From positions 1 to 64,000 of the forward strand of contig NZ_MVDD01000020.1 in assembly GCF_002843315.1 (NCBI RefSeq): a stretch of DNA of 64,000 nucleotides, read 5' to 3'. Each line of letters opens with the position of its first letter. Positions within the stretch are counted from its first letter, which is position 1. The notes beneath the pieces were generated by a model. That model worked only from the letters and a program-made list of their open reading frames with translations, did no database searches and was not told where the DNA came from. A program made the position numbers and the translations under genes. Below, piece after piece: positions 1 through 64,000 of this stretch. Source of the stretch: Labilibaculum filiforme. Its GTDB lineage: Bacteria > Bacteroidota > Bacteroidia > Bacteroidales > Marinifilaceae.

Positions 1-76
1 AATGCAAAACTGAAAGCATTCAGAGCATCACTTAGAGGGGTGAGGGATATTAACTTCTTCCTTTTTAGAGTCGCTA

Positions 77-172
77 AAATATATGCTTAAAAAATCTTAC
101 TCCACCTGATATTCGAATTGATCCAAATATATGCTTAAAAAATCTTACTCCACCTGATATTTGAATTGATCC
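77..172. repeat. Tandem duplication of a 48-bp unit
   Basis: Positions 77-124 and 125-172 are the same 48-bp unit with one visible mismatch (attcgaattg versus atttgaattg). The unit lies downstream of the minus-strand tRNA genes. The reading frame across it (a minus frame at 74-262) just translates the repeat and the tRNA flank, so I consider it non-coding. Confidence 0.85.
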
Positions 173-198
173 CCAAATCCACATTTTAATTTTAAGCA

Positions 199-229
199 AA
201 AAAAAACCGATCATATGATCGGTTTTTTT
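199..229 (-). terminator. Intrinsic terminator of the tRNA-Phe pair
   Basis: A perfect palindrome (206-223, accgatcatatgatcggt) is flanked by a run of A on the left and a run of T on the right. Read on the minus strand it gives a stem followed by a U tract right after the tRNA at 231-303. The same structure follows the third tRNA-Phe at 26083-26116. Confidence 0.85.
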
Positions 230-230
230 G

Positions 231-303
231 TGGTACCACCTGGAATCGAACCAGGGACACATGGATTTTCAGTCCATTGCTCTACCAACTGAGCTATGGT
301 ACC
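231..303 (-). tRNA. tRNA-Phe (GAA), second of a tandem pair
   Basis: A 73-nt cloverleaf on the minus strand. The acceptor GGTACCA pairs with TGGTACC, the D stem is GCTC/GAGC, the anticodon arm is ATGGA-CTGAAAA-TCCAT with anticodon GAA, and the T arm is CCTGG-TTCGATT-CCAGG, followed by discriminator A. The 3' CCA is not encoded. The sequence is identical to the copies at 333-405 and 26009-26081. Confidence 0.97.
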
Positions 304-332
304 CTATTGGTGTACTCAAAAGAAAAAGGATG

Positions 333-405
333 TGGTACCACCTGGAATCGAACCAGGGACACATGGATTTTCAGTCCATTGCTCTACCAACTGAGCTATG
401 GTACC
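333..405 (-). tRNA. tRNA-Phe (GAA), first of a tandem pair
   Basis: An identical 73-nt cloverleaf to the one at 231-303, separated from it by a 29-nt spacer and presumably transcribed with it from the promoter at 424-454. Anticodon GAA, discriminator A, no encoded CCA. Confidence 0.97.
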
Positions 406-423
406 CTCTTTACTTGAGCGATG

Positions 424-454
424 CAAAAGTACGCAAAAAAATAAAATCACCAAA
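424..454 (-). promoter_or_regulatory. Bacteroidota-type promoter for the tRNA-Phe pair
   Basis: On the minus strand, TACTTTTG (424-431) fits the TAnnTTTG -7 box. A TTTG (451-454) lies 19 bp upstream, as expected for the -33 element. The box is about 20 nt before the first tRNA. It is divergent from the peptidase gene starting at 532. Confidence 0.75.
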
Positions 455-504
455 TAAAATCAATAAAATTAGAGAGGAATTTTAAAGGAATCTAAACTTC
501 TTGT

Positions 505-512
505 TACCTTTG
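505..512 (+). promoter_or_regulatory. Probable -7 box for the M16 peptidase operon
   Basis: TACCTTTG matches TAnnTTTG and lies 20 bp before the ATG at 532. I see no convincing -33 TTTG at the expected distance, so the assignment rests on the -7 box alone. Confidence 0.5.
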
Positions 513-531
513 CGTCCTAATAAAAATAGAT

Positions 532-1752
532 ATGATATTCGAAACTCACACATTATCAAATGGTATACGACTAATTCACCACGCTGTGAATGCAAATGTT
601 GCACACTGTGGAATTATTTTAAATACTGGATCGCGTGATGAAAAAGAGGAGGAATGGGGAATTGCTCACTATATAGAGCATGTTGTGTTTAAAGGGACCA
701 CAAAACGGAAGGCCTATCATATTCTAAGCAGAATGGAAGATGTGGGTGGGGAATTAAATGCCTATACTACCAAGGAGGAAACCTGTGTTTACACAACTTT
801 TCTTGATAAAGATTATAAAAGAGCTTTAGAGCTTATTAGTGATATTACATTCAATTCGGTTTTTCCCGAAAAGGAGTTAGAGAAAGAAAAGGAAGTAATT
901 TTGGATGAAATTAATTCCTACAAGGATTCTCCGTCTGAATTAATCTTTGATGATTTTGAAGAATTAATTTTTAAAGATGATCCTATTGGTCGAAATATTT
1001 TGGGAACTCCAAAGCATATTAAAAAGTTTAAACGTAATGATATTCTTAATTTTATTAAGAATAATTACCATACCGACCAAATTGTGATTAGTTCTGTTGG
1101 GAACATTAAATTTAACAAATTGGTGAAAATGGTTGAGAAATTCTTTGGGTCGATTCCTGAGAGTATCCGTACCACCGAAAGAAAAAAGCCGAATTCGTAC
1201 GAAGCCCGCACGCAAACAATGATTAAGAAAACTTATCAGAGGCATTGTGTGATGGGAAATATTGCCTACGATTTAAATGACGAAAAACGAATTCCACTAT
1301 CTTTGCTTACCAATATTCTTGGAGGGCCGGGCATGAATTCTCGTTTAAATTTATCGCTTCGGGAGCGACATGGATTGGCATATAATATTGAAGCAAATTA
1401 TACGCCATATGCCGATACTGGTGTTTTTAGTATCTATTTTGGTACTGATAAAGGAAATTTGGATAAATGCCTTTCTTTAATCAATAAAGAAATGGAATTG
1501 CTTTGCACCAAAAAACTTGGTCCAGGCCAGCTTACAAGAGCAAAAAATCAGATGATCGGGCAAATTGCTATATCTTCTGAAAATAATGAAAATTTAATGC
1601 TCAGTATTGGGAAAAGTTTTCTGCTGTATAATCGTATTGATTCCTTAGAAGAACTGTATCAAAAGGTAGAAAGTATTACTGCCGAAGAATTGCTCGAGGT
1701 TGCCAACGAAATTCTTAATAAAGATTTATTAAGCACATTGATGTATAAATAA
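532..1752 (+). CDS. M16 family zinc metallopeptidase
   Basis: A processing-peptidase (pitrilysin-type) homologue of 406 aa. The inverted zinc motif HYIEH is at residues 46-50 (H46, E49, H50) and the third ligand is expected at E126 in a KEVILDEINSY stretch 76 residues later, which fits HxxEH(x76)E. The C-terminal half carries the usual second M16 domain, including an RERHGLAYNIEA-type segment. At this length the protein is the short one-lobe form, which normally works as a dimer or with a partner. No signal peptide is visible. It ends 2 bp before the O-methyltransferase start, so the two genes are almost certainly co-transcribed. The substrate cannot be told from sequence. Confidence 0.9.
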   Translation: MIFETHTLSNGIRLIHHAVNANVAHCGIILNTGSRDEKEEEWGIAHYIEHVVFKGTTKRKAYHILSRMEDVGGELNAYTTKEETCVYTTFLDKDYKRALELISDITFNSVFPEKELEKEKEVILDEINSYKDSPSELIFDDFEELIFKDDPIGRNILGTPKHIKKFKRNDILNFIKNNYHTDQIVISSVGNIKFNKLVKMVEKFFGSIPESIRTTERKKPNSYEARTQTMIKKTYQRHCVMGNIAYDLNDEKRIPLSLLTNILGGPGMNSRLNLSLRERHGLAYNIEANYTPYADTGVFSIYFGTDKGNLDKCLSLINKEMELLCTKKLGPGQLTRAKNQMIGQIAISSENNENLMLSIGKSFLLYNRIDSLEELYQKVESITAEELLEVANEILNKDLLSTLMYK

Positions 1753-1754
1753 GC

Positions 1755-2396
1755 ATGATAGAAGTTAATAAAGAATTGGAAGATTATATATTGAAACATA
1801 GTGAGGCGGAAGATTCTGTATTAAAGGATTTGACTCGTGAAACACATGTTAAAATGCTTCGGCCTAGAATGTTGTCGGGTCATCTTCAGGGAAAATTCCT
1901 AAAAATGACTTGCCAAATGATTCGTCCGTTGCGCATTCTGGAAATTGGAACCTATACCGGATATTCGGCAATAAGCATGGCAATGGGAACGAGTGAGGAT
2001 TGTATTATTCATACCATTGATTGCAACGATGAACTGGAACAATTTACTCGCAAATACTTTAAACGATCCGGATTCGAGGATCGCATTCATTTTCATATTG
2101 GGGATGCGTTGGATATTATTCCAAAATTAAATGAAAATTTTGATCTTGTATTTATTGATGCGGATAAACGCCAATATATCGAATATTTCGAGGCTATATT
2201 CCCGAAGCTAAACAAAGGTGCTTTTGTTTTAGCCGATGATGTTTTGTGGGATGGAAAAGTGGTGGAAGAAATTGAAAACAACGATAAGCAAACTCAGGGA
2301 ATTATTGATTTTAATCATTTTATTCAAGAGGATACTCGCGTCGAGAATTTGATTCTTCCTATTCGTCACGGACTAATGATGATTCGAAAAAAATAA
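1755..2396 (+). CDS. SAM-dependent O-methyltransferase (COMT-like)
   Basis: A 213-aa class I methyltransferase of the small bacterial O-methyltransferase family 3. Motif I is LEIGTYTGYSA (residues 62-72), the ribose-binding acid is in HTIDCND near residue 89, and FIDADK (134-138) supplies the metal-binding Asp pair typical of catechol-type enzymes. The length is normal for the family. The ATG follows the stop of the M16 peptidase after 2 bp, which indicates an operon. The natural acceptor is unknown; such enzymes methylate catechols or other vicinal diols and are often annotated only to family level. Confidence 0.9.
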   Translation: MIEVNKELEDYILKHSEAEDSVLKDLTRETHVKMLRPRMLSGHLQGKFLKMTCQMIRPLRILEIGTYTGYSAISMAMGTSEDCIIHTIDCNDELEQFTRKYFKRSGFEDRIHFHIGDALDIIPKLNENFDLVFIDADKRQYIEYFEAIFPKLNKGAFVLADDVLWDGKVVEEIENNDKQTQGIIDFNHFIQEDTRVENLILPIRHGLMMIRKK

Positions 2397-2466
2397 GTTC
2401 AAAGCAGAAAGCTAAAAGGAGAAAACGATACGTTTCAATACAAGAAAAATAGAATTCTCGCTATTT

Positions 2467-2495
2467 AAGGGGCGATCCCGAAAGGGAGAGGGGTG
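2467..2495. repeat. REP-like palindromic fragment
   Basis: The string ending in cccgaaagggagaggggtg resembles the ends of the longer elements at 40401-40439 and 40608-40646. It lies between the convergent O-methyltransferase and phosphatase genes and looks like a member of a dispersed intergenic repeat family. Confidence 0.5.
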
Positions 2496-2522
2496 TTTAA
2501 CTAAAAAATACTTTTTCAATTA

Positions 2523-3284
2523 TCATTTATTACTATCCACAATTTTAACAAGAATGGTGGCGCCGAGGTTTACATGACCTTGTTTTTGAAGTAGGTTCCA
2601 TCCTTTTTTCTTTAATTCGCTTTCAATAGCGCCATTTAGCATGCCATGGGCAACTAAAATAGCGGTTTCCTCCTTATGTGCAACTTTTATTAAGTTTTCT
2701 GAAGCTTGTAGTGCCCTAAGTTTAGCTTCTTTATGGCTTTCGATGCCTCGATGATTAAAACCAAGTATCCAGCTTCCGCGACTAAATGCCTGCCATATTG
2801 CAAGTGGCATTTTAAAGAAACTATTTGCAGTGATCATTCTAATTTCAAACTCCCGAAAAATAGAGTCAGAAACTATAGGGTACTTGTCGCTAAACATTTT
2901 TAAAGCAGTTTCCTGCGATCTTGGTAGGCTCGAACAATAAATGGTATGGTTGGGACCTAAGTTTACGGATACTAGAGAAGAATCGAAGGGAATAATTGGT
3001 ACCGAATTATAATCGATTACATACTGTTTGGCTTCAGCTGCAGAGTAGAACCAATTCTTTTTTACATTGGGTTTTGCATGGCGAATTAAATAAATTTGCA
3101 GCATTCTTTTTCCTTGTTGCAATAAGCTATCTTGAAAAGTTGAATCTACTTCGTTAATGCAAGTGAACGTTTCGCATTTTACCACAGAATGTTGATCGAT
3201 CGATGATTTCTTTTTTAAGAAATTGCACGGAGTTGAACATCCTATAATAAAAAATCCTAGAATGAATACTAGAAATGCTTTCAT
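2523..3284 (-). CDS. Histidine phosphatase family lipoprotein
   Basis: A 253-aa protein of the phosphoglycerate-mutase-like superfamily. The phosphohistidine motif is RHAKP (R68, H69), a second Arg is in SSLPRSQET (R122), and the second His is in VAHGML (H213). The chosen ATG gives a clean lipoprotein signal, MKAFLVFILGFFIIGC with Cys16, which predicts a periplasmic or outer-membrane lipoprotein. The open frame continues 20 codons upstream, but that extension would bury the signal. The gene is convergent with the O-methyltransferase operon and divergent from selD. The substrate is unknown. Confidence 0.85.
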   Translation of the reverse strand: MKAFLVFILGFFIIGCSTPCNFLKKKSSIDQHSVVKCETFTCINEVDSTFQDSLLQQGKRMLQIYLIRHAKPNVKKNWFYSAAEAKQYVIDYNSVPIIPFDSSLVSVNLGPNHTIYCSSLPRSQETALKMFSDKYPIVSDSIFREFEIRMITANSFFKMPLAIWQAFSRGSWILGFNHRGIESHKEAKLRALQASENLIKVAHKEETAILVAHGMLNGAIESELKKKGWNLLQKQGHVNLGATILVKIVDSNK

Positions 3285-3473
3285 GCTATTAGTAATTCTT
3301 ATCAAGTTTTTGGTTTTGAAATAAAGTAAAGTCAAAATTAGCAATTATTAATTGATATTAGGAAGGAACAGTTTTCAGAATGCGCGATGAACCTCTTTAT
3401 TTCTTGCTTAGTTGATTGTGTAATTTTTAACAATAAAGCTCATAATTAGGTACGAGAAAAGCATAAAAAGTAA

Positions 3474-3481
3474 TATCTTTG
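3474..3481 (+). promoter_or_regulatory. -7 box for selD; decides the start codon
   Basis: TATCTTTG fits TAnnTTTG. It overlaps the upstream TTG of the longest reading frame (3479), so transcription probably begins after that codon and the ATG at 3509 is the real start. No clear -33 element was found. Confidence 0.5.
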
Positions 3482-3508
3482 TACCGTTTTATTAGATTCA
3501 AAAACAAT

Positions 3509-4549
3509 ATGGAAACAAAAAAATTAACTCAATTTAGTCCTGGCGCAGGCTGTGGGTGTAAAATATCTCCTAAAGACCTGGAATGTATTCTTAAAAGCAG
3601 TAGTACGGCTATACCTAACCCGCGAATGTTGGTTGGTAACGATACGAAAGATGATGCTGCAGTTTACGATTTAGGAAATGGGCAAGCTTTAATTAGTACT
3701 ACCGATTTTTTCACTCCAATTGTTGATGATCCATACGATTTTGGGCGAATTGCAGCTACGAATGCTATTAGCGATATTTATGCAATGGGCGGAAAACCAA
3801 TTATGGCATTGGCAATTTTAGCATGGCCTTTGGAAAAATTGTCAACCGAAATTGCTCAAAAAGTGGTAGAAGGTGCTCGCGATGTTTGTGCCGATGCCGG
3901 AATTCAATTGGCAGGTGGTCATTCTATCGATATTTCCGATCCAGTTTTTGGTTTATCGGTAAACGGAATTGTAGCTGCCGATCGAGTTAAGAAAAACAAT
4001 ACTGCAACTCCAAATTGTACTTTATTCCTTACTAAACCACTAGGAATTGGCGTGCTTACAACAGCTGAAAAGAAGCAATTAATTGCACACGAAAACAATA
4101 AAATGGTTGTAGATTTAATGTGCACGCTTAATAAAGTTGGAATTGTTTTTGGCGAACAAACTTATATCAAATCGATGACGGATGTTACCGGTTTTGGTTT
4201 GCTAGGACATTTGGGCGAAATCTGCGAAGGCAGTAAGGTAAATGCCGAAATTAATTACAAAGCAGTTCCTAAAATTGATGGGGTTGAAGAACTAATTAAA
4301 CAAGGATGCACACCAGGAGGAACCAGACGAAACTGGGCTTCTTACGGACATTTAATTGGAGCGATTACCGAAGATCAAAAATCTTTGCTTTGCGATCCGC
4401 AAACTAGTGGTGGATTATTGGTGGCTGTCGACGATAATCACATTACTGAATTTATAGCTTTAGCAAAAAGCGAAGGATTTGATCTAAATCCGATAGGAAG
4501 AATGGTGGAGCGTACAAATTCAAATGCACCTTACATAAGTGTTAAATAA
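3509..4549 (+). CDS. selD: Selenide, water dikinase (selenophosphate synthetase)
   Basis: Makes selenophosphate from selenide and ATP for selenoprotein or selenouridine synthesis. The 346-aa protein has the hallmark loop [10 protein letters not shown] with Cys15 and Lys18 in the positions of E. coli Cys17 and Lys20, so this is the Cys rather than the Sec form. It continues with [16 protein letters not shown] and the AIRS-family signatures [20 protein letters not shown] and [10 protein letters not shown]. The ATG at 3509 gives a protein aligned with known SelD; the frame could extend to 3479, but a promoter box overlaps that region. It is followed after 5 bp by a selenium-linked DsrE-like protein. 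No selA, selB or selU is in the window. Confidence 0.96.
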
Positions 4550-4554
4550 AAATT

Positions 4555-4896
4555 ATGCAACGAAATACATTAATCCAGGTAACTCAACATGGAATGGGAA
4601 CTGGAAGCGAAGAATTGGGTTTGAAATTAATAACCAACTACTTTAAACTTTTAGATGCAGATGGACGAACTCCTAAAATTATTGTTTTTTATAATGCTGG
4701 GGTTAAATTAATCTGTGAAAACTCACCTGCTTTGGAGGCTTTGCAAAATTTAAGCAAAAAAGGAGTGCAATTGGTTGCTTGCAAAACTTGTTTGGATCAT
4801 TTCAGTTTAACGGATAAAATGAAAGTTGGAATTGTAGGCAGTATGCCTGATATTATTACACTTCAGGCGGATGCCGATAAGGTAATTAATTTGTAA
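4555..4896 (+). CDS. DsrE-like selenium metabolism protein (YedF C-terminal domain)
   Basis: A 113-aa protein resembling the DsrE/DsrF-like half of YedF, a family found next to selD in selenium-using bacteria. It begins with a QHGMGTGSEELGLKLI segment and contains Cys residues in KLICENSP and VACKTCLDHF; the Cys pair spaced CKTC could carry sulfur or selenium. Full-length YedF has a TusA-like domain in front, which is absent here, so this is a single-domain form. The 5-bp gap to selD and the terminator right after it define a two-gene selenium operon. A role in selenium delivery is inferred from context. Confidence 0.8.
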   Translation: MQRNTLIQVTQHGMGTGSEELGLKLITNYFKLLDADGRTPKIIVFYNAGVKLICENSPALEALQNLSKKGVQLVACKTCLDHFSLTDKMKVGIVGSMPDIITLQADADKVINL

Positions 4897-4917
4897 AATT
4901 CCTTTTCTAAAAGATAC

Positions 4918-4958
4918 AAAAAGAGCTTGTCTGTATTTCAGATGAGCTCTTTTATTTT
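4918..4958 (+). terminator. Intrinsic terminator of the selD operon
   Basis: The arms 4919-4933 and 4939-4953 form a 15-bp stem (AAAAGAGCT...AGCTCTTTT outer part) around a 5-nt TATTT loop, followed by a T-rich tail. It also argues against translation starting at 4927 for the next gene. Confidence 0.85.
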
Positions 4959-5049
4959 TGGATTACAGCTACGAGTCGCATACATTTTTTTAATTTTAAA
5001 TACATTCCCTAAGGTAGATTACATAAAGCTTTGTATATTTAATACGCAA

Positions 5050-5436
5050 ATGTCTTTTTTTATGCTCCTGAATAAATTATTTACCTATTTACTTCTTTTT
5101 GTATTCTGCTTTCAAAGTTTTGAAGTGGTACTTATTACCGTGAATTTTAAAATAAATCAGGAGTTTTTTGCGACTATTTGTACCAATAAAGATAAGCCTG
5201 AAATGAAGTGCAACGGAAAGTGTCACTTAAAAAAGCAAATTCAGCAACACGAAGAGGACACTTCAAAAGACAAACAAATTTCCGAAAAAGAGTATCAATT
5301 GTTTTTTCAGAATATTCTTATTACTAAGCTTTCAAATGCAATTTCAAGCTCCGAAAAACGATTGATTTATGAGGAGCCATTGTACTCTATTCAAAATACC
5401 TTCGATATTTTTCATCCTCCCAAAATACATGGTTAA
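5050..5436 (+). CDS. Small exported protein with CNGKCHLKK motif, upstream of copper-type TonB receptor
   Basis: A 128-aa protein (124 aa from the alternative ATG at 5062). The N-terminal hydrophobic stretch LLNKLFTYLLLFVFCFQSF looks like a signal peptide or single anchor. A conserved-looking cluster CNGKCHLKKQI follows a TICTNKDKPEMK segment, giving three Cys and a His, then a charged helix, and the C-terminus ends FHPPKIHG. I know this layout only as an uncharacterised Bacteroidota protein type found beside TonB receptors. The Cys/His cluster suggests metal binding. The next gene encodes a receptor with an OprC-like copper site, so copper handling is a reasonable but unproven guess. The start at 5050 was chosen because the frame upstream overlaps a terminator. 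Confidence 0.6.
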   Translation: MSFFMLLNKLFTYLLLFVFCFQSFEVVLITVNFKINQEFFATICTNKDKPEMKCNGKCHLKKQIQQHEEDTSKDKQISEKEYQLFFQNILITKLSNAISSSEKRLIYEEPLYSIQNTFDIFHPPKIHG

Positions 5437-5606
5437 TAGATAGTAATAAAAACAGAGCTTTTTCTACCCGTTTAAATGGATAGGTAGTTCATTTGTTGCT
5501 TATTACTTGTTAAACAATGAATTGGTAATTCACTATACACCTTCTGCTATTGGCAGATTTGTATTGTATTTGCGCGATTATATTTAAACGACTAATCGGG
5601 TACATT

Positions 5607-7868
5607 ATGAATTTTAAACAGACAGGAATGAAAAAAATTCTTATCGTCTGCTTCCTGCTACTTGGGATGCAAGCGTATTCACAACAAAGAATAAAATTAC
5701 AGGATGCCGATACGGGCGAAGCAATTTCTTATGCTCACTTCGTGTATCAAAATCAAAAAGGAACAAGCACTTTAAGTGGCGAAATTGCACTAGAATTTGT
5801 TCCTGCTGAAAAACTTCATCTTTCTCATGTAAACTATGGAAAGCTTGAAATTGAAAGCGAAGTATTACGCGAAGCAATAGAGAGTGGAGTATTAGTACTC
5901 ACGCAGTCGTACATTTCTTTGCTGCCAGCTACCGTAATTGCGAGAACAGATCGTAAAGCAAAAAGCGACATTATGAAAGTTCGCACCAGCGACAAATTAT
6001 CGCACGATGCAGGTGACTTTTTAAGTCAGAGTGCTATGATTGGAGGCATCCGAAAAAGTGGAAGCTATGGTTTCGATCCTGTATTGCGTGGCTTTAAATA
6101 CGATCAGTTAAATCTTGTTATGGATAATGGATTGAGTGCATCAGCAGCTTGTCCAAACCGAATGGATCCACCCGCAAGTCAAATTCCAATGAGCATGGTC
6201 GAGCAAGTAGAAATTATAAAAGGGCCACACTCCCTTCGATTTGGAAATGCTTTTGGGGGAAGTATCCATTTTAAATCGGCACCAGCAAGTTTTAGCGAAG
6301 CTACAAAAGCTTTTGGTAGGGCAAGTGGAAGTTACGAAAGTAATGGAAATATTTTTCGTACAGAGGCACTGGCTGGAGCAAAAGGGGATTTTTACAATTT
6401 TGGGGTTTATGCTGCATATAGCGAGGGTGACGATTATGAAGACGGAAATGGAGCTAAAACTCCTTCGGGCTTTAATCGGCGTAATATTGGTATAAGTAGT
6501 GTTTTTAAATTGTCCGATAATCAGAGTATTAAACTATCTGCAAATAACAACTTTGCTAAGGATGTCGATTTTCCGGCTTTGAATATGGATTTACGAGAAG
6601 ATGATACCTATTTAGTAAATCTTGCACATAAAATCACTTTTAAGAATTCTGGAATTAGCTCTTTATCTACTTCTTTTTATGGTTCTTTTGTGGATCATAG
6701 CATGGATAATTTAACCAAAGATTTGAATCCAAGAATGGTAAATGCCATTACTTTGGCTAAAACAAAAAACTATGGTGGACGATCAGAGGCAAGCTTTCAA
6801 TTAAAGCGCACTTCTCTTTTTGCAGGTATCGATTACAAGGCCGAAGAAGCGGAAGGGAATCGTACTCGCGAAATGTTAATGGGACCCATGGCCGGAAAAA
6901 CTTTACAGGATAATATTTGGCAGGATAGTAAAATTTCTAAAATGGCGCTTTTTGGCGAATATCATTTTTCTTGGAATGAGTTCTTCTTTGTTGCCTCTAG
7001 TCGCCTCGAGCACAATAGTGCAAAGAGTAGAGAAAAAACTTCAGAATTTACAGGAGTTAACGAGAAAAATCCGGATAACAAACTAAACTTGTCGGCAAGT
7101 ATTGGTGCTACTCGTGATGTGTCGGAACAGGTTCGAATGGGCTTATGGTTGGGAAGAGCGGAACGAAGTGGAAGTTTAACCGAGCGTTTTATTAATTTTT
7201 TGCCTGTTGATGTGGATGCTTACGAACGAATTGGGAATACCAATTTAAAATCGGAGGTTAATTATCAGCTAGACTATAACTTTACATGGAAAACGGAGCG
7301 ATCGGAATTAGGAATTAACTTGTTTGCATCGGTACTTAACGATTATATTAGTGCCCGAATAAGAGACGATTTGTCGCCTCGATTGGCAACAGCTCCTGGT
7401 GTGAAGCAATACTATAATATCGATAAAGCTGTACTAAGAGGATTTGAAGTTTTTTGGTATCAGAAAGTTAGTGCCTCCATTTATCATCAACTAAATATTG
7501 CTTATACATACGGAAAAAATAAGGATGCAAATACTGCCTTACCCGAAATTCCACCAATGGATTTAAGATATGCCTTGGGTGGAACGTTTTGTAATGGTAA
7601 ATTTCATCCCGAAATTACGGTTCGACATGCCTTACAACAAAATAGGATTGCAAGCAATTTTGGCGAAAGCGAAACGCCTTCGTTTACTATTGCAAGTATA
7701 AAAGCAAGCTACAATTTTTCGGAAAAGTTGAGCTTAATGGGTGGTGTAAGAAATGTTTTCGATGAGGCTTATTACGAGCATCTTAACCGATCGGTAGTGA
7801 GTAGTAATCAGGCAATTTATGCTCCTGGGCGCAGTTATTATCTTACTTTAACTATTAATTTGATGTAA
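5607..7868 (+). CDS. TonB-dependent outer-membrane receptor, OprC/NosA-like (putative copper)
   Basis: About 753 aa, with a signal peptide (MKKILIVCFLLLGMQAYSQQ after a short leader; the ATG at 5628 is the other plausible start). A carboxypeptidase-regulatory-like domain follows at about 25-110, then a plug domain and a 22-strand-type barrel ending in a YYLTLTINLM-like last strand. The key observation is the set of potential metal ligands: Cys182 and Met186 in ACPNRMDPP, and His364 and Met366 in DHSMDN. In the copper importer OprC the copper site is a CxxxM plus HxM set with nearly the same spacing. This strongly suggests an ionic copper receptor. The gene sits 170 bp after the small Cys-rich protein and ends at a bidirectional terminator. 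It has no SusD partner. Confidence 0.85.
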   Translation: MNFKQTGMKKILIVCFLLLGMQAYSQQRIKLQDADTGEAISYAHFVYQNQKGTSTLSGEIALEFVPAEKLHLSHVNYGKLEIESEVLREAIESGVLVLTQSYISLLPATVIARTDRKAKSDIMKVRTSDKLSHDAGDFLSQSAMIGGIRKSGSYGFDPVLRGFKYDQLNLVMDNGLSASAACPNRMDPPASQIPMSMVEQVEIIKGPHSLRFGNAFGGSIHFKSAPASFSEATKAFGRASGSYESNGNIFRTEALAGAKGDFYNFGVYAAYSEGDDYEDGNGAKTPSGFNRRNIGISSVFKLSDNQSIKLSANNNFAKDVDFPALNMDLREDDTYLVNLAHKITFKNSGISSLSTSFYGSFVDHSMDNLTKDLNPRMVNAITLAKTKNYGGRSEASFQLKRTSLFAGIDYKAEEAEGNRTREMLMGPMAGKTLQDNIWQDSKISKMALFGEYHFSWNEFFFVASSRLEHNSAKSREKTSEFTGVNEKNPDNKLNLSASIGATRDVSEQVRMGLWLGRAERSGSLTERFINFLPVDVDAYERIGNTNLKSEVNYQLDYNFTWKTERSELGINLFASVLNDYISARIRDDLSPRLATAPGVKQYYNIDKAVLRGFEVFWYQKVSASIYHQLNIAYTYGKNKDANTALPEIPPMDLRYALGGTFCNGKFHPEITVRHALQQNRIASNFGESETPSFTIASIKASYNFSEKLSLMGGVRNVFDEAYYEHLNRSVVSSNQAIYAPGRSYYLTLTINLM

Positions 7869-7884
7869 AAAAAAGCAAGTTTTT

Positions 7885-7921
7885 AATTGTAGATGAGGCG
7901 AATACTTCATCTACAATTTTT
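7885..7921. terminator. Bidirectional terminator between convergent genes
   Basis: A 12-bp stem (AATTGTAGATGA / TCATCTACAATT) around a 10-nt loop, with A and T runs on both sides, lies between the TonB receptor and the minus-strand lipid A deacylase-like gene. Confidence 0.8.
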
Positions 7922-7923
7922 AT

Positions 7924-9132
7924 TTATAAAAAAGTGTGGGTGTATCCAAAACACAATTCCGAAAAATCGGCTTGACCGAAATTTGCATTGATGTTTGCTC
8001 CAATAAAAAAGTTATTCTTTGGCAATTTATTGGTGTTTACGAAATAGAAATTAAGTCCCATGCGACTCGAGAAATATTTTTTCAACTTGTATTTTAATTC
8101 GCTGGAACTGCCTCCATAGGTTTTATAATATTCTTTGTAATAGGGTTTGTATAAATTCAAACCACCTTCAATATCCAACCCAAAGTGGCCGATTAAAAAT
8201 TCACTTCCCAAATGAAAATAGATATTGGATGCATTCCAGTTTGGTGAATCTGCATAATCGGAATCCTCGTTTATTTTAATTTGATCGTAGTAATGTTCGT
8301 AAAATCGATAAGTGAAACCGGCTCTTACTTTTAGGTGTTGTTTAAATAGAATACCACCGCTTAAAGCACTAGCATATACATTGCCTTTGTCGCCACCTAT
8401 TGGTTTACTTTTTCCTCCATATTCATGAATTCCCAATCCGGTTCGAATAGTAATAAAATACCTTCGGTTTAAGTCCGCATCGGTCCCCAAATACACATCT
8501 CTTTTTTGAGAAGTTAATGGCTTGGAATTTAATTGGCACGAAAGACTTACTTGTGCCGAGTTTAAGCCCATATTAGGTAGTTTCGTGTGTCCGTTTGAAC
8601 TATGCAGGTAGCCAGCTCCTAATCGAAATTTCATTCGATTCAGAGTAAATAATTCTCGGTATAAAAAAGCCTGAAAAGACCAGGTGAGATTCGATCCAAT
8701 TGCCAAATTTTGTTCGCTGTCTTCAAATGTTTTGGTAAAGTAGCTTCCCCCAATTCCAAATTTTAGCGACCACGCTTTTTGATGGTTTCCCCATGGTCGA
8801 AACATGATAAATGGCATAATGCCATATGCTTTCCCAAGAATCGAGTCATTTCCAAAATTTGAATAGGATAAACTTATGCCTGTTGTTGGTTGATGATAGT
8901 ATTTACTGCTGTGAATATTGCGAGTGTCATTTATTCCTATGCTTAAAAAAATGGATCGTACAGCATTAGAACTCGGAAAATCGTTGTAATTAGAAACTGT
9001 TTTGCCAAACATTAGTTCAGGTTCAACAAAAAACTGATATTTTGAGTCTTTCGCCTGATCTTGTGAGAACGATTTCTCTGCACACAAGCATATAAAAAGG
9101 ACTAGCAAGAATTTTAATATTGAACAATTCAT
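7924..9132 (-). CDS. Acyloxyacyl hydrolase / PagL-like lipid A deacylase family outer-membrane protein
   Basis: A 402-aa outer-membrane protein. The chosen ATG gives a good signal peptide (MNCSILKFLLVLFICLCAEKSFS); the frame extends 11 codons further up. The motif LHSSNGHTKLPNMGLNS at about 176-192 matches the PagL active-site region, with His177 and Ser179-Asn180. The rest is strand-rich with many aromatic residues, fitting a beta barrel. It is longer than classical PagL (about 170 aa) because of N- and C-terminal barrel segments, which is common for Bacteroidota members of this family. The predicted reaction is removal of an acyl chain from lipid A in the outer membrane. Convergent with the TonB receptor. 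Confidence 0.75.
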   Translation of the reverse strand: MNCSILKFLLVLFICLCAEKSFSQDQAKDSKYQFFVEPELMFGKTVSNYNDFPSSNAVRSIFLSIGINDTRNIHSSKYYHQPTTGISLSYSNFGNDSILGKAYGIMPFIMFRPWGNHQKAWSLKFGIGGSYFTKTFEDSEQNLAIGSNLTWSFQAFLYRELFTLNRMKFRLGAGYLHSSNGHTKLPNMGLNSAQVSLSCQLNSKPLTSQKRDVYLGTDADLNRRYFITIRTGLGIHEYGGKSKPIGGDKGNVYASALSGGILFKQHLKVRAGFTYRFYEHYYDQIKINEDSDYADSPNWNASNIYFHLGSEFLIGHFGLDIEGGLNLYKPYYKEYYKTYGGSSSELKYKLKKYFSSRMGLNFYFVNTNKLPKNNFFIGANINANFGQADFSELCFGYTHTFL

Positions 9133-9346
9133 ATTTGGGGATAAAATAATGTTTAGCATAAGCAAAAATGCAAATCTAATTAATTATTTAGTAAATCGTT
9201 TACAATTAATATTTTGGATGAATATTTAAGCTGCTAGTAGGAAGAAAAATTATAATAATTATCATATATTTACAATAATAGGGATGCTGACCAAACACTT
9301 GACGTAAGGACAATTAGAACTTAGTATTAACTTATAATTTAACATC

Positions 9347-10030
9347 ATGAAAGAACAAATTCAGGTTTTATTAGAGAGTTCACAACAGTTTTTAAATGAA
9401 TTTGCGAGAGCAATTCCTCAAATTATCGGAGCAATAATAGTTCTTATAATAGGTTGGCTAATTGCAAAACTTATTAAAAGAATTTTTGTTAAACTAATGA
9501 TGTTGGTCAAGTTAAATTGGCTTACCGAAAAGTCGGGAGTAGAAAAGTTTCTGAAAGATGGAGGTGTAAAAATTACTGCAGTAGATTTAATTGGAAGCTT
9601 AATTTATTGGATTATTATGCTGTTCGTAATTATGGCTGCATTAAATACATTGCAACTCACTAGTGCTCAGGACTTATTCAATCAGATTATATTATATATT
9701 CCTAATATAATTGTATCAATTCTTATATTACTATTGGGATTGTATGCCGCCAAATTTGTTTCTCAGGCGATTGCGGTTACCTTAAAAAATATGCACGAAG
9801 CATCTTCTCATCTTATCGAGAAAATTACTTACTATGCCATTATTGTTTTAACTATTTTCATTGTTTTAAGTCAGCTGAATATTGCCGAGAATATTGTTAC
9901 AATAGCCTTTTTGTTAATACTTGGCGCCTTTTGTTTGGCTTTTGGCTTGGCCTTCGGCTTGGGTGGGAAAGAATATGCGGCTAGTTTATTAAAGAAATTG
10001 CAGGAGGAAAAAAATAGTCGCAAAGAATAA
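9347..10030 (+). CDS. TM-helix repeat membrane protein (CmpX/small MscS-related)
   Basis: A 227-aa integral membrane protein with two copies of the conserved TM_helix motif: the first contains IIGAIIVLIIGWLIAKLIKR, the second IIVSILILLLGLYAAK. About four to five membrane segments are visible, the last Gly-rich (AFGLAFGLGGKEYA), resembling the pore-lining helix of MscS-like channels. The soluble MscS beta domain is missing; the protein ends shortly after the last helix with a charged LLKKLQEEKNSRKE tail. Likely a small mechanosensitive-channel-related protein. It is a single gene followed by a strong terminator. Confidence 0.75.
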   Translation: MKEQIQVLLESSQQFLNEFARAIPQIIGAIIVLIIGWLIAKLIKRIFVKLMMLVKLNWLTEKSGVEKFLKDGGVKITAVDLIGSLIYWIIMLFVIMAALNTLQLTSAQDLFNQIILYIPNIIVSILILLLGLYAAKFVSQAIAVTLKNMHEASSHLIEKITYYAIIVLTIFIVLSQLNIAENIVTIAFLLILGAFCLAFGLAFGLGGKEYAASLLKKLQEEKNSRKE

Positions 10031-10049
10031 AGGTTATAGAAATCGGTTT

Positions 10050-10080
10050 CCGCCAGGCAAGTAGCCTGGCGGATTTTTTT
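10050..10080. terminator. Strong intrinsic terminator
   Basis: A GC-rich 9-bp stem (CCGCCAGGC / GCCTGGCGG) with loop AAGTA is followed by seven T. It lies between the convergent TM-helix gene and the 5'-nucleotidase gene. Confidence 0.9.
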
Positions 10081-10091
10081 GTTTAAATAAA

Positions 10092-11519
10092 TTAGTTCGA
10101 TTCTATAAGAATAACTCTTTCCTCCAAAACGGGGTGAATTACTTTTAGCTTTTTGCAGTAAGCTTTTAGCGCCTCAAAATCCTCAATTGCCTTCGAATTG
10201 CTTTCATCAATCAAAATCTCAAAGTCTCCTTTTAACTTGCCTAAGTTGTAACTATTCAAAGCAATACTTAGCAATTCTTCATCGTCTAATTCTTTTCCGT
10301 TCCTTTCTACAGTAATTTCTTGGTTTGTCCGGGAATATTTATAATTAATTCCTGAAACCTGCAGGAGTTGGCCGTTTTTATTGGTGGCATTCTCTTTTAA
10401 GAGCTGTTTTAAATCGGTTCCCTTCATTAATACTAGACAAACTTTGTTCCCGAAAGGGAGTAGCGATCGAACCGACTTTAAGCTGAGGTTGCCAATAGGA
10501 ATCGATGCTCTTATTCCTCCTCCATTAATAATTGCCACATTGGATTTGTGCCACTCCCGAAAAGCATCAGCAATTAAATTCCCAGCTAGGCTTTCGCCGA
10601 TAATTCCATCTTTTACGGAAAGTGCTACTTCTAATCGACCAAGTTTTTCGGACAACTGTAATTCCATATCTTTTTGATAATACAGTTCCATATCGCGTAA
10701 ATATTTTTCGGCAACAATTTCCTGGTTCAAAGGAATAATTTCGACCAATGGTTTTTTATTCTTTTCTAAACTTACTTTTGCCACAGAACTCATATTTCCG
10801 GCAGTTGCTACTACAGGAATACTTCCCTTATAAAAAACATTGCTCTCATATTCGTATTGTTCTTCGGTTAAAATCAAATCAATTTCGGGGAATTGTTCCA
10901 ATAACTTCCTATTGGTTTCTAAATCCGTTTGTGTAATAAGTACCAAAAAATCAAGTTTCCCCATTTTGGGTAGAATCTGCGATACAGCAACAAACAAATC
11001 TTCCTGAATCACGAAATCATCATGAATACTCGTATTCATAGCATCTGTTAGTCCGATGAATCCGATTTGCAAACCGCCGATTTTTTTCAGCAAATAAGCT
11101 GGCAGACTCCCGAAAACTTCGCCATCCCTGTCTTTAAGGTTAGAACTAAACCACTTCGATTTGGATTTAGATAAAAGTTGAATGGTATGTTTTGCTCCAA
11201 AATCAAATTCATGCTGTCCAAAATTGCAAATATCAACAGGAATATCATTAAAAGCTTCAATCATAGGTTCACCTTTGTACATGCCACCAAAAAGAACACC
11301 ACCACATAAATCTCCACCATGAATTACCAGTGTATTCGAATTTGTCTTTCTAATTTTATCAGCAACAGTTTTTAAGCGAGCAACACCACCTCGTTCTCCA
11401 TCCGCAGATTCAAGCGGAAAAATTTGGTGAGCATCGGTGAAGTACACTAATTCTACTTTTTGAGCGGTAAGGGAGATACTAGAAATAAGGAAGACAAACA
11501 GAAAGAATTTTCGAAACAT
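10092..11519 (-). CDS. Secreted 5'-nucleotidase/UshA-like metallophosphatase
   Basis: A 475-aa protein with a signal peptide (MFRKFFLFVFLISSISLTAQ), an N-terminal calcineurin-type phosphoesterase domain (YFTDAH with D29 and H31, IHGGD with D70, GQHEFDFG at 101-108, late His in VAHG-like positions) and a C-terminal 5'-nucleotidase domain (INGGGIRASIPIGNLS; LLPFGNK). It is predicted to hydrolyse nucleotides or similar phosphoesters in the periplasm. In the usual signature GNHEFD the Asn is a metal ligand; here the position is Gln102, an unusual substitution. The length is shorter than UshA (about 550 aa) but normal for many Bacteroidota paralogues. Single gene, divergent from the ATPase operon. 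Confidence 0.85.
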   Translation of the reverse strand: MFRKFFLFVFLISSISLTAQKVELVYFTDAHQIFPLESADGERGGVARLKTVADKIRKTNSNTLVIHGGDLCGGVLFGGMYKGEPMIEAFNDIPVDICNFGQHEFDFGAKHTIQLLSKSKSKWFSSNLKDRDGEVFGSLPAYLLKKIGGLQIGFIGLTDAMNTSIHDDFVIQEDLFVAVSQILPKMGKLDFLVLITQTDLETNRKLLEQFPEIDLILTEEQYEYESNVFYKGSIPVVATAGNMSSVAKVSLEKNKKPLVEIIPLNQEIVAEKYLRDMELYYQKDMELQLSEKLGRLEVALSVKDGIIGESLAGNLIADAFREWHKSNVAIINGGGIRASIPIGNLSLKSVRSLLPFGNKVCLVLMKGTDLKQLLKENATNKNGQLLQVSGINYKYSRTNQEITVERNGKELDDEELLSIALNSYNLGKLKGDFEILIDESNSKAIEDFEALKAYCKKLKVIHPVLEERVILIESN

Positions 11520-11767
11520 GAGATTTTTTTTTATTCATTGGAAATTTAAGAATAATTGAAGATCTATTCAAATTCAGCGCAATGATTAGAAATTAATGAT
11601 GACTTTTTTTGAGCTAAAATTACATTTTCAATAAGTGATTTAATTGGTAAGGTTTACTTTTCACTTAATTGAAAATTAGGCTAAAAAGTAGATAGAATAT
11701 AAAATTTATGAATATGGAATCCTTATATTGTATTGGTGTTGCAATGAATAATATAGATTAAAAATAA

Positions 11768-14152
11768 ATGATGTCTGATATCAAGAAAGATCTGGAAGAG
11801 AATAGTTTGGGTGTTTTGGAGGCTCTAAAATTACGTTTGGAGGACTACTTAAATTTATTAGATAAAAGTCTCGAGTCAGAGAGTCTTTCTCGCTTAATTT
11901 TAGTGCAATTTATAGACTTATGTAATTTTTTTATCACCATAAGCGATCAGGAATCCCAAAAAAAACGAGGCGACAAGAATTTTGATTTTGCAGGAAGCTA
12001 TATTCTAAACTATGTTTTACCAGAATTGTTTAAGGATAGAATGTTGATTCATCGGGATGTGCTTCTACAACTTCAAATTTCAAAAATAAAAAAACAGGAG
12101 TCTTTGGTAGAGGTAAAATCTATCCTGGATCATTTTAATTGGTCGAAAGCAATTTTACAACAAGCGATTCAATCTTTTATTCAGAATATCGAGGCAGAGA
12201 AAAATGCTTTTCAGAAACCCGATAGGAAAAGAAAGAAGCTTGTTTCTAAAGCAGTACATCAGCAAAATCCATGGAATATTTATAAAAAACAGTTCTTAAC
12301 GATACAAAATCAGGCAAGAGAAATTGAGAAATCAACAGCTGTTTTATCAGAAATTGTTTTAGTATTTAAAGATGTAAAAAGTCATACACAAGGAATTTGT
12401 ACCACTTTAACCGATGAGTTAGAGATTTCCAAACAAACCATAGCTAAGCTGATCGATTCTGTTAAGAATTTAAACGAACATGTTAAGATTTCGGACGCCA
12501 TTTCATTAATTGAAACCATACTGGATAAATTAGATGTAACCAATCCACAACAAGAAACTTACGCGTTTGAGATTGAAGCGAAACTTGCGGTGCTTAAAGA
12601 ACAAAGTATTCCTGTTGCTAGCGAGGATGGTTTATTGCTGATCAAAAAAATTGATTTTAATAAGGCTACAAAAAAATGGCTTAACTATGTATTGCTTCCC
12701 GATTTAATCGAACTATGGCAAAATAGGGTGAATTTGCTGGCTTTCTATAAACACAGTTTATTAAATCTAAAAAGTAGTTTAACCTTACTGAAAAATAATA
12801 AAACGCTGGAAACCCTTCCTTCTCAAATACAAAGTCTGCAAAATCTTTTGCATTCGGCCAATACAAACGAAAATTTACAACAAAGGATCATTAATGAGGT
12901 ACAAGAAAAATTTAATATTGATTTTTTAGTTGCTAATATTTATCGCTCGGAAGATTTTTTAAAGGTTTCTTTACAATCTTCTTTTACGCAGCTTACCTCC
13001 ACAAAAAATAATTACCTAATCGAGTTACGAAGGAAATTGAAAACAGCCTTTGCTTTTTTTAGTACAAAATATGAAATCAGCACTTCGGATAATCCGTTAA
13101 GAAAATTAGAAAACTCGTCAAGGTGTATCGAGTACAGAACTTTAAAAGCAACTAATATTCACTACGATACACTTTTTTTAAATAAAAATTTTATTGGAAA
13201 TTTGTTTCTTGTTCCACGAGAAACGGAGCGGTTAAAATTAATGGAAACCATCAATTTATGGAAAAAAGGACACAGCAAAGCAGTACTAGTGGTTGGAAAT
13301 AATTTAAGTGGGAAGTCGACATTTATAGAAAGTGTTGCAAACGATCATTTCAAAAAACAAAGTATTATTCTGGAAGCAAACAGCACTATTAAGGTGGAGG
13401 GAAGAAAATTTGCAACTTCAAAAAATTTGATCGAGGCTTTGCAATACATTAAGAAAAATACTTATAATTCACGCCCTTTATTGGTAATTGATAATTTGGA
13501 ATTATGGCGCGATAAGAATAATAATTTATTGGATAATGTTAGAGCGGCTATTCAATTTGTGGAGTCGGAGTCGAATAACTTTTTTGTTGTGATTACAACA
13601 TCAAAAGCAATGCAGTTGCACCTCGATAGAAGATTGCCATTTTCCCGATCGTTTAGTTCCATAATTGATGTAAACAAAGCAAAAACAGACGAAATATACA
13701 AAGCTATTTTATTGCGACACGATGCTTCGCACCGAAACCTGGTGACAGAAAATGGGCTCCCTTTAGCCAACAAGCAACTTGAACTTATTGTGCAGAAATT
13801 GTGTAGGAGTTACGATAATAATATTGGCGAAGTATTACAGGCATGGACTTATGCCATTACAACAGCTGATGACGATAAAGTGGTTTTTGAGGAAAAAGAA
13901 TACGAATTCGAAGATTTTTTTACTCCCGAAGAGGCTATTATTCTTAAGTATGTGTTACTATATAAGCACATTAACGAAGTAATACTAAAAAACTTTTTGG
14001 GAAAACGATACGATAGTTCCTATAAATCTGGATTAAGACGATTAACCAATACGAAAGTATTTTTGCGAAATTCAGAGGGAAATCTCATCTTAAATCAGGT
14101 GTTGTATCACAATATTCACGAAATTCTTAAATACAGAGGAGTACTCAACTAA
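11768..14152 (+). CDS. Large coiled-coil/AAA-type ATPase, unrecognised family
   Basis: A 794-aa soluble protein; I do not recognise the family. Residues 1-480 are mainly helical with coiled-coil-like stretches and no membrane segment. A P-loop ATPase domain follows: Walker A GNNLSGKST at 510-518, Walker B LLVIDN with Asp575, and a sensor-like VVITTSKAM segment. A C-terminal helical region (KYVLLYKHINEVILKNFLGK) and SGLRRLTNTKVFL resemble a lid plus winged helix, as in STAND/AAA NTPases. The stop codon directly abuts the ATG of an MscS-like gene, and an antiporter follows, so the three are one operon. My inference is a cytosolic ATP-dependent regulator of the two membrane proteins. It could instead be a DNA- or signalling-related ATPase. 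Confidence 0.65.
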   Translation: MMSDIKKDLEENSLGVLEALKLRLEDYLNLLDKSLESESLSRLILVQFIDLCNFFITISDQESQKKRGDKNFDFAGSYILNYVLPELFKDRMLIHRDVLLQLQISKIKKQESLVEVKSILDHFNWSKAILQQAIQSFIQNIEAEKNAFQKPDRKRKKLVSKAVHQQNPWNIYKKQFLTIQNQAREIEKSTAVLSEIVLVFKDVKSHTQGICTTLTDELEISKQTIAKLIDSVKNLNEHVKISDAISLIETILDKLDVTNPQQETYAFEIEAKLAVLKEQSIPVASEDGLLLIKKIDFNKATKKWLNYVLLPDLIELWQNRVNLLAFYKHSLLNLKSSLTLLKNNKTLETLPSQIQSLQNLLHSANTNENLQQRIINEVQEKFNIDFLVANIYRSEDFLKVSLQSSFTQLTSTKNNYLIELRRKLKTAFAFFSTKYEISTSDNPLRKLENSSRCIEYRTLKATNIHYDTLFLNKNFIGNLFLVPRETERLKLMETINLWKKGHSKAVLVVGNNLSGKSTFIESVANDHFKKQSIILEANSTIKVEGRKFATSKNLIEALQYIKKNTYNSRPLLVIDNLELWRDKNNNLLDNVRAAIQFVESESNNFFVVITTSKAMQLHLDRRLPFSRSFSSIIDVNKAKTDEIYKAILLRHDASHRNLVTENGLPLANKQLELIVQKLCRSYDNNIGEVLQAWTYAITTADDDKVVFEEKEYEFEDFFTPEEAIILKYVLLYKHINEVILKNFLGKRYDSSYKSGLRRLTNTKVFLRNSEGNLILNQVLYHNIHEILKYRGVLN

Positions 14153-14866
14153 ATGGAAAATATAGAGAAATTATACACTTGGAGCGGTTTATTTGGCCTG
14201 GTTGTACTGCTTATATTCATCTATTGGATGCTGAAGCTAGTTAAATACATTGGAGAACGATTTGCCAAAAAGAACGTGACCAATAAAAAAATAATAAGCT
14301 TTTTACGAAAAAGTTTACTATTCTATAAACCCATTGCAATAGCAATATTAGTGCTGGGCTTTATTTCTATTAATCGTATTACGCATAGCATTATCCTAAT
14401 TTTTGTTTGTGTTTTTGCTTTCTATTATCTTAAAAACTACCTGAGTGGTATTTTTTTTCAAGCAAACCCATTGGTGAGCAAAGGTGCATTTATTACCATT
14501 GGCGATTTTAAGGGAGAAGTTAGAAGTTTACAAGCCTTCGGATTAATAATTAATGCAGAATATGGAGAACGATTCATTAATTATACTACGATTGAAAGAT
14601 TAGGTTTTGCGATTAACTCAAATGTGAATACCAAATTAAGACAAACTCTTTATTTACATACATCATTAACAAAAGATCAGGTTTTAAATTTGATATTTGA
14701 CAATCCAATTTTAGATTTCGATCAAAAACCTACTATTCAAAATAGTGAAGATCCTCAAGTATATAAATTTCAGTACACGCTAGAAAATGGAGCTACCTCC
14801 GAAGATTTAGCTGCCTTTTTACAGGAAATACAGATTGAGACAAGTGTAACCAACAACTTTAAGTAA
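14153..14866 (+). CDS. MscS-like mechanosensitive channel-type membrane protein
   Basis: A 237-aa protein with three membrane segments at about 12-34, 52-70 and 76-98, the last running into KNYLSGIFFQANPLVSKGAF. That transition and the following ITIGDFKGEVRSLQAFGLII segment match the pore-helix to beta-domain junction of MscS channels. The C-terminal about 100 residues fit the MscS alpha-beta cytoplasmic part, although the IPN-type loop is replaced by NYTTIERL. The gene abuts the ATPase stop with no spacer and is followed by the antiporter after 2 bp, implying coupled translation. A role in ion or osmotic homeostasis is inferred. Confidence 0.7.
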   Translation: MENIEKLYTWSGLFGLVVLLIFIYWMLKLVKYIGERFAKKNVTNKKIISFLRKSLLFYKPIAIAILVLGFISINRITHSIILIFVCVFAFYYLKNYLSGIFFQANPLVSKGAFITIGDFKGEVRSLQAFGLIINAEYGERFINYTTIERLGFAINSNVNTKLRQTLYLHTSLTKDQVLNLIFDNPILDFDQKPTIQNSEDPQVYKFQYTLENGATSEDLAAFLQEIQIETSVTNNFK

Positions 14867-14868
14867 AC

Positions 14869-16134
14869 ATGGAAATTATTTCATCCTATAATTTGATTAT
14901 CGAAGTATCTGTAATCATTATTTTATCCTTTTTATTCAACGGATTATCGAAAAAAACAAACATTCCTGCCGTATTGATGCTTATCGTATTGGGAGTTGGT
15001 TTGCAATATATACTAAAACATTTCAATGCCGAATCCTTAAACTTTTTTCCGATACTGGAAGTATTGGGAATTGTGGGACTAATAATGATTGTTTTAGAAG
15101 CGGCTCTTGAATTAGAACTGAAAAGAGATAAATTAATTCCTATTTTAAAGTCGTTTGGTGTAGCATTAATTGGTCTTATTTTATCAACATGGGCGGTTGT
15201 TTTAATTCTTTATAATTTCATTCCCGAAATGACTATGCAATCGGCATGGCTATACGCTACGCCATTGTCTATTCTTTCTAGCGCAATTATTATTCCTAGT
15301 GTAACTGGTTTAAATGCAGGGAAAAAAGAATTTCATATCTACGAAAGTACCTTTTCGGATATCATGGGAATTATGATGTTTTATTTTTTAACCGGAAAAC
15401 TAAATCCGGCCGAAGATAGCGGTGTAACCGGATTTGCTGGAAATATAGTGTTAACTATTATTATTTCATTAATAGCTAGTTATGCTATTATTTTAATTTT
15501 TCAACGAATAAAAAGTCAGGTGAAACTTTTTTTACTGATAGCAGTGCTTTTATTATTGTATGCACTAGGTAAAAAAATGCACCTTTCTTCACTTATTATT
15601 ATCTTGATATTTGGTTTGGTGATTGCGAATATGAAACTTTTCTTTAAAGGAAAACTTTCCAAATTAATCGATTTCGAGAAAGCGCATCATATCTATCACG
15701 AGTTGCATACAATTACAGCAGAAACTGCATTTGTTGTTCGTACCTTTTTCTTTGTAATTTTTGGTCTTTCAATAGCTGTTTCCTCCTTGCTCAGTTTAAA
15801 TGTAACGATTATAAGTTTTTTGATCTTGATTTCGATTTATGCGATACGATTTATTATTCTTAGAATTTTTGTGGGAAAGGATATTCTTCCACAATTATTT
15901 ATTGCACCACGTGGTTTAATAACAGTACTTTTGTTTTATAGCATTCCTGCCGAAGCACAAATAGCTGGTTTTGAACCAGGAATATTACTTTGTGTAATTA
16001 TTGGAACCAGTTTAATTATGACTGCTGCAATGATTTACGATAAATATAGAAATTCCATTGCCATAAGCATTGCTTCGGGTAGAAAAGTGGAAAGCGTAAA
16101 GTGGAAAGCGCCAAGTATTGATGAGGTGAAATAA
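14869..16134 (+). CDS. Cation:proton antiporter (CPA family, NhaP/KefB-like)
   Basis: A 421-aa polytopic protein with about 12 hydrophobic segments. It starts MEIISSYNLIIEVSVIIILSFLFNGLSKKTNIPAVLMLIVLGVG, the standard opening of the Na+/H+ exchanger domain, where the KTNIPAVLML stretch is characteristic. Conserved acids lie in LEAALELELKRDKL and SDIMGIMMF, in places expected for the ion-binding core. No C-terminal RCK/TrkA domain is present; the tail is a short hydrophilic stretch. It is the third gene of the ATPase-channel operon with a 2-bp spacing. The transported ion (Na+ or K+) cannot be told. Confidence 0.85.
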   Translation: MEIISSYNLIIEVSVIIILSFLFNGLSKKTNIPAVLMLIVLGVGLQYILKHFNAESLNFFPILEVLGIVGLIMIVLEAALELELKRDKLIPILKSFGVALIGLILSTWAVVLILYNFIPEMTMQSAWLYATPLSILSSAIIIPSVTGLNAGKKEFHIYESTFSDIMGIMMFYFLTGKLNPAEDSGVTGFAGNIVLTIIISLIASYAIILIFQRIKSQVKLFLLIAVLLLLYALGKKMHLSSLIIILIFGLVIANMKLFFKGKLSKLIDFEKAHHIYHELHTITAETAFVVRTFFFVIFGLSIAVSSLLSLNVTIISFLILISIYAIRFIILRIFVGKDILPQLFIAPRGLITVLLFYSIPAEAQIAGFEPGILLCVIIGTSLIMTAAMIYDKYRNSIAISIASGRKVESVKWKAPSIDEVK

Positions 16135-16213
16135 ATAGAGCCGATGAACTGAACGCGTTACAAAGCATGCTAATTTGAAAATTATACAATAACTAAATAC
16201 AAGAGATTGTCCT

Positions 16214-16297
16214 ATGAAACGTCCATGTCAAAGCAATTTTAACACACAGGGAAATGATTATCCCAACATGGTAAGTTCCATATGGCAAAAACTTTAA
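16214..16297 (+). CDS. Possible 27-aa small ORF before the CGGC gene
   Basis: ATG at 16214 to TAA at 16295-16297 would encode a 27-residue peptide with one Cys (MKRPCQSNFN start). It ends 11 bp before the start of the CGGC-domain gene. No hydrophobic segment is visible. It may be a leader peptide, a small protein or chance. Confidence 0.15.
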   Translation: MKRPCQSNFNTQGNDYPNMVSSIWQKL

Positions 16298-16308
16298 ATT
16301 ATAATCAT

Positions 16309-16746
16309 ATGAAAATAGGGATAATAATTTGTGATAGGTATAGGAATTGTGCTGGTGGTAAGTGTTTTAGAGCCATGCAGAATAGAGAAGGAGCTTTTGA
16401 TATTTATAAAAAAGAAGATCCTTTAGAAATAGTTGGCTATACCAGTTGTGGAGGATGTCCAGGGGGTAATATTGAATATGTTCCCGAAGAGATGATTAAA
16501 AATGGAGTAGAAGCAATTCATCTTGCTACAGGATTGGTAGTTGGTTATCCTCCTTGTCCATATGTTTCTCATTTTAAGAAATTTATCGAGGAAAAGTATA
16601 AAATAAAAGTGGTGGTTGGAACTCATCCTATTCCACAAAAATATTTTATTACGCATGAAAATATGGAAACTTGGAGAACTAATGAATGGCAAAGTTTAAT
16701 ACAACCTACATTAGTTACTAGCGATTTAAGATTGAAATACGATTAA
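16309..16746 (+). CDS. CGGC domain-containing protein
   Basis: A 145-aa protein from the internal ATG at 16309 (MKIGIIICDRYRNCAGGKC), which fits the usual family start; the frame extends nine codons up. The family signature SCGGCPGGN occurs at about residues 45-53, with additional Cys in NCAGGKCF near the N-terminus and GYPPCPY near residue 84. The Cys-rich arrangement is thought to bind a metal or iron-sulfur cluster, but no CGGC protein function is firmly established to my knowledge. It is 16 bp ahead of a radical SAM gene, which suggests that both act together in anaerobic metabolism. Confidence 0.8.
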   Translation: MKIGIIICDRYRNCAGGKCFRAMQNREGAFDIYKKEDPLEIVGYTSCGGCPGGNIEYVPEEMIKNGVEAIHLATGLVVGYPPCPYVSHFKKFIEEKYKIKVVVGTHPIPQKYFITHENMETWRTNEWQSLIQPTLVTSDLRLKYD

Positions 16747-16762
16747 ATATAAGGAGTGTAAA

Positions 16763-17701
16763 ATGTATAAATTTTTATTTGGACCTGTTCCCTCACGTAG
16801 ATTGGGGATGTCCTTAGGAATCGATTTGGTTCCTAAAAAAGTATGTTCTCTTGATTGTGTTTACTGTGAAGTTGGTAAAACAACAAAGTTAACACTGGAT
16901 AGAAAAGAGTATGTTAAATTTGATAAGGTGAAAGAGGAGCTGATACATTATTTTGCGAATAATCCGGATCCTGAATACATTACTTTTTCAGGATCGGGTG
17001 AACCCACTTTAAATGTACGTATTGGCGAAATTCTTCGATTTATAAAGCAATACAAACCAAATATTCCTGTTGCTGTTTTAACCAACGGAACTCTTTTTTA
17101 CGACAAAAATGTTAGGAAAGAAATTCTACAGGCTGATGTGGTTCTTCCATCTCTCGATGCGGCAACAGAGGAGGTTTTTAGAAAGATTAATCGTCCGGCT
17201 AAAGATCTGAGTATTGAGAAATGTATTCAGGGTTTAGTTGATTTCCGAGAAGAATTTAAAGGGAAAATTTGGCTTGAAATATTTATTTTGCCAGATTTTA
17301 ACGATAGCAAGCAGGAGTTGCTTGAACTTAAAAAAGTAATTGAAAGGGTAAATCCAGATTCGGTTCAGTTAAATACTTTAGATCGCCCGGGAACTATTCC
17401 TAATTTAAAAGGAGCTACAAGGAACGAATTACAACGAATATCCGATTTTTTTGGGGTAGAGAATGTTGAAATAATTAGCGCTTCTCTGGAAAGAAGAGAT
17501 ATTCAATCATTTAGGAGTGATATCGAAACCGCAATCGTCGAAACGATATCCAGAAGACCTTGTACGTTGGATGATTTGACGAAAATACTAGGCTTGCACA
17601 TCAACGAAATAAATAAATACCTGGATGTTTTAGAAGCTGAAGCTAAAATTGTAAGCATAGAACAAGAAAGAGGGGTTTTTTATCAACTTAATGAAAAGTA
17701 A
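16763..17701 (+). CDS. Radical SAM protein with C-terminal winged helix (COG0731 type)
   Basis: A 312-aa protein starting MYKFLFGPVPSRRLGMSLGI. The radical SAM cluster motif is CSLDCVYC (CxxxCxxC) at about residues 28-35, followed by YITFSGSGEPTLN, the Gly-rich SAM-binding segment. The C-terminal about 65 residues (RRPCTLDDLTKILGLHINEINKYL) look like a winged helix-turn-helix. This architecture is known in COG0731 Fe-S oxidoreductases, related to wyosine-type enzymes, with unknown substrates. It forms a pair with the upstream CGGC gene. Confidence 0.85.
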   Translation: MYKFLFGPVPSRRLGMSLGIDLVPKKVCSLDCVYCEVGKTTKLTLDRKEYVKFDKVKEELIHYFANNPDPEYITFSGSGEPTLNVRIGEILRFIKQYKPNIPVAVLTNGTLFYDKNVRKEILQADVVLPSLDAATEEVFRKINRPAKDLSIEKCIQGLVDFREEFKGKIWLEIFILPDFNDSKQELLELKKVIERVNPDSVQLNTLDRPGTIPNLKGATRNELQRISDFFGVENVEIISASLERRDIQSFRSDIETAIVETISRRPCTLDDLTKILGLHINEINKYLDVLEAEAKIVSIEQERGVFYQLNEK

Positions 17702-18346
17702 GTTGGCCTAAAAATATCGATAAAACCAAACGAAATATCAATAGCTTTCGTAGATAAGCTGGGGTTGACCAGGCATTCTTTGCTTCTTTTTAAATTTTCT
17801 TGCAGGATATAAACTATTATTTTTCTGCATTTTGGGTGAGTTACGTTCATTTTTCAAGGAGTGTATCTAACAAAAAATCATTTTTAGTACCATTAAAAAT
17901 ATCTCAATAGCAGTTCTTGCTAGTTGTTAATTTGTATAAATATCAATAGTCGAACACTTCAAGAATGCTGGTTGCATTTTTCTTTACTATTGCCTTTCGT
18001 AAAATTCTAATTTCTTGAATCAGTTTTACATAGACTTGCTAAAAATAATATGTATCTTGGTTATTGCACTTGGTTTATTGGCTAAGATACGTTTCAAATT
18101 CTGGTTTCAGCGTAGCAAACTGCGAATTTAAAGACTTATCTTTTTTGATAAGGTTTATGATGTTCCCGGAGCTACTAAAAAGATCAATGAATCTAATTCA
18201 TTTGTAGATCTTCCAATTTGTTGCAGATGCCATACCGAAGCCTAGCAAGCGAACAAAATGTACAGGAAAGATGTTTACCTCAATAAACAAAACGTGCTTA
18301 GGATGTTTTTAAGCGTGTAATAGTGGAACAAAAGGATGCTTATTTT
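17702..18346. other. Long intergenic region holding a decayed reading frame
   Basis: Between the radical SAM gene and the DAK2/DegV gene no intact gene is visible. The first about 330 bp show nothing recognisable. The rest holds an interrupted frame described separately (18029-18320). Confidence 0.6.
18029..18320 (+). pseudogene. Possible remnant of a membrane/Cys-rich protein gene
   Basis: One + frame reads a hydrophobic segment (ICILVIALGLLAKIR) and a basic stretch, a TAA at 18129-18131, then DKVYDVPGATKKINESNS, VDLPICCRCHTEA, a TAG at 18243-18245, and a further 24 open codons to TAA at 18318-18320. The reading stays in one frame across two stops and contains a CCRC cluster, which suggests a degraded gene rather than chance. 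I do not recognise the family. No start is evident. Confidence 0.35.
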
Positions 18347-20146
18347 ATGAATGATACTACCAACCAGTCTATTAATGGAAAATTCCTTTATTATGGTTTT
18401 ATAGCCGGAAGCCTGCAAATATTGCAAAGTCAAGAGGAACTAAATCAAATAAATGTATTTCCAGTGCGCGATAAAGATACAGGGACAAATCTGGCATCTA
18501 CAATTCGTGCGGTAATCGATAATATCCATCCGGATAAGTCGTATAAAAAAACGATTGAGAATATTGCAGAGGCTGCATTAATTGGTGCTAGAGGTAATTC
18601 AGGAATAATTTTCGCTCAGTTCCTGCACGGTTTAAGTAGGGAAACGAAAAATAAGCAGGTTATAACTCTTCAGGAATTTGCTGAGAGTGTAAAGAACTCA
18701 ATTCCTTACATGTACGAAGCCATATCCAATCCGATTGAAGGTACGATGTTAACTGTTATTCGGGAATGGTCTAATTTCCTAAGTAGTAAAGAAGATGTCG
18801 CTCACGATTTTAAAAAAGTGATCGTTGACTCTTTTTCGGTATTGGAGAAATCTCTTGCTGAAACAACAAAAAAACTAAAGGCCTTAAATAAATATGGTTT
18901 TGTGGATGCAGGAGCCAAAGGTTTTGTGATTTTTATACAAGGGGTAATAGGATTTATAACAAATAGAAATATTCGGGATTTTGCAGTGGAAAGAATGGAA
19001 ACAATTTCGCTTATTCATTCCGAAGATATTATTGATGAAGAGCTTTCTTTTCGGTATTGTACAGAGGCTATTATTAAAGAAATACGGGTGAGCACAGGTT
19101 CTTTAAAACAAACTTTAGCAAAATATGGCGATTCTGTGGTGGTAGCTGGTTCCGAGCATACTTGTCGTATTCATGTTCATACCAACCATCCTGCTACTTT
19201 GTTTCACAAGCTGAAAGATGCAGGGACGATTACTTTTCAGAAAGTAGATGACATGCAACGCCAGCAGGAAATTGCAGGCAAAAGGAAGTGGAATATTGCT
19301 TTAGTTACCGATTCAACTTGCGACCTCTCTCAGGATTTAATCGATTTTTATCAAATTAATGTAGTGCCTTTAAATTTAAATTTTGGCGACAAGCATTATC
19401 TCGATAAAATTACCATACAACCGGAGCAGTTTTACGATTTGCTGGATAGTACTCCCGAACTACCAAAAACATCGCAAATTAATGAACGAACTTTTACCAA
19501 TTTGTATTCGCACCTGGCTTCGCATTACGATGCAATAATTTCGATACATCTAACCTCTCACTTTAGCGGAACCTATGCGAATAGTGTGAAAGCTGGAGAA
19601 CGAATTCAGAAGGAATTTAAAAAACCGGTACATGTTATTGATTCAAAAAATTTATCAGGAGCGCTTGGTTTACTTGTATTAAAAACGGCTCATTATATTG
19701 AGGAGGGGAAAGTGCCAGAAGCTATTGTGAAAGAGTTGAATACTGATATTGATAATGCTAGAATTTTTGTTAGTGTTAAAGATCTAAAGTACATGATAAA
19801 AGGTGGTAGGGTTTCGCGACCTGCAGGCTTTATTGCTAATTTTTTAGGCATTAATCCTATTATTTCTATGAACAAAGAAGGGAAATCTTTGTTATTTGGA
19901 AAAACCTTTAGCCAAAAGGGCAGTTTGAATAAAATATTTAAACATATCGAAAAAATAACTCAAGGAAAGTCGGTATGGAATTATATTGTTCTGCACGCTC
20001 ACAATTTAGAGGGGGCAAACAAAGCGGAGGTGAAAATGTTTGCAATTACTGGAAAAAAACCGGTTTCTGTAGTTGATATTTCTCCGGTAATTGGCATACA
20101 TGCCGGTAATGGTGCCATATCCATTTCATTATTGCTTACAAATTAA
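18347..20146 (+). CDS. DAK2-DegV fusion, fatty-acid kinase (FakA+FakB in one chain)
   Basis: A 599-aa protein. The N-terminal half is a DAK2/FakA-type kinase: INVFPVRDKDTGTN carries the Mg-binding Asp cluster and GARGNSGIIFAQFL the nucleotide loop. The C-terminal half, from about residue 315, is a DegV/FakB lipid-binding domain: LVTDSTCDLS, KTSQINERTF and KGGRVSRPAG. In Firmicutes these are separate proteins that phosphorylate host or recycled fatty acids; here they are fused, so substrate channelling is built in. The ATG at 18347 was preferred over the GTG at 18323. The gene lies 12 bp upstream of a lipid-related operon ending in plsY, which uses acyl-phosphate, the likely product. That context supports the assignment. 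Confidence 0.88.
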   Translation: MNDTTNQSINGKFLYYGFIAGSLQILQSQEELNQINVFPVRDKDTGTNLASTIRAVIDNIHPDKSYKKTIENIAEAALIGARGNSGIIFAQFLHGLSRETKNKQVITLQEFAESVKNSIPYMYEAISNPIEGTMLTVIREWSNFLSSKEDVAHDFKKVIVDSFSVLEKSLAETTKKLKALNKYGFVDAGAKGFVIFIQGVIGFITNRNIRDFAVERMETISLIHSEDIIDEELSFRYCTEAIIKEIRVSTGSLKQTLAKYGDSVVVAGSEHTCRIHVHTNHPATLFHKLKDAGTITFQKVDDMQRQQEIAGKRKWNIALVTDSTCDLSQDLIDFYQINVVPLNLNFGDKHYLDKITIQPEQFYDLLDSTPELPKTSQINERTFTNLYSHLASHYDAIISIHLTSHFSGTYANSVKAGERIQKEFKKPVHVIDSKNLSGALGLLVLKTAHYIEEGKVPEAIVKELNTDIDNARIFVSVKDLKYMIKGGRVSRPAGFIANFLGINPIISMNKEGKSLLFGKTFSQKGSLNKIFKHIEKITQGKSVWNYIVLHAHNLEGANKAEVKMFAITGKKPVSVVDISPVIGIHAGNGAISISLLLTN

Positions 20147-20158
20147 AAACAAGAAGCT

Positions 20159-20935
20159 ATGTTCACGTTATTTCTACAGGCCTTTCTTATTATTTTCATT
20201 TTGGTCACCTTGCTTTGGGTGTTTAGTGTGATTATCACTAATGTGAGTATAGTTGATGTGTTTTGGGGAATGGGTTTTGTAATCGTAAATGCATTTTACA
20301 TTACTTATTCTGGCGACTTTTTTACACGTAAACTACTGTTATTGGTTCTGGTTAGTTTGTGGGGCTTAAGACTTTCGATCTACCTTGGATGGCGTAATAT
20401 TGGGAAAGGGGAAGATTTTCGCTATCAGGAATTCAGAAAAAATTATGGTCCCGAACGTTATTGGTGGTTTAGCTACTTTCAGGTGTTTTTGTTGCAGGGC
20501 GCATTAATATTATTCGTTTCGCTTCCTTTGTTGGCAGCAAATTCAAATACCGTTTCCGATGGTTTAACTTGGATCGATTATTTGGGAATTCTGGTTTTTA
20601 TTATCGGATTTATTTTCGAAGCCGGCGGCGATTATCAGCTTGCAAAGTTTAAGCAGAATACCTTCAACAAAGGGAAGGTCTTAAATACAGGTTTTTGGAA
20701 ATATACTCGGCATCCCAATTATTTTGGAGATGCTACTGTGTGGTTTTCTTTCGGTATTTTTAGTATTGCTGCCGGGAGTTATTGGCCAGTGATTGGATCA
20801 ATTGCTATGTGCTTGATAATTATAAAAGTATCAGGTGTTTCTTTGCTTGAAAAGAGTTTGAAAGATACCAAACCGCAATATCAGGAATATATAAAAAAAA
20901 CTAGTGCTTTTTTGCCATGGATTCCTAAAAAATAA
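20159..20935 (+). CDS. DUF1295 membrane protein (steroid 5-alpha-reductase-like)
   Basis: A 258-aa protein with about seven membrane segments. The C-terminal signature FWKYTRHPNYFGDATVW is diagnostic of the DUF1295/isoprenylcysteine methyltransferase-like superfamily of membrane enzymes. An earlier WGLRLSIYLGWRNIGKGEDFRYQ segment is also typical. Members are inferred to reduce or modify lipids, but the reaction is not established. It sits 12 bp after the fatty-acid kinase gene and abuts the next gene with no spacer. Confidence 0.85.
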   Translation: MFTLFLQAFLIIFILVTLLWVFSVIITNVSIVDVFWGMGFVIVNAFYITYSGDFFTRKLLLLVLVSLWGLRLSIYLGWRNIGKGEDFRYQEFRKNYGPERYWWFSYFQVFLLQGALILFVSLPLLAANSNTVSDGLTWIDYLGILVFIIGFIFEAGGDYQLAKFKQNTFNKGKVLNTGFWKYTRHPNYFGDATVWFSFGIFSIAAGSYWPVIGSIAMCLIIIKVSGVSLLEKSLKDTKPQYQEYIKKTSAFLPWIPKK

Positions 20936-21682
20936 ATGGTTATGGATTTTATAAGTAAAAATATTTGGTGGATTTTGTTCCTGTTGTGGGGTATCCCCTT
21001 AAGTTTTTATCGAAGTAAATTTCGGAAAATTGTTTACAATACTAGCAGTTGGACGATTAACATTAAACCAGTATTTTGGAAAGAGATGAAAGGATTATTT
21101 GGGTCTATTTATCCGGATAACAAAAAATATACGAAGTTTCGGAACTTTTACAGGTTTTATCTGTTTGTATATATCGTTTTATTTATTTTTTATTTAAATT
21201 TTGACACAACTACTCATAAAATGGAAGAGCTAAGAATAGGGAGCACGGTTCCCAATTTTGAATTAAAAGATCAGGATGGCAAATTGTTTCAATTCGATGC
21301 TGTTCGGGGTAAAAAGAATTTGGTTATTTATTTTTATCCAAAAGATGATACTCCCGGTTGTACAAAAGAAGCTTGTGCTTTTCGCGATCAATTTGAAGTG
21401 TTTGAGGAAGCCGAAGCTCTAATTATTGGCATTAGTGCTCAATCGGTTGATAGTCATTTGAAGTTTGCACAAAAACACAAATTAAACTTTACTTTATTAA
21501 GTGATAATGGAAACAAAGTTCGAAAATTATTTGGGGTGCCTAGTAATCTATTTGGATTAATTCCAGGAAGGGTTACTTACCTTATCAACAAAGAAGGGAA
21601 AGTGGTATACCTTTTTAATTCTCAAACAAAATCCGAAAAACATGTAGAGGAGGCTTTACGAATTTTACAGGAAATAAAATGA
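20936..21682 (+). CDS. Peroxiredoxin (BCP type) with an N-terminal membrane domain
   Basis: A 248-aa fusion. Residues 1-95 form a membrane module with helices at about 8-24 and 73-88 joined by a basic aromatic loop (KPVFWKEMKGLFGS). Residues 96-248 are a complete bacterioferritin-comigratory-type peroxiredoxin: MEELRIGSTVPNF, then YPKDDTPGCTKEACAFRD with the peroxidatic Cys and a second Cys five residues later. The peroxidase domain alone has the length of ordinary BCP, and Met96 would be its normal start. The frame is continuous and the ATG directly follows the preceding stop, so I read it as a real fusion that tethers a peroxide or lipid-peroxide reductase to the inner membrane. Its last 4 bp overlap plsY. 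Confidence 0.85.
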   Translation: MVMDFISKNIWWILFLLWGIPLSFYRSKFRKIVYNTSSWTINIKPVFWKEMKGLFGSIYPDNKKYTKFRNFYRFYLFVYIVLFIFYLNFDTTTHKMEELRIGSTVPNFELKDQDGKLFQFDAVRGKKNLVIYFYPKDDTPGCTKEACAFRDQFEVFEEAEALIIGISAQSVDSHLKFAQKHKLNFTLLSDNGNKVRKLFGVPSNLFGLIPGRVTYLINKEGKVVYLFNSQTKSEKHVEEALRILQEIK

Positions 21683-22275
21683 TTTCATTACCTGAAATAT
21701 TCTTGTTGCTATTAACCTATTTGTGGGGCTCTATTCCTTTTGGATTTTTGTTAACTAAAATTTATATAGGAAAAAATATACTCGAGTTAGGAAGTGGAAA
21801 TATAGGTTCTACAAATGTGAGGCGTGTTGCAGGAAAAAAAATATCAATAATTACGCAATTGTTAGACATGTTAAAAGGACTTTTACCGGTTGCATTGTTT
21901 CTTATTTTCGATACTGGTGCATCGAGTCCATATTACATTTTTATGCTGGCATTGGCTGCAATTATAGGACATGACTTTAGCTTGTTTTTAAAATTTAAAG
22001 GAGGAAAAGGCGTAAATACAACATTGGGTGCTTCCGTATTACTAGCTCCTTACTCGGTGTTTATAGCTGTTGGTATTTATTTTATCGTGAAATGGCGATC
22101 TAAATACGTTTCAATGGGGTCCATTGTGTTGGCTATAATGTTGCCAGTTATCGAACTTCTTTTGTACTGGTTTACGCCTACTTTTTATTTTTTACTGATA
22201 AGTTCCATTCTAATTATTCTTTTGCATCGACAGAATATCAGTCGGTTAATTGCAGGAAATGAATTGAAATCATAG
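21679..22275 (+). CDS. plsY: Glycerol-3-phosphate acyltransferase PlsY
   Basis: A 198-aa inner-membrane acyltransferase that moves the acyl group from acyl-phosphate to glycerol-3-phosphate, the first step of phospholipid synthesis. Signature motifs are GSIPFGFLL, LGSGNIGSTNVRRVAG (residues about 36-51) and GHDFSLFLKFKGGKGVNTTLG (about 99-119). About five membrane helices. The length is normal. It starts within an ATGA overlap with the peroxiredoxin gene. Together with the fused fatty-acid kinase upstream it forms an acyl-phosphate production and use unit. Confidence 0.95.
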   Translation: MISLPEIFLLLLTYLWGSIPFGFLLTKIYIGKNILELGSGNIGSTNVRRVAGKKISIITQLLDMLKGLLPVALFLIFDTGASSPYYIFMLALAAIIGHDFSLFLKFKGGKGVNTTLGASVLLAPYSVFIAVGIYFIVKWRSKYVSMGSIVLAIMLPVIELLLYWFTPTFYFLLISSILIILLHRQNISRLIAGNELKS

Positions 22276-22322
22276 AGTTTAGGACGAAAATGAGCATATT
22301 GAAACTATAAATACACGAAGTT

Positions 22323-22784
22323 ATGGCATTTTATCAATTTTATCGGGAACAGATTATAAAGACTTCTATCGACGAATTATGGAATTTTATTTCCTCTCCT
22401 CAAAACCTAAAAAAGATTACGCCTGATTATATGGGCTTTGATATTAGTTCCAAAGACTTACCAAATAAAATTTATGAGGGAATGATTATTAGTTACATCG
22501 TTAAGCCTTTGTTTGGTATAGAAACAAATTGGGTTACTGAAATAACACACGTAAAGGATAAGGAATACTTTGTGGATGAACAAAGGGTTGGACCATATTC
22601 ATTATGGCATCATCAACATATTATTAGGCAGCAGGGAGATAAAGTTGTAATGAAAGATATTGTTAGCTATCAACCACCATTAGGATTTTTAGGAAGCATT
22701 GCCAATAAGCTAATTATTGAAAATAAATTAAACGAAATTTTTGATTATCGAACTCAAATTTTAGAGGAGCTTTTTCCATCCTAA
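22323..22784 (+). CDS. SRPBCC family ligand-binding protein
   Basis: A 153-aa protein of the START/polyketide-cyclase superfamily. It starts with YQFYREQIIKTSIDELWNFISSPQNLKKITP, the usual first strand and helix, and ends with the long C-terminal helix (LIIENKLNEIFDYRTQILEEL). No catalytic residues can be assigned. Family members bind hydrophobic ligands. It lies 47 bp behind plsY and 48 bp ahead of tspO, so it may be in the same transcript. Confidence 0.85.
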   Translation: MAFYQFYREQIIKTSIDELWNFISSPQNLKKITPDYMGFDISSKDLPNKIYEGMIISYIVKPLFGIETNWVTEITHVKDKEYFVDEQRVGPYSLWHHQHIIRQQGDKVVMKDIVSYQPPLGFLGSIANKLIIENKLNEIFDYRTQILEELFPS

Positions 22785-22832
22785 TAATCAAATAGATATC
22801 CTTAAAAAAACAAACATATAGTAAGAGTAGGT

Positions 22833-23309
22833 ATGTTAAAAGCTAATAGAATGATATATAGACTAATTATATTCCTAATTCTCAATTTTACAGGTCTTGC
22901 AATTGCTGGACTATTTACAAGTAAAGGCGTTCCGTCCGATTGGTATGTGGGTATTGCCAAGGCACCTTGGACTCCTCCGGGTTGGGTTTTTGGTGCAGCA
23001 TGGACAATAATAATGATTTGTTTTAGTATTTACATGACTTATTTGTGGGAAAGTACCGAAAATAAGAACCCCCTTCTTGTATTGTTTGCCATTACATGGA
23101 TTCTAAATGTAGGATGGAGCCCTATCTTTTTTCACTACCACCAAATTTTCGCAGGCTTACTGGTAATTTCAGGGCTTACCCTTCTTATCGGATTTTTAAT
23201 CTTTTTTTATTGGTCACAAGTAAAGTTTAAATCCACTTTATTGCTTCCCTATTTTTTGTGGTTACTTATAGCCACCTCCTTAAATGGATATATTTTTTTT
23301 AGAAATTAG
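22833..23309 (+). CDS. tspO: TspO/MBR family protein
   Basis: A 158-aa membrane protein with five hydrophobic helices and the family signatures WYVGIAKAPWTPPGWVFG and AAWTIIMICFSIYM in the first third and a WSPIFFHYH segment in the middle (near residue 88). TspO proteins bind porphyrins and other lipophilic molecules and are linked to stress responses and tetrapyrrole handling. Length and architecture are normal. Neighbouring genes deal with lipids and peroxide, which fits loosely. No terminator was identified before the convergent EamA gene. Confidence 0.92.
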   Translation: MLKANRMIYRLIIFLILNFTGLAIAGLFTSKGVPSDWYVGIAKAPWTPPGWVFGAAWTIIMICFSIYMTYLWESTENKNPLLVLFAITWILNVGWSPIFFHYHQIFAGLLVISGLTLLIGFLIFFYWSQVKFKSTLLLPYFLWLLIATSLNGYIFFRN

Positions 23310-23338
23310 CTGAAAGTGGAGAAGTAGGCTATAGGAGA

Positions 23339-24241
23339 CTATTTATTTTGGGGCATAAATCGTTGTTTTTTTTGCGTTACGGCGGTGCTGTTTTCATTCT
23401 CACTTGTGAGAATTTGATAAAGAACGACTCCCAATAGAATTAAAAACATTCCAATAGCTTCTTTGCTATTTAATGACTCATGCAAAGCCAAATAACCAAA
23501 TAAAGCACCAAAAACAGGTTCTAAAGAAAAAATGAGAGCCACTTTTACAGAACTAACATATTTTTGAACCCACACGGATACAAAGTAACAAAACAAGGTT
23601 CCAAAAATTCCTAAATAGACAATTGCAGCAAACGATTCGGAGGAAAGGACTCCAATGTTCGAGTCCATTAGTAGTAAGCCAATAAAACTGAATACACTTC
23701 CCGAAATAAATTGATAGGTAATTAAGGATAGCGTTTCGGTCTTTCTTACGTAACGACCCGATAATACAATGTGGAAAGCAGCAGTAAAAGCGGTAAATAA
23801 AGTAATAATATCGCCTTGATTAAATTTTGTATCGAAATCATAAGTCAATAAAAAAAGGCCAAATACTACCACCAAAATGGAAAAAAGATCGCTTTTTTGA
23901 AATTTAGCTTTGTAAAGGGCAAATAGAATGATAGGAACAATAATAACTGCAGCACCGGTAATAAAAGCGCTATGTCCGCTACTTGTATATTTTAATCCAA
24001 TAGTTTGCGATAAATAGGTAGCGGTAAGTAAAAATCCTAAAATAGATCCATTGACAATGGCTTTTGTAGTTACTAAGCTTTTTTTGTTTTTGAAAAGTAC
24101 AAATAGTAGCATTGGGATAGCTGCCAAAAGCATTCTTCCAAATACAATGAAGTATTCGTTTACCGTACCTACAGTATCTTTAATAATAAAGAAAGTGGAT
24201 CCCCAAACAATGGTGACTAGTAGTAGAAGAAAATTATTCAT
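23339..24241 (-). CDS. DMT superfamily transporter (EamA)
   Basis: A 300-aa protein with ten predicted membrane helices in two EamA repeats. The first starts with LLLLVTIVWGSTFFIIKDT and the second contains VALIFSLEPVFGALFGYLALHE, both classical EamA signatures. Family members export amino acids or other metabolites; the substrate cannot be predicted. The C-terminus is basic (KKQRFMPQNK). Single gene, convergent with tspO. Confidence 0.9.
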   Translation of the reverse strand: MNNFLLLLVTIVWGSTFFIIKDTVGTVNEYFIVFGRMLLAAIPMLLFVLFKNKKSLVTTKAIVNGSILGFLLTATYLSQTIGLKYTSSGHSAFITGAAVIIVPIILFALYKAKFQKSDLFSILVVVFGLFLLTYDFDTKFNQGDIITLFTAFTAAFHIVLSGRYVRKTETLSLITYQFISGSVFSFIGLLLMDSNIGVLSSESFAAIVYLGIFGTLFCYFVSVWVQKYVSSVKVALIFSLEPVFGALFGYLALHESLNSKEAIGMFLILLGVVLYQILTSENENSTAVTQKKQRFMPQNK

Positions 24242-24375
24242 CCGATTAAATATTGATAGATCTTTTAACGAAAAATAGAGTAAGTCTTAAAAATGCCATT
24301 TTAAGAGCTCGAATATACTTCAATTTTTGATTTTTTCCTGTTCGTAAATTGGATGGATTCAAATTGTTAGTAGTA

Positions 24376-24414
24376 ACGAAAAAAGTCAACAAGTAGCATC
24401 ACTTGTTGACTTTT
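24376..24414 (-). terminator. Terminator of the S41 protease gene
   Basis: A perfect 14-bp stem (AAAAGTCAACAAGT / ACTTGTTGACTTTT) with loop AGCATC lies 30 bp after the stop of the minus-strand protease gene. A T-run (ttttttcg on the minus strand) follows the stem. Confidence 0.85.
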
Positions 24415-24443
24415 AACATATTATTTATAGATTTTTTTCTCCT

Positions 24444-25733
24444 TTAAAAGGCATCAATTAATTCTTCCAATCCTTTTTTCTTAAATTCGCGTTCGTTGGT
24501 TGATAAAGCTTTAGATGCAGTAACCACCGGAAAATTATCATTAACTATATAATCTAATGCTGCTTTAAAGTTAGATTCATCAATATCTCCAAAATCGTGA
24601 CTTAAATCATCAGCTAATTCAAAATCAACAGGAATACCATCGAAATAATCACCTTCGCCAAGGGCATTGGTAATTGAAAAGCTAATAGGAACGATAGCCA
24701 AATTAAGCGCTTTTTCTTCAAATACATACATGCCAACAGGTTTTCCATGCGTTTTGCTTCCAATCAAGATCACTTTATCTTTGCCCATATATGGTTTTAA
24801 GCCATTTATTACCATCTCACTTGCCGATGCAGTATTCGAGGTAGTAATTACAAATACTCTGTCGAAGCCAAATGCGGCTCCTTGATTTTCAAATGCTTCG
24901 GTAAAATCCTCACCTGTTTTTGATTTGTTATGTGACACTTTTGAGTAGATATCGCCAGCATAAGCATTTCCAGTGATTAAGGAGGCTAACTGGTTCGATA
25001 TATAAGTGCTGCCACCGCCATTGTAACGCAGGTCTAAAACCAATTCTGTAGCGTTTTGTTCTTTAAAATAGGTAAAGGCTTCGTTTAATTCATCTTCCGA
25101 TTTTCCTAAAAAGCTGTCGAATGCGAGATAAGCAACCTGAATTCCTTCGTAGGGTATTACTTCTCGTTTCAGCACTGTGTTTTGATCTAACTCTTTTTGA
25201 GTTGCAGTAATTTCTTTTTGTTCTCCAGCATTATTTTCAAAGAGGAATGTTCCAGTCGATTTGTCTAATTCACTTAAAATTTGCTCTTCGCTTAAGCTCG
25301 AAATATCCAGCTGATTAATCTTAACAAGCTTCCATCCACGGGTAATGCCCGATGAAAATAATGGAGAGTCGTTAAAAATAAGTTTTACTCGTAAATCATT
25401 ATTACTGTCGAACTTAAAGGATAGACCATAACCTGTGTAGGTGCCATTTTCAAAATAAGCTAGTAAATCATCCAGATTGGCGATATAGCTCCATCGATCG
25501 TTGGAGGCTAACAAATCTTCAAAATAATCGTTTGCCGAGGAGTAATTAGCGGAACTGATTGTTGGTAAATTATCATTCCACAAATACCACTCTTGCATGG
25601 TTTTATCAATAATTTCGTAGGCAGTATTATCGTTGCCCGATCGGGGTAATATACCACTATCATCGCTGCACGACATAAATGTCGAGATCAGGATTAGCAG
25701 GAGAGAATATTTTACTAGAATTGAAAATTTCAT
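24444..25733 (-). CDS. S41 family peptidase (C-terminal processing protease-like) lipoprotein
   Basis: A 429-aa protein from the ATG that gives a lipoprotein signal (MKFSILVKYSLLLILISTFMSC, Cys22); the frame continues 22 codons upstream. A degenerate PDZ-like region is visible at about 95-150 (YTGYGLSFKFDSNNDLRVK; SGITRGWKLVKIN). The tail-specific protease core follows with LVLDLRYNGGGSTYI, the nucleophile in TASASEMV (Ser305) and the Lys in IGSKTHGKPVG (Lys327). Such lipoproteins are common in Bacteroidota and probably process periplasmic proteins. Single gene with its own terminator. Confidence 0.9.
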   Translation of the reverse strand: MKFSILVKYSLLLILISTFMSCSDDSGILPRSGNDNTAYEIIDKTMQEWYLWNDNLPTISSANYSSANDYFEDLLASNDRWSYIANLDDLLAYFENGTYTGYGLSFKFDSNNDLRVKLIFNDSPLFSSGITRGWKLVKINQLDISSLSEEQILSELDKSTGTFLFENNAGEQKEITATQKELDQNTVLKREVIPYEGIQVAYLAFDSFLGKSEDELNEAFTYFKEQNATELVLDLRYNGGGSTYISNQLASLITGNAYAGDIYSKVSHNKSKTGEDFTEAFENQGAAFGFDRVFVITTSNTASASEMVINGLKPYMGKDKVILIGSKTHGKPVGMYVFEEKALNLAIVPISFSITNALGEGDYFDGIPVDFELADDLSHDFGDIDESNFKAALDYIVNDNFPVVTASKALSTNEREFKKKGLEELIDAF

Positions 25734-25961
25734 ATTCTTTGAATTAAATAAGTTCGATATTGCGATTTTTGAAAAAAATAGACGTGTAAAGCGTAACAAA
25801 AATCGTACCTAAGACTTCTGTAACGAGAAAAAAAGTCATCTATTGTTTCATTTTTAGTATAATAACACTTAGAGTGAATCTAAATAGTGTTGTGAAAAAA
25901 TTGATACTTAATCATATCTATATTTTTAAGCTACTATTTATGCCAGTTACCTTAGGCTTTG

Positions 25962-25992
25962 TTTTGTGAAGTATAAATTTTCCCTACATTTG
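25962..25992 (+). promoter_or_regulatory. Promoter of the solitary tRNA-Phe
   Basis: TTTTG at 25962-25966 (-33) and TACATTTG at 25985-25992 (-7) are separated by 18 bp. The predicted transcription start falls just ahead of the tRNA at 26009. This is one of the best Bacteroidota-type promoter matches in the window. Confidence 0.8.
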
Positions 25993-26008
25993 TAACACCA
26001 AAATAAAG

Positions 26009-26081
26009 GGTACCATAGCTCAGTTGGTAGAGCAATGGACTGAAAATCCATGTGTCCCTGGTTCGATTCCAGGTGGTACCA
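26009..26081 (+). tRNA. tRNA-Phe (GAA), third identical copy
   Basis: The 73-nt sequence is identical to the two minus-strand copies at 231-303 and 333-405. The anticodon loop CTGAAAA gives GAA, the acceptor GGTACCA/TGGTACC is perfect, the discriminator is A and CCA is not encoded. Confidence 0.97.
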
Positions 26082-26082
26082 C

Positions 26083-26116
26083 AAAAAAAACCGATCAAAT
26101 GATCGGTTTTTTTTGT
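26083..26116 (+). terminator. Terminator of tRNA-Phe
   Basis: An 8-bp stem (ACCGATCA / TGATCGGT) lies between a run of A and eight T. It is the same element as at 199-229, with a two-base change in the loop. Confidence 0.85.
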
Positions 26117-26513
26117 GCTTAAAATTAAAATGTGGATTTGGGGATCAATTCAAATATGGATCAATTCGGATCAATTCGAATATCAGGTGGAGTAAGATTT
26201 TTTAAGCATATATTTTAGCGACTCTAAAAAAGGAAGAAGTTAATATCTCTCACCCCTCTAAAAGCTGATCTGAAAGCTTTTTTTTTAGTATTAAAAGATT
26301 CTGCAGAAGCATTTGCTACGATTGTCGAAATCGTTCAACTCCTTTATAGTTTACCTGTTCGCCCTCGAAAGCTTTCGGGGTCAGGTGGTACTTCCTAATT
26401 AGAAATCTATTCGAAACGTTAAAGTTTGATTAAATTACAAAAAAACAAACGTTTTCGATCTAAAATAAAGAAATTCAAGTCTCTAACTAATTTTTTTATT
26501 TGAATTAATACGA

Positions 26514-26521
26514 TATTTTTG
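26514..26521 (+). promoter_or_regulatory. -7 box for gpmI
   Basis: TATTTTTG fits TAnnTTTG, 49 bp before the ATG at 26571. The upstream TTTG is too close to be a proper -33 element, so confidence is moderate. Confidence 0.45.
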
Positions 26522-26570
26522 CAATACTTAGACCAAGTAATAAAGAATTTAAGATATAAAATACTTCAAT

Positions 26571-28100
26571 ATGACAAATAGTAAAAAAGCTTTATTGATG
26601 ATCCTTGACGGATGGGGGATTGGTGACAAATCAAAATCGGATGTAATTTCTACAGTTGAACCTCCATATATTACCAGTTTGTATTCAAAATATCCTAACT
26701 CTCAATTGCAGGCGGCTGGCGAATTTGTTGGTTTACCTGATGGACAGATGGGAAATTCTGAAGTGGGTCACTTAAATATTGGTGCAGGACGTGTTGTTTA
26801 TCAGGATTTGGTGAAAATCAACATGGCTGTAAAAGACGGTTCAATTAGAAAAAATGAACAAGTTGTGAAAGCTTTTACCTATGCTAAAACAAATGGTAAA
26901 AAAGTTCATTTAATAGGATTGATTGGTGATGGTGGTGTTCACTCATTAAGTGCTCATGCAATTGCACTTTGTGATGCTGCTAAGGCTTTCGGATTGAAAG
27001 ATGTATTTGTTCATGGTTTAACGGATGGACGTGATACGGATCCAAAATCTGGATTGGGATTTGTAAAAGAATTTGTTGGAGCAATTGAAAAAACAGGATC
27101 TGCAAAGTTTGCATCTCTTATTGGTCGCTACTACGGAATGGATAGAGATAGCAATTGGGAGCGTGTTAAGCTTGCTTACAATTTATATACAAAAGGAGAA
27201 GGTGTAAAAGCTTCTAATGTTGTAACAGCAATGGAAGAATCATATGCTGCTGACGTAACCGATGAATTTATTAAGCCAATTGTGATGGTGGATGCAGCGG
27301 GTGCTCCTCTTGCAAAAATTGAAAAAGGCGATGTGGTTATTTGTTTTAATTTCCGTACTGACCGTTTGCGTCAAATGACAACTGTGTTTACACAGGAAGA
27401 TAAACAAGAATTTGGAATGCATACCATGGATTTACAGTGGTATACAATGACTTGTTACAACTCGAATTTTAAAGGTGTAAATGTTATTTACGATAAAGAT
27501 AACGTGAAAAACACCATGGGCGAGGTGGTCGCAAACGCAGGAAGAAAACAAATTCGTATTGCTGAAACTGAAAAATATGCTCACGTAACTTTCTTCTTTT
27601 CAGGAGGAAGAGAAGCTGAATTTGAAGGTGAAAGAAGATTGATGGTTCCATCTCCAAAAGTGGCAACTTACGATTTACAACCAGAAATGTCTGCTCCAGC
27701 TGTTGCTGATATGATTACTGCTGAGTTGAATGCTAAATCGGCTGATTTTGTTTGTTTAAACTTTGCTAATGGCGATATGGTTGGGCATACAGGAGTTTAT
27801 GAGGCAATTTCAAAAGCAGTTCAGGCAGTAGATAAATGTGCCGAGCAGGTAGTGGAAGCAGCCAAAGCAAATGGTTACGACGTAATTATTATTGCTGATC
27901 ATGGAAATGCTGATTTTGCTGTAAATGCCGATGGTTCTCCAAATACTGCTCATTCTTTAAATCCAGTTCCATGTATTTGGGTGACGGATAGCTCGAAAAG
28001 TATTGAAAATGGTATTCTGGCTGATGTGGCTCCAACTCTATTAGATATTATGGGAATTGAGAAACCTGCAGACATGACCGGTAAATCTTTGATAAAATAA
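26571..28100 (+). CDS. gpmI: 2,3-bisphosphoglycerate-independent phosphoglycerate mutase
   Basis: The glycolytic enzyme that interconverts 3- and 2-phosphoglycerate using two Mn ions and no bisphosphoglycerate. The 509-aa protein has the family length. [12 protein letters not shown] contains the metal-binding Asp13, [14 protein letters not shown] contains the phospho-serine nucleophile Ser63, and GDMVGHTG and IIADHGNAD near the C-terminus supply the remaining metal ligands. It is monocistronic as far as I can see, with its own promoter. Confidence 0.97.
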
Positions 28101-28403
28101 CTTATCGAGGATAAAGTGCAGCATATAAAAATGGATTGACTTCTTTATTATTTATTGTAGAGTGAGTCGCAGTAAATATTTTTTTTAATGAAGTGCTTTA
28201 CTATCGGTAATGATAAAAGAAGATAGGATTTAGTTGCTTTGCAGCATAAATGGATAGGTTTCTAATCTTCGTATTCTAAAAAATCTAATAATCCGTATTA
28301 TCTTTGCCGATAATACGGATTTGCTTTTAATAAAATAAGTAATTAGTAGGGGGTCGTAAATTAGTTTTTACATTTTGTGCTAGTTGCTATATACTTTAAA
28401 AAA
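28101..28403. other. Intergenic region with a long hairpin
   Basis: About 300 bp between gpmI and the DUF3109 gene. The only structure seen is the hairpin at 28290-28321 with an embedded promoter-like box. Confidence 0.6.
28290..28321 (+). promoter_or_regulatory. Perfect 13-bp inverted repeat containing a -7-like box
   Basis: AATCCGTATTATC and GATAATACGGATT form a perfect 13-bp inverted repeat around TTTGCC. The sequence TATCTTTG (28299-28306), which fits the Bacteroidota -7 box, spans the left arm and loop, 98 bp before the ATG at 28404. It could be an operator over a promoter or an unusual terminator of gpmI; no good T-tract follows. Confidence 0.5.
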
Positions 28404-28985
28404 ATGTTACAGATAGGAAAAGCCATAATAAGTCTTGACGTGATTGAGAAGAAATTCATATGTGATATTTCGAAATGTTGCGGCGCTTGTTGTGTTGAGG
28501 GAGATTCAGGAGCACCTTTGGAAGATGAGGAGAAGAAAATTATTGAGGATATTTATCCTGTTATAAAAGAGTATCTTACCGAGAAGGGCATTCAAGAAAT
28601 TGAAAAACAAGGAAAAACGGTTATTGATTCAGATGGCGATTTAGTGACTCCAATTATTAATAATAAAGAGTGTGTTTATACTGTTTTTGAAAATGGAACT
28701 GCCCAATGTGGTATCGAGAAAGCTTTTTTCGATGGTAAAATCAGTTTCCGAAAACCAATTTCTTGTCAGTTGTATCCTATTCGAATTCAAAAGTATGCCG
28801 AGTTTGATGCGGTAAATTATAATAAATGGGATATTTGCAAGCCTGCCAGAGAGTTAGGGTTTAAAAATGGAACACCGGTTTACGTTTTTCTAAAAGAACC
28901 ATTGATTCGAAAGTATGGCAAAGAATGGTACGAAGAGCTTCAATATGCAGCAGAGCATATCGATGAAATTATGAAGAAACGATAG
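28404..28985 (+). CDS. DUF3109 family Cys-rich protein
   Basis: A 193-aa protein starting MLQIGKAIISLDVIEKKFICDISKCCGACCVEGDSGAPL, the conserved opening of DUF3109. Cys residues recur in CDISKCCGACC, NKECVYT, AQCGIE, ISCQLYPIR and DICKPA, the pattern of YkgJ-type Zn/Fe-binding proteins. The ATG at 28404 was preferred over one nine codons upstream because it matches the family start. A terminator follows, so it is probably a single gene. The molecular role is unknown. Confidence 0.88.
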   Translation: MLQIGKAIISLDVIEKKFICDISKCCGACCVEGDSGAPLEDEEKKIIEDIYPVIKEYLTEKGIQEIEKQGKTVIDSDGDLVTPIINNKECVYTVFENGTAQCGIEKAFFDGKISFRKPISCQLYPIRIQKYAEFDAVNYNKWDICKPARELGFKNGTPVYVFLKEPLIRKYGKEWYEELQYAAEHIDEIMKKR

Positions 28986-29035
28986 GTGCTAAATTCCCCT
29001 GAATAAGGGAGTAAGTATTCGATAAATGGATTAAA

Positions 29036-29066
29036 AACAGCAAGTTTATACTTGCTGTTTTTTTTT
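29036..29066 (+). terminator. Intrinsic terminator after DUF3109 gene
   Basis: A 10-bp stem (AACAGCAAGT / ACTTGCTGTT) with loop TTAT is followed by a run of T. Confidence 0.85.
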
Positions 29067-29191
29067 ATTTTATAATTTGAAACTTGTTGATAACTAATCA
29101 CTTATAAATCTCTATTGCTAGAAGTTTAAAAGCTAATTTCTAATTGCTATATTTACGTTTCATATTACTTAAATCCAATAAACACATTATT

Positions 29192-30562
29192 ATGGATAAC
29201 ATTAAAGCATATATTGAAGAGAACAAAGAGAGGTTTTTAGAAGAATTATTTGGACTGATTCGTATTCCGTCTATCAGCTCGATTGAAGCAAACAAACCAG
29301 AGATGTACAAAGCTGCAGAATATTGGAAGCAGTTGATGTTAAATGCTGGAGTTGATAAAGCTGTAATTATGGAAACAGACGGAAATCCAGTTACTTATGG
29401 TGAGAAAATAATCGATCCTAAATTACCTACAGTGATGGTTTATGGTCACATGGATGTAATGCCTGTTGATCCGGTAAATTTATGGGATACAGATCCTTTT
29501 GAGCCTGTTGTTAAAGATGGTAAAATTTGGGCTCGTGGAGCCGATGATGATAAAGGTCAGGCGTTTATGCACGCAAAGGCTTTCGAATATATGGTGAAGA
29601 ATAACTGTCTTCCTTGCAACGTGAAATTCATGATTGAAGGTGAAGAAGAAGTTGGATCTCCTAATCTTCCAAAATTCTGTGAGGAAAATAAGGAAATGTT
29701 ACAAGCCGATGTAATTTTAGTTTCCGATACCGGAATGATTGCTCCGGATATACCATCTATTACTACTGGATTACGTGGTTTAATGTATTGGGAAGTGGAA
29801 GTAACAGGTCCTAATCGGGATCTTCATTCTGGATTGTTTGGTGGAGCTGTAGCTAATCCAATTAATGTATTGGCTAAAATGATTACTCAGATGGTGGATG
29901 ATAACGGTCACATTACCATTCCAGGATTTTACGACGATGTAATTGAAGTAAGCAAGGAAGAAAGAGCAATGATGGCTAAAGCTCCTTTTAATGTTGAAGA
30001 ATATAAAAAAGCAATTGATGTAAAAGAATTAGCTGGTGAAAAAGGATATACTCCTTCAGAGCATACAGGAATTCGTCCATCATTCGATGTTTGTGGTATT
30101 TGGGGAGGATATATTGGCGAAGGTGCTAAAACAGTTCTTCCATCGAAAGCAACTGCAAAAATTTCTACTCGTTTGGTTCCGAACCAAAATTGGGAGAAAA
30201 TTTCAGTTCTTTTTAAAGAACATTTCGAAGCCATTGCTCCGGATTGCGTTAAAGTAGTTGTTACTCCATTGCATGGTGGTCAAGGATATGTTTGTCCGAT
30301 TGATTTCCCAGCATATGTTGCTGCAGAAAAAGCATATACCGAAGTTTATGGAAAAGCTCCTGTGCCTGTTCGTAGTGGTGGAAGTATTCCAATTATTTCT
30401 TCTTTCGAAGAAATTTTGGGTATAAAGTCGGTTTTAATGGGATTCGGATTGGAAAGTGATGCAATTCACTCGCCAAATGAGAATTTCCCATTGGAGCAAT
30501 TCTTTAATGGAATTAATACAATTCCATTGTTTTATAAGTATTTTGCAGAACTGAAGAAATAG
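29192..30562 (+). CDS. M20 family dipeptidase
   Basis: A 456-aa cytosolic metallopeptidase of the carnosinase/PepV-like M20 group. Metal ligands are in VYGHMDVMPVDP (His and Asp) and ARGADDDKGQ. The catalytic Glu pair is in EGEEEVGSPN. The lid-domain His region is VTGPNRDLHSGLFGG and a late His is in ESDAIHSPNENF. The ATG at 29192 is chosen because the upstream extension is hydrophobic and lacks family similarity. It likely cleaves dipeptides taken up by the cell. Single gene ahead of the gntR promoter. Confidence 0.92.
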   Translation: MDNIKAYIEENKERFLEELFGLIRIPSISSIEANKPEMYKAAEYWKQLMLNAGVDKAVIMETDGNPVTYGEKIIDPKLPTVMVYGHMDVMPVDPVNLWDTDPFEPVVKDGKIWARGADDDKGQAFMHAKAFEYMVKNNCLPCNVKFMIEGEEEVGSPNLPKFCEENKEMLQADVILVSDTGMIAPDIPSITTGLRGLMYWEVEVTGPNRDLHSGLFGGAVANPINVLAKMITQMVDDNGHITIPGFYDDVIEVSKEERAMMAKAPFNVEEYKKAIDVKELAGEKGYTPSEHTGIRPSFDVCGIWGGYIGEGAKTVLPSKATAKISTRLVPNQNWEKISVLFKEHFEAIAPDCVKVVVTPLHGGQGYVCPIDFPAYVAAEKAYTEVYGKAPVPVRSGGSIPIISSFEEILGIKSVLMGFGLESDAIHSPNENFPLEQFFNGINTIPLFYKYFAELKK

Positions 30563-30590
30563 TAATTTGCAATTTAAAAATATAAACAGG

Positions 30591-30622
30591 AAGGGTATTC
30601 TAGTATGGAGTACCCTTTTTTA
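30591..30622 (+). terminator. Weak terminator after the dipeptidase
   Basis: A 7-bp stem (AAGGGTA / TACCCTT) with a 13-nt loop followed by T residues, 28 bp after the stop. Confidence 0.6.
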
Positions 30623-30755
30623 TGTGTTAAAATTTATTTTGGTATGATCAGTTTAATTTTAATTTGAAATTGCTTTTAGTTATTGGATTTAAAGCGTAAT
30701 AATTAATATTTTATTCTATTGATTCTTCGGAATCGTTTAAAATAAAGCTTAAACC

Positions 30756-30786
30756 TTGAAAATAGGTATTTTTCTGGGTATCTTTG
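30756..30786 (+). promoter_or_regulatory. Promoter of gntR
   Basis: TTG at 30756-30758 and TATCTTTG at 30779-30786 with a 20-bp spacer fit the Bacteroidota -33/-7 arrangement. The predicted leader is about 90 nt. Confidence 0.65.
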
Positions 30787-30881
30787 CATTTGGGTTAAAA
30801 TGTATGGTTTTGCCCCGAAATTCGGAGTTCTTTCTGGATTTGTCGTAATAGATCATACAGGTTGAAGTAAATTTGTAGTTC

Positions 30882-31601
30882 ATGGATGAGATTTTTGGAA
30901 AAATAGGATCGGCTCAAACTCTTAGTCAAAAGATTGAGCGCCGAATAGAAGAGGCTATTCGCCAGAAGAAATTACTGGTTGGAGCTAAACTTCCATCGGA
31001 GCGGGAATTGTGCGAGATGTTTGCGGTGAGTCGAACTGCATTACGTGAAGCTTTGCGTAGATTAAGCGCCCGGGGCCTGATTGAGATCAAAAAGGGAAGT
31101 GGCATGTATGTTAGTGAATTGAAAATCAAAGATGCCATTGATTCTTTAAATTTATATTACGATTTAAGTTTTGATAGTAATTTAATTCCTCAAATTATTG
31201 AAGTAAGACGTGTTTTTGAGCCAGAGATTGCTCGTATGGCGGCCAATAACCGAACCGATAAGGATTTGGCTTTATTGCTTAAGAGTATTTCTGATTTAGA
31301 AGATTGCGATCCAGATAATACGCAAATGGAAGCCGATATCATTAATAAATTTCATTTGAATGTGGCTAAAGCTTCCTGCAATCCGATTGTGATTATTACT
31401 ATGGAGCCAATTTACTCGCTTTTACCACGCATGCGTAATTTAATTTATGCGAACGTAGATGGTGAGAAAGATTTTACGATTAAAGCACATCGAACTATTT
31501 ACGAGGCTATTCGCGATAAAGATGCTGACAAAGCATTTACAGCAATGGTTGGACAAATAAATAGAACCCTTGAGATTTATACACAATATTTGAAAAAATA
31601 A
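30882..31601 (+). CDS. GntR/FadR-type transcriptional regulator (FCD domain)
   Basis: A 239-aa regulator. The N-terminal winged helix (residues about 10-75) has the GntR signature GAKLPSERELCEMFAVSRTALREALRRL, shown in part here, followed by the GSGMYV wing. The C-terminal helical FCD domain (about 95-235) starts LIPQIIEVRRVFEPEIARMAA, with acidic and His residues that bind a ligand or metal in this class. It sits at the head of the peptidoglycan locus, and its terminator is shared with convergent murQ. I infer that it controls that locus and senses an amino sugar, a muropeptide or a derived sugar acid. The palindromes at 33361, 33536 and 51211 are candidate operators. Confidence 0.88.
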   Translation: MDEIFGKIGSAQTLSQKIERRIEEAIRQKKLLVGAKLPSERELCEMFAVSRTALREALRRLSARGLIEIKKGSGMYVSELKIKDAIDSLNLYYDLSFDSNLIPQIIEVRRVFEPEIARMAANNRTDKDLALLLKSISDLEDCDPDNTQMEADIINKFHLNVAKASCNPIVIITMEPIYSLLPRMRNLIYANVDGEKDFTIKAHRTIYEAIRDKDADKAFTAMVGQINRTLEIYTQYLKK

Positions 31602-31620
31602 AAATAGTATTTTCAATAGA

Positions 31621-31656
31621 AAACGGAGATTGACTCGTCAATCTCCGTTTTTTTTA
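31621..31656. terminator. Bidirectional terminator gntR / murQ
   Basis: A perfect 13-bp stem (AAACGGAGATTGA / TCAATCTCCGTTT) with loop CTCG and a T-run lies between the convergent gntR and murQ genes. Confidence 0.92.
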
Positions 31657-31674
31657 TAGTGTTAAAGGAGTATT

Positions 31675-32505
31675 TTATTTGTAGGCTTCTATTGCTTTTT
31701 TTACTGAGCCATGTTTTAGAAGCAGGCTTTTGGCTACCTCTTTTTCCAGTTTTAATTCTTCCATAATCATTTTGGTTCCGCGTTCTACCAATTTCTTATT
31801 GGTTAGTTGCATGTTCACCATTTTATTTCCTTGAACTCGTCCCAATTTAATCATTAGGCTGGTTGTGATCATGTTTAAAATCATTTTTTGGGCAGTTCCA
31901 GCTTTTAATCTGGTGCTTCCGGTAACAAATTCGGGTCCAACAATTGCCTCCATTACAATTTCTGCAGCTTGCGAAACAGGAGCTCCCGGATTGCAAGTAA
32001 TACAAGCGGTAAGCAATCCATTTTCTCTCGCTTTTTTCACACCACCAATTACATAAGGGGTTGTGCCCGAAGCGGCAATTCCCAATACGGTATCGTTTTG
32101 GTTAAAACCATGTTCCTGAATTTCCTCCCAGGCTTTGTCCCAATCATCCTCTGCCGACTCAACTGCATTTCGCAGCGCTTTATCGCCTCCAGCAATTAAA
32201 CCAATTACAATATTTCCAGGAACACCAAAAGTTGGCGGTAACTCCGAAGCATCCAATACGCCAAGTCTGCCACTAGTGCCCGCGCCTAAATAAAACAACC
32301 GACCACCTGCCTTAATCCGATCAATAAGTAAAGTGACAAATTTCTCTATTTCGGGAATGGTACGATGTACTGCTAAATGAACCTGTCCATCTTCCTGATT
32401 AATTCCGGTAAGCAGTTCGGTAACCGACATCTTTTCTAAATTGGAAAAGTTCGATGGTGATTCTGTTATTGTTTTTGAGGTTTTCTGATTACTCTCTTTG
32501 TTCAT
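31675..32505 (-). CDS. murQ: N-acetylmuramic acid 6-phosphate etherase
   Basis: Cleaves the lactyl ether of MurNAc-6-phosphate to give GlcNAc-6-phosphate and lactate, the key step of muramic acid catabolism. The 276-aa protein has the SIS-fold signature LGAGTSGRLGVLDASELPPTFG (shown in part, residues 73-94) with the catalytic Glu88 in ASELPP, plus GIAASGTTPYV. The length is close to the E. coli enzyme (298 aa). It is 11 bp downstream of the kinase gene on the same strand, so the two act in sequence: kinase makes the 6-phosphate and MurQ removes lactate. Confidence 0.96.
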   Translation of the reverse strand: MNKESNQKTSKTITESPSNFSNLEKMSVTELLTGINQEDGQVHLAVHRTIPEIEKFVTLLIDRIKAGGRLFYLGAGTSGRLGVLDASELPPTFGVPGNIVIGLIAGGDKALRNAVESAEDDWDKAWEEIQEHGFNQNDTVLGIAASGTTPYVIGGVKKARENGLLTACITCNPGAPVSQAAEIVMEAIVGPEFVTGSTRLKAGTAQKMILNMITTSLMIKLGRVQGNKMVNMQLTNKKLVERGTKMIMEELKLEKEVAKSLLLKHGSVKKAIEAYK

Positions 32506-32516
32506 TCTTCTCTGTA

Positions 32517-33347
32517 TTATTTACTAAGATGGTATTGAATTAATCCTTCCAATGGGCTTTGCTTGATTTTACCAATCCGCAAGCCCATTTCATCAGCCAC
32601 AATTTTTAATTCATTCTTAAAATAAAATGCGATACTCCCAATAAAATGAATGGGTAGGTTCGTATGATTGTTATATTGTTTTACGTTTCGTTCAAAAAAT
32701 TCATAAAAGCTCTTTTTTACCAGTTGTAAAATATAAGGAGATTGAATATTCTCCGAAAGAAAGACGGTAAATTGAGCAAGGAAACGACTGGGAGCTTCCT
32801 CTTTGTATATCTTGTTTATGATATCGGCATATTCCAGATTGTATTTCTGATAGAATGCACTTTTTATTTCTGCAGGAGCAAGATCTTTTAGTATATCAGC
32901 AATTAATTTTTTGCCCATAACGGCTCCGCTACCTTCATCTCCTAAAATATAACCTAGTGGTGAAACGTTGTGTTCAATGTTTTCTCCGTTATATAAACAG
33001 GAGTTCGAACCTGTTCCCATAATGCATGCTATTCCTTTCTCTCTGCCACAAACCGATCGGGCAGCAGCTAAAACATCGCTGTTCACTTCACATGTTGCTT
33101 CGGGAAATATTTGTAGTAAGGAATCTTTAATAATTTGTTTTTTGTCATCAGTAGCGCAGCCAGCTCCGTAAAAAAAGATCTGATGTACCGAGTCAAAATC
33201 GTTCAATGAGCTAATTATTTTAATAATTGAACTTGTATTTTGATGGTAGGGATTGATTCCAAGTGTTTGCCGGCGTTTTATTTCGCCCTCGTTTCCTAAA
33301 AGAACCCAATCGGTTTTGGTCGATCCGCTCTCTGCAATTAATAGCAT
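32517..33347 (-). CDS. BadF/BadG-type N-acetyl amino sugar kinase (MurK-like)
   Basis: A 276-aa ASKHA-fold kinase. It starts MLLIAESGSTKTDWVLLG, where ESGSTKTDW is the phosphate-1 loop, then GCATDDK, GTGSNSCLYNG, and LGDEGSGAVMGKKLI, the typical BadF/GlcNAc kinase signature. Homologues include MurK, which phosphorylates both MurNAc and GlcNAc at O6, and plain GlcNAc kinases; sequence alone does not separate them. The operon with murQ favours the MurNAc/GlcNAc kinase role. The ATG is preceded by a candidate operator at 33361-33372, 14 bp upstream. Confidence 0.85.
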   Translation of the reverse strand: MLLIAESGSTKTDWVLLGNEGEIKRRQTLGINPYHQNTSSIIKIISSLNDFDSVHQIFFYGAGCATDDKKQIIKDSLLQIFPEATCEVNSDVLAAARSVCGREKGIACIMGTGSNSCLYNGENIEHNVSPLGYILGDEGSGAVMGKKLIADILKDLAPAEIKSAFYQKYNLEYADIINKIYKEEAPSRFLAQFTVFLSENIQSPYILQLVKKSFYEFFERNVKQYNNHTNLPIHFIGSIAFYFKNELKIVADEMGLRIGKIKQSPLEGLIQYHLSK

Positions 33348-33360
33348 AGTTTTGTTTTTA

Positions 33361-33372
33361 TAACATGTATGA
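33361..33372. promoter_or_regulatory. Candidate operator, site A (kinase-murQ)
   Basis: TAACATGTATGA, built on the palindrome ACATGT, lies just upstream of the minus-strand kinase-murQ operon. The identical 12-mer occurs at 51211-51222 and a one-base variant at 33536-33547, both also in intergenic DNA of the same locus. Confidence 0.5.
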
Positions 33373-33535
33373 TGAGTGCCAATTAGAAATGAATTTACAA
33401 ATATTTAAATTATAAATTCAATCCGTAAACTTTTATTTATATTCTCTCTGTATCTTCCAACAAGCTTATTGTATTGCTTGTGACATTTTCACCTTACAAA
33501 TATATAAAAATTAAACATTTGCTAAAAGTATTATA

Positions 33536-33547
33536 TAACATGTATTA
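33536..33547. promoter_or_regulatory. Candidate operator, site B (nagB)
   Basis: TAACATGTATTA, differing in one base from site A, lies about 70 bp before the nagB start. Sites A and B thus flank the divergent promoter region between the kinase and nagB. Confidence 0.5.
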
Positions 33548-33617
33548 CCAATTTTGGAAAATTGGCTTTTCTGTTCTATTTTTGATCCGAAAGTAATTTA
33601 AATCAGGAGATAGCAAA

Positions 33618-35600
33618 ATGGAGAATCAGATACTACAATTTAGAGAAGAGCATGATGAAGCCAAGTTGTATTACCAACCTGCCGATGAGTTCGACAGAAC
33701 AGTGAAGACTCGATACGAGAAAATGCCGGCAGATATTTTTTTAACGGTAGAAAAAGCTGCTAAATGGGTGGCTGCAGAAATTGCAAGTGTAATTAAAGAA
33801 AAACAAAAGCTTGGTAAAAAGTGTGTTTTGGGATTGGCAACCGGTGCAACTCCTTTGAGTGTGTATTCGGAATTGATTCGTTTGCATCAGGAGGAAGCTT
33901 TATCGTTTCAGAATGTGATTACTTTTAATTTGGATGAGTATTATCCAATGTTGAAATCAAGTGCGCAGAGTTATAATCATTACATGAATGATGTTTTGTT
34001 TCATCATATCGATATTCCGAAAAATCAAATTCATGTGCCAGATGGCGAGGTAAGTAAAATTACGATTACCGGATATTGCAAGGAGTATGAAAATAGGATT
34101 GATTCTTGTGGCGGATTGGATTTACAAATTCTTGGGATTGGTCGTACAGGTCACATTGGCTTTAATGAACCTGGTTCGCAATTGGATTCGAAAACCCGAT
34201 TGATTATGCTCGATTCTTTAACCAGAAGAGATGCGGCTAAAGATTTTAATGGATTAAATAATGTGCCTAAAGCAGCAATAACCATGGGGGTTGGTACCAT
34301 ATTTAAAGCCAAGCGTGTTATTTTAATGGCTTGGGGCGAAGGAAAAGCTGCTATTGTAAAAAAAGCCTTGGAAGAAAGTCAGTGCGATGCGGTTCCAGCT
34401 AGTTATTTACAGCGCCACGCGGATGTTAAATTTGTTTTGGATGTTCCGGCGGCAAGTGAATTGGCTAGGGTGAAGAATCCTTGGTTGGTTGGAAGTGTGG
34501 AGTGGGATCGGTATTGGATTCGAAAAGCTGCAGTGTGGTTGTGTAATAAACTGCAAAAACCAATTTTGAAGCTGACTAATCGGGATTATAATGATAATGG
34601 CTTGAGTGAATTGCTTGCTTTGTATGGTTCTGCTTACGAGGTAAATATTAAAGTATTTAATGATTTGCAACATACCATTACTGGTTGGCCAGGTGGAAAG
34701 CCAAATGCAGACGACTCTCATCGACCAGAGAGAGCAGAGCCTGCAAGTAAGAAAGTTTTGGTTTTTAGTCCGCATCCTGATGATGATGTAATTTCGATGG
34801 GAGGAACTTTGAGACGATTGGTAGATCAGAAACATGAAGTTCACGTTGCTTATCAAACATCCGGAAATATTGCAGTTGCTGATGATGAGGCGGTAAGATA
34901 TCTTTCTTTTGTAAAAAGTTTTTCAAGAACACACGATACCAATGAGGGGAACCTTCAGTGTGTAATAGAAGATATTCGAAAGTTTTTGTTGGAGAATAAG
35001 GAGCCAGGGGGAATAGATACTGTTGAAGTTCGAAATATGAAAGCTTTAATTCGAAGAGGAGAGGCCAAGGCAGCTTGTCGTTTTGTTGGTGTTCGATCCA
35101 AAAATCTTCATTTTTTAGATATGCCTTTTTACGAAACTGGTGCAGTGAAGAAAAATCCGCTAGGGGAAGAAGATGTTCGAATTTTGGTGAATTTACTTCA
35201 AAGGTTACAGCCACAACAAATTTTTGCTGCAGGCGATTGGTCCGATCCTCATGGAACGCATCGGGTATGTTGGGAAGGAATTTACCAAGCATTAAAAATA
35301 GTAAGAGACGAGGAATGGATGAAGAACTGTTATGTGTGGTTGTATCGCGGAGCTTGGCAGGAGTGGGATTTGGACGAAATTCAAATGGCTGTTCCTGTGA
35401 GTCCGGAAGAGCTTCAGCACAAACGAAATGCAATTTTGCGTCATCAATCGCAAATGGAGAGTGCGCCTTTTATGGGAAATGATTCTCGATTATTCTGGCA
35501 AAGATCTGAAGAAAGAAATAGGGCTACAGCCGATTTGTTTAACAAATTAGGTCTGGCAGAATACGAGGCAATTGAAGCATTTGTCAGGTATATTGTTTAG
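33618..35600 (+). CDS. nagB: Glucosamine-6-phosphate deaminase fused to a PIG-L/LmbE deacetylase domain
   Basis: A 660-aa two-domain protein. Residues about 30-310 are NagB: LGLATGATPL (71-80), FNLDEYY (103-109) with the catalytic acid, and GIGRTGHIGFNEPGS. It converts glucosamine-6-phosphate to fructose-6-phosphate and ammonia. Residues about 375-650 are a PIG-L-type deacetylase: SPHPDDDVISMGGTL with the Zn-binding HPDDD at 386-390, and DWSDPHGTHRV carrying the later His. This long form is known across Bacteroidia. No nagA is in the window; the second domain could deacetylate GlcNAc-6-phosphate, which would make the fusion bifunctional, but that is inference. It is transcribed divergently from the kinase-murQ pair. 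Confidence 0.92.
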   Translation: MENQILQFREEHDEAKLYYQPADEFDRTVKTRYEKMPADIFLTVEKAAKWVAAEIASVIKEKQKLGKKCVLGLATGATPLSVYSELIRLHQEEALSFQNVITFNLDEYYPMLKSSAQSYNHYMNDVLFHHIDIPKNQIHVPDGEVSKITITGYCKEYENRIDSCGGLDLQILGIGRTGHIGFNEPGSQLDSKTRLIMLDSLTRRDAAKDFNGLNNVPKAAITMGVGTIFKAKRVILMAWGEGKAAIVKKALEESQCDAVPASYLQRHADVKFVLDVPAASELARVKNPWLVGSVEWDRYWIRKAAVWLCNKLQKPILKLTNRDYNDNGLSELLALYGSAYEVNIKVFNDLQHTITGWPGGKPNADDSHRPERAEPASKKVLVFSPHPDDDVISMGGTLRRLVDQKHEVHVAYQTSGNIAVADDEAVRYLSFVKSFSRTHDTNEGNLQCVIEDIRKFLLENKEPGGIDTVEVRNMKALIRRGEAKAACRFVGVRSKNLHFLDMPFYETGAVKKNPLGEEDVRILVNLLQRLQPQQIFAAGDWSDPHGTHRVCWEGIYQALKIVRDEEWMKNCYVWLYRGAWQEWDLDEIQMAVPVSPEELQHKRNAILRHQSQMESAPFMGNDSRLFWQRSEERNRATADLFNKLGLAEYEAIEAFVRYIV

Positions 35601-35678
35601 ATTTATCTGAGAATTTTCGAACTCAATTTCCTGAATACCGGATTTTATGGAGTCGCTTTATTTTAACGCTAAAAAACA

Positions 35679-38600
35679 ATGATTTTCATGTCTTTATCTT
35701 TTCGAAACATTCGCTTTTTCAAGCTCCTTTTTGTCATCTTCTTTTTGATGTTTTCTTCCTATCATACGAAGGCAATCCGGAAATCAGATCGGTTAAAACG
35801 GAAAGCCGACAAAGCTGCGCAATATTTTGTGGAGGAAGCATCTAAGGATTTTGTGTACAGTTTTCAATACGATAGTTTGCAGATCGATTCAGAGCAAAAG
35901 CAGATTGTATTGTTTATGAATTCGGTATTTTCTTACATCCCTTTTCGTCCGGAATCTGTTTTGAAATATAAGAATGATTTCAAGGAAGATTTGGGTCGGA
36001 AATTTAAAGATTATTCGATTCGAATGGAAAGTATGGGGCAGGAAATTAGTGACTTGATTCCTAATTTTTACCGGGGAGGAATGGTGGCGTTGGATAAGGG
36101 GCGACTAAATAAAAATGCAGAGGTAGCACATGCATTGGTACGAAACCTAAATGCAGGAATTGCTCCGGAATTTGGATTAAAGAACAAGCACATTGCACTT
36201 TGGCATTCGCATGGTTGGTATTACGAGAATACTTTAGATAGATGGGAATGGCAAAGAGCACGAGTTTTTTGCACCGTTGAAGATTTATGGACCATGGAAT
36301 TTGTTGTGCCATATATTGCTCCAATGCTCGAAAATTCTGGAGCTAATGTTTTGTTTCCTCGTGAAAGAGATATTCAGAAAAACGAGGTGATTGTAGATGC
36401 GGATTGGTCATCGAAAGGTTCGGAGTGTATTGTAGATGCTTCGGTTTGGGGACTTAATTCTCAAGCTGGCTTCGCAAATAAATATCCATTTTATTTGGAG
36501 GGAGAAAATCCATTCGAATTGGGACATAGTTATCAGGTGGAGGCAGGGACTAATGAATCTGCTATTGCGAAATACCTTCCTTATTTTTCTGAGAAAGGAG
36601 AATATGCAGTTTACGTTTCCTATTCGGATGATGAGGATAATGTGAATGACGCACACTATACTGTATATCATACTGGAGGCAAAACAGAGTTTGTGGTGAA
36701 CCAAAGTATGGGAGGTAAAACCTGGATTTATTTGGGAACTTTCCTTTTTGATAAGGGGAGAAATCCTGAAAAAGGAAGACTGGAATTGTCGAACGAAAGT
36801 AAGGAGGTGGGAAAGTGGATTTCGGCCGACGCGGTTCGATTTGGTGGAGGAATGGGAAATATTGCTCGTGGCAATCCCGACGAACTGAAAGCCCTGAAAA
36901 AGCAAAGAGCTGAGTTTGGTTTTAAAATGGATACAGCTATTTGGCAAAAATATACCAGTAATCGTCCCAGATATCAGGAGGCGGCACGTTACTACCTTCA
37001 GTATGCAGGCATGCCCGATTCATTGGTGTACAGCATAAATAAAGATTACGAGGCAGATTACAGCAATAGGGGAAAAGATGCGGCTAAGTTTCAGAAACGA
37101 GAAGTTGGTAAAACCGATTACAAAGACGATTACATGAGTCGTGGCGAATGGGTAGATTATTTGATCGGCGCTCCATCTGGTCCTACAAAAAATCCAACGG
37201 TTAAAGGTTTGGGAATACCTGTTGATATGGCTTTGGCATTCCATACCGATGCCGGCTTTACTCCGAATGACTCCATTATTGGAAGTCTGGCGATTTATTC
37301 GACTACGCGGGATAATGATTGTTTTCCAAACGGACAATCGAAATGGGCAAGTCGCGATTTAACCGATATTATTCAGTCGCAGGTGGTGGAAGATATTCGG
37401 AGCAAATACGAGCCAAAATGGACTAGGAGAGGAATGTGGAACAAGCAATATTCCGAAGCTTATCGTCCCAAAGTGCCAACCATGCTATCGGAACTCATGT
37501 CGCATCAGAATTTTGCAGATATGTATCAGGCGATGGATCCGAAGTTTAAATTCGATGTTAGCAGAGCCTATTACAAAGGGATTTTAAAGTTTCTTTCTTC
37601 TCAGGATGGAAGAGATTATGTGGTGCAACCTTTGCCGGTTGATCATTTTCAAATCAGGGAAACCGAAAAAGGAATTTTATTGGCATGGAAGCCGGTTGCT
37701 GATGAATTAGAAGCTACAGCAAATGCTACTTCTTATAAAGTTTATACAAGAATTGAAGAGGAGGGATTTGATAATGGAATAGAAAGCTTCGAGCCCGAAT
37801 ATAGAATTGAAAACTGTAAACCTGGTGTGATATATAGTTTTAAGGTGACGGCATTGAATAAAGGCGGAGAAAGCTTTGATTCGGAAATATTGTCCTATTG
37901 CAAAGCTAAAAATGGGAAAAAACCTGTTTTAATTGTAAATGGTTTTGATCGGTTGACTGCTCCTCAGGGGTTTGATGATGGAAAGTTAGCTGGTTTTAAA
38001 AGTTCGGAAGACGAAGGGGTAGCCTACAAAAGAAATATTGCTTATGTTGGAGATCAATACGATTTTGATAGGAAATCGGTTTGGCTGGATGATGATGCAT
38101 CGGGTCATGGAAGCTCTTATGCCGATCAGGAGGAAAGAATAATTCCGGGCAACAGTTTCGATTATCCTTTTGTGCACGGATTAGCGGTTCGCGATAATGG
38201 CTTTGGTTTTGTATCCATGAGTGATGAGGCTTTTGAGGAGCTGAATTGGGAAGCGCAAGAGTTCTCTGTTTTAGATCTTATTTTTGGAGAGGAAAAAACA
38301 AGCAAAAGAATGTATGGCAAGGAGAACAAAGATTTTACTATTTATACGCCCGAAATGAGGGAGGCAATTCGTAAGTATTTGCTCGATAAAAATGCGAAAT
38401 TAATTCTTTCGGGAGCTTATGTTGGCACAGATTTAGAACTTTGTGGCGATAGTTTGGCAAAATCTTTTGCCGAGAATGAATTGCATTATCAGTTTAGAAC
38501 CAATTATGGGAGTAAATTGGGAAAAGTATCGCATACGAATGAGGTGAGAAACAATTTCACAGGAGAATATCAGTTTGTAACTGGATATTCATCGGTAATA

Positions 38601-38807
38601 TATAAGGTAGAAGCACCGGATGCGATTGAACCTTTTGGCGAGAATGCAAAAGTGCTTTTACGATATTCGGGAAATAATAAAAGTGCAGGTGTTTTGTACA
38701 ATGGGAAATATCAGTCGGTAATTTTAGGATTTCCATTGGAAACGCTGGAAACAAAAGCGTACCGAAATGAATTGATGAAACAGATACTTCAATTTTTTAA
38801 TCAGTAA
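35679..38807 (+). CDS. Exported amidase_3-like protein with golvesin-C-type and FnIII domains
   Basis: A 1042-aa exported protein. It has a hydrophobic N-terminal signal (FKLLFVIFFLMFSSYHTKA) and often goes under the label xanthan lyase. Reading the motifs, I see a zinc amidase core split by an insert: ALWHSHGW (H176/H178), CTVEDLW (E201), LAFHTDAGF (H522) and a catalytic-type Glu in LSELMSH (E605). This matches the H-E-H plus E pattern of N-acetylmuramoyl-L-alanine amidases. The insert at about 230-410 resembles the golvesin C-terminal domain. An FnIII-like domain (about 655-745) and a C-terminal about 290-residue globular region follow. The peptidoglycan neighbourhood supports amidase activity. 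Either ATG at 35679 or 35688 is possible. Confidence 0.7.
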   Translation: MIFMSLSFRNIRFFKLLFVIFFLMFSSYHTKAIRKSDRLKRKADKAAQYFVEEASKDFVYSFQYDSLQIDSEQKQIVLFMNSVFSYIPFRPESVLKYKNDFKEDLGRKFKDYSIRMESMGQEISDLIPNFYRGGMVALDKGRLNKNAEVAHALVRNLNAGIAPEFGLKNKHIALWHSHGWYYENTLDRWEWQRARVFCTVEDLWTMEFVVPYIAPMLENSGANVLFPRERDIQKNEVIVDADWSSKGSECIVDASVWGLNSQAGFANKYPFYLEGENPFELGHSYQVEAGTNESAIAKYLPYFSEKGEYAVYVSYSDDEDNVNDAHYTVYHTGGKTEFVVNQSMGGKTWIYLGTFLFDKGRNPEKGRLELSNESKEVGKWISADAVRFGGGMGNIARGNPDELKALKKQRAEFGFKMDTAIWQKYTSNRPRYQEAARYYLQYAGMPDSLVYSINKDYEADYSNRGKDAAKFQKREVGKTDYKDDYMSRGEWVDYLIGAPSGPTKNPTVKGLGIPVDMALAFHTDAGFTPNDSIIGSLAIYSTTRDNDCFPNGQSKWASRDLTDIIQSQVVEDIRSKYEPKWTRRGMWNKQYSEAYRPKVPTMLSELMSHQNFADMYQAMDPKFKFDVSRAYYKGILKFLSSQDGRDYVVQPLPVDHFQIRETEKGILLAWKPVADELEATANATSYKVYTRIEEEGFDNGIESFEPEYRIENCKPGVIYSFKVTALNKGGESFDSEILSYCKAKNGKKPVLIVNGFDRLTAPQGFDDGKLAGFKSSEDEGVAYKRNIAYVGDQYDFDRKSVWLDDDASGHGSSYADQEERIIPGNSFDYPFVHGLAVRDNGFGFVSMSDEAFEELNWEAQEFSVLDLIFGEEKTSKRMYGKENKDFTIYTPEMREAIRKYLLDKNAKLILSGAYVGTDLELCGDSLAKSFAENELHYQFRTNYGSKLGKVSHTNEVRNNFTGEYQFVTGYSSVIYKVEAPDAIEPFGENAKVLLRYSGNNKSAGVLYNGKYQSVILGFPLETLETKAYRNELMKQILQFFNQ

Positions 38808-38834
38808 GAATATAACAAAAACACAATATTTACT

Positions 38835-40295
38835 ATGAACGGAAAGGTGACATGTTTTATTCCTTTTGGAACAAAGGAGGAAACAAAAATTACGGTTGAC
38901 GAGTTAAAAAAAACAGGACTTGTGTCTGCAATTTATGTTGTAGGCAGTACTGAACAGTTAGAAATTGAGGGAGTTGAGGTTTTAAGTTCGAAAGCTTTAA
39001 CCTATGGCGAAACAATTCATGCAATTGCCGGGAAAGCAAATTCGGAATATGTTTTTATCTACACAAAAACTAGCGCCTTAACTCTGGGACAGTTGGCTTT
39101 GGATCGTTTTCTGAAGGTAGCAAAGGATACAAACAGTGGTTTGGTGTATTCAAATTATCGTGCCATTAAGAATGGTGTGGTTGAAAATTGTCCGGTTATC
39201 GATTATCAGGAAGGTAGTTTGAGAGATGATTTTAATTTTGGATCGGTGCTTTTTTACGATGCGAAAGTGTTGAAAGAAGCTGTGAAGGATGTGGATGCTT
39301 CTTTTCGTCATGCAGGCTTGTACGAATTGCGCTTGGCAGTGGCTTCGCGTTCCGAATTTATGAGAATTCCGGAAGTATTGTACACCGAAGAAGAAATGGA
39401 TACCAGAAAATCGGGAGAGAAAATTTTCGATTATGTGGATCCTAAGAATCGTGCGGTACAAATTGAAATGGAGATTGCCTGCACCGAACATTTAAAAAGA
39501 ATTGGCGCTTTCTTGGCACCTAAATTCGATCCTATTGCTTTCGAGGAAGGCAATTTTAAAATGGAAGCTTCTGTGGTGATTCCAGTTCGCGATCGTGTAA
39601 AAACCATCGAGGATGCAATTAAATCGGTCTTGACTCAAAAAGCGAATGTGGCTTTCAATTTAATTATTGTAGATAATTATTCTACAGATGGAACGACAGA
39701 AATTATTCAAAAATATGCCTCTATCGATAAGCGTATCATTCACATTATTCCGGAACGAAAAGATTTGGGAATTGGTGGTTGTTGGAACGAAGCGGTAGCG
39801 CACGAGTCTTGCGGTAAATTTGCTATTCAGTTAGATAGCGACGATTTGTATGCTGGTGATGATACCGTTCAAAAAGTAGTGGATGCATTTTATCGCGAAA
39901 ACTGTGCCATGGTAGTGGGAACTTATCAGATGGTAAATTTTGCACTGGAAGAAATTCCTCCTGGAATTATCGATCACAAAGAGTGGACACCAGAAAATGG
40001 AAGAAATAATGCGCTTCGTATTAACGGATTGGGTGCTCCTCGTGCATTCTATACTCCGGTATTGCGCAAGAATCCAATTCCAAATGTGAATTATGGTGAG
40101 GATTATGCTTTAGGTTTAGCCATTTCGCGTAACTACCAGATTGGTAGAATTTACGACTCTATTTATTTGTGTCGTCGTTGGGATGATAATTCCGATGCTT
40201 CTTTGGATATCGAAAAAATGAATGCGCACAATACCTACAAAGATCGTATTCGCACCATCGAATTGAAAGCTAGAAAACTATTGTGCAAAAAATAG
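38835..40295 (+). CDS. Double-domain glycosyltransferase family 2-like protein
   Basis: A 486-aa cytosolic protein. Residues about 245-480 form a GT2 (GT-A) domain: ASVVIPVRDRVKTIEDAIKS, DNYSTDGTTEII, and a QLDSDDLYAGD motif carrying the DxD-type acids. Residues 1-230 look like a second, more divergent GT-A domain (TCFIPFGTKEETK; SGLVYSNYRAI), without an obvious DxD. No membrane segment. It lies 27 bp after the amidase-like gene, so it belongs to that operon. The acceptor and product are unknown. The context suggests amino-sugar or cell-wall glycans, but a purely metabolic role cannot be excluded. Confidence 0.75.
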   Translation: MNGKVTCFIPFGTKEETKITVDELKKTGLVSAIYVVGSTEQLEIEGVEVLSSKALTYGETIHAIAGKANSEYVFIYTKTSALTLGQLALDRFLKVAKDTNSGLVYSNYRAIKNGVVENCPVIDYQEGSLRDDFNFGSVLFYDAKVLKEAVKDVDASFRHAGLYELRLAVASRSEFMRIPEVLYTEEEMDTRKSGEKIFDYVDPKNRAVQIEMEIACTEHLKRIGAFLAPKFDPIAFEEGNFKMEASVVIPVRDRVKTIEDAIKSVLTQKANVAFNLIIVDNYSTDGTTEIIQKYASIDKRIIHIIPERKDLGIGGCWNEAVAHESCGKFAIQLDSDDLYAGDDTVQKVVDAFYRENCAMVVGTYQMVNFALEEIPPGIIDHKEWTPENGRNNALRINGLGAPRAFYTPVLRKNPIPNVNYGEDYALGLAISRNYQIGRIYDSIYLCRRWDDNSDASLDIEKMNAHNTYKDRIRTIELKARKLLCKK

Positions 40296-40302
40296 ATGTA
40301 GA

Positions 40303-40453
40303 TTAAAATAGCGTCGTTATTTGTCAATGTGTTTCTCATGCTTTGAGTAAGCTTTTTGATAAAAACTTTACTTTTGGCATAAAACATCAATATTTGCAAT
40401 CTCCCCTTTTAGGGGAGAAACCCGACAGGGAGAGGGGTGCAAGTAAGTAAAAA
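40303..40453. repeat. Direct repeat unit, copy 1
   Basis: Starts TTAAAATAGCGTCGTTATTT and ends after the REP-like element at 40401-40439. Copy 2 at 40473-40660 is nearly identical apart from a 37-bp insertion. Confidence 0.85.
40401..40439. repeat. REP-like palindromic element, copy 1
   Basis: CTCCCCTTTTAGGGGAG forms a short stem and is followed by cccgacagggagaggggtg. The identical 39-bp element occurs at 40608-40646, and a fragment of it at 2467-2495. Confidence 0.75.
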
Positions 40454-40472
40454 CGTGGTTAAGTTAACATCT

Positions 40473-40660
40473 TTAAAATAGCGTCGTTATTTGTCAATGT
40501 GTTTTTCACCCTTTCCCCTTCGGGACTTTCCCTATAAGGGAAAGATGCTTTGAGTAAGCTTGTTGATAAAAACTTTACTTTTGGCAAAAAACATCAATAA
40601 TTGCAATCTCCCCTTTTAGGGGAGAAACCCGACAGGGAGAGGGGTGCAGGTAAGTAAAAA
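40473..40660. repeat. Direct repeat unit, copy 2
   Basis: The same unit as at 40303-40453, carrying an extra segment with the hairpin CTTTCCCT-ATA-AGGGAAAG-like sequence at 40526-40544. Confidence 0.85.
40608..40646. repeat. REP-like palindromic element, copy 2
   Basis: Identical to the 39-bp element at 40401-40439. Confidence 0.75.
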
Positions 40661-40664
40661 TTCT

Positions 40665-40705
40665 GTGTGCTCTGTGGTTAAACTTTTCTTTAACCCAGAG
40701 CACAC
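40665..40705. repeat. Long imperfect hairpin
   Basis: GTGTGCTCT pairs with AGAGCACAC (9 bp) and, after a small bulge, GGTTAAA pairs with TTTAACC. No T-tract follows, so it is not a standard terminator. Confidence 0.65.
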
Positions 40706-40773
40706 GGAGATTCACAGATAAAAAAAGAATACAGGTGTTATTTTAGGGTGAAATCTGATAAAATATAAGAAGT

Positions 40774-41652
40774 ATGAAGCAATTTTTTCAAATTTTAGTG
40801 ATACTGCTGATATCTCTAAGCTCTTGTCAGGGAAAGAAATCCCAGCAAGTGGTAAAGGAATCTGTCCAATTTAAAGATTCTACCGATCAGGCAATTTTTA
40901 ATTCCATACGGGAAGTTGCAAGCAATGCTTCCCTAGATACTTTACAATTAAATGATAGGGTGATTGAAGTGGCAAAAATGTTTCTACAAACAGCTTATGT
41001 TGGAGGTACTTTAGATCGGAATAAAAAAGAGGAATTGGTGGTTAATTTCCGCGAGTTAGATTGTACCACTTACCTGGAGAATGTGGTGGTTTTATCAAAG
41101 GCACTAGCCAACGATTCGCTTCAAGCGGATGATTTTTTGAAGGAACTTGAAAATTTGCGCTACCGAAATGGCAAACTGACCGATTACGCTTCGCGATTGC
41201 ATTATTTTTCCGATTGGATTTATGAAAATGAAAAAAAAGGAATTGTAAAAAATAGCACAGCCGAAATTGGTGGTGAAAAGTACAATAAAGTAATCAATTT
41301 TATGAGTACGCACCTCAGTGCTTATCCTGCTTTACAGGCGAATACTTTATTGGTAGGGAAAATCCGGAAGACCGAAAATGAAATTAATAAAAGGGATCTA
41401 TTTTTTATTCCCGAAGCAAAGGTGCAACAGTTGGAAGATCAAATTCGAAATGGCGATTTAATTGCAATTACTACAAAAATAGAAGGTTTGGACATATCTC
41501 ATGTTGGTATTGCCATTCATGTAAACAACAGGTTGCACTTGATGCATGCCTCTAGCAAAGCTAAAAAAGTGGTGATTTCAGATATTCCTTTGGCAGAAAT
41601 GCTTCTGATAAGTAAATTTCAGTCAGGAATAATGGTTGTTAGGTTAAAATAA
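40774..41652 (+). CDS. DUF1460 lipoprotein, NlpC/P60-like cell-wall peptidase or amidase
   Basis: A 292-aa lipoprotein (MKQFFQILVILLISLSSC, Cys18). The DUF1460 family has a papain-like fold related to NlpC/P60. The likely nucleophile is Cys97 in ELDCTTYLEN and the catalytic His is H243 in ISHVGIAIHV, with a second His in LHLMHASS. Structures from this family led to a proposed N-acetylmuramoyl-L-alanine amidase-like or related peptidoglycan activity. It is the first gene after a repeat-rich gap and probably starts a new transcript with the genes that follow. Confidence 0.82.
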   Translation: MKQFFQILVILLISLSSCQGKKSQQVVKESVQFKDSTDQAIFNSIREVASNASLDTLQLNDRVIEVAKMFLQTAYVGGTLDRNKKEELVVNFRELDCTTYLENVVVLSKALANDSLQADDFLKELENLRYRNGKLTDYASRLHYFSDWIYENEKKGIVKNSTAEIGGEKYNKVINFMSTHLSAYPALQANTLLVGKIRKTENEINKRDLFFIPEAKVQQLEDQIRNGDLIAITTKIEGLDISHVGIAIHVNNRLHLMHASSKAKKVVISDIPLAEMLLISKFQSGIMVVRLK

Positions 41653-41845
41653 CCTGACAGAGTCGAAGACCTGTAAGAGTTTTAATAATAACTCGATGAT
41701 TGTTTGAATAATGTATAGATGCTTGGGTCGACAATAAGCGAATTGCAGATCAGTCTCCTATCTCACATCTAAAATCTCACAATCTATTTTTAATGATATC
41801 GCATAAAAATAAAGTAAATATTTTTTTACTTGAACTAGGAAAACA

Positions 41846-42853
41846 ATGAACGTAAACAGCATAGATAAATTAGAGGATTTATTGAAAGAGAAATCTTCTA
41901 CGCAGATATTAGGTGATTTTCTGAACGATCAGCTTAAAAATTGGCCGTTGGCAACAGGAAATTACAAGGGATTGGAAAAAGTGGAAGAAAAAGAATTTCA
42001 ATTCGAGAATTTTAAGATAAAAGTGCAGTTCAATCCCGAAAGAATAAGATCGTCAGTAGCCAAAGTCGATTCAAAAAGTATCGAAAATCGTGCTTGTTTT
42101 TTGTGTTTGGATAAGCTTCCTGCCGAGCAAGCAGGAATTGCTCATGGCAATGATTTTGTGATTCTGGTAAATCCGTTTCCAATCATTCCACAACATTTTA
42201 CCATTCCAAAAGTAGATCATATCGATCAATCTTTTCTGGCGAATTTGGAGGGAATGTTATCCTTATGCAAAAGCATGATTGGTTATACTCTTTTTTACAA
42301 CGGACCAAAATGCGGTGCGTCGGCTCCCGATCATATGCATTTTCAGGCTGGCACTAAAAATTTTATGCCAGTAGAAACCGAGTATGCTGTTTTAAAGAAT
42401 TTGCAATCGGAACTTTTAAGTGATTCAAAAAAAGTGGAAGTGCGGGCTTTTCCGAATTATCTAAGAAAGATGATTTCCATCGAGTCGGAAAGCAAAAATG
42501 AAATGATAAATGCTGTTTCTGTTTTCTATCAGACTTTTTCTGAGATGCAAGCAGAAGAAAAAGAGCCAATGCTCAATGCTATTTGTTCCTTTGTAGATGG
42601 AAAATACATCATGCATTTGTTTCCACGAAAATTACATCGTCCATCACAATTTTTTGCCGAAGGCGATCAACAATTATTAATTAGTCCGGCCTCGGTAGAT
42701 TTTGGCGGAGTGTTCATTACTCCTCGGCGCGAGGATTTTGAGAAAATCACCTCGAGTGATGTTGTTGATATTTTTAAGCAGGTAAGTGTTGATGAGGTGT
42801 TTTTTGCAACAGTTTGTAAGAAGGTAAAAGCTCAGTTGGGGCTTTCACTTTAA
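41846..42853 (+). CDS. DUF4922 HIT/GalT-like protein
   Basis: A 335-aa cytosolic protein. A CxxC is at 84-87 (ACFLC), and KCGASAPDHMHFQAG at about 156-169 contains the HxHxQ triad (H163, H165, Q167) of HIT-type nucleotidyl hydrolases and transferases, close to GDP-hexose phosphorylases and GalT. A long QHFTIPKVDHIDQ segment precedes it. This suggests a nucleotide-sugar phosphorylase or nucleotidyltransferase; no family member has a firm function that I know of. It lies between cell-wall genes, so its substrate may be an amino-sugar derivative. The ATG at 41846 is the only good start. Confidence 0.75.
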   Translation: MNVNSIDKLEDLLKEKSSTQILGDFLNDQLKNWPLATGNYKGLEKVEEKEFQFENFKIKVQFNPERIRSSVAKVDSKSIENRACFLCLDKLPAEQAGIAHGNDFVILVNPFPIIPQHFTIPKVDHIDQSFLANLEGMLSLCKSMIGYTLFYNGPKCGASAPDHMHFQAGTKNFMPVETEYAVLKNLQSELLSDSKKVEVRAFPNYLRKMISIESESKNEMINAVSVFYQTFSEMQAEEKEPMLNAICSFVDGKYIMHLFPRKLHRPSQFFAEGDQQLLISPASVDFGGVFITPRREDFEKITSSDVVDIFKQVSVDEVFFATVCKKVKAQLGLSL

Positions 42854-43314
42854 GTGTGATTCCCAATAATACCAAATTAATATCAAGTCATACCCTGACA
42901 TGGACGGCTTGCTGATAGTCGGAGCATGACCAGCTTGATATTTTAAGCAGGCTTTTGATAGTAAATAGGTATAGATAAGAACCATTGGTAAGCCGACTTT
43001 AAGTCGGAATATCAAATTTACAGAAGGAAATAAACGGCATTTTATAAAATGTAAGTCGAGGGAGTGAAAATGTAGCTTGAGGGATTGTGAATGTAAGTCG
43101 AGGGACTGTGAATGTAAGTCGAGGGACTGTGAATGTAACTCAAGGGAATAGAAATGTAAGTCGAGGGAGTGCGAATGTAGCTTAAGTGAATTGGAAGGTA
43201 AGTAAAGGGAGTGGAAATGTAAGCGGAAGCAACAGAAATGTAAGTCGAAGCAATGTAAATGTAACCGGAAGCAATAGGAATTGTAAAATGCTTAAAATCA
43301 AACGAAACTATCAT
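42854..43314. other. Intergenic region with minisatellite
   Basis: After a short GCCGACTTTAAGTCGG palindrome near 42993 the rest of the region is taken up by the 21-bp repeat array at 43049-43279. No gene was seen. Confidence 0.7.
43049..43279. repeat. 21-bp minisatellite, eleven degenerate units
   Basis: Eleven consecutive units of exactly 21 bp each begin ATGTA (one AGGTA) and follow the pattern ATGTAAGTCGAGGGAnTGnnA. Units 3 and 4 are identical; others differ at several positions, and the last three change GAGGGA to GAAGCA. On the + strand, two of three frames are stopped in almost every unit. The array ends 36 bp before the spoIID-type start. Confidence 0.9.
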
Positions 43315-44646
43315 ATGAACGAACCACAATTACGCATAGGCATCATGTACGAGCCTAAAATTTCATTTCATTTAAATGGGATTTATATTTTTCAGCAAAA
43401 TGGAAAAGAGTACACCGGAAAACAGGAAGTTGTTTACACAGATGGAAAAATTGGTTTCGATGGCTTACGTTTGTCTTCGGAAGAATTGGTATTCTCTCCC
43501 AAATATTACGAGAAAGGATCGTTCGATTTGTTGGATGTAACTATTGGAATTAAATTCCATTGGGAGCGAAAAGAAGATCAGCGATTCAAGGGAGCTTTGC
43601 ACTTTATTTGCGAAAACGAGAAACTAACTGCTATCAATGTTCTTTCTCTGGAAGATTATTTGATTAGTGTTATTTCATCGGAAATGAGTGCAACCAGCAG
43701 TATGGAGCTGTTGAAAGCTCATGCAATTATTTCCCGTTCGTGGTTAATTGCACAGGTGCTTAAAGGTGCCGAATTGCAAAAATCAAAAACTAAATATCAG
43801 AGTATCGTCGAAACCGATCAGGAATATATTCGTTGGTACGATCGCGAAGATCATGTGAATTTTGATGTTTGTGCCGACGATCATTGTCAGCGTTATCAAG
43901 GCATTACCAAACAATCGACCCAACTGGTTGTAGATGCAATTGATGCAACTCGCGGAATGGTACTTACTAGCGAAGGCAAGGTTTGCGATGCACGTTTTTC
44001 GAAATGTTGTGGTGGCGTAGCCGAGACTTTCGAGAATGTTTGGGAACCCGAAAATCATAAATACCTGCAAGCGGTTATCGATAATCCGAAAGCTCCTGCA
44101 GGATATGATATGAATCTGAAAAAGGAAGAAGTTGCCGAAAAGTGGATTCGAACTTCGCCAGAGGCTTTTTGCAATACTACTGATAAAGAAATTTTATCGC
44201 AGGTTTTGAACGATTACGATCAGGAAACTATGGATTTCTATCGTTGGGAAGTAGCCTACACACAAGGAGAAATTTCAGAATTAATAAAAAGAAAAACAGG
44301 AAAAGACTTTGGCCAGATTCTCGATTTAATTCCTGTGGAACGAGGAGAGTCGGGTCGTTTAATCAAACTAAAAATTGTGGGTAAAAAACGCAGTTTGGTA
44401 ATTGGGAAAGAGTTGGAAATTCGTAAAGTACTTTCCGAATCGCACCTGTATAGCTCCGAATTTGTTGTGGATAAAGTGGGAGAAGAAAATGGAATTCCCG
44501 CCAAATTTATTTTGGTTGGTGCTGGCTGGGGACACGGTGTTGGACTTTGTCAGATTGGTGCCGCGGTGATGGGTGCCAAAGGATACAAATTCGATGAAAT
44601 TCTACTTCACTATTTCCGTGGAGCAGAATTGGAAAAAAGATATTAA
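43315..44646 (+). CDS. SpoIID/LytB domain protein (lytic transglycosylase-like)
   Basis: A 443-aa protein. Signature regions: VISSEMSATSSMELLKAHAI with the probable catalytic Glu, SRSWLIAQ, KCCGGVAETFENVW, and GWGHGVGLCQIGAAVMG near the C-terminus. These match SpoIID, which cleaves glycan strands stripped of peptides. No signal peptide is seen with the ATG at 43315 or with that at 43288; the open frame further up (GTG at 43186) only reads through the minisatellite. If cytosolic, it would act on imported glycan fragments. It is followed after 128 bp by the AmpG-like permease. Confidence 0.85.
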   Translation: MNEPQLRIGIMYEPKISFHLNGIYIFQQNGKEYTGKQEVVYTDGKIGFDGLRLSSEELVFSPKYYEKGSFDLLDVTIGIKFHWERKEDQRFKGALHFICENEKLTAINVLSLEDYLISVISSEMSATSSMELLKAHAIISRSWLIAQVLKGAELQKSKTKYQSIVETDQEYIRWYDREDHVNFDVCADDHCQRYQGITKQSTQLVVDAIDATRGMVLTSEGKVCDARFSKCCGGVAETFENVWEPENHKYLQAVIDNPKAPAGYDMNLKKEEVAEKWIRTSPEAFCNTTDKEILSQVLNDYDQETMDFYRWEVAYTQGEISELIKRKTGKDFGQILDLIPVERGESGRLIKLKIVGKKRSLVIGKELEIRKVLSESHLYSSEFVVDKVGEENGIPAKFILVGAGWGHGVGLCQIGAAVMGAKGYKFDEILLHYFRGAELEKRY

Positions 44647-44652
44647 TTATAG

Positions 44653-44762
44653 ATGTGAGATAATAGAAATGAGACATGAGAAAAATGGAGTATGCTTTTT
44701 TCTAAAGCTGTAAATAGTCTAATATCTCATTTCTCACTTCACAAATCTCATATCTTAAATCT
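44653..44762. repeat. Inverted simple repeat of GAGATAT-type sequence
   Basis: The 5' part (gatgtgagataatagaaatgag) and the 3' part (ctcatttctcacttcacaaatctc) are imperfect reverse complements. Similar tcacatctaaaatctcac text is found at 41760-41785. It appears to be low-complexity intergenic DNA capable of a long stem. Confidence 0.5.
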
Positions 44763-44774
44763 AAACTAAAAATA

Positions 44775-46082
44775 ATGTCAAAAACAAAAACTCGCTCTCC
44801 ATGGGCATGGATTCCATCTCTTTATTTTGCTGAAGGAATTCCTTACGTTGTGGTGATGACCGTTGCTGTAATCATGTACAAAAAGCTAGGAATCTCGAAT
44901 ACCGATATTGCTTTGTACACTTCCTGGTTGTATTTACCTTGGATGATTAAACCATTATGGAGTCCTGTTGTTGATATTTTAAAAAGTAAACGTTGGTGGA
45001 TTGTAAGCATGCAATTATTGATTGGTGCTGGTTTGGCAGGGGTCGCTTTTACCGTTCCAACCACTTTCTTTTTTCAATCAACTTTAGCATTTTTCTGGTT
45101 GATGGCTTTCAGTTCGGCTACACACGATATTGCGGCTGATGGTTTTTACATGTATGCTTTAGATACGCATAAGCAAGCTTATTTTGTTGGAATTAGAAGT
45201 ACTTTTTATCGTTTGGCAATGATTACCGGCCAAGGCTTGTTAATTATTTTGGCAGGATATTTCGAAACAACAAAACTGTTTGGAGCCTCCGAAGTGAATA
45301 TTCCAATGGCTTGGTCGTTGACCTTTTTTATTTTAGCGGCTAGTTTTTTGGTTATTTGTTTCTATCACAAGTTTGCCTTGCCAAATCCTCCAGATGATGA
45401 GGAAAGAGAAGTGAAAAGTATTTCTCATGTTTTTGATGGTTTTGGAGAGACTATTTCGACCTTTTTCATGAAGAAAGACATTTGGAAAATCCTAGGTTTG
45501 ATACTCGTTTATCGCTTAGGAGAATCACAATTGGTAAAAATGGCTTCCCCTTTTCTGCTCGATCCTAAAGAAGTTGGAGGTTTGGGTTTAACCACCAGCG
45601 ATGTTGGATTAGTATATGGAACCATTGGAATTATTTTTTTAACCATAGGAGGAATTCTTGGCGGTTATTTAGCTTCTAAAAACGGATTAAAATACTGGCT
45701 CTGGCCAATGGTAATTGCTATAAATCTGCCCAATTTGGTATATGTTTATCTGTCCTATGCATTGCCCGAATCGTTCTATTTAATATGTGCTTCGGTGGCA
45801 GTTGAGCAATTTGGTTACGGATTTGGTTTCACAGCTTACATGTTGTATCAGATATATGTGTCCGAAGGAAAACACAAAACGGCTCACTTTGCTTTTTGTA
45901 CAGGCCTAATGGCTGCAGGAATGATGTTTCCAGGAATGATATCGGGTTGGATTCAGGAAACGATTGGTTATCAACACTTCTTTGTTTGGGTAATGATATG
46001 TACCATTCCTAGTTTTATAATGGTGAAATTGATTCATGTAGATCCTAAATTTGGGATAAAAACAGAAAAAAATGAAAAATAA
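44775..46082 (+). CDS. AmpG/MurT-like muropeptide or amino-sugar permease (MFS)
   Basis: A 435-aa MFS transporter with 12 helices. The opening SPWAWIPSLYFAEGIPYVVV and LYLPWMIKPLWSPVVD are characteristic of AmpG-type permeases, which carry anhydro-muropeptides into the cytosol. In Tannerella the related MurT is linked to MurNAc uptake with murK and murQ. Here it sits in a locus that also has murQ and a MurK-like kinase, so import of muropeptides or MurNAc is the best guess. Its end overlaps the next gene by 11 bp. Confidence 0.85.
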   Translation: MSKTKTRSPWAWIPSLYFAEGIPYVVVMTVAVIMYKKLGISNTDIALYTSWLYLPWMIKPLWSPVVDILKSKRWWIVSMQLLIGAGLAGVAFTVPTTFFFQSTLAFFWLMAFSSATHDIAADGFYMYALDTHKQAYFVGIRSTFYRLAMITGQGLLIILAGYFETTKLFGASEVNIPMAWSLTFFILAASFLVICFYHKFALPNPPDDEEREVKSISHVFDGFGETISTFFMKKDIWKILGLILVYRLGESQLVKMASPFLLDPKEVGGLGLTTSDVGLVYGTIGIIFLTIGGILGGYLASKNGLKYWLWPMVIAINLPNLVYVYLSYALPESFYLICASVAVEQFGYGFGFTAYMLYQIYVSEGKHKTAHFAFCTGLMAAGMMFPGMISGWIQETIGYQHFFVWVMICTIPSFIMVKLIHVDPKFGIKTEKNEK

Positions 46083-46602
46083 AATTGCTTTTTTAGGAGA
46101 TAGTTTAACCGAGGGCGGTACTTGGGAAGTGTATTTTCCAGCTTATCAAATTTCCAATTTTGGGATATCCGGAGAACGGTCTGATGAGATTCTTGATCGA
46201 TTGGATATGGTCTTGTTTTGGGAACCTGCCAAAATTTTCGTGATGATGGGTGTTAACGATTTAGGAGATGGTTTAAGTTATCAAAAGGTGCTCGAAAATT
46301 ATCAAAAGTTATTTTCCTTACTAAAGGAGCATGCTCATATTGAATTAATTGTTCAAAGTCTTTTGCCTACCAATGAAACCCTATTTAAAAGTGCCAATTT
46401 CGATGGAATGAGGATTTTGGAGTTGAACTATCACTTGAGAGATTTGTGTGAAAAAGAGAAAATTACTTACGTTGATTTATATACAGCTTTTTCAACCTAT
46501 AGCTATCAAATGATAAAAGATTATACCATTGATGGTTTGCATTTAAATAATGCTGGTTATAAGATGTGGGAGAATTGTTTGCGAGCGGAAAATCTTCTTT
46601 AA
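46072..46602 (+). CDS. SGNH/GDSL hydrolase
   Basis: A 176-aa esterase-fold protein with block I IAFLGDSLTEGG (Ser nucleophile), block III GVNDLGDG and block V DGLHLNNAGY (Asp and His). No signal peptide, so it is cytosolic. It overlaps the permease gene by 11 bp and ends 11 bp before the acyltransferase. A possible job is removal of O-acetyl groups from imported muramic acid residues; this is inferred only from neighbours and enzyme class. Confidence 0.88.
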   Translation: MKNKIAFLGDSLTEGGTWEVYFPAYQISNFGISGERSDEILDRLDMVLFWEPAKIFVMMGVNDLGDGLSYQKVLENYQKLFSLLKEHAHIELIVQSLLPTNETLFKSANFDGMRILELNYHLRDLCEKEKITYVDLYTAFSTYSYQMIKDYTIDGLHLNNAGYKMWENCLRAENLL

Positions 46603-46613
46603 AACTGAAAAGA

Positions 46614-47723
46614 ATGAAAAAAACAGAACGTCTTATGGCATTGGATGCCTTTCGGGGATTAACCATTGCAGCCATGATTACTGTAAATACTCCAGGTAGC
46701 TGGGAGCATGTTTATTCGCCATTGCTGCATTCCGAGTGGAATGGTTGCACACCAACCGATTTGGTATTTCCTTTTTTTCTGTTTGCTGTGGGGGTAGCCA
46801 TGTGGTTTGCTTTCGGAAAGTTCGATCATCAATTAAAGCCCGAGGCAGGCAGAAAAATTCTGAAACGAACAGTAATCATTTTCGCAATAGGTTTGCTGTT
46901 GAATGCTTTTCCTTTTGTGCAAATTAAATGGGAAAGTTTTCGAATAATGGGCGTTTTGCAACGGATTGCCTTGGCTTATGGAATTGGTAGTTTGCTTTGT
47001 TTGTATCTGAGTAAAATTCGATTGGTAGTTGTTGCTGCTGTAATACTTTTGGTCTATTGGGGATTAGTTTTTTTCCTTGGCGGAGATCATCCGTATAGTT
47101 TGCAGGGAAATCCTACAATGGCTTTCGATAGCTTTATTTTGGGAGAGAATCATTTGTACAAAGGTTTTGGCATTGCCTTCGATCCTGAAGGATTATTTAG
47201 CACACTTCCAGCAATTGCAACTGTAATTTTTGGATACCTTGCCGGATTTTTAATTGAATCTACCGAGCGAAATAAGTTGGTGAAGAAATTATTGCTGTTT
47301 GGTTCCTTGGGGGTGATCGTTGGTTTAATTTGGAACTTAGGATTCCCTATCAATAAACCAATTTGGTCTAGTTCTTATGTAGTTTATACTGCAGGTTTAG
47401 CGCTTCTGGTTTTGGCTGTAATGATTTATCTGATCGATATTTTAAACTACAAAAAATGGGCGCATCCCTTTCTGGTGTTTGGGATGAATCCTTTGTTTAT
47501 TTATGTGCTTTCGGGAGTTTGGGTGAGAGTACTTATTTATTTGATTCGGATCACCGATCCGAATGGAAATTCAATGACCGGATACGTTTGCTTGTATAAA
47601 AATGCATTTGCATCCTGGGCAGGAGATTTAAATGGGTCCTTATTTTTTGCCTTGGCACACATTCTTGTGTATTGGCTGATTGTTTTATTTCTGTATAAAC
47701 GAAAAATTTTTATTAAGATTTAA
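46614..47723 (+). CDS. HGSNAT/NagX-like transmembrane acetyltransferase (DUF5009)
   Basis: A 369-aa protein with about ten membrane helices. MALDAFRGLTIAAMITVNTP (a conserved start) and WNGCTPTDLVFPFFLFAVG are the diagnostic segments of the heparan-alpha-glucosaminide N-acetyltransferase family. NagX-type relatives are found in amino-sugar operons. Predicted role: N-acetylate glucosamine residues using cytosolic acetyl-CoA across the membrane. The ATG at 46614 was chosen over a start inside the SGNH gene. It is the last gene of the DUF1460-to-NagX operon direction. Confidence 0.85.
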   Translation: MKKTERLMALDAFRGLTIAAMITVNTPGSWEHVYSPLLHSEWNGCTPTDLVFPFFLFAVGVAMWFAFGKFDHQLKPEAGRKILKRTVIIFAIGLLLNAFPFVQIKWESFRIMGVLQRIALAYGIGSLLCLYLSKIRLVVVAAVILLVYWGLVFFLGGDHPYSLQGNPTMAFDSFILGENHLYKGFGIAFDPEGLFSTLPAIATVIFGYLAGFLIESTERNKLVKKLLLFGSLGVIVGLIWNLGFPINKPIWSSSYVVYTAGLALLVLAVMIYLIDILNYKKWAHPFLVFGMNPLFIYVLSGVWVRVLIYLIRITDPNGNSMTGYVCLYKNAFASWAGDLNGSLFFALAHILVYWLIVLFLYKRKIFIKI

Positions 47724-48283
47724 ATACTAAGTACAATAGTTCGGTAAGGTTTTGTAAAGATTCGATAATGAGTTCGTTCTAAATTTTCTACATTTCTATC
47801 AGTGTGTTGATAATAAGTTGTTAGTAAATCAGTCTCGTCTTAAATTTTATATCTCACGAACAATAGCGTCCTAAACGTTTTTACTATATCCGTATAAATC
47901 ATTAATATAGTGATGTTTAATGCTGGTATTAGAATGATGGGTTTGTTTTTGTCAGCACCTTAGGAATTGGCATTTTATTAAATATTTTTTGTTTAACGAA
48001 GGCTTTAGAAAGACCGGGAAGTTGATCCCGATATAGAATTTGTAAGTATTTGTTTTTACAAATACAACAAAATTCATTTTCGGGAGAAAATCACCCGGAC
48101 GCAATTAAGTCTGAGGCAAATAAGAAAGATATTTAATAAGTAGCCTTGATTTTTTTTGCTTCGTTTTTTGGATCAAGCCCAAAAGATGAAGTCGGGTTTG
48201 GGCGGAAGCCCAATTGTCAAAATCATTTAGGACAAGATTGTCTCACGAACTATTAAAATAGATATAAAAGAAAAGCTTCGGAC
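47724..48283. other. 560-bp intergenic region
   Basis: No gene recognised. A short perfect hairpin GTATTTGT-TTTT-ACAAATAC is at about 48046-48065, next to a 36-codon open stretch with no start. A T-rich TTTGCTTCGTTTTTTGGATC segment at about 48157-48176 looks like a dispersed Bacteroidota intergenic repeat, but I cannot confirm this. Confidence 0.5.
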
Positions 48284-48300
48284 CTAATCCGAAGCTTTTT
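48273..48300 (-). terminator. Terminator overlapping the stop of the exporter gene
   Basis: AAAGCTTCGG pairs with CCGAAGCTTT around ACCTAAT-like loop bases. The TAG stop (48284-48286) of the minus-strand exporter lies in the loop, and T-runs flank both sides. Confidence 0.8.
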
Positions 48301-48808
48301 TTGATCCAAATATCTTAGTTACAATTTTACTGGTCTTAATTTCTTTTGTTGATTTGTTTCGGCTCAATAACATGGGACCCGATACACCAAGCGAAAGTGC
48401 TGTTAAAACAAAAAAGGCTTTTAATCCGTTATCAAAAGTCTCCTGCAGCAATTGAAGAAAAATAGTATGATCATTTTCTCCCGTTAAACGGATAATTCCC
48501 AACATCATGCGATAGGTAAATGCTCCAGGAACCATTGGAATAACTGCAGGAATCGCAAAAATGAAGGGTGGCGAATGTCTTAAATGAGCCGCTACTACGC
48601 TTAAAAAACCAATAAGTAAAGCGCCCATAAAAGAGCTAAGAATGATGTTTGTTCCTAATTTTAAACAGATTAGCTTTAGGGTGCCACCCAAAGCGCCCAT
48701 AATAAAAATAACCCATAATGTTCGTGGAGGAACATTAAAGAGTATTGCAAAACCAGTGGCTGCAAATCCCAGCCAAATCCATGTCTCAAATAAATGAATC
48801 CACTCCAT
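48284..48808 (-). CDS. Threonine/serine exporter family, C-terminal-type subunit (DUF3815)
   Basis: A 174-aa membrane protein with about five helices and the conserved PFIFAIPAVIPMVPGAFTYRM segment of the ThrE C-terminal domain. The single-chain ThrE transporters carry both halves in one chain; here the halves are separate genes with a 3-bp gap. The pair probably forms one transporter for small amino acids or dicarboxylates. It ends in a terminator that includes its stop codon. Confidence 0.88.
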   Translation of the reverse strand: MEWIHLFETWIWLGFAATGFAILFNVPPRTLWVIFIMGALGGTLKLICLKLGTNIILSSFMGALLIGFLSVVAAHLRHSPPFIFAIPAVIPMVPGAFTYRMMLGIIRLTGENDHTIFLQLLQETFDNGLKAFFVLTALSLGVSGPMLLSRNKSTKEIKTSKIVTKIFGSKKASD

Positions 48809-48811
48809 AGT

Positions 48812-49582
48812 TTAAATATTATAAATAAGTATTGCTCCCAATAATCCTAAGGCAATCGAAAGAGCGATAGTTAATCCATTTATTCCTCTTACTACACCGT
48901 TAATAATATTGCCATCTAAAAGGTCTAGTAGCGAATTTATTAATGGAATTCCAGGAATGAGATATAAAACAGAGGTGGCAAAAGCAAATTCGGGGTTATT
49001 GCCAATTTGAAAATAAACAGTAGCTCCAGAAATAAGCGAGCTCACAAAAGCTGCTGAGAAAATGCATAAATACGGATTAAATTCTCTCTTCGCGGCTTCC
49101 TGTCTTACAAATAAGCCAACAAAGGTTGCCACAAATGCTACTAGCATTTCTATGGCTTCTCCACCAAATAGGCGACAGAAGGAAGCTCCGGCCAAAGCCA
49201 CCATTATTAAGGTTACAATTCGAGGATAATGAGAGCCGGATTTTAGCCGATCAATTTCCTTACGAACCATTTCTAAGCTCCAATTCTCTTCTACAATGTG
49301 CCAGCTCATTCTACTAAGTCCACTCACAATTTTAAAATTGACACGGTGACTCGAGGTTTGTTTTAGTCTGCTAAAGAATTGATCCGACTCTTTGTTGTAT
49401 AGGGTTAGCATTAATGCATGATGCGTAATCAATAATTCTGCACGGTAGCCATAAGTACATGCAATTCGCATTACGGTAACCCGGATTCTAAATGTATTTG
49501 CTCCGGTCTCCATCAGTAAAGCTCCAACCTCAAGCAGAATTTGACACAACTCATTAATCTTATCTTTTTCGGATAAAATCAT
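48812..49582 (-). CDS. Threonine/serine exporter family, N-terminal-type subunit (DUF1212)
   Basis: A 256-aa protein with a cytosolic N-terminal domain (about 1-115) carrying GALLMETGANTFRIR and RVTVMRIACTYGY, the ThrE N-terminal signature, followed by five membrane helices ending YLIPGIPLINSLLDLLDGN. It is the upstream partner of the DUF3815 gene and translated just before it. The unit sits inside the peptidoglycan locus but shows no clear link to it. Confidence 0.9.
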   Translation of the reverse strand: MILSEKDKINELCQILLEVGALLMETGANTFRIRVTVMRIACTYGYRAELLITHHALMLTLYNKESDQFFSRLKQTSSHRVNFKIVSGLSRMSWHIVEENWSLEMVRKEIDRLKSGSHYPRIVTLIMVALAGASFCRLFGGEAIEMLVAFVATFVGLFVRQEAAKREFNPYLCIFSAAFVSSLISGATVYFQIGNNPEFAFATSVLYLIPGIPLINSLLDLLDGNIINGVVRGINGLTIALSIALGLLGAILIYNI

Positions 49583-49851
49583 CGTTTTTATATTAAAATA
49601 ATAATAATTTGATAATTGATAACTCTCAATCCTTCTACTATACAGTTAGTTAGTGAATTCCGGCTTGCTGTTTAACTGTTGAAATCTACATTTTAATTTC
49701 GTAGTTAAGTCAGCAGAAAAAAATTTACTGATAAGCTGTTTCGAAGTATATGTTTTAAAAGACACAAAAAGTTATAGTTTGCAAATGTAGTTATTTTAAG
49801 AATTCCAGCTTTGAAAGGAGGAGGAAATTAGGCGCTGATTTTTCACCCTGT

Positions 49852-51126
49852 TTATTGGTATAAATAGTATTTCTCCGATTTTTTCAGGAAAGAAGTTTTA
49901 GGTGCATCCCAAAGTTCTTTTATATCACTTACCAGAAAGTTTTCGGAAAATCTTCTTCTTATTTCTTTACTCCCACATACTTTATCAAACATGCTTAGTC
50001 GCGAGGATTCACACATTTCAAATGGATTTTTATTAGGATATAACTGGTGACATTCCTGCATCACGTAAAATTGAATGAGAGAGATGGGCGCCTGCTGAAT
50101 GTCGGTAAAATGCAATTGAACGCCATGTAGCATATTATCTTTCCCAACAGAATAGTAGGCTTTATAGTGTACTGGTCGAAAAAGTACGCCTGCAAGTTTC
50201 AAATTATTTAAGTTGGTGGATAGCTTGTCGGCATCTATCCATTCGGCTGCAAATAATTCGAATGGTTGTGTGTAGCCAACACCAATCGATATGGTATACA
50301 ATTCGCCAAGTATGCCCGATGATGCATAGTAAATTGCACTCATAGCATTTGGAATGTGTGGTGATGTAGGAACCCAAGGCAAACCGCTTTCCTGAAAAGT
50401 CATGTTTCGTTTCCATCCTTCCATTGCTACCACTTTCAATTTACATTTTTTACCGTCTTTTAGTAAGCCTTCTTCGTTTAAGTACTTAGCTAGTTCTCCA
50501 CATGTTAGTCCGTACACATAGGGAATTGGGAACTGACTCACAAAAGATATTTGCTTGGGTTCCACTAAACAGCCTTCAATTTTATTTCCTCCAAAAGGAT
50601 TTGGTCGATCGAGTACAATAAATTCTACATTATTTTCGGCACAAGCCTCCATGAGCAATCCCATACTGCTAATGTAGGTGTACGAGCGAACACCAATATC
50701 CTGAATGTCGTATACAATAGCATCCAAATCATGTAGCATTTTACTATTTGGTTTTTGTTGTTTGCCATATAACGAATACACCTGAATACCAGTTTTTTTA
50801 TCCGTGTAGGTGGCTACTTTCTCTCCGGCAGCATGATCTCCTCTTATTCCATGTTCAGGACTAAAAAGAACTTTCACCTCCACATCTTTACTCGCGTGAA
50901 GTAGGTCAATGGTCGAGACTAGATTTTTATTCACTCCCGTAGGATTGGTAATTATTCCAATCTTTTTTCCCTTTAAAGTGGCGAAATTGGTTTTTTGTAG
51001 TACATCTATGCCTGTTTCTACTTTTTGAGCCAGGAGGGATGTTTGTATAGATAGGAATTGGATACCGACTAAAAGAAGGGAATATCCGAATCTTTTTACA
51101 GTATGCAATGTATTGTTATTATTCAT
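49852..51126 (-). CDS. namZ: DUF1343/YbbC family exo-beta-N-acetylmuramidase (NamZ-like)
   Basis: A 424-aa secreted protein (signal around RFGYSLLLVGIQFLSIQTSLLA). Family signatures: GIITNPTGVN, LFSPEHGIRGD with the probable catalytic acid, YDIQDIGVRSYTYISSM, LDRPNPFGG, and LPWVPTSPHIP. The B. subtilis member NamZ releases single MurNAc residues from the non-reducing end of glycan strands (GH171). The MurNAc so released would feed the MurK-like kinase and MurQ. Divergent from the GHL10 gene, with a candidate operator in between. Confidence 0.92.
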   Translation of the reverse strand: MNNNNTLHTVKRFGYSLLLVGIQFLSIQTSLLAQKVETGIDVLQKTNFATLKGKKIGIITNPTGVNKNLVSTIDLLHASKDVEVKVLFSPEHGIRGDHAAGEKVATYTDKKTGIQVYSLYGKQQKPNSKMLHDLDAIVYDIQDIGVRSYTYISSMGLLMEACAENNVEFIVLDRPNPFGGNKIEGCLVEPKQISFVSQFPIPYVYGLTCGELAKYLNEEGLLKDGKKCKLKVVAMEGWKRNMTFQESGLPWVPTSPHIPNAMSAIYYASSGILGELYTISIGVGYTQPFELFAAEWIDADKLSTNLNNLKLAGVLFRPVHYKAYYSVGKDNMLHGVQLHFTDIQQAPISLIQFYVMQECHQLYPNKNPFEMCESSRLSMFDKVCGSKEIRRRFSENFLVSDIKELWDAPKTSFLKKSEKYYLYQ

Positions 51127-51202
51127 GATGAGGGTTTTTTAAGTTTTTGCAGTTTCGATACTTGTTTTCTGAAATATTCCATTGCAAAACTAATAAATTT
51201 TA

Positions 51203-51210
51203 TATTTTTG
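51203..51210 (+). promoter_or_regulatory. -7 box directly abutting the candidate operator
   Basis: TATTTTTG matches TAnnTTTG on the + strand and is immediately followed by the TAACATGTATGA element, so the predicted transcription start lies in the operator. The leader to the GHL10 start would be about 330 nt. Confidence 0.5.
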
Positions 51211-51222
51211 TAACATGTATGA
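51211..51222. promoter_or_regulatory. Candidate operator, site C (namZ/GHL10)
   Basis: TAACATGTATGA, identical over 12 bases to site A at 33361-33372, placed just after a -7 box where a bound repressor would block transcription. Confidence 0.5.
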
Positions 51223-51546
51223 CAACTTATCAATCTTTCTAAAATGATTATGGTTGGTAACATTATTTTTTGTTCGCTTTTTGCTTTCTTTTTATTGCTT
51301 ATATGCCATTAATGGAAAGTAAAACAAATTTAGCCTTTTTAATCGAAACAGCTGAGTTTACAATCGGCGGTGATACGTTAGGGTGACAATTACAGCTAGA
51401 AATTGGTAGAAAATTAAGGAAGTTTATTTTACGTTGGATGGAGAGGATGATTTAGGGAATTAAAATAGCTCGCTTAACTATAGCTGATAGAGAATATCGA
51501 ACTTTAGAGGTTGAACTTATTAAATGAGAGTAACACATAGCTAAGG

Positions 51547-53022
51547 ATGAGTAAAAAAGGAATCATAGGAATTTTGTTTGTTCTGATTGCATTTGGTGCA
51601 ATGGCAAAGAAAAAGTCGCCTGCAAGAGAGATGCGCGCAGTTTGGGTGGCAACAGTCGATAATATTGATTGGCCCTCAAAGCCAGGTCTTTCTGTCGAGG
51701 AGCAAAAGAAAGAAATGATTTCTCTTTTGGAGCAGCATCAAAAGAATGGAATGAATACCATCGTATTTCAGATTCGACCAGCTACCGATGCGTTTTACCA
51801 ATCACCTTACGAGCCTTGGTCACAGTGGTTAAGTGGCGAGCAAGGAGTTGCTCCCGATCCGCTTTACGATCCCCTTCAATTTATAGTTGAAGAGTGTCAT
51901 AAAAGAGCAATGGAACTTCATGCCTGGATGAATCCATACCGAGCGGTTTGTAATTATCAAAGGGCAAAAACAGATCCTAATCACATTACAAATCAGCATC
52001 CAGAATGGTTCTTAACCTACGGAAAACATAAGTATTTTAATCCTGGACTACAGGAAACTCGGAATTACGTGTCTAAAATAGTTGGAGATGTTGTTCGTCG
52101 GTATGATGTAGATGCCATTCATTTCGATGATTATTTTTATCCCTACAAAATAGCGGGAGAGCCATTTCCCGATTCTTTAAGTTTCACTAAAAATGGTGGG
52201 GCGTTTTACCCGAACCAAATTGATGATTGGCGCAGGAATAATGTCAATCAGGTGATCCAACAAATTAACGATACCATTAAATCGATAAAACCATGGATGC
52301 CTTTCGGAATTTCTCCTTTCGGAGTTTGGCGCAACAAGGATATGGATAAATCCGGATCGAAAACAAAAGCTGGTCAAACCAATTACGACGATTTGTATGC
52401 CGATGTTTTGTTGTGGTTAAAAAACGATTGGATCGATTATGTAGCGCCACAAATATATTGGCACATTGGTAAAAAAGTTGCCGACTATAAAGTAATTGCA
52501 AAATGGTGGCGAAAAAATTCTTTTGGAAAGCCTTGCTATATCGGACATGGGGTTTATCGATTAGATTCTCTTTCAAAAGATAAGGAGTGGCAGAATAGGG
52601 ATCAAATTATCAGACAAATAAAAATGAATCGTCGTGGGAAGGGAATAAATGGAAGTATGTTTTTCTGTTCGAAGAATTTTACCGAAAACCGATTAGGAAT
52701 TAATGATGCTTTACAAGCGGAAGTGTATTCATATCCTGCGTTGCATTTAGAAAATACCAACTATCAACAAGCTAGCTTGAAAGCGCCAAAGGTGAAAGGG
52801 AAGAAGGGGGGGGTAACTTGGAATTCTGTTGAGGATGCTGTTTACTATATAGTCTATCAGTCGTCTAAAAAATCCCTTAAAAAAGGAAAGGTGTTTTGTA
52901 TTACAACTTCCTTAGGGCTAGAAATACCTAATCAGGAGGAAAGTTTGTTCTATTCTGTGAAAGCAATAGATAGAGGGCATTTTGAAAGTGCAGCTAGTAG
53001 TTGGATTAGAGTTGGACAATAA
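51547..53022 (+). CDS. GHL10 family glycosidase (DigH relative)
   Basis: A 491-aa secreted protein (short hydrophobic N-terminus IIGILFVLIAFGAMA). REMRAVWVATVDNIDWPSK opens the glycosyl-hydrolase-like 10 domain; conserved blocks include FQIRPATDAFY, LHAWMNPYRA, DVDAIHFDDYFYPY and APQIYWHIG. The C-terminal about 95 residues look like an FnIII-type domain. The E. coli homologue DigH cleaves denuded peptidoglycan glycans. With the NamZ-like gene in divergent position and NlpC/P60 next, the same role is likely here. Confidence 0.88.
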   Translation: MSKKGIIGILFVLIAFGAMAKKKSPAREMRAVWVATVDNIDWPSKPGLSVEEQKKEMISLLEQHQKNGMNTIVFQIRPATDAFYQSPYEPWSQWLSGEQGVAPDPLYDPLQFIVEECHKRAMELHAWMNPYRAVCNYQRAKTDPNHITNQHPEWFLTYGKHKYFNPGLQETRNYVSKIVGDVVRRYDVDAIHFDDYFYPYKIAGEPFPDSLSFTKNGGAFYPNQIDDWRRNNVNQVIQQINDTIKSIKPWMPFGISPFGVWRNKDMDKSGSKTKAGQTNYDDLYADVLLWLKNDWIDYVAPQIYWHIGKKVADYKVIAKWWRKNSFGKPCYIGHGVYRLDSLSKDKEWQNRDQIIRQIKMNRRGKGINGSMFFCSKNFTENRLGINDALQAEVYSYPALHLENTNYQQASLKAPKVKGKKGGVTWNSVEDAVYYIVYQSSKKSLKKGKVFCITTSLGLEIPNQEESLFYSVKAIDRGHFESAASSWIRVGQ

Positions 53023-53080
53023 GAGAATCGTAATAAATGGTTTTTAAATAAGTCGATATGGTCGATAAGTGTGTGTTTTG

Positions 53081-53092
53081 AAACATGTTAAA
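53081..53092. promoter_or_regulatory. Weak operator variant, site D (NlpC/P60)
   Basis: AAACATGTTAAA shares the AACATGT core with sites A-C and, like site C, is preceded by TTTTG. It lies 71 bp before the NlpC/P60 start. The flanks differ, so this assignment is tentative. Confidence 0.3.
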
Positions 53093-53162
53093 CGATTATT
53101 GGAAATCAATGGATGTGTTTAAATTTGGAATCATGTAAGATGTAATACCAATTAATGTAAAA

Positions 53163-54338
53163 ATGAGAATTACAATTTATTTTATGATTATTTCCCTTGG
53201 ATTTGCCTGTAGCAATAGTCATAAATTGTTGCAGGAAGCAAATCAAATTTCTCAAGCTATAAAGTTGCAGTTTGCTCCGGATAGTCGTGAGGCAATTTTT
53301 AGTCCTAATTTTTCGATGAATCGAAATAATGAATTAGTGGTTAGGGGAGAAACATCTTTACAGGAAGCCAAATTAGAATTGTTGGCTACTTTGGAGGCTT
53401 TGGAGATTCATTTGGTTGATAGTTTGACTCTTTTACCAGAGAAAAAACTTGGCGATAAAAATTGGGGACTCATCAATTTAAGTGTTGTGAACTTGAGGGC
53501 GAATCCAAAACATTCGGCCGAGCTTGTTTCTCAAGCCATAATGGGTACTCCGGTTAAATTGATGAAAGAAGAGCAGGGCTGGTATCAAATTCAGACGCCA
53601 GACAAATATATAGCTTGGTTGGATAAAGGGGCAATGGCTTTAAAAACAAAACAGGAAATGGAGGCATGGAGAAATACTGAAAGAGTTATTTTTCTTCCCG
53701 ATTTCGAGGTAGTTAAAGATCCTGCAAAAAAGGAAGTGGTTACCGATTTAGTTGCCGGTGCAATTCTTAAAATTGAAAAGGAAAACAAAACAAGTTATGA
53801 TCTGAGCTTGCCGGATGGAAGAAAGATTCAAGTCGAGAAATCGAATTGTGAGCGATTTGCAGATTGGAAAAATCAGGAGCTAAACGATAGGTCTCTCTTA
53901 AGTGATAAAGCAAAAGAATTTATTGGTCGTCCATATTTATGGGGAGGAACTTCGGCTAAGGGAGTCGATTGTAGTGGGTTTGTGAAGGCTGTTTATTTTA
54001 TGAATGGAATCATTTTAGCCCGCGATGCATCCTTACAATTTCTTCATGGCGATACAATTTCTCCAGAGCAGGGGTTTTTAGAATTAACCGAGGGAGATTT
54101 GGTTTTTTTCGGAAGAGCCGAAACGGCTAAGAATGAAATGAAAGTTACTCATGTGGGAATGTATATGAATAATGGAGAATATATTCATTCTTCGGGCAGG
54201 GTTCGCATTAATAGTTTCGATCCCGAAGCCGAAAATTATAATGATTACAGGTCGATTACCTGGTTAGGTGGCCGACGAGTTTTAAATAGAATTGGAGAAC
54301 CAGGAATTAGTAAGGTGTCCGAACACGAATGGTATTAA
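53163..54338 (+). CDS. NlpC/P60 lipoprotein with SH3-like domains (YkfC type)
   Basis: A 391-aa lipoprotein (MRITIYFMIISLGFAC, Cys16). Two SH3-like segments are visible (SVVNLRANPKHSAELVSQ at about 108; another at about 185-250). The C-terminal NlpC/P60 domain has RPYLWGGTSAKGVDCSGF with Cys270 and VTHVGMYM with His330. The layout equals YkfC-type gamma-D-glutamyl-L-diamino acid endopeptidases, which release L-Ala-D-Glu from stem peptides. It is followed closely by a dipeptide epimerase for exactly that product, which supports the assignment. Confidence 0.9.
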   Translation: MRITIYFMIISLGFACSNSHKLLQEANQISQAIKLQFAPDSREAIFSPNFSMNRNNELVVRGETSLQEAKLELLATLEALEIHLVDSLTLLPEKKLGDKNWGLINLSVVNLRANPKHSAELVSQAIMGTPVKLMKEEQGWYQIQTPDKYIAWLDKGAMALKTKQEMEAWRNTERVIFLPDFEVVKDPAKKEVVTDLVAGAILKIEKENKTSYDLSLPDGRKIQVEKSNCERFADWKNQELNDRSLLSDKAKEFIGRPYLWGGTSAKGVDCSGFVKAVYFMNGIILARDASLQFLHGDTISPEQGFLELTEGDLVFFGRAETAKNEMKVTHVGMYMNNGEYIHSSGRVRINSFDPEAENYNDYRSITWLGGRRVLNRIGEPGISKVSEHEWY

Positions 54339-54352
54339 GAAAAGAAGTAAGA

Positions 54353-55492
54353 ATGACAATAAATAGAAGAAAATTTTTAGGAAATACTGGATGGTTAGCT
54401 GGTGCCGCATTTTTACTTCCTGCAATTAATTCTTGTGGAGTAAACGGAAAAAGCAAATCGGGACACATAGGGAAAGGTCTGAAGCTTAGTTTCGAAGCTT
54501 ATGAGCTGCAACTGAAACACGTATTTACCATTGCATCCTTTTCTAGAACAACCACGCCCGTGATGTTGGTGAAAATTGAGTGGGATGGAGTGGTTGGTTA
54601 CGGTGAAGCATCCATGCCACCGTATTTGGGTGAATCTCACGAAACGGCTGCGAAATTTCTTAATGCATTGGATTTAAAACAGTTCTTGGACCCTTTTCGA
54701 CTGAATGAAATACTGAGCTATGTAGATACGGTAGCCGAAGGAAACTGTGCAGCCAAGGCTTCGGTTGATATTGCTTTACACGATTTAATTGGAAAGTTGA
54801 TGGAAAAGCCCTGGTTTAAAATCTGGGGTTATAATCAGGAAAATACTCCGCTTACTACATTTACCATTGGTATGGATAAGCCCGATGTGGTAATAGAAAA
54901 AGTAAAGGAAGCAGCTCCTTATAAAATGTTAAAAGTAAAAATTGGCCGTGGTACCGATGAGGAGATGATTTCTACAATTCGCAAAATTACTAAGGTTCCT
55001 TTGTGTGTTGATGTGAATCAGGGTTGGAAAGATAAACACGAGGCTTTAGATAAAATTCATTGGCTAAAAGAACAAGGAGTTGTGTTTGTTGAGCAACCAA
55101 TGGATAAGAATAATTTGGAAGATATGGCTTGGTTGACTCAACATAGTCCCCTGCCAACTATTGCAGATGAGGCTATTCAACGTTTAGATGATGTGGCGAA
55201 AATGCATGGAGTTTATTCGGGTATTAATATAAAATTGATGAAGTGCACAGGAATGCGCGAAGCTCACAAAATGATGAATGTAGCCCGTTCATTGGAAATG
55301 AAAGTGATGATAGGATGCATGACGGAAACGTCTTGTGGTGTTAGTGCGGCAGCTCAACTGTCGCCTATGGTTGATTGGGCCGATTTGGATGGAAATTTAT
55401 TAATATCAAATGATCCTTTTAAAGGAATTGAAATTCTCAACGGGAAAGTAATCTTGCCCAATCGTGCGGGAATTGGAGTCATAAAAATATAA
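54353..55492 (+). CDS. L-Ala-D/L-Glu-type dipeptide epimerase with Tat signal
   Basis: A 379-aa enolase-superfamily protein. The N-terminus has a twin-arginine motif (NRRKFLG, R5-R6), a hydrophobic region and a lipobox-like INSC (Cys28), predicting Tat export, perhaps with lipid anchoring. The core shows the KxK pair K194/K196 (KVKIG), metal ligands D220 (CVDVNQGW), E247 (VEQPM) and D272 (IADEA), and K294 on the opposite face (NIKLMK). This is the complete dipeptide-epimerase set. Epimerases of this type are usually cytosolic, so export is notable. It starts 14 bp after the NlpC/P60 stop and ends 40 bp before susC. Confidence 0.9.
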   Translation: MTINRRKFLGNTGWLAGAAFLLPAINSCGVNGKSKSGHIGKGLKLSFEAYELQLKHVFTIASFSRTTTPVMLVKIEWDGVVGYGEASMPPYLGESHETAAKFLNALDLKQFLDPFRLNEILSYVDTVAEGNCAAKASVDIALHDLIGKLMEKPWFKIWGYNQENTPLTTFTIGMDKPDVVIEKVKEAAPYKMLKVKIGRGTDEEMISTIRKITKVPLCVDVNQGWKDKHEALDKIHWLKEQGVVFVEQPMDKNNLEDMAWLTQHSPLPTIADEAIQRLDDVAKMHGVYSGINIKLMKCTGMREAHKMMNVARSLEMKVMIGCMTETSCGVSAAAQLSPMVDWADLDGNLLISNDPFKGIEILNGKVILPNRAGIGVIKI

Positions 55493-55532
55493 GTAATTTT
55501 TAATTATTTCTTGCTAATCTAAATTAAACACT

Positions 55533-58500
55533 ATGAGAAAAATTGCATGCTTTACGTTAATCATGCTTCTTGGCTGGCAGGTGTCCTGGGCACAGGATTT
55601 GCTGGTTAAAGGTGTGGTTACCGGTGCAGAAGACGGGTTAACTATCCCGGGAGTTTCGGTTGTAGTAAAAGGTACAACCAACGGAACAACTACCGATTTT
55701 GATGGAAAATACGAAATCAAACTTGGAGCGAATGCCATTCTGGTGTTCTCTTATATCGGAATGAAACCATTTGAGTTTACTGTTGGATCTCAATCGGTTG
55801 TTAATGTGGCATTGGAAACTGATAATTTCGCGATGGACGAAGTTGTAGTTGTTGGTTACGGTGTACAAAAGAAAAGTGATATTACTGGTTCTGTAGCAAG
55901 TATTAGTGCTAAGGATTTGGAAGATCAGCCAGTATCCAATGCAGCAGCTCTCCTACAGGGACGTGCAGCGGGTGTTATGGTTACACAAACTTCGGGTGCG
56001 CCTGGTGCTGGTTTATCCGTTCGAGTTCGTGGAACAGGTACTGTGAATAACTCATCGCCTCTTTATGTGGTGGATGGTATCTTTTTGGACGATATTTCCA
56101 GCTTAAACCCATCTGACTTTAAAAGTCTTGAGGTGTTGAAAGATGCTTCTGCAACGGCTATTTATGGTTCAAGAGGTGCGAATGGTGTTGTTTTAATTAC
56201 CACCAAAACAGGTAATACTAAGGATGTAAAAGTTCAATTAGAATTAATGACTGGACTTCAAAGTGTTTGGAACGAACCAGATCTAATGAATACAGCAGAT
56301 TGGTTGGCAACTTATAATGCTGCACAAACAAATGCCGCTGCTTTTACAGGTTCAAGCGCTTACAAGCCGCTAATTCTTCAATCGCCATCCGATAATACAG
56401 GAAACACAACAGATTGGTTCGACGAGCTTACCCGTGTTGGTAAAATCTATAAAACGAATGTTACCTTATCAAAAGGAGATGAATCTTCAAATACTCTATT
56501 TAGTGCAGGTTATTTACAAAACGAAGGTGTTGTTTTAAATTCTAAATACGAGAGAATTAATGCTCGTTTGAATAACAATTACAATATTGGTTCAAAAGTT
56601 AAAGCAGGTATTAATGTTTCATTATCACATACCAATACCGATCAGGTGAATGGAAATGCTATTAATGGTATTTTAACTCTTGCTCAAAGAATGGATCCAA
56701 TCACTCCTGTTTATCAGGAGTCTGGAGAGTATGCTTCAACACCATATTCCGACTTGGCGAATCCTGTTGCTATTTTGAATAGAGACGTTAGGGAGAATTC
56801 TGCTCTTTTAATTCTAGCAAATTCTTATTTGCAAGTGGAGCCAATTAAAAATTTGATTATTAAATCATCGGTAAGTTTAAATATTTCAAGATCTAAAGAG
56901 AAGACTTATTTGCCTTCATATGATTATGGAAATGAAAAAAACATTACCAATAGTTTGTCGAAAACAACTAGGGAGTTTAATGGTTTCTTAAGTGAGAATA
57001 CGGTGTCTTACAATATGAATATTGAAGACCATAATATTAGCTTACTTGCTGGTTTTACAGCAGAAAAAAATAAGTCTGAATATTTAGGAGCTTCTCGTAA
57101 TAACATTCCAAATGATAATGAGGAGTTACAATATATTTCTGCTTCTACTGATTTAGAAAGTACAAATGCCTGGAATTCAGGCGTTGATACCAGAATGTAT
57201 TCTTATTTAGGAAGAGTAAATTATAATTATGCGGACACGTACTTCTTAACAGCGTCTTTCCGTCGGGATGGTTCTTCTGTTTTCGGTCCTGATAAGCGAT
57301 TTGGTAACTTTCCTTCCATGTCTTTGGGGTGGAAATTAAGAAATGAAAAATTCATGGATTTTTTACCGGAAGATGTGGTGAATAGAATTAAAGTAAGAGC
57401 TGGTTGGGGACGTGTTGGTAATGCTAAAATTGATCCGTATTCATTTGCCTCTACTGTTCAAAGTAGCGATGCTTTGTTAGAGTATAGCTATGTTTTTGGT
57501 GATAAAGAACAAGCAGGAGCAGCTTCAGTTAAAATGGCCAATTTGAAAGTGCAATGGGAAACTGTAGAATCTACAAACTTTGGACTAGACTTGGCATTTT
57601 TGAATGATCAATTGACATTCTCTGCTGATTATTTCAAAAAAGAAACCAAAGACATGTTGGTTCAGGTTCCAATACCTCAATATGCTGGATACGATGGAAG
57701 TCCATATGTAAATGCAGGTACGGTGGAGAACAAAGGTTTTGAATTAAATCTTGGTTACAGAGGAAAAATTGGAAATGACTTAAAATATTCAGTAAGTGTA
57801 AATGCTTCTCATGTAGAAAACGAAGTGACCAGTCTTGGTGGCGGAGTACCTATTTGGAGTGGTAGCGTAAGTTTGGTTGGTAATGTTACAAGAACTGCTG
57901 AAGGATTTCCTATTGGAGCATTTTATGGATATGAGGTTGATGGTGTATTCCAAACAAATGCTGAAGTTGCTTCAAGTGCGCAATCAAGTGAGCCAATTGG
58001 TGCTGGCGATTTTAGATTTAAAGATCAGTGGACAGATAAAGACAACGATGGTGTGAAGGAAGCTCCTGATGGAGTCATAAATGGGGATGATCGTGTTCAG
58101 ATTGGGGATCCAAATCCGGATTTGTTTTATGGTGTTAATATCGATTTGGCCTATAAAGGTTTTGATTTGTCTATGTTTTTTCAAGGTGTGACAGGGAATG
58201 ATATTTTTAACGGTTTTAAATATTATAACTACGCGGATATCAAAAGATTTGGCTTGGCTTCCGATTATAAAAATCATTGGACAGCGCAAAATAAATCGAA
58301 TGAAATGTTTGGATTAAATGCTTCTACTGTTGAGAAAAATTTGAGAGCTTCCGATTTTTACGTGGAAGATGGTTCGTATTTACGTTTGAAAAACATTCAG
58401 TTAGGTTACACTTTTAAAGATCTTACTCCTTGGATGTCCAATCTTCGAGTTTATTTCTCTGGACAAAATGTATTTACAATTACTGATTATTCTGGTTTGG

Positions 58501-58613
58501 ATCCTGAAATTGGTGCTTCTAGTTCTACTAGTCCATCATTAACTCAAGGAATCGATTATGGAACTTATCCACAAGCAAGAATTTTTTCAATTGGAGCTAA
58601 TTTAACTTTCTAA
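55533..58613 (+). CDS. SusC/RagA-type TonB-linked outer-membrane transporter
   Basis: A 1026-aa receptor with signal peptide (MRKIACFTLIMLLGWQVSWA), a carboxypeptidase-D-regulatory-like domain at about 25-105, the TonB-box-like DEVVVVGYG, the plug with IRGxxS-like VRVRGTGTVNNSSPLYVVDG, and a barrel ending FSIGANLTF. This is the SusC layout. Together with the SusD-like lipoprotein starting at its last base, it forms an importer. Because it follows the NlpC/P60 and epimerase genes with short spacing, I infer it imports peptidoglycan fragments or peptides. Confidence 0.95.
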   Translation: MRKIACFTLIMLLGWQVSWAQDLLVKGVVTGAEDGLTIPGVSVVVKGTTNGTTTDFDGKYEIKLGANAILVFSYIGMKPFEFTVGSQSVVNVALETDNFAMDEVVVVGYGVQKKSDITGSVASISAKDLEDQPVSNAAALLQGRAAGVMVTQTSGAPGAGLSVRVRGTGTVNNSSPLYVVDGIFLDDISSLNPSDFKSLEVLKDASATAIYGSRGANGVVLITTKTGNTKDVKVQLELMTGLQSVWNEPDLMNTADWLATYNAAQTNAAAFTGSSAYKPLILQSPSDNTGNTTDWFDELTRVGKIYKTNVTLSKGDESSNTLFSAGYLQNEGVVLNSKYERINARLNNNYNIGSKVKAGINVSLSHTNTDQVNGNAINGILTLAQRMDPITPVYQESGEYASTPYSDLANPVAILNRDVRENSALLILANSYLQVEPIKNLIIKSSVSLNISRSKEKTYLPSYDYGNEKNITNSLSKTTREFNGFLSENTVSYNMNIEDHNISLLAGFTAEKNKSEYLGASRNNIPNDNEELQYISASTDLESTNAWNSGVDTRMYSYLGRVNYNYADTYFLTASFRRDGSSVFGPDKRFGNFPSMSLGWKLRNEKFMDFLPEDVVNRIKVRAGWGRVGNAKIDPYSFASTVQSSDALLEYSYVFGDKEQAGAASVKMANLKVQWETVESTNFGLDLAFLNDQLTFSADYFKKETKDMLVQVPIPQYAGYDGSPYVNAGTVENKGFELNLGYRGKIGNDLKYSVSVNASHVENEVTSLGGGVPIWSGSVSLVGNVTRTAEGFPIGAFYGYEVDGVFQTNAEVASSAQSSEPIGAGDFRFKDQWTDKDNDGVKEAPDGVINGDDRVQIGDPNPDLFYGVNIDLAYKGFDLSMFFQGVTGNDIFNGFKYYNYADIKRFGLASDYKNHWTAQNKSNEMFGLNASTVEKNLRASDFYVEDGSYLRLKNIQLGYTFKDLTPWMSNLRVYFSGQNVFTITDYSGLDPEIGASSSTSPSLTQGIDYGTYPQARIFSIGANLTF

Positions 58614-60241
58614 TGTTGATGAAAATGAAGAAAATAAGAAATATAATATTAGCAGGGCTTTTGATATTCTCATTGGGAGCCTGTGATGAAGACTATTTGG
58701 ATACCGTAAAAATCGGGGAACAAACATCTGGTAGTTTTTATTCGAACGATGCCGAGCTTATAAAAGCGGCGAATGCCTGTTATGCTCCAATGTGGGAGTA
58801 TCACTACAATTGGGGAAGAACTTCTCTAAATAATTCGACTACTGATGATGCAGTAGATAGAGAGGATTTGCCTTTACGTCAATTTACTTTCGATGCTACG
58901 GGTTTTCTTTTCACTTACAATTACCGCTATAATTATAGGGGAATATTAATTGCAAATCAATTGTTGGCGAATGTAGAAGGAAAAGATATTTCTGGAGTGA
59001 AAGATAAAGATTTGCAGGATCGTGTAGTTGGGGAAGCTAAATTTATGAGAGCTTATTACTACTACGATTTGGTTAAGAATTATGGTGGTGTTCCTTTAGT
59101 AACAGTTCCTTTGTTGGGAGGTGATTTGAATCAAACTCGTGCAACCTCTGCAGCGGTTTATGCTCAAATTGAAACAGATTTAAACGATGCTGTTGCAGCA
59201 CTTCCTTTAAAATCGGTATACGCTGCTTCTGGTGAGTTAGGTAGAGCAACAAAGGGTGCAGCTTTAGGTTTGTTGGTTAAGGTTTGTGCATCGCAAGCAA
59301 GTTCAGGTTTTGCTACTCAAGATTTTTACAATGAAAACAAATGGGAGGATGCTAAAACTTATGCAGAACAGTTATTTGCTTTAGGTACTTACGATTTGTA
59401 CCAAGGGGCTTATCATGATCTATTTTCTGAAGCCGAAGAGAATAATGAAGAATCAATTTTTGAGGTTCAATTCTACGATTCTCCACTAGATGACGGTGCT
59501 TATACGAATAACGGTAATTTTACCACTTTCTTAAATATGCCTTGGTTAGGAGCAGCCGATCCTTATGGTAGATATCAGGCTACTTACGATTTGTATTTAG
59601 AGTTTGAGAATGGGGATCCTCGTCGGGATGCTTCATTAATTAATTCGCTTCAATATGCCGATCAATGGATTTTGGAAGGTGAAACTCCTGGTGTAGTTGC
59701 TGAAGACTTGACTGGTTTTAGTAACTACAAACATTACCTATCTAAGGAGCAATATTTAAATTTGGGTAATTTCAGAAATTCACCGGTTAATGAAAGAATC
59801 ATTCGTTTGTCAGATATCTATTTGCTATATGCTGAGGCTTGCTTTCATACCAGCGATGAGGGAACTTCTAGAATATATTTAAATAAAGTTCGCGAACGTG
59901 CTCGTCAAGGAAACGCTTCTATTTTAGCCGACATTACCGTTTCAGGAACAGCCTTGTTAGATGCTATTTATCATGAGCGACGCGTAGAGCTTTGCGGAGA
60001 AGGTCACAGGTTGCACGATCTGATTAGAACTGGAAGGTTAGAGAAAGAGCTTAAGACAGACGGTTATAAGGTAAAGGCTAGCATTACCCGCGATGGTCTT
60101 GGTGGATATGTGGTAGCCGATTCAGGTGAACCAATTTTTAAGGCAACAAACTTAAAAATGCCAAAAAATATTTTCTTTCCTCTTCCACAAAGTGAAGTGG
60201 ATAATTCAGGAGGACTAGTTGAGCAAAATCCTGGATATTAA
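58613..60241 (+). CDS. SusD/RagB-type surface lipoprotein
   Basis: A 542-aa lipoprotein (signal NIILAGLLIFSLGAC), helical, with SusD signatures AKFMRAYYYYDLVKNYGGVPLV, a TPR-like region, RLSDIYLLYAEACF and YHERRVELCGEGHRLHDLIR. The ATG overlaps the susC stop by one base; ATG at 58619 is also possible. It covers the SusC barrel as a lid and binds the substrate. A strong terminator follows, which ends the locus. Confidence 0.95.
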   Translation: MLMKMKKIRNIILAGLLIFSLGACDEDYLDTVKIGEQTSGSFYSNDAELIKAANACYAPMWEYHYNWGRTSLNNSTTDDAVDREDLPLRQFTFDATGFLFTYNYRYNYRGILIANQLLANVEGKDISGVKDKDLQDRVVGEAKFMRAYYYYDLVKNYGGVPLVTVPLLGGDLNQTRATSAAVYAQIETDLNDAVAALPLKSVYAASGELGRATKGAALGLLVKVCASQASSGFATQDFYNENKWEDAKTYAEQLFALGTYDLYQGAYHDLFSEAEENNEESIFEVQFYDSPLDDGAYTNNGNFTTFLNMPWLGAADPYGRYQATYDLYLEFENGDPRRDASLINSLQYADQWILEGETPGVVAEDLTGFSNYKHYLSKEQYLNLGNFRNSPVNERIIRLSDIYLLYAEACFHTSDEGTSRIYLNKVRERARQGNASILADITVSGTALLDAIYHERRVELCGEGHRLHDLIRTGRLEKELKTDGYKVKASITRDGLGGYVVADSGEPIFKATNLKMPKNIFFPLPQSEVDNSGGLVEQNPGY

Positions 60242-60268
60242 TTCAGGTACTATGTAGTAGTAGTGTGT

Positions 60269-60299
60269 AACAGGGGTTCTTCGGAATCTCTGTTTTTTT
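60269..60299 (+). terminator. Terminator of the SusCD operon
   Basis: An 11-bp stem with two G-T pairs (AACAGGGGTTC / GAATCTCTGTT) capped by a TTCG tetraloop and followed by seven T. Confidence 0.88.
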
Positions 60300-60449
60300 G
60301 TGGTATATAAAAGCTTTCTTATTTTTTACTATCTTCATCAGATACCATTATAGTTCGTATTCGAACACTTTTTTGTATTAATAGCGGACAATACTATTTT
60401 TATCAGACCTTAAGGATATGGCTTTAGGTTTTGATTTAAAGAGATATAG

Positions 60450-60457
60450 TAATTTTG
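60450..60457 (+). promoter_or_regulatory. -7 box for the phosphatase gene
   Basis: TAATTTTG fits TAnnTTTG 30 bp before the ATG at 60487. A TTTTG at 60429-60433 gives a 16-bp spacer, a little short. Confidence 0.45.
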
Positions 60458-60486
60458 GTATTCGATTTGATTAAAAAAAGTAAAAT

Positions 60487-61689
60487 ATGTACCGAGAGAT
60501 TTCAACTTATAAGTTTTTTTTATTTCTAGCGCTAATTAGTTTCTGGGCTTTTAAAGGAGAGGCTCAGGAAAAGAAAGAGGAGCTAAGTTCGGGAGCATTT
60601 ACCTCCTACGATAAGGTGTTTCGTGGCAATGTAAAAGATCTAAATATAGAAGATTATACCGATGGACCTCATTTTTTTTGGATCGATAGTGTAACCGTAA
60701 AATCATGGGTTATCGATCATGAAAAAGAAGGGAATACCTTAGAGGTGAAACAAAAGAAAATAAAGATCAAGACCGATTCGGTATTGGTGAAAGGACAAAG
60801 GGCCGATAAAAATGAGTATTGGTTGCGTAAAGGAGAGTATCCTGTTCAAAGTGCGGAATACTCCGAAGTATCCAAGTTATTGGCAATTGGCGATGTGCAC
60901 GGAGAGTATGATGTAATGGTAAATCTATTGCGTAATCTTGGCGTAATTAATGAAAATTTAGATTGGAATTGGGGTAACGGACATTTGGTTTTTATTGGTG
61001 ATATTTTCGATCGTGGTAATAAGGTAACCGAGAGTTTGTATCTAATTAAGAAATTACAGCAACAGGCGAAGGAGCAAAAGGGTAGAGTCCATTTGTTATT
61101 GGGAAATCACGAAGTGATGATTTTGATGAACGATTCTCGTTATGTGGCACCAAAGTACAAGAACATGTGCCAAAGATTAATGTTGAATTATCCGAGGTTT
61201 TTTGCTGCGGATACGGAATTGGGAAAATGGTTACGATCCTTAAACTCGGTGGTAAAAATTAATGATTTGCTATTCGTGCATGGTGGCCTATCGCCCGATT
61301 TGGTCGATAAAGGGCTTAGTCTCGAACAAATCAACATGGATATTCGAAAGAGTTTGGGGAAAGAGAATGAAATGACACAGGAGGAATTAATGAAATCGGT
61401 TTATTTTCCTGGCAACCCATTATGGTATCGTGGTTATATCATGAAATCGAGAAGCTACTCAATTATAAATAAAGAGGAGCTGAATAGGGTGTTGTCCTAC
61501 TATAAGGCAAATCGTATTTTTTTCGGACATACCGAGGTGGAATCCATTCGATTTTTACACGACAATAAAGTGGGCGCAATAAATGTTCCAATGGGTTCTT
61601 CCGAAATCGAACCTCAAGTAATGTGGATCGAAAATGGGAAATTCTATCGAGGCTTTATCGATGGAAAAAGAGAGTTAATAGAGTTGTAA
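60487..61689 (+). CDS. Secreted Shelph-type PPP family phosphatase
   Basis: A 400-aa protein with a signal peptide (KFFLFLALISFWAFKGEA). All PPP metallophosphatase motifs are present: GDVHGEYD, GDIFDRGN, LLGNHEVM, FVHGGLSPD and GHTEVESI. The GNHExM form and the export signal fit the Shewanella-like (Shelph) group. The region before the catalytic domain (about 30-130) is unassigned. It is followed after 19 bp by a CotH-like kinase gene, so the two may act on the same exported phosphoproteins. Confidence 0.87.
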   Translation: MYREISTYKFFLFLALISFWAFKGEAQEKKEELSSGAFTSYDKVFRGNVKDLNIEDYTDGPHFFWIDSVTVKSWVIDHEKEGNTLEVKQKKIKIKTDSVLVKGQRADKNEYWLRKGEYPVQSAEYSEVSKLLAIGDVHGEYDVMVNLLRNLGVINENLDWNWGNGHLVFIGDIFDRGNKVTESLYLIKKLQQQAKEQKGRVHLLLGNHEVMILMNDSRYVAPKYKNMCQRLMLNYPRFFAADTELGKWLRSLNSVVKINDLLFVHGGLSPDLVDKGLSLEQINMDIRKSLGKENEMTQEELMKSVYFPGNPLWYRGYIMKSRSYSIINKEELNRVLSYYKANRIFFGHTEVESIRFLHDNKVGAINVPMGSSEIEPQVMWIENGKFYRGFIDGKRELIEL

Positions 61690-61708
61690 TACCATAAAAA
61701 ATAGTGTA

Positions 61709-62824
61709 ATGAATAAGTGGGCTAATTGGTTTCGAAAGGAGAATAAATGGAAGCAGAACTTCTTTGCAAAAATTAGTTTAATTTTATTGTTACTTATTTA
61801 CTCTGTTTCGGCAAGTGCTATCTCAAAAAAGGATAGGGATAGTCTATTGCTCCTGCCACTATTTAAAAACGACCAGCTTCTTAAATTAGAATTGAAAGCC
61901 GACTTTTCGTGCTTGTTAAATGATGTTGGGGAGAATCGTGACTACCATAAATGCCAATTTAAATTAGATGACCATGATAATTTATCAGGAATTAAAATAG
62001 AAGTTGAGGTAATGACTCGTGGCAATTTTCGTAGACAAAAGCAAAATTGTAATTTTCCACCTCTGCGTTTTAAATTCCCCGAAAAAGCGATTGTTGGAAC
62101 CGAGTTCGAGGGACAAAGCAAGTTAAAATACGTCAGTCATTGTCAATCTAATCTTGGTGGTTTCGAGCAAAATACCATAAAAGAATATCTTATTTATAAG
62201 ATGTATAATTTAATCGAGGCACATAGTTATCGGGTACGTTTGTCACAGATTTTATTTATTGATAGCATTACTAAGGATAGTATTAAAAGGTATGGTTTCT
62301 TTTTAGAGGATAGAAACGATGTTGCTGCTCGAAATGGTAAAAGCGTATTGCACTACAAAAATATCAAGCAATACAACATGCTTCGAACCAATATTGTAAA
62401 GCTTTCTTTATTTCAATTAATGATTGGAAATTCCGATTGGAACGTGGAGCGTTTGCATAATATTGATATCCTATCGGTCGATGAAAATAGTATTCCAATG
62501 GCCGTACCATTTGATTTCGATTGGTCGGGAATAATTAATCAAGCTTATTTCACCTTAGATCCGGCTATTGCTCCTGATGCGAAGTACAAAAGAAAATACA
62601 AAGGCTTCAGGTGGAGCGATAAGGACTTAGAACTAGCTTTTTCCGATTTTTATGAATTAAAGGAGCCTTTCTTAAATTTAATTTTGGAGTGTAAATATCT
62701 GAATAAAGAGAGTAAGCTGGATGTAAGCGAGTATATTTTAAAATTTTACGATTTAATTGCGTCCCCAAAGGACGTGAAGAAGTATATCCTGAAAAATTCA
62801 CCGAAAATTCCAACGGGGGGATAA
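61709..62824 (+). CDS. CotH-like kinase family protein, exported
   Basis: A 371-aa protein with an N-terminal hydrophobic signal or anchor (ISLILLLLIYSVSASA). Motifs follow the CotH order: TRGNFRR and FPPLRFKF, then EYLIYKMYNLI...YGFFLED, then LMIGNSDWNVERLHN and PFDFDWSG, which correspond to the GNxD...HN and P(W/F)DxD elements holding the metal ligands of CotH spore-coat kinases. The overall similarity is low, so this is a family-level guess. A secreted kinase beside a secreted PPP phosphatase is an appealing pair. The terminator after it shows the two-gene unit. Confidence 0.65.
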   Translation: MNKWANWFRKENKWKQNFFAKISLILLLLIYSVSASAISKKDRDSLLLLPLFKNDQLLKLELKADFSCLLNDVGENRDYHKCQFKLDDHDNLSGIKIEVEVMTRGNFRRQKQNCNFPPLRFKFPEKAIVGTEFEGQSKLKYVSHCQSNLGGFEQNTIKEYLIYKMYNLIEAHSYRVRLSQILFIDSITKDSIKRYGFFLEDRNDVAARNGKSVLHYKNIKQYNMLRTNIVKLSLFQLMIGNSDWNVERLHNIDILSVDENSIPMAVPFDFDWSGIINQAYFTLDPAIAPDAKYKRKYKGFRWSDKDLELAFSDFYELKEPFLNLILECKYLNKESKLDVSEYILKFYDLIASPKDVKKYILKNSPKIPTGG

Positions 62825-62867
62825 AAAAGACATTTTTATTTTTATAAAAGTGATTTTTTGAGCGCAA

Positions 62868-62911
62868 ACGATAAAAATATAGGGCTTCTGCTCTATATTT
62901 ATCGTTTTTTA
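62868..62911 (+). terminator. Terminator after the CotH-like gene
   Basis: ACGATAAAAATATAG pairs with CTATATTTATCGT (one bulged A) and is followed by TTTTTTATTTTTT. Confidence 0.8.
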
Positions 62912-62983
62912 TTTTTTAGGCCTTGTTTTTTTATAAGGCTTAATTGTAAAATTGATTTTTTTTATTCACATTTGTACTGTTGT

Positions 62984-63040
62984 AAAAGGGGGGTGTTGAG
63001 TAAAAATTAAATTCTTTTTTGCTGAGTACCCCTTTTTTTT
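62984..63040 (+). promoter_or_regulatory. Terminator-like hairpin ahead of glnN
   Basis: AAAAGGGGGGTGTT can pair with AGTACCCCTTTTTT (14 pairs, several G-T) around a 27-nt loop, with a T-tract at 63033-63040, about 40 bp before the glnN start. A CACATTTG at 62969-62976 is one base off a -7 box. If transcription begins there, the hairpin lies in the leader and could act as an attenuator; otherwise it is a second terminator. Confidence 0.4.
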
Positions 63041-63081
63041 CAATACGGATTAAAATATCAATAACTAAAATTTTTACGTTT

Positions 63082-64000
63082 ATGGCCACTATTAGATTTA
63101 AAGCGTTAGGAGAGTTGCTTAAAAGGGAAGCTAAACATGTTACTTTACCATCCAATAAGGTAACAGATTATTACGGTGAATTAGTTTTTAATGTAGAATC
63201 CATGAGAAAGTATCTTTCTAAAGATGCTTTTCGTGCAGTGATGACTGCAAACCAAAAAGGCTTGGCGGTAGATCGAAAAATGGCAGACGGAATTGCGGCT
63301 GGTATGAAAGCTTGGTCGATTGAAAAAGGTGCAACTCATTATACTCACTGGTTTCAACCATTAACAGATGGTACTGCTGAAAAACATGATGGATTTATTG
63401 ATTATGGAGATGGCGGTCATATGATCGAGAATTTTTCTGGTAAACTATTAGCTCAACAAGAGCCAGATGCATCTTCTTTTCCTTCAGGAGGAATTCGTCA
63501 GACATTTGAGGCACGTGGTTATACTGCTTGGGATGTTTCGTCTCCTGCTTTTATCGTTGGTACAACACTTTGTATTCCTACTATATTTATTTCCTATACA
63601 GGGGAAGCGCTTGATTATAAGGCTCCTTTGCTAAAAGCATTAGCCGCTGTCGATGAAGCTGCTGTTGGTGTTTGTCAATATTTTGATAAAAATGTAACCA
63701 AAGTTCATACAAATTTAGGTTGGGAACAAGAATATTTCCTTATCGATGAGGCTTTGTATCAGGCTCGTCCCGATCTTGTGCTTACAGGTCGTACCTTAAT
63801 GGGACACTCTTCTTCTAAAGATCAGCAATTAGATGACCATTATTTTGGATCTATTCCTGAGCGCGTTACTGCTTTTATGATGGAATTGGAAGTGGAATGT
63901 CATAAATTAGGAATTCCTGTAAAAACTCGTCACAACGAGGTAGCGCCAAGTCAGTTCGAATTAGCTCCTATCTACGAAGAGGCTAACCTTGCAAATGATC
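63082..64000 (+). CDS. glnN: Glutamine synthetase type III, 5' part
   Basis: Open from ATG at 63082 ([20 protein letters not shown]) to the window end, giving 306 residues of an enzyme that is normally about 730 aa. Diagnostic type III segments are [54 protein letters not shown] and [10 protein letters not shown], the last holding a metal-binding Glu; [16 protein letters not shown] follows. It assimilates ammonia into glutamine in the cytosol and is the usual GS of Bacteroidia. No frameshift in the visible part. Confidence 0.96.

Follow-up and report, generated by a model that had tools for sequence, protein, structure and literature searches.

We analysed a stretch of 64,000 nucleotides of Labilibaculum filiforme (NZ_MVDD01000020.1, positions 1 to 64,000; hereafter the window), in which a preliminary description had listed genes for peptidoglycan breakdown and import. 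The open reading frames were confirmed at the coordinates given there, and Pfam and NCBIfam matches supported nearly every gene class named. The cluster starts with a predicted GntR-FCD regulator (30882..31601, +; Pfam GntR and FCD), a candidate repressor; the genome encodes three FCD regulators in total. This one is NanR-like, as its top NCBIfam match was the NanR subfamily (140 bits, below the cut-off of 260). It is followed by genes for a predicted MurNAc-6-phosphate etherase, MurQ (31675..32505, -; NCBIfam TIGR00274, 310 bits, cut-off 302), a MurK-like amino-sugar kinase (32517..33347, -; Pfam BcrAD_BadFG), among whose solved relatives one is labelled 'Putative novel MurNAc kinase' and others N-acetylglucosamine kinase, and a fusion of a NagB-type deaminase with a PIG-L deacetylase (33618..35600, +; PRK02122, 1047 bits, cut-off 384). 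The next protein (35679..38807, +; Pfam), previously called an amidase_3-like exoprotein, does look exported, but the Amidase_3 match was weak (23.4 bits against a cut-off of 27) and Golvesin_C is its clear domain; with its fn3 match, it is xanthan-lyase-like. A family 2 glycosyltransferase (38835..40295, +; Pfam), a DUF1460/AmiA-like amidase with a lipoprotein-like N-terminus (40774..41652, +; Pfam, solved relatives 2p1g and 4h4j), an AmpG-type MFS permease (44775..46082, +; 184 bits against an NCBIfam cut-off of 350) and a NagX-like membrane protein (46566..47723, +; NCBIfam, 161 bits, cut-off 480) were also recognised. Pfam/NCBIfam matches identified a DUF4922 protein (41846..42853, +), a SpoIID/LytB protein (43186..44646, +), an SGNH/GDSL hydrolase (46072..46602, +), a NamZ-type exo-muramidase (49852..51126, -) and a GHL10 (DigH-like) glycosidase (51547..53022, +). 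The glycosyltransferase, a ThrE pair (48284-49582) and, 3' of SusD, a metallophosphatase (MPP; 60487..61689, +; Pfam) and an unknown protein had been absent from the earlier list; membership of the metallophosphatase in the system is doubtful.

The last part of the cluster encodes an NlpC/P60 endopeptidase with SH3 domains and a lipoprotein-like N-terminus, retaining the DCSG and HVG segments (53163..54338, +), a predicted L-Ala-D/L-Glu epimerase with a Tat-like N-terminus (54329..55492, +; Pfam/NCBIfam and solved-structure alignment), SusC (55533..58613, +; Pfam) and SusD (58613..60241, +; Pfam). We read these four genes as one operon, as NlpC and the epimerase overlap by 10 nt, the epimerase and SusC are separated by 40 nt and SusC and SusD overlap by 1 nt. 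Gene order is retained across several genera, indicating that the cluster is not due to chance. As in the SusCD-based polysaccharide utilisation loci of Bacteroidota, adjacent susC and susD genes share an operon with degradative enzymes, and the predicted enzymes of the cluster (NamZ, GHL10, NlpC/P60, DUF1460 and epimerase) target one polymer. Unlike in the usual loci of this kind, the substrates of these enzymes would be peptidoglycan peptides and amino sugars, and the regulator in the cluster is of the GntR-FCD type; no HTCS, SusR or ECF sigma/anti-sigma gene was found near susCD (Pfam, 27 ORFs, 23339-62824).

The window NlpC/P60 protein resembles the solved NlpC/P60 structures 3npf and 3pvq/4r0k (E 8e-61). 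The epimerase aligned with the solved structure 3iji over residues 51-387 (E 4e-148), and the catalytic set of the enolase superfamily is present in the aligned segments LKVKIG, VDVNQG, VEQPM, IADEA and IKLMKC, which we take to provide the KxK motif, the metal ligands and the second Lys. It scored below every NCBIfam cut-off (DgcA 199.9 bits, cut-off 400; epimerase models 127 bits, cut-offs 500 and 343). It differs from the Bacteroides dipeptide epimerase of 3iji/3ijl/3ijq, presumably BT1313, in having a Tat-like extension of about 50 residues ahead of the region solved.

AmpG, SpoIID/LytB, NamZ/YbbC, MurK and MurQ are clustered in the window, as in the ampG-murTKQ operon of Tannerella forsythia, whose YbbC we take to be NamZ. 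According to the passages available from three papers, use of muropeptides and MurNAc has been demonstrated in T. forsythia, and Tanf_08345-08385 bring together a xanthan lyase, a glycosyltransferase, LytB/SpoIID, AmpG, YbbC, MurK and MurQ (PMC5388701, PMC7670621, PMC5790795). The window core is alike in its xanthan-lyase-like protein, glycosyltransferase, SpoIID, AmpG, NamZ, MurK and MurQ (compared with the passages of PMC5388701). In contrast, these passages do not name SusCD, NlpC/P60, an epimerase or GntR in the T. forsythia operon, and give as its regulator the hybrid two-component protein GppX, while the window cluster has GntR-FCD (PMC5388701, PMC7670621, PMC5790795). The T. forsythia operon, as far as these passages describe it, also has MurT, labelled once as a sodium symporter and once as a major-facilitator protein (PMC5790795), whereas no gene in the scanned part of the window was recognised as MurT, and Pfam/NCBIfam revealed no second transporter near MurK and MurQ. 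The suggestion that the locus was undescribed consequently fails for the cell-wall core, which on these passages is the T. forsythia ampG-murTKQ operon plus extra genes (PMC5388701), and stands for the outer-membrane part. The new element is this outer-membrane part, the SusCD importer.

The expected conservation of the SusCD pair with the cell-wall genes was found in relatives: SusC lies 39-51 nt 3' of the epimerase at all 15 readable NlpC/P60-epimerase places in the family (14 genomes, including that of the window). A SusC thus fills every readable slot in the family, but the pair itself is not a fixed partner, being one of three exchanged types (A, B and C; type A in the window), with SusC 25-50% identical across types. 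Between two species (G004 and G006), identity was 97% in NamZ, 92% in GHL10, 94% in NlpC, 97% in the epimerase and 97% in MPP, and only 48% in SusC and 38% in SusD. Conversely, SusC of G028 (copy 1) and G014 was 93% identical, yet NlpC and MPP were only 64% and 69% identical. G028 has both type C and type A, arranged in tandem. The metallophosphatase, at the slot edge, keeps its place where SusCD is exchanged. Relatives retain the upstream site, NlpC, the epimerase and the first approximately 27 (type C) or 115 (type B) SusC residues; the rest of SusC (unrelated or distant) and SusD are exchanged. The SusCD pair is thus an exchangeable plug-in part of the operon. A transglutaminase-like gene (LP477) was discarded as an A/B marker, being whole in G014 (type C) and present as remnants in G000 (A) and G003 (B).

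Of 80 loci outside the lineage, 2 had SusC directly 3' of the epimerase and 6 had any SusC/SusD at a distance of up to 5 kb; these counts are based on profiles built on those same loci, which may miss distant SusC/SusD. They rule out a phylum-wide rule that the epimerase goes with SusCD, and the rarity of the SusC link indicates that the ancestral pathway did not include the importer. Type C SusC was surveyed across 295 genomes of the order, scoring two candidates per genome; among the 30 loci opened, the epimerase was directly upstream only in G400. In Carboxylicivirga, the same operon adds a D-lactate-dehydrogenase-like gene, M23 and C39 peptidases and a second epimerase.

Type C is accompanied by an SSF symporter, AnmK and a PBP4B-like hydrolase. 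AnmK was present in 5/5 type C genomes vs. 0/9 with A or B only, one genome (G026) being unclear (Fisher 0.0005; 0.002 if G026 is type A with AnmK). The SSF gene was present only in type C relatives, and AnmK had no match in the window genome. A 'GH3' label for the type C hydrolase was rejected, as Pfam indicated a beta-lactamase-family protein in three genomes; in G002 its NCBIfam match was PBP4B-like (140 bits, cut-off 385). These accompanying genes make anhydro-MurNAc fragments the probable cargo of type C and other fragments that of types A and B.

The upstream promoter region, the periplasmic enzymes and the SusC signal peptide are constant, and the barrel and SusD vary. This pattern would also be produced if all SusCD types imported peptidoglycan fragments and the exchange were driven by phages or bacteriocins using SusC as receptor, and not by substrate. 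In Bacteroides fragilis, SusC/SusD shufflons join variants to a constant 5' end. The family slot is similar in this respect, but its variants sit in different species and there is no second susC 5' copy in the genome: the 281-nt susC start matched at full length only at the slot (genome search), and 12 further partial matches cover its conserved inner part. This excludes a within-genome shufflon, and the lack of a donor copy in the genome is in line with receptor-driven exchange. By contrast, the genes arriving with type C suggest a matching substrate change. Overall we regard receptor-driven exchange as rather unlikely, although it can hold for A vs. B.

Operator-like sites of the same kind link the NlpC-epimerase-SusCD operon with MurK-MurQ, NagB-deacetylase and NamZ/GHL10. 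RTAACATGTATGA has two exact matches in the genome, of which one is the site 5' of MurK-MurQ (33359..33376, +); ASATGTAWTACCAATT has two genome matches, of which one is the site 5' of NagB-deacetylase (33534..33551, +). Both sites were kept in the 6 genomes aligned. The site in the NamZ/GHL10 divergent region (51209..51226, +), an exact genome match, was kept in 10 genomes aligned (two sets). The site 5' of the NlpC operon (53134..53151, +) was present at 16/16 family NlpC genes examined, and also in two other loci (Carboxylicivirga L008 and strain A049); it was not found at G400 and G060, although SusC follows the epimerase there too. A related site before a D-lactate-dehydrogenase-like gene was exact in 11/14 genomes. 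With up to one mismatch, ASATGTAWTACCAATT occurred only before NagB and before NlpC across the 5.2-Mb genome. For patterns picked after the sites had been seen, RTAACATGTATGA with one mismatch gave 6 genome matches vs. 14 for the reversed control, i.e. it was not commoner, and TAACATGTATGA with two mismatches gave 15 window matches vs. 8.5 expected. Judging from these sites, one switch apparently controls both the NlpC-epimerase-SusCD operon and the MurNAc-catabolic genes. The probable repressor acting at the sites is the GntR-FCD protein, which would release the set once a MurNAc-derived signal is present.

The operon retaining a site in common with the MurNAc genes bears on whether the SusCD pairs import other glycans, the slot being a recombination-prone place 3' of a conserved epimerase and the peptidoglycan genes independent. 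These genomes contain many SusCD pairs, and the slot is filled by three that are unrelated or only distantly related. The nearest solved structure to the window SusC was 8aa4, which we take to be a dextran importer, with a score well above that of the peptide importer RagA; the AlphaFold2 model of SusD (10 aligned sequences, mean pLDDT 55.7) was too poor for a fold search. In strain A049, GH92 and GH2 glycosidases come after SusCD. However, the common site, the constant position of SusC behind the epimerase and the coincidence of type C with AnmK argue against import of other glycans, as does the finding that in the type A and B family loci no genes for degrading other kinds of glycan were seen between the SusCD pair and the peptidoglycan genes. 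We consider this explanation unlikely.

It is quite improbable that the cluster recycles only the cell's own peptidoglycan, with SusCD recapturing leakage: AmpG, the DUF1460 amidase and the epimerase serve recycling elsewhere among bacteria, but the window genome has no match to AnmK, the enzyme for anhydro-MurNAc from own lytic transglycosylases, and the exported-looking NamZ and GHL10 and the catabolic NagB fusion seem to point to feeding.

We therefore lean, with some reserve, towards a GntR-controlled regulon of marine Bacteroidales that scavenges peptidoglycan/MurNAc fragments with its own TonB-dependent, exchangeable SusCD importer. The predicted exported hydrolases (NamZ, GHL10 and the amidase-like exoprotein) would cleave foreign or shed peptidoglycan, and the SusCD pair would carry the fragments into the periplasm. 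There, the DUF1460 amidase and the NlpC/P60 lipoprotein would shorten the stem peptide, and the putatively exported epimerase would convert L-Ala-D-Glu into L-Ala-L-Glu, usable by ordinary peptidases. AmpG would transport sugar fragments inward, and MurK, MurQ and NagB-deacetylase would convert MurNAc into a glycolytic sugar phosphate and D-lactate, the regulator probably keeping the set repressed until the MurNAc-derived signal appears. More tentatively, at somewhat less than even confidence, the SusCD pair may be a horizontally exchanged cassette joined to an operator, a periplasmic enzyme pair and a SusC signal peptide that all stay constant, the cassette type being matched to fragment chemistry (in type C, anhydro-MurNAc via AnmK).

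Among the matches listed, the open-access literature yielded no SusCD for peptidoglycan and no assignment of the outer-membrane route of peptidoglycan fragments in Bacteroidota. If true, the exchangeable importer would give peptidoglycan, as far as the open-access literature shows, its first assigned SusCD system. Bacterial cell walls make up a large share of the organic matter in marine and gut environments. Because of the common sites, one DNA-binding protein would be enough to test the predicted regulon, and the three SusCD types constitute a natural experiment in which site and enzymes are constant and the importers differ.

The gene classes named in the preliminary description, which had proposed a peptidoglycan salvage locus with its own SusCD importer (30882-60241), were found as ORFs at their positions, and family profile searches agreed with the assignments. 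In T. forsythia, Tanf_08345-08385 are a single transcript encoding a xanthan lyase, two glycosyltransferases, LytB, AmpG, YbbC, MurT, MurK and MurQ (PMC5388701, PMC7670621). As far as these passages describe the operon, the window has the same set minus MurT, plus further genes, indicating that the salvage core is ordinary; the outer-membrane part of the window does not appear in the T. forsythia passages of either paper. The observation of a peptidoglycan locus with SusCD stands; its core is known and the outer-membrane part is new. Among the literature matches listed, from a limited collection, there was no paper on a peptidoglycan SusCD.

In the 5.2 Mb genome containing the window, the NlpC/P60, epimerase, SusC and SusD genes lie on one strand, overlapping or with 40 nt between them, and were therefore read as one operon, 140 nt beyond the end of GHL10. 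NlpC shares the DCSG and HVG segments with 3npf and 3pvq, its relatives among solved proteins, and the epimerase catalytic segments line up with dipeptide epimerases of solved structure. The epimerase N-terminus carries RRKFLG and then a cysteine, which we take to be a Tat-lipoprotein pattern. The solved relatives of MurK are named MurNAc kinase and GlcNAc kinase. Orthologues of SusD (92% identity) in Labilibaculum euxinus and in a Marinifilaceae genome from a metagenome put the window within or beside Labilibaculum (Bacteroidales). A second NamZ gene lies away from the cluster (G000 C14:91668-92261). The glycosyltransferase-AmiA gap (window 40303-40660) harbours a pair of nearly identical direct repeats (97% over 116 nt) and an additional 42-nt repeat pair; its counterpart is shorter in three aligned relatives.

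The epimerase was detected (E ≤ 1e-90) at 17 places in 16 of the 56 family genomes. Two places were set aside: that of genome G001, which runs off the contig, and that of G011, a different epimerase adjoined by neither NlpC nor SusC. At the remaining 15 (14 genomes including the window) NlpC was always immediately upstream and SusC always 39-51 nt downstream. The wider sample comprised 80 epimerase loci, namely 54 of the 101 places of one listing (the best 54, reaching down to 46% identity) and 26 of the 28 of another (omitting the window itself and one place already included). NlpC was immediately upstream in 33 of these, SusC immediately downstream in 2 (G060 and G400), and SusC or SusD was within 5 kb in 6 and within the stretch in 10. 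Retention of SusCD beside the cell-wall genes in relatives thus holds in the family but is rare in the wider sample; the epimerase-SusC link is a lineage feature and no phylum rule. Type A SusD orthologues, the kind present in the window (at least 73% identity), occur in 11 named loci (L003-L013), with this epimerase upstream in nine (L003-L006, L008-L011 and L013; at 3-5 kb in L008-L010); L012 has a second epimerase, located downstream, and no epimerase was seen in L007 within the 8.6 kb available.

The Carboxylicivirga and Bacteroidales MAG loci L008:2772-12832, L009 and L012 have type A SusCD. A second epimerase (30-34%) follows SusD in L008 and L012, and between the first epimerase and SusC there is a D-lactate-dehydrogenase-like gene in L008 and M23 and C39 peptidases in L009. 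Across the 80 loci (L126-L205), epimerases whose N-terminus shows a Tat-like RR motif tend to have NlpC/P60 directly upstream (28/36 with the motif vs. 5/44 without; crude pattern, ORFs taken from the first start codon).

Three SusCD types occupy the slot after the epimerase. Compared to the window proteins, SusC identity was 84-95% in type A (G006, G007, G008, G012, G489 and the second copy of G028), 47-48% in type B (G003, G004 and G488) and 27-28% in type C (G002, G014, G016, G017 and the first copy of G028); SusD identity was 79-92%, 36-38% and 21-22% respectively. This split was not mirrored by the flanking proteins. G004 and G006 share 92-97% identity in NamZ, GHL10, NlpC, epimerase, MPP (the metallophosphatase after SusD) and U371, vs. 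48% in SusC and 38% in SusD. Across genera the reverse was observed (G028 first copy vs. G014: SusC 93%, NlpC 64%, MPP 69%). GHL10 (71-74%) and NlpC (69-77%) of G002 are also farther from its genus-mates than its epimerase or MPP, so the transfer in type C may have involved more than SusCD alone. A single clade for the genus was not rejected by the NlpC+epimerase tree (p-AU 0.129) and was rejected by the SusCD tree (p-AU 1e-38); both are quick trees, and as the SusCD alignment combines non-orthologous pairs, its p-AU describes the pattern and is no subtle test. DNA identity extends from the epimerase into susC for about 190 bp (C vs. A) or 680 bp (B vs. A) and returns near the susD end or in the following gap; the SusC signal peptide is almost unchanged among the three types. 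In G028 (L118:937-17047), a type C and a type A module form a tandem, and both include NlpC and the epimerase. The arrangement suggests that modules were acquired through recombination spanning these genes, with one copy lost afterwards; the tandem may be an intermediate step in the exchange of cassettes.

Behind GHL10, the five type C genomes carry first an SSF symporter and then, in varying order, AnmK and a PBP4B-like hydrolase; four of them (not G002) have an NAGPA-domain protein after SusD. Proteins with this domain (phosphodiester glycosidase) are encoded close to type C-like SusCD in members of two families of this order (L118:8325-9506 and L186:12838-14895). AnmK was present in 7 of the 56 family genomes: all five of type C, G001, whose slot is unreadable, and G026, where type A was seen. 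It was found in none of the nine family genomes having only A or B. In G026 the AnmK contig ends in NlpC and the SusCD contig in the epimerase, making a tandem possible. The association gave a Fisher p of 0.0005 without G026 and of 0.002 when counting it as A with AnmK, both values being optimistic as the genomes are related. Since AnmK acts on anhydro-MurNAc, type C probably imports lytic-transglycosylase products. The symporter as MurT counterpart is only a lead, since PMC5790795 is not uniform on T. forsythia MurT, one passage assigning it to the sodium symporter superfamily and another to the major facilitator superfamily.

Aligned intergenic regions revealed blocks more conserved than their surroundings. 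They precede MurK and NagB (6 genomes), lie between NamZ and GHL10 or LP477, a transglutaminase-like lipoprotein gene (5 + 5 genomes), and stand in front of NlpC (types A/B, 8 genomes; type C, 4 places). The window sequences are TATAACATGTATGATGAG, TATAACATGTATTACCAA, TGTAACATGTATGACAAC and TGTAAGATGTAATACCAA, the last being the kind before NlpC. This kind lies 28-35 nt upstream of NlpC at 16/16 family places (G001 left out). A form with two changes occurs in Carboxylicivirga L008 and in strain A049 (NlpC start uncertain in A049), and none was found in G400 or G060. ASATGTAWTACCAATT (≤1 mismatch) has two genome matches, one preceding NagB and the other preceding NlpC, compared with 1 for the reversed control. 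RTAACATGTATGA has two exact matches, both inside the cluster, and six with one mismatch, three in the cluster (reversed control, 14). TAACATGTATGA with two mismatches gave 15 matches in the window alone vs. 8.5 expected (1/100 shuffles as high). As the search patterns and scoring matrix derive from the sites themselves, the argument rests on conservation, placement and rarity of the exact form, and not on scores. LP477 is whole in 8/14 relatives, one of which has it divided between two stretches, and a remnant lies at window 51261-51392 (59% over 44 residues).

A related block, TTGTCATACAAGTTACC, lies between lactate-permease-like and D-lactate-dehydrogenase-like genes in another part of the genome (G000 C9:23160-23172, L309); as read here, 11/14 genomes have it exactly, G003 and G488 carry an altered form and G014 lacks it. 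D-lactate is what MurQ releases, and hence this block fits one regulon with the MurNAc genes. No relative of the window GntR-FCD regulator (30882-31601) was detected in the 20 kb surrounding the lactate locus. The genome has three FCD regulators, and the neighbours of the other two resemble kdgK/kdgA and a SusC (N-termini only). We infer that the window regulator binds the operator-like sites; no PUL regulator of the usual kinds (HTCS, SusR or ECF sigma/anti-sigma) was recognised among the Pfam matches of 27 ORFs between 23339 and 62824.

Two observations count against the peptidoglycan reading: type A SusC scores best among solved proteins with 8aa4, presumably a dextran importer, and in A049 GH92 and GH2 follow the SusCD pair. 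The predicted SusD structure model was too poor for use. The locus would function in the manner of a polysaccharide utilisation locus with peptidoglycan fragments as its substrate, membership of that class being predicted; its new part is the importer slot, the slot exchange, the AnmK link and the shared sites.
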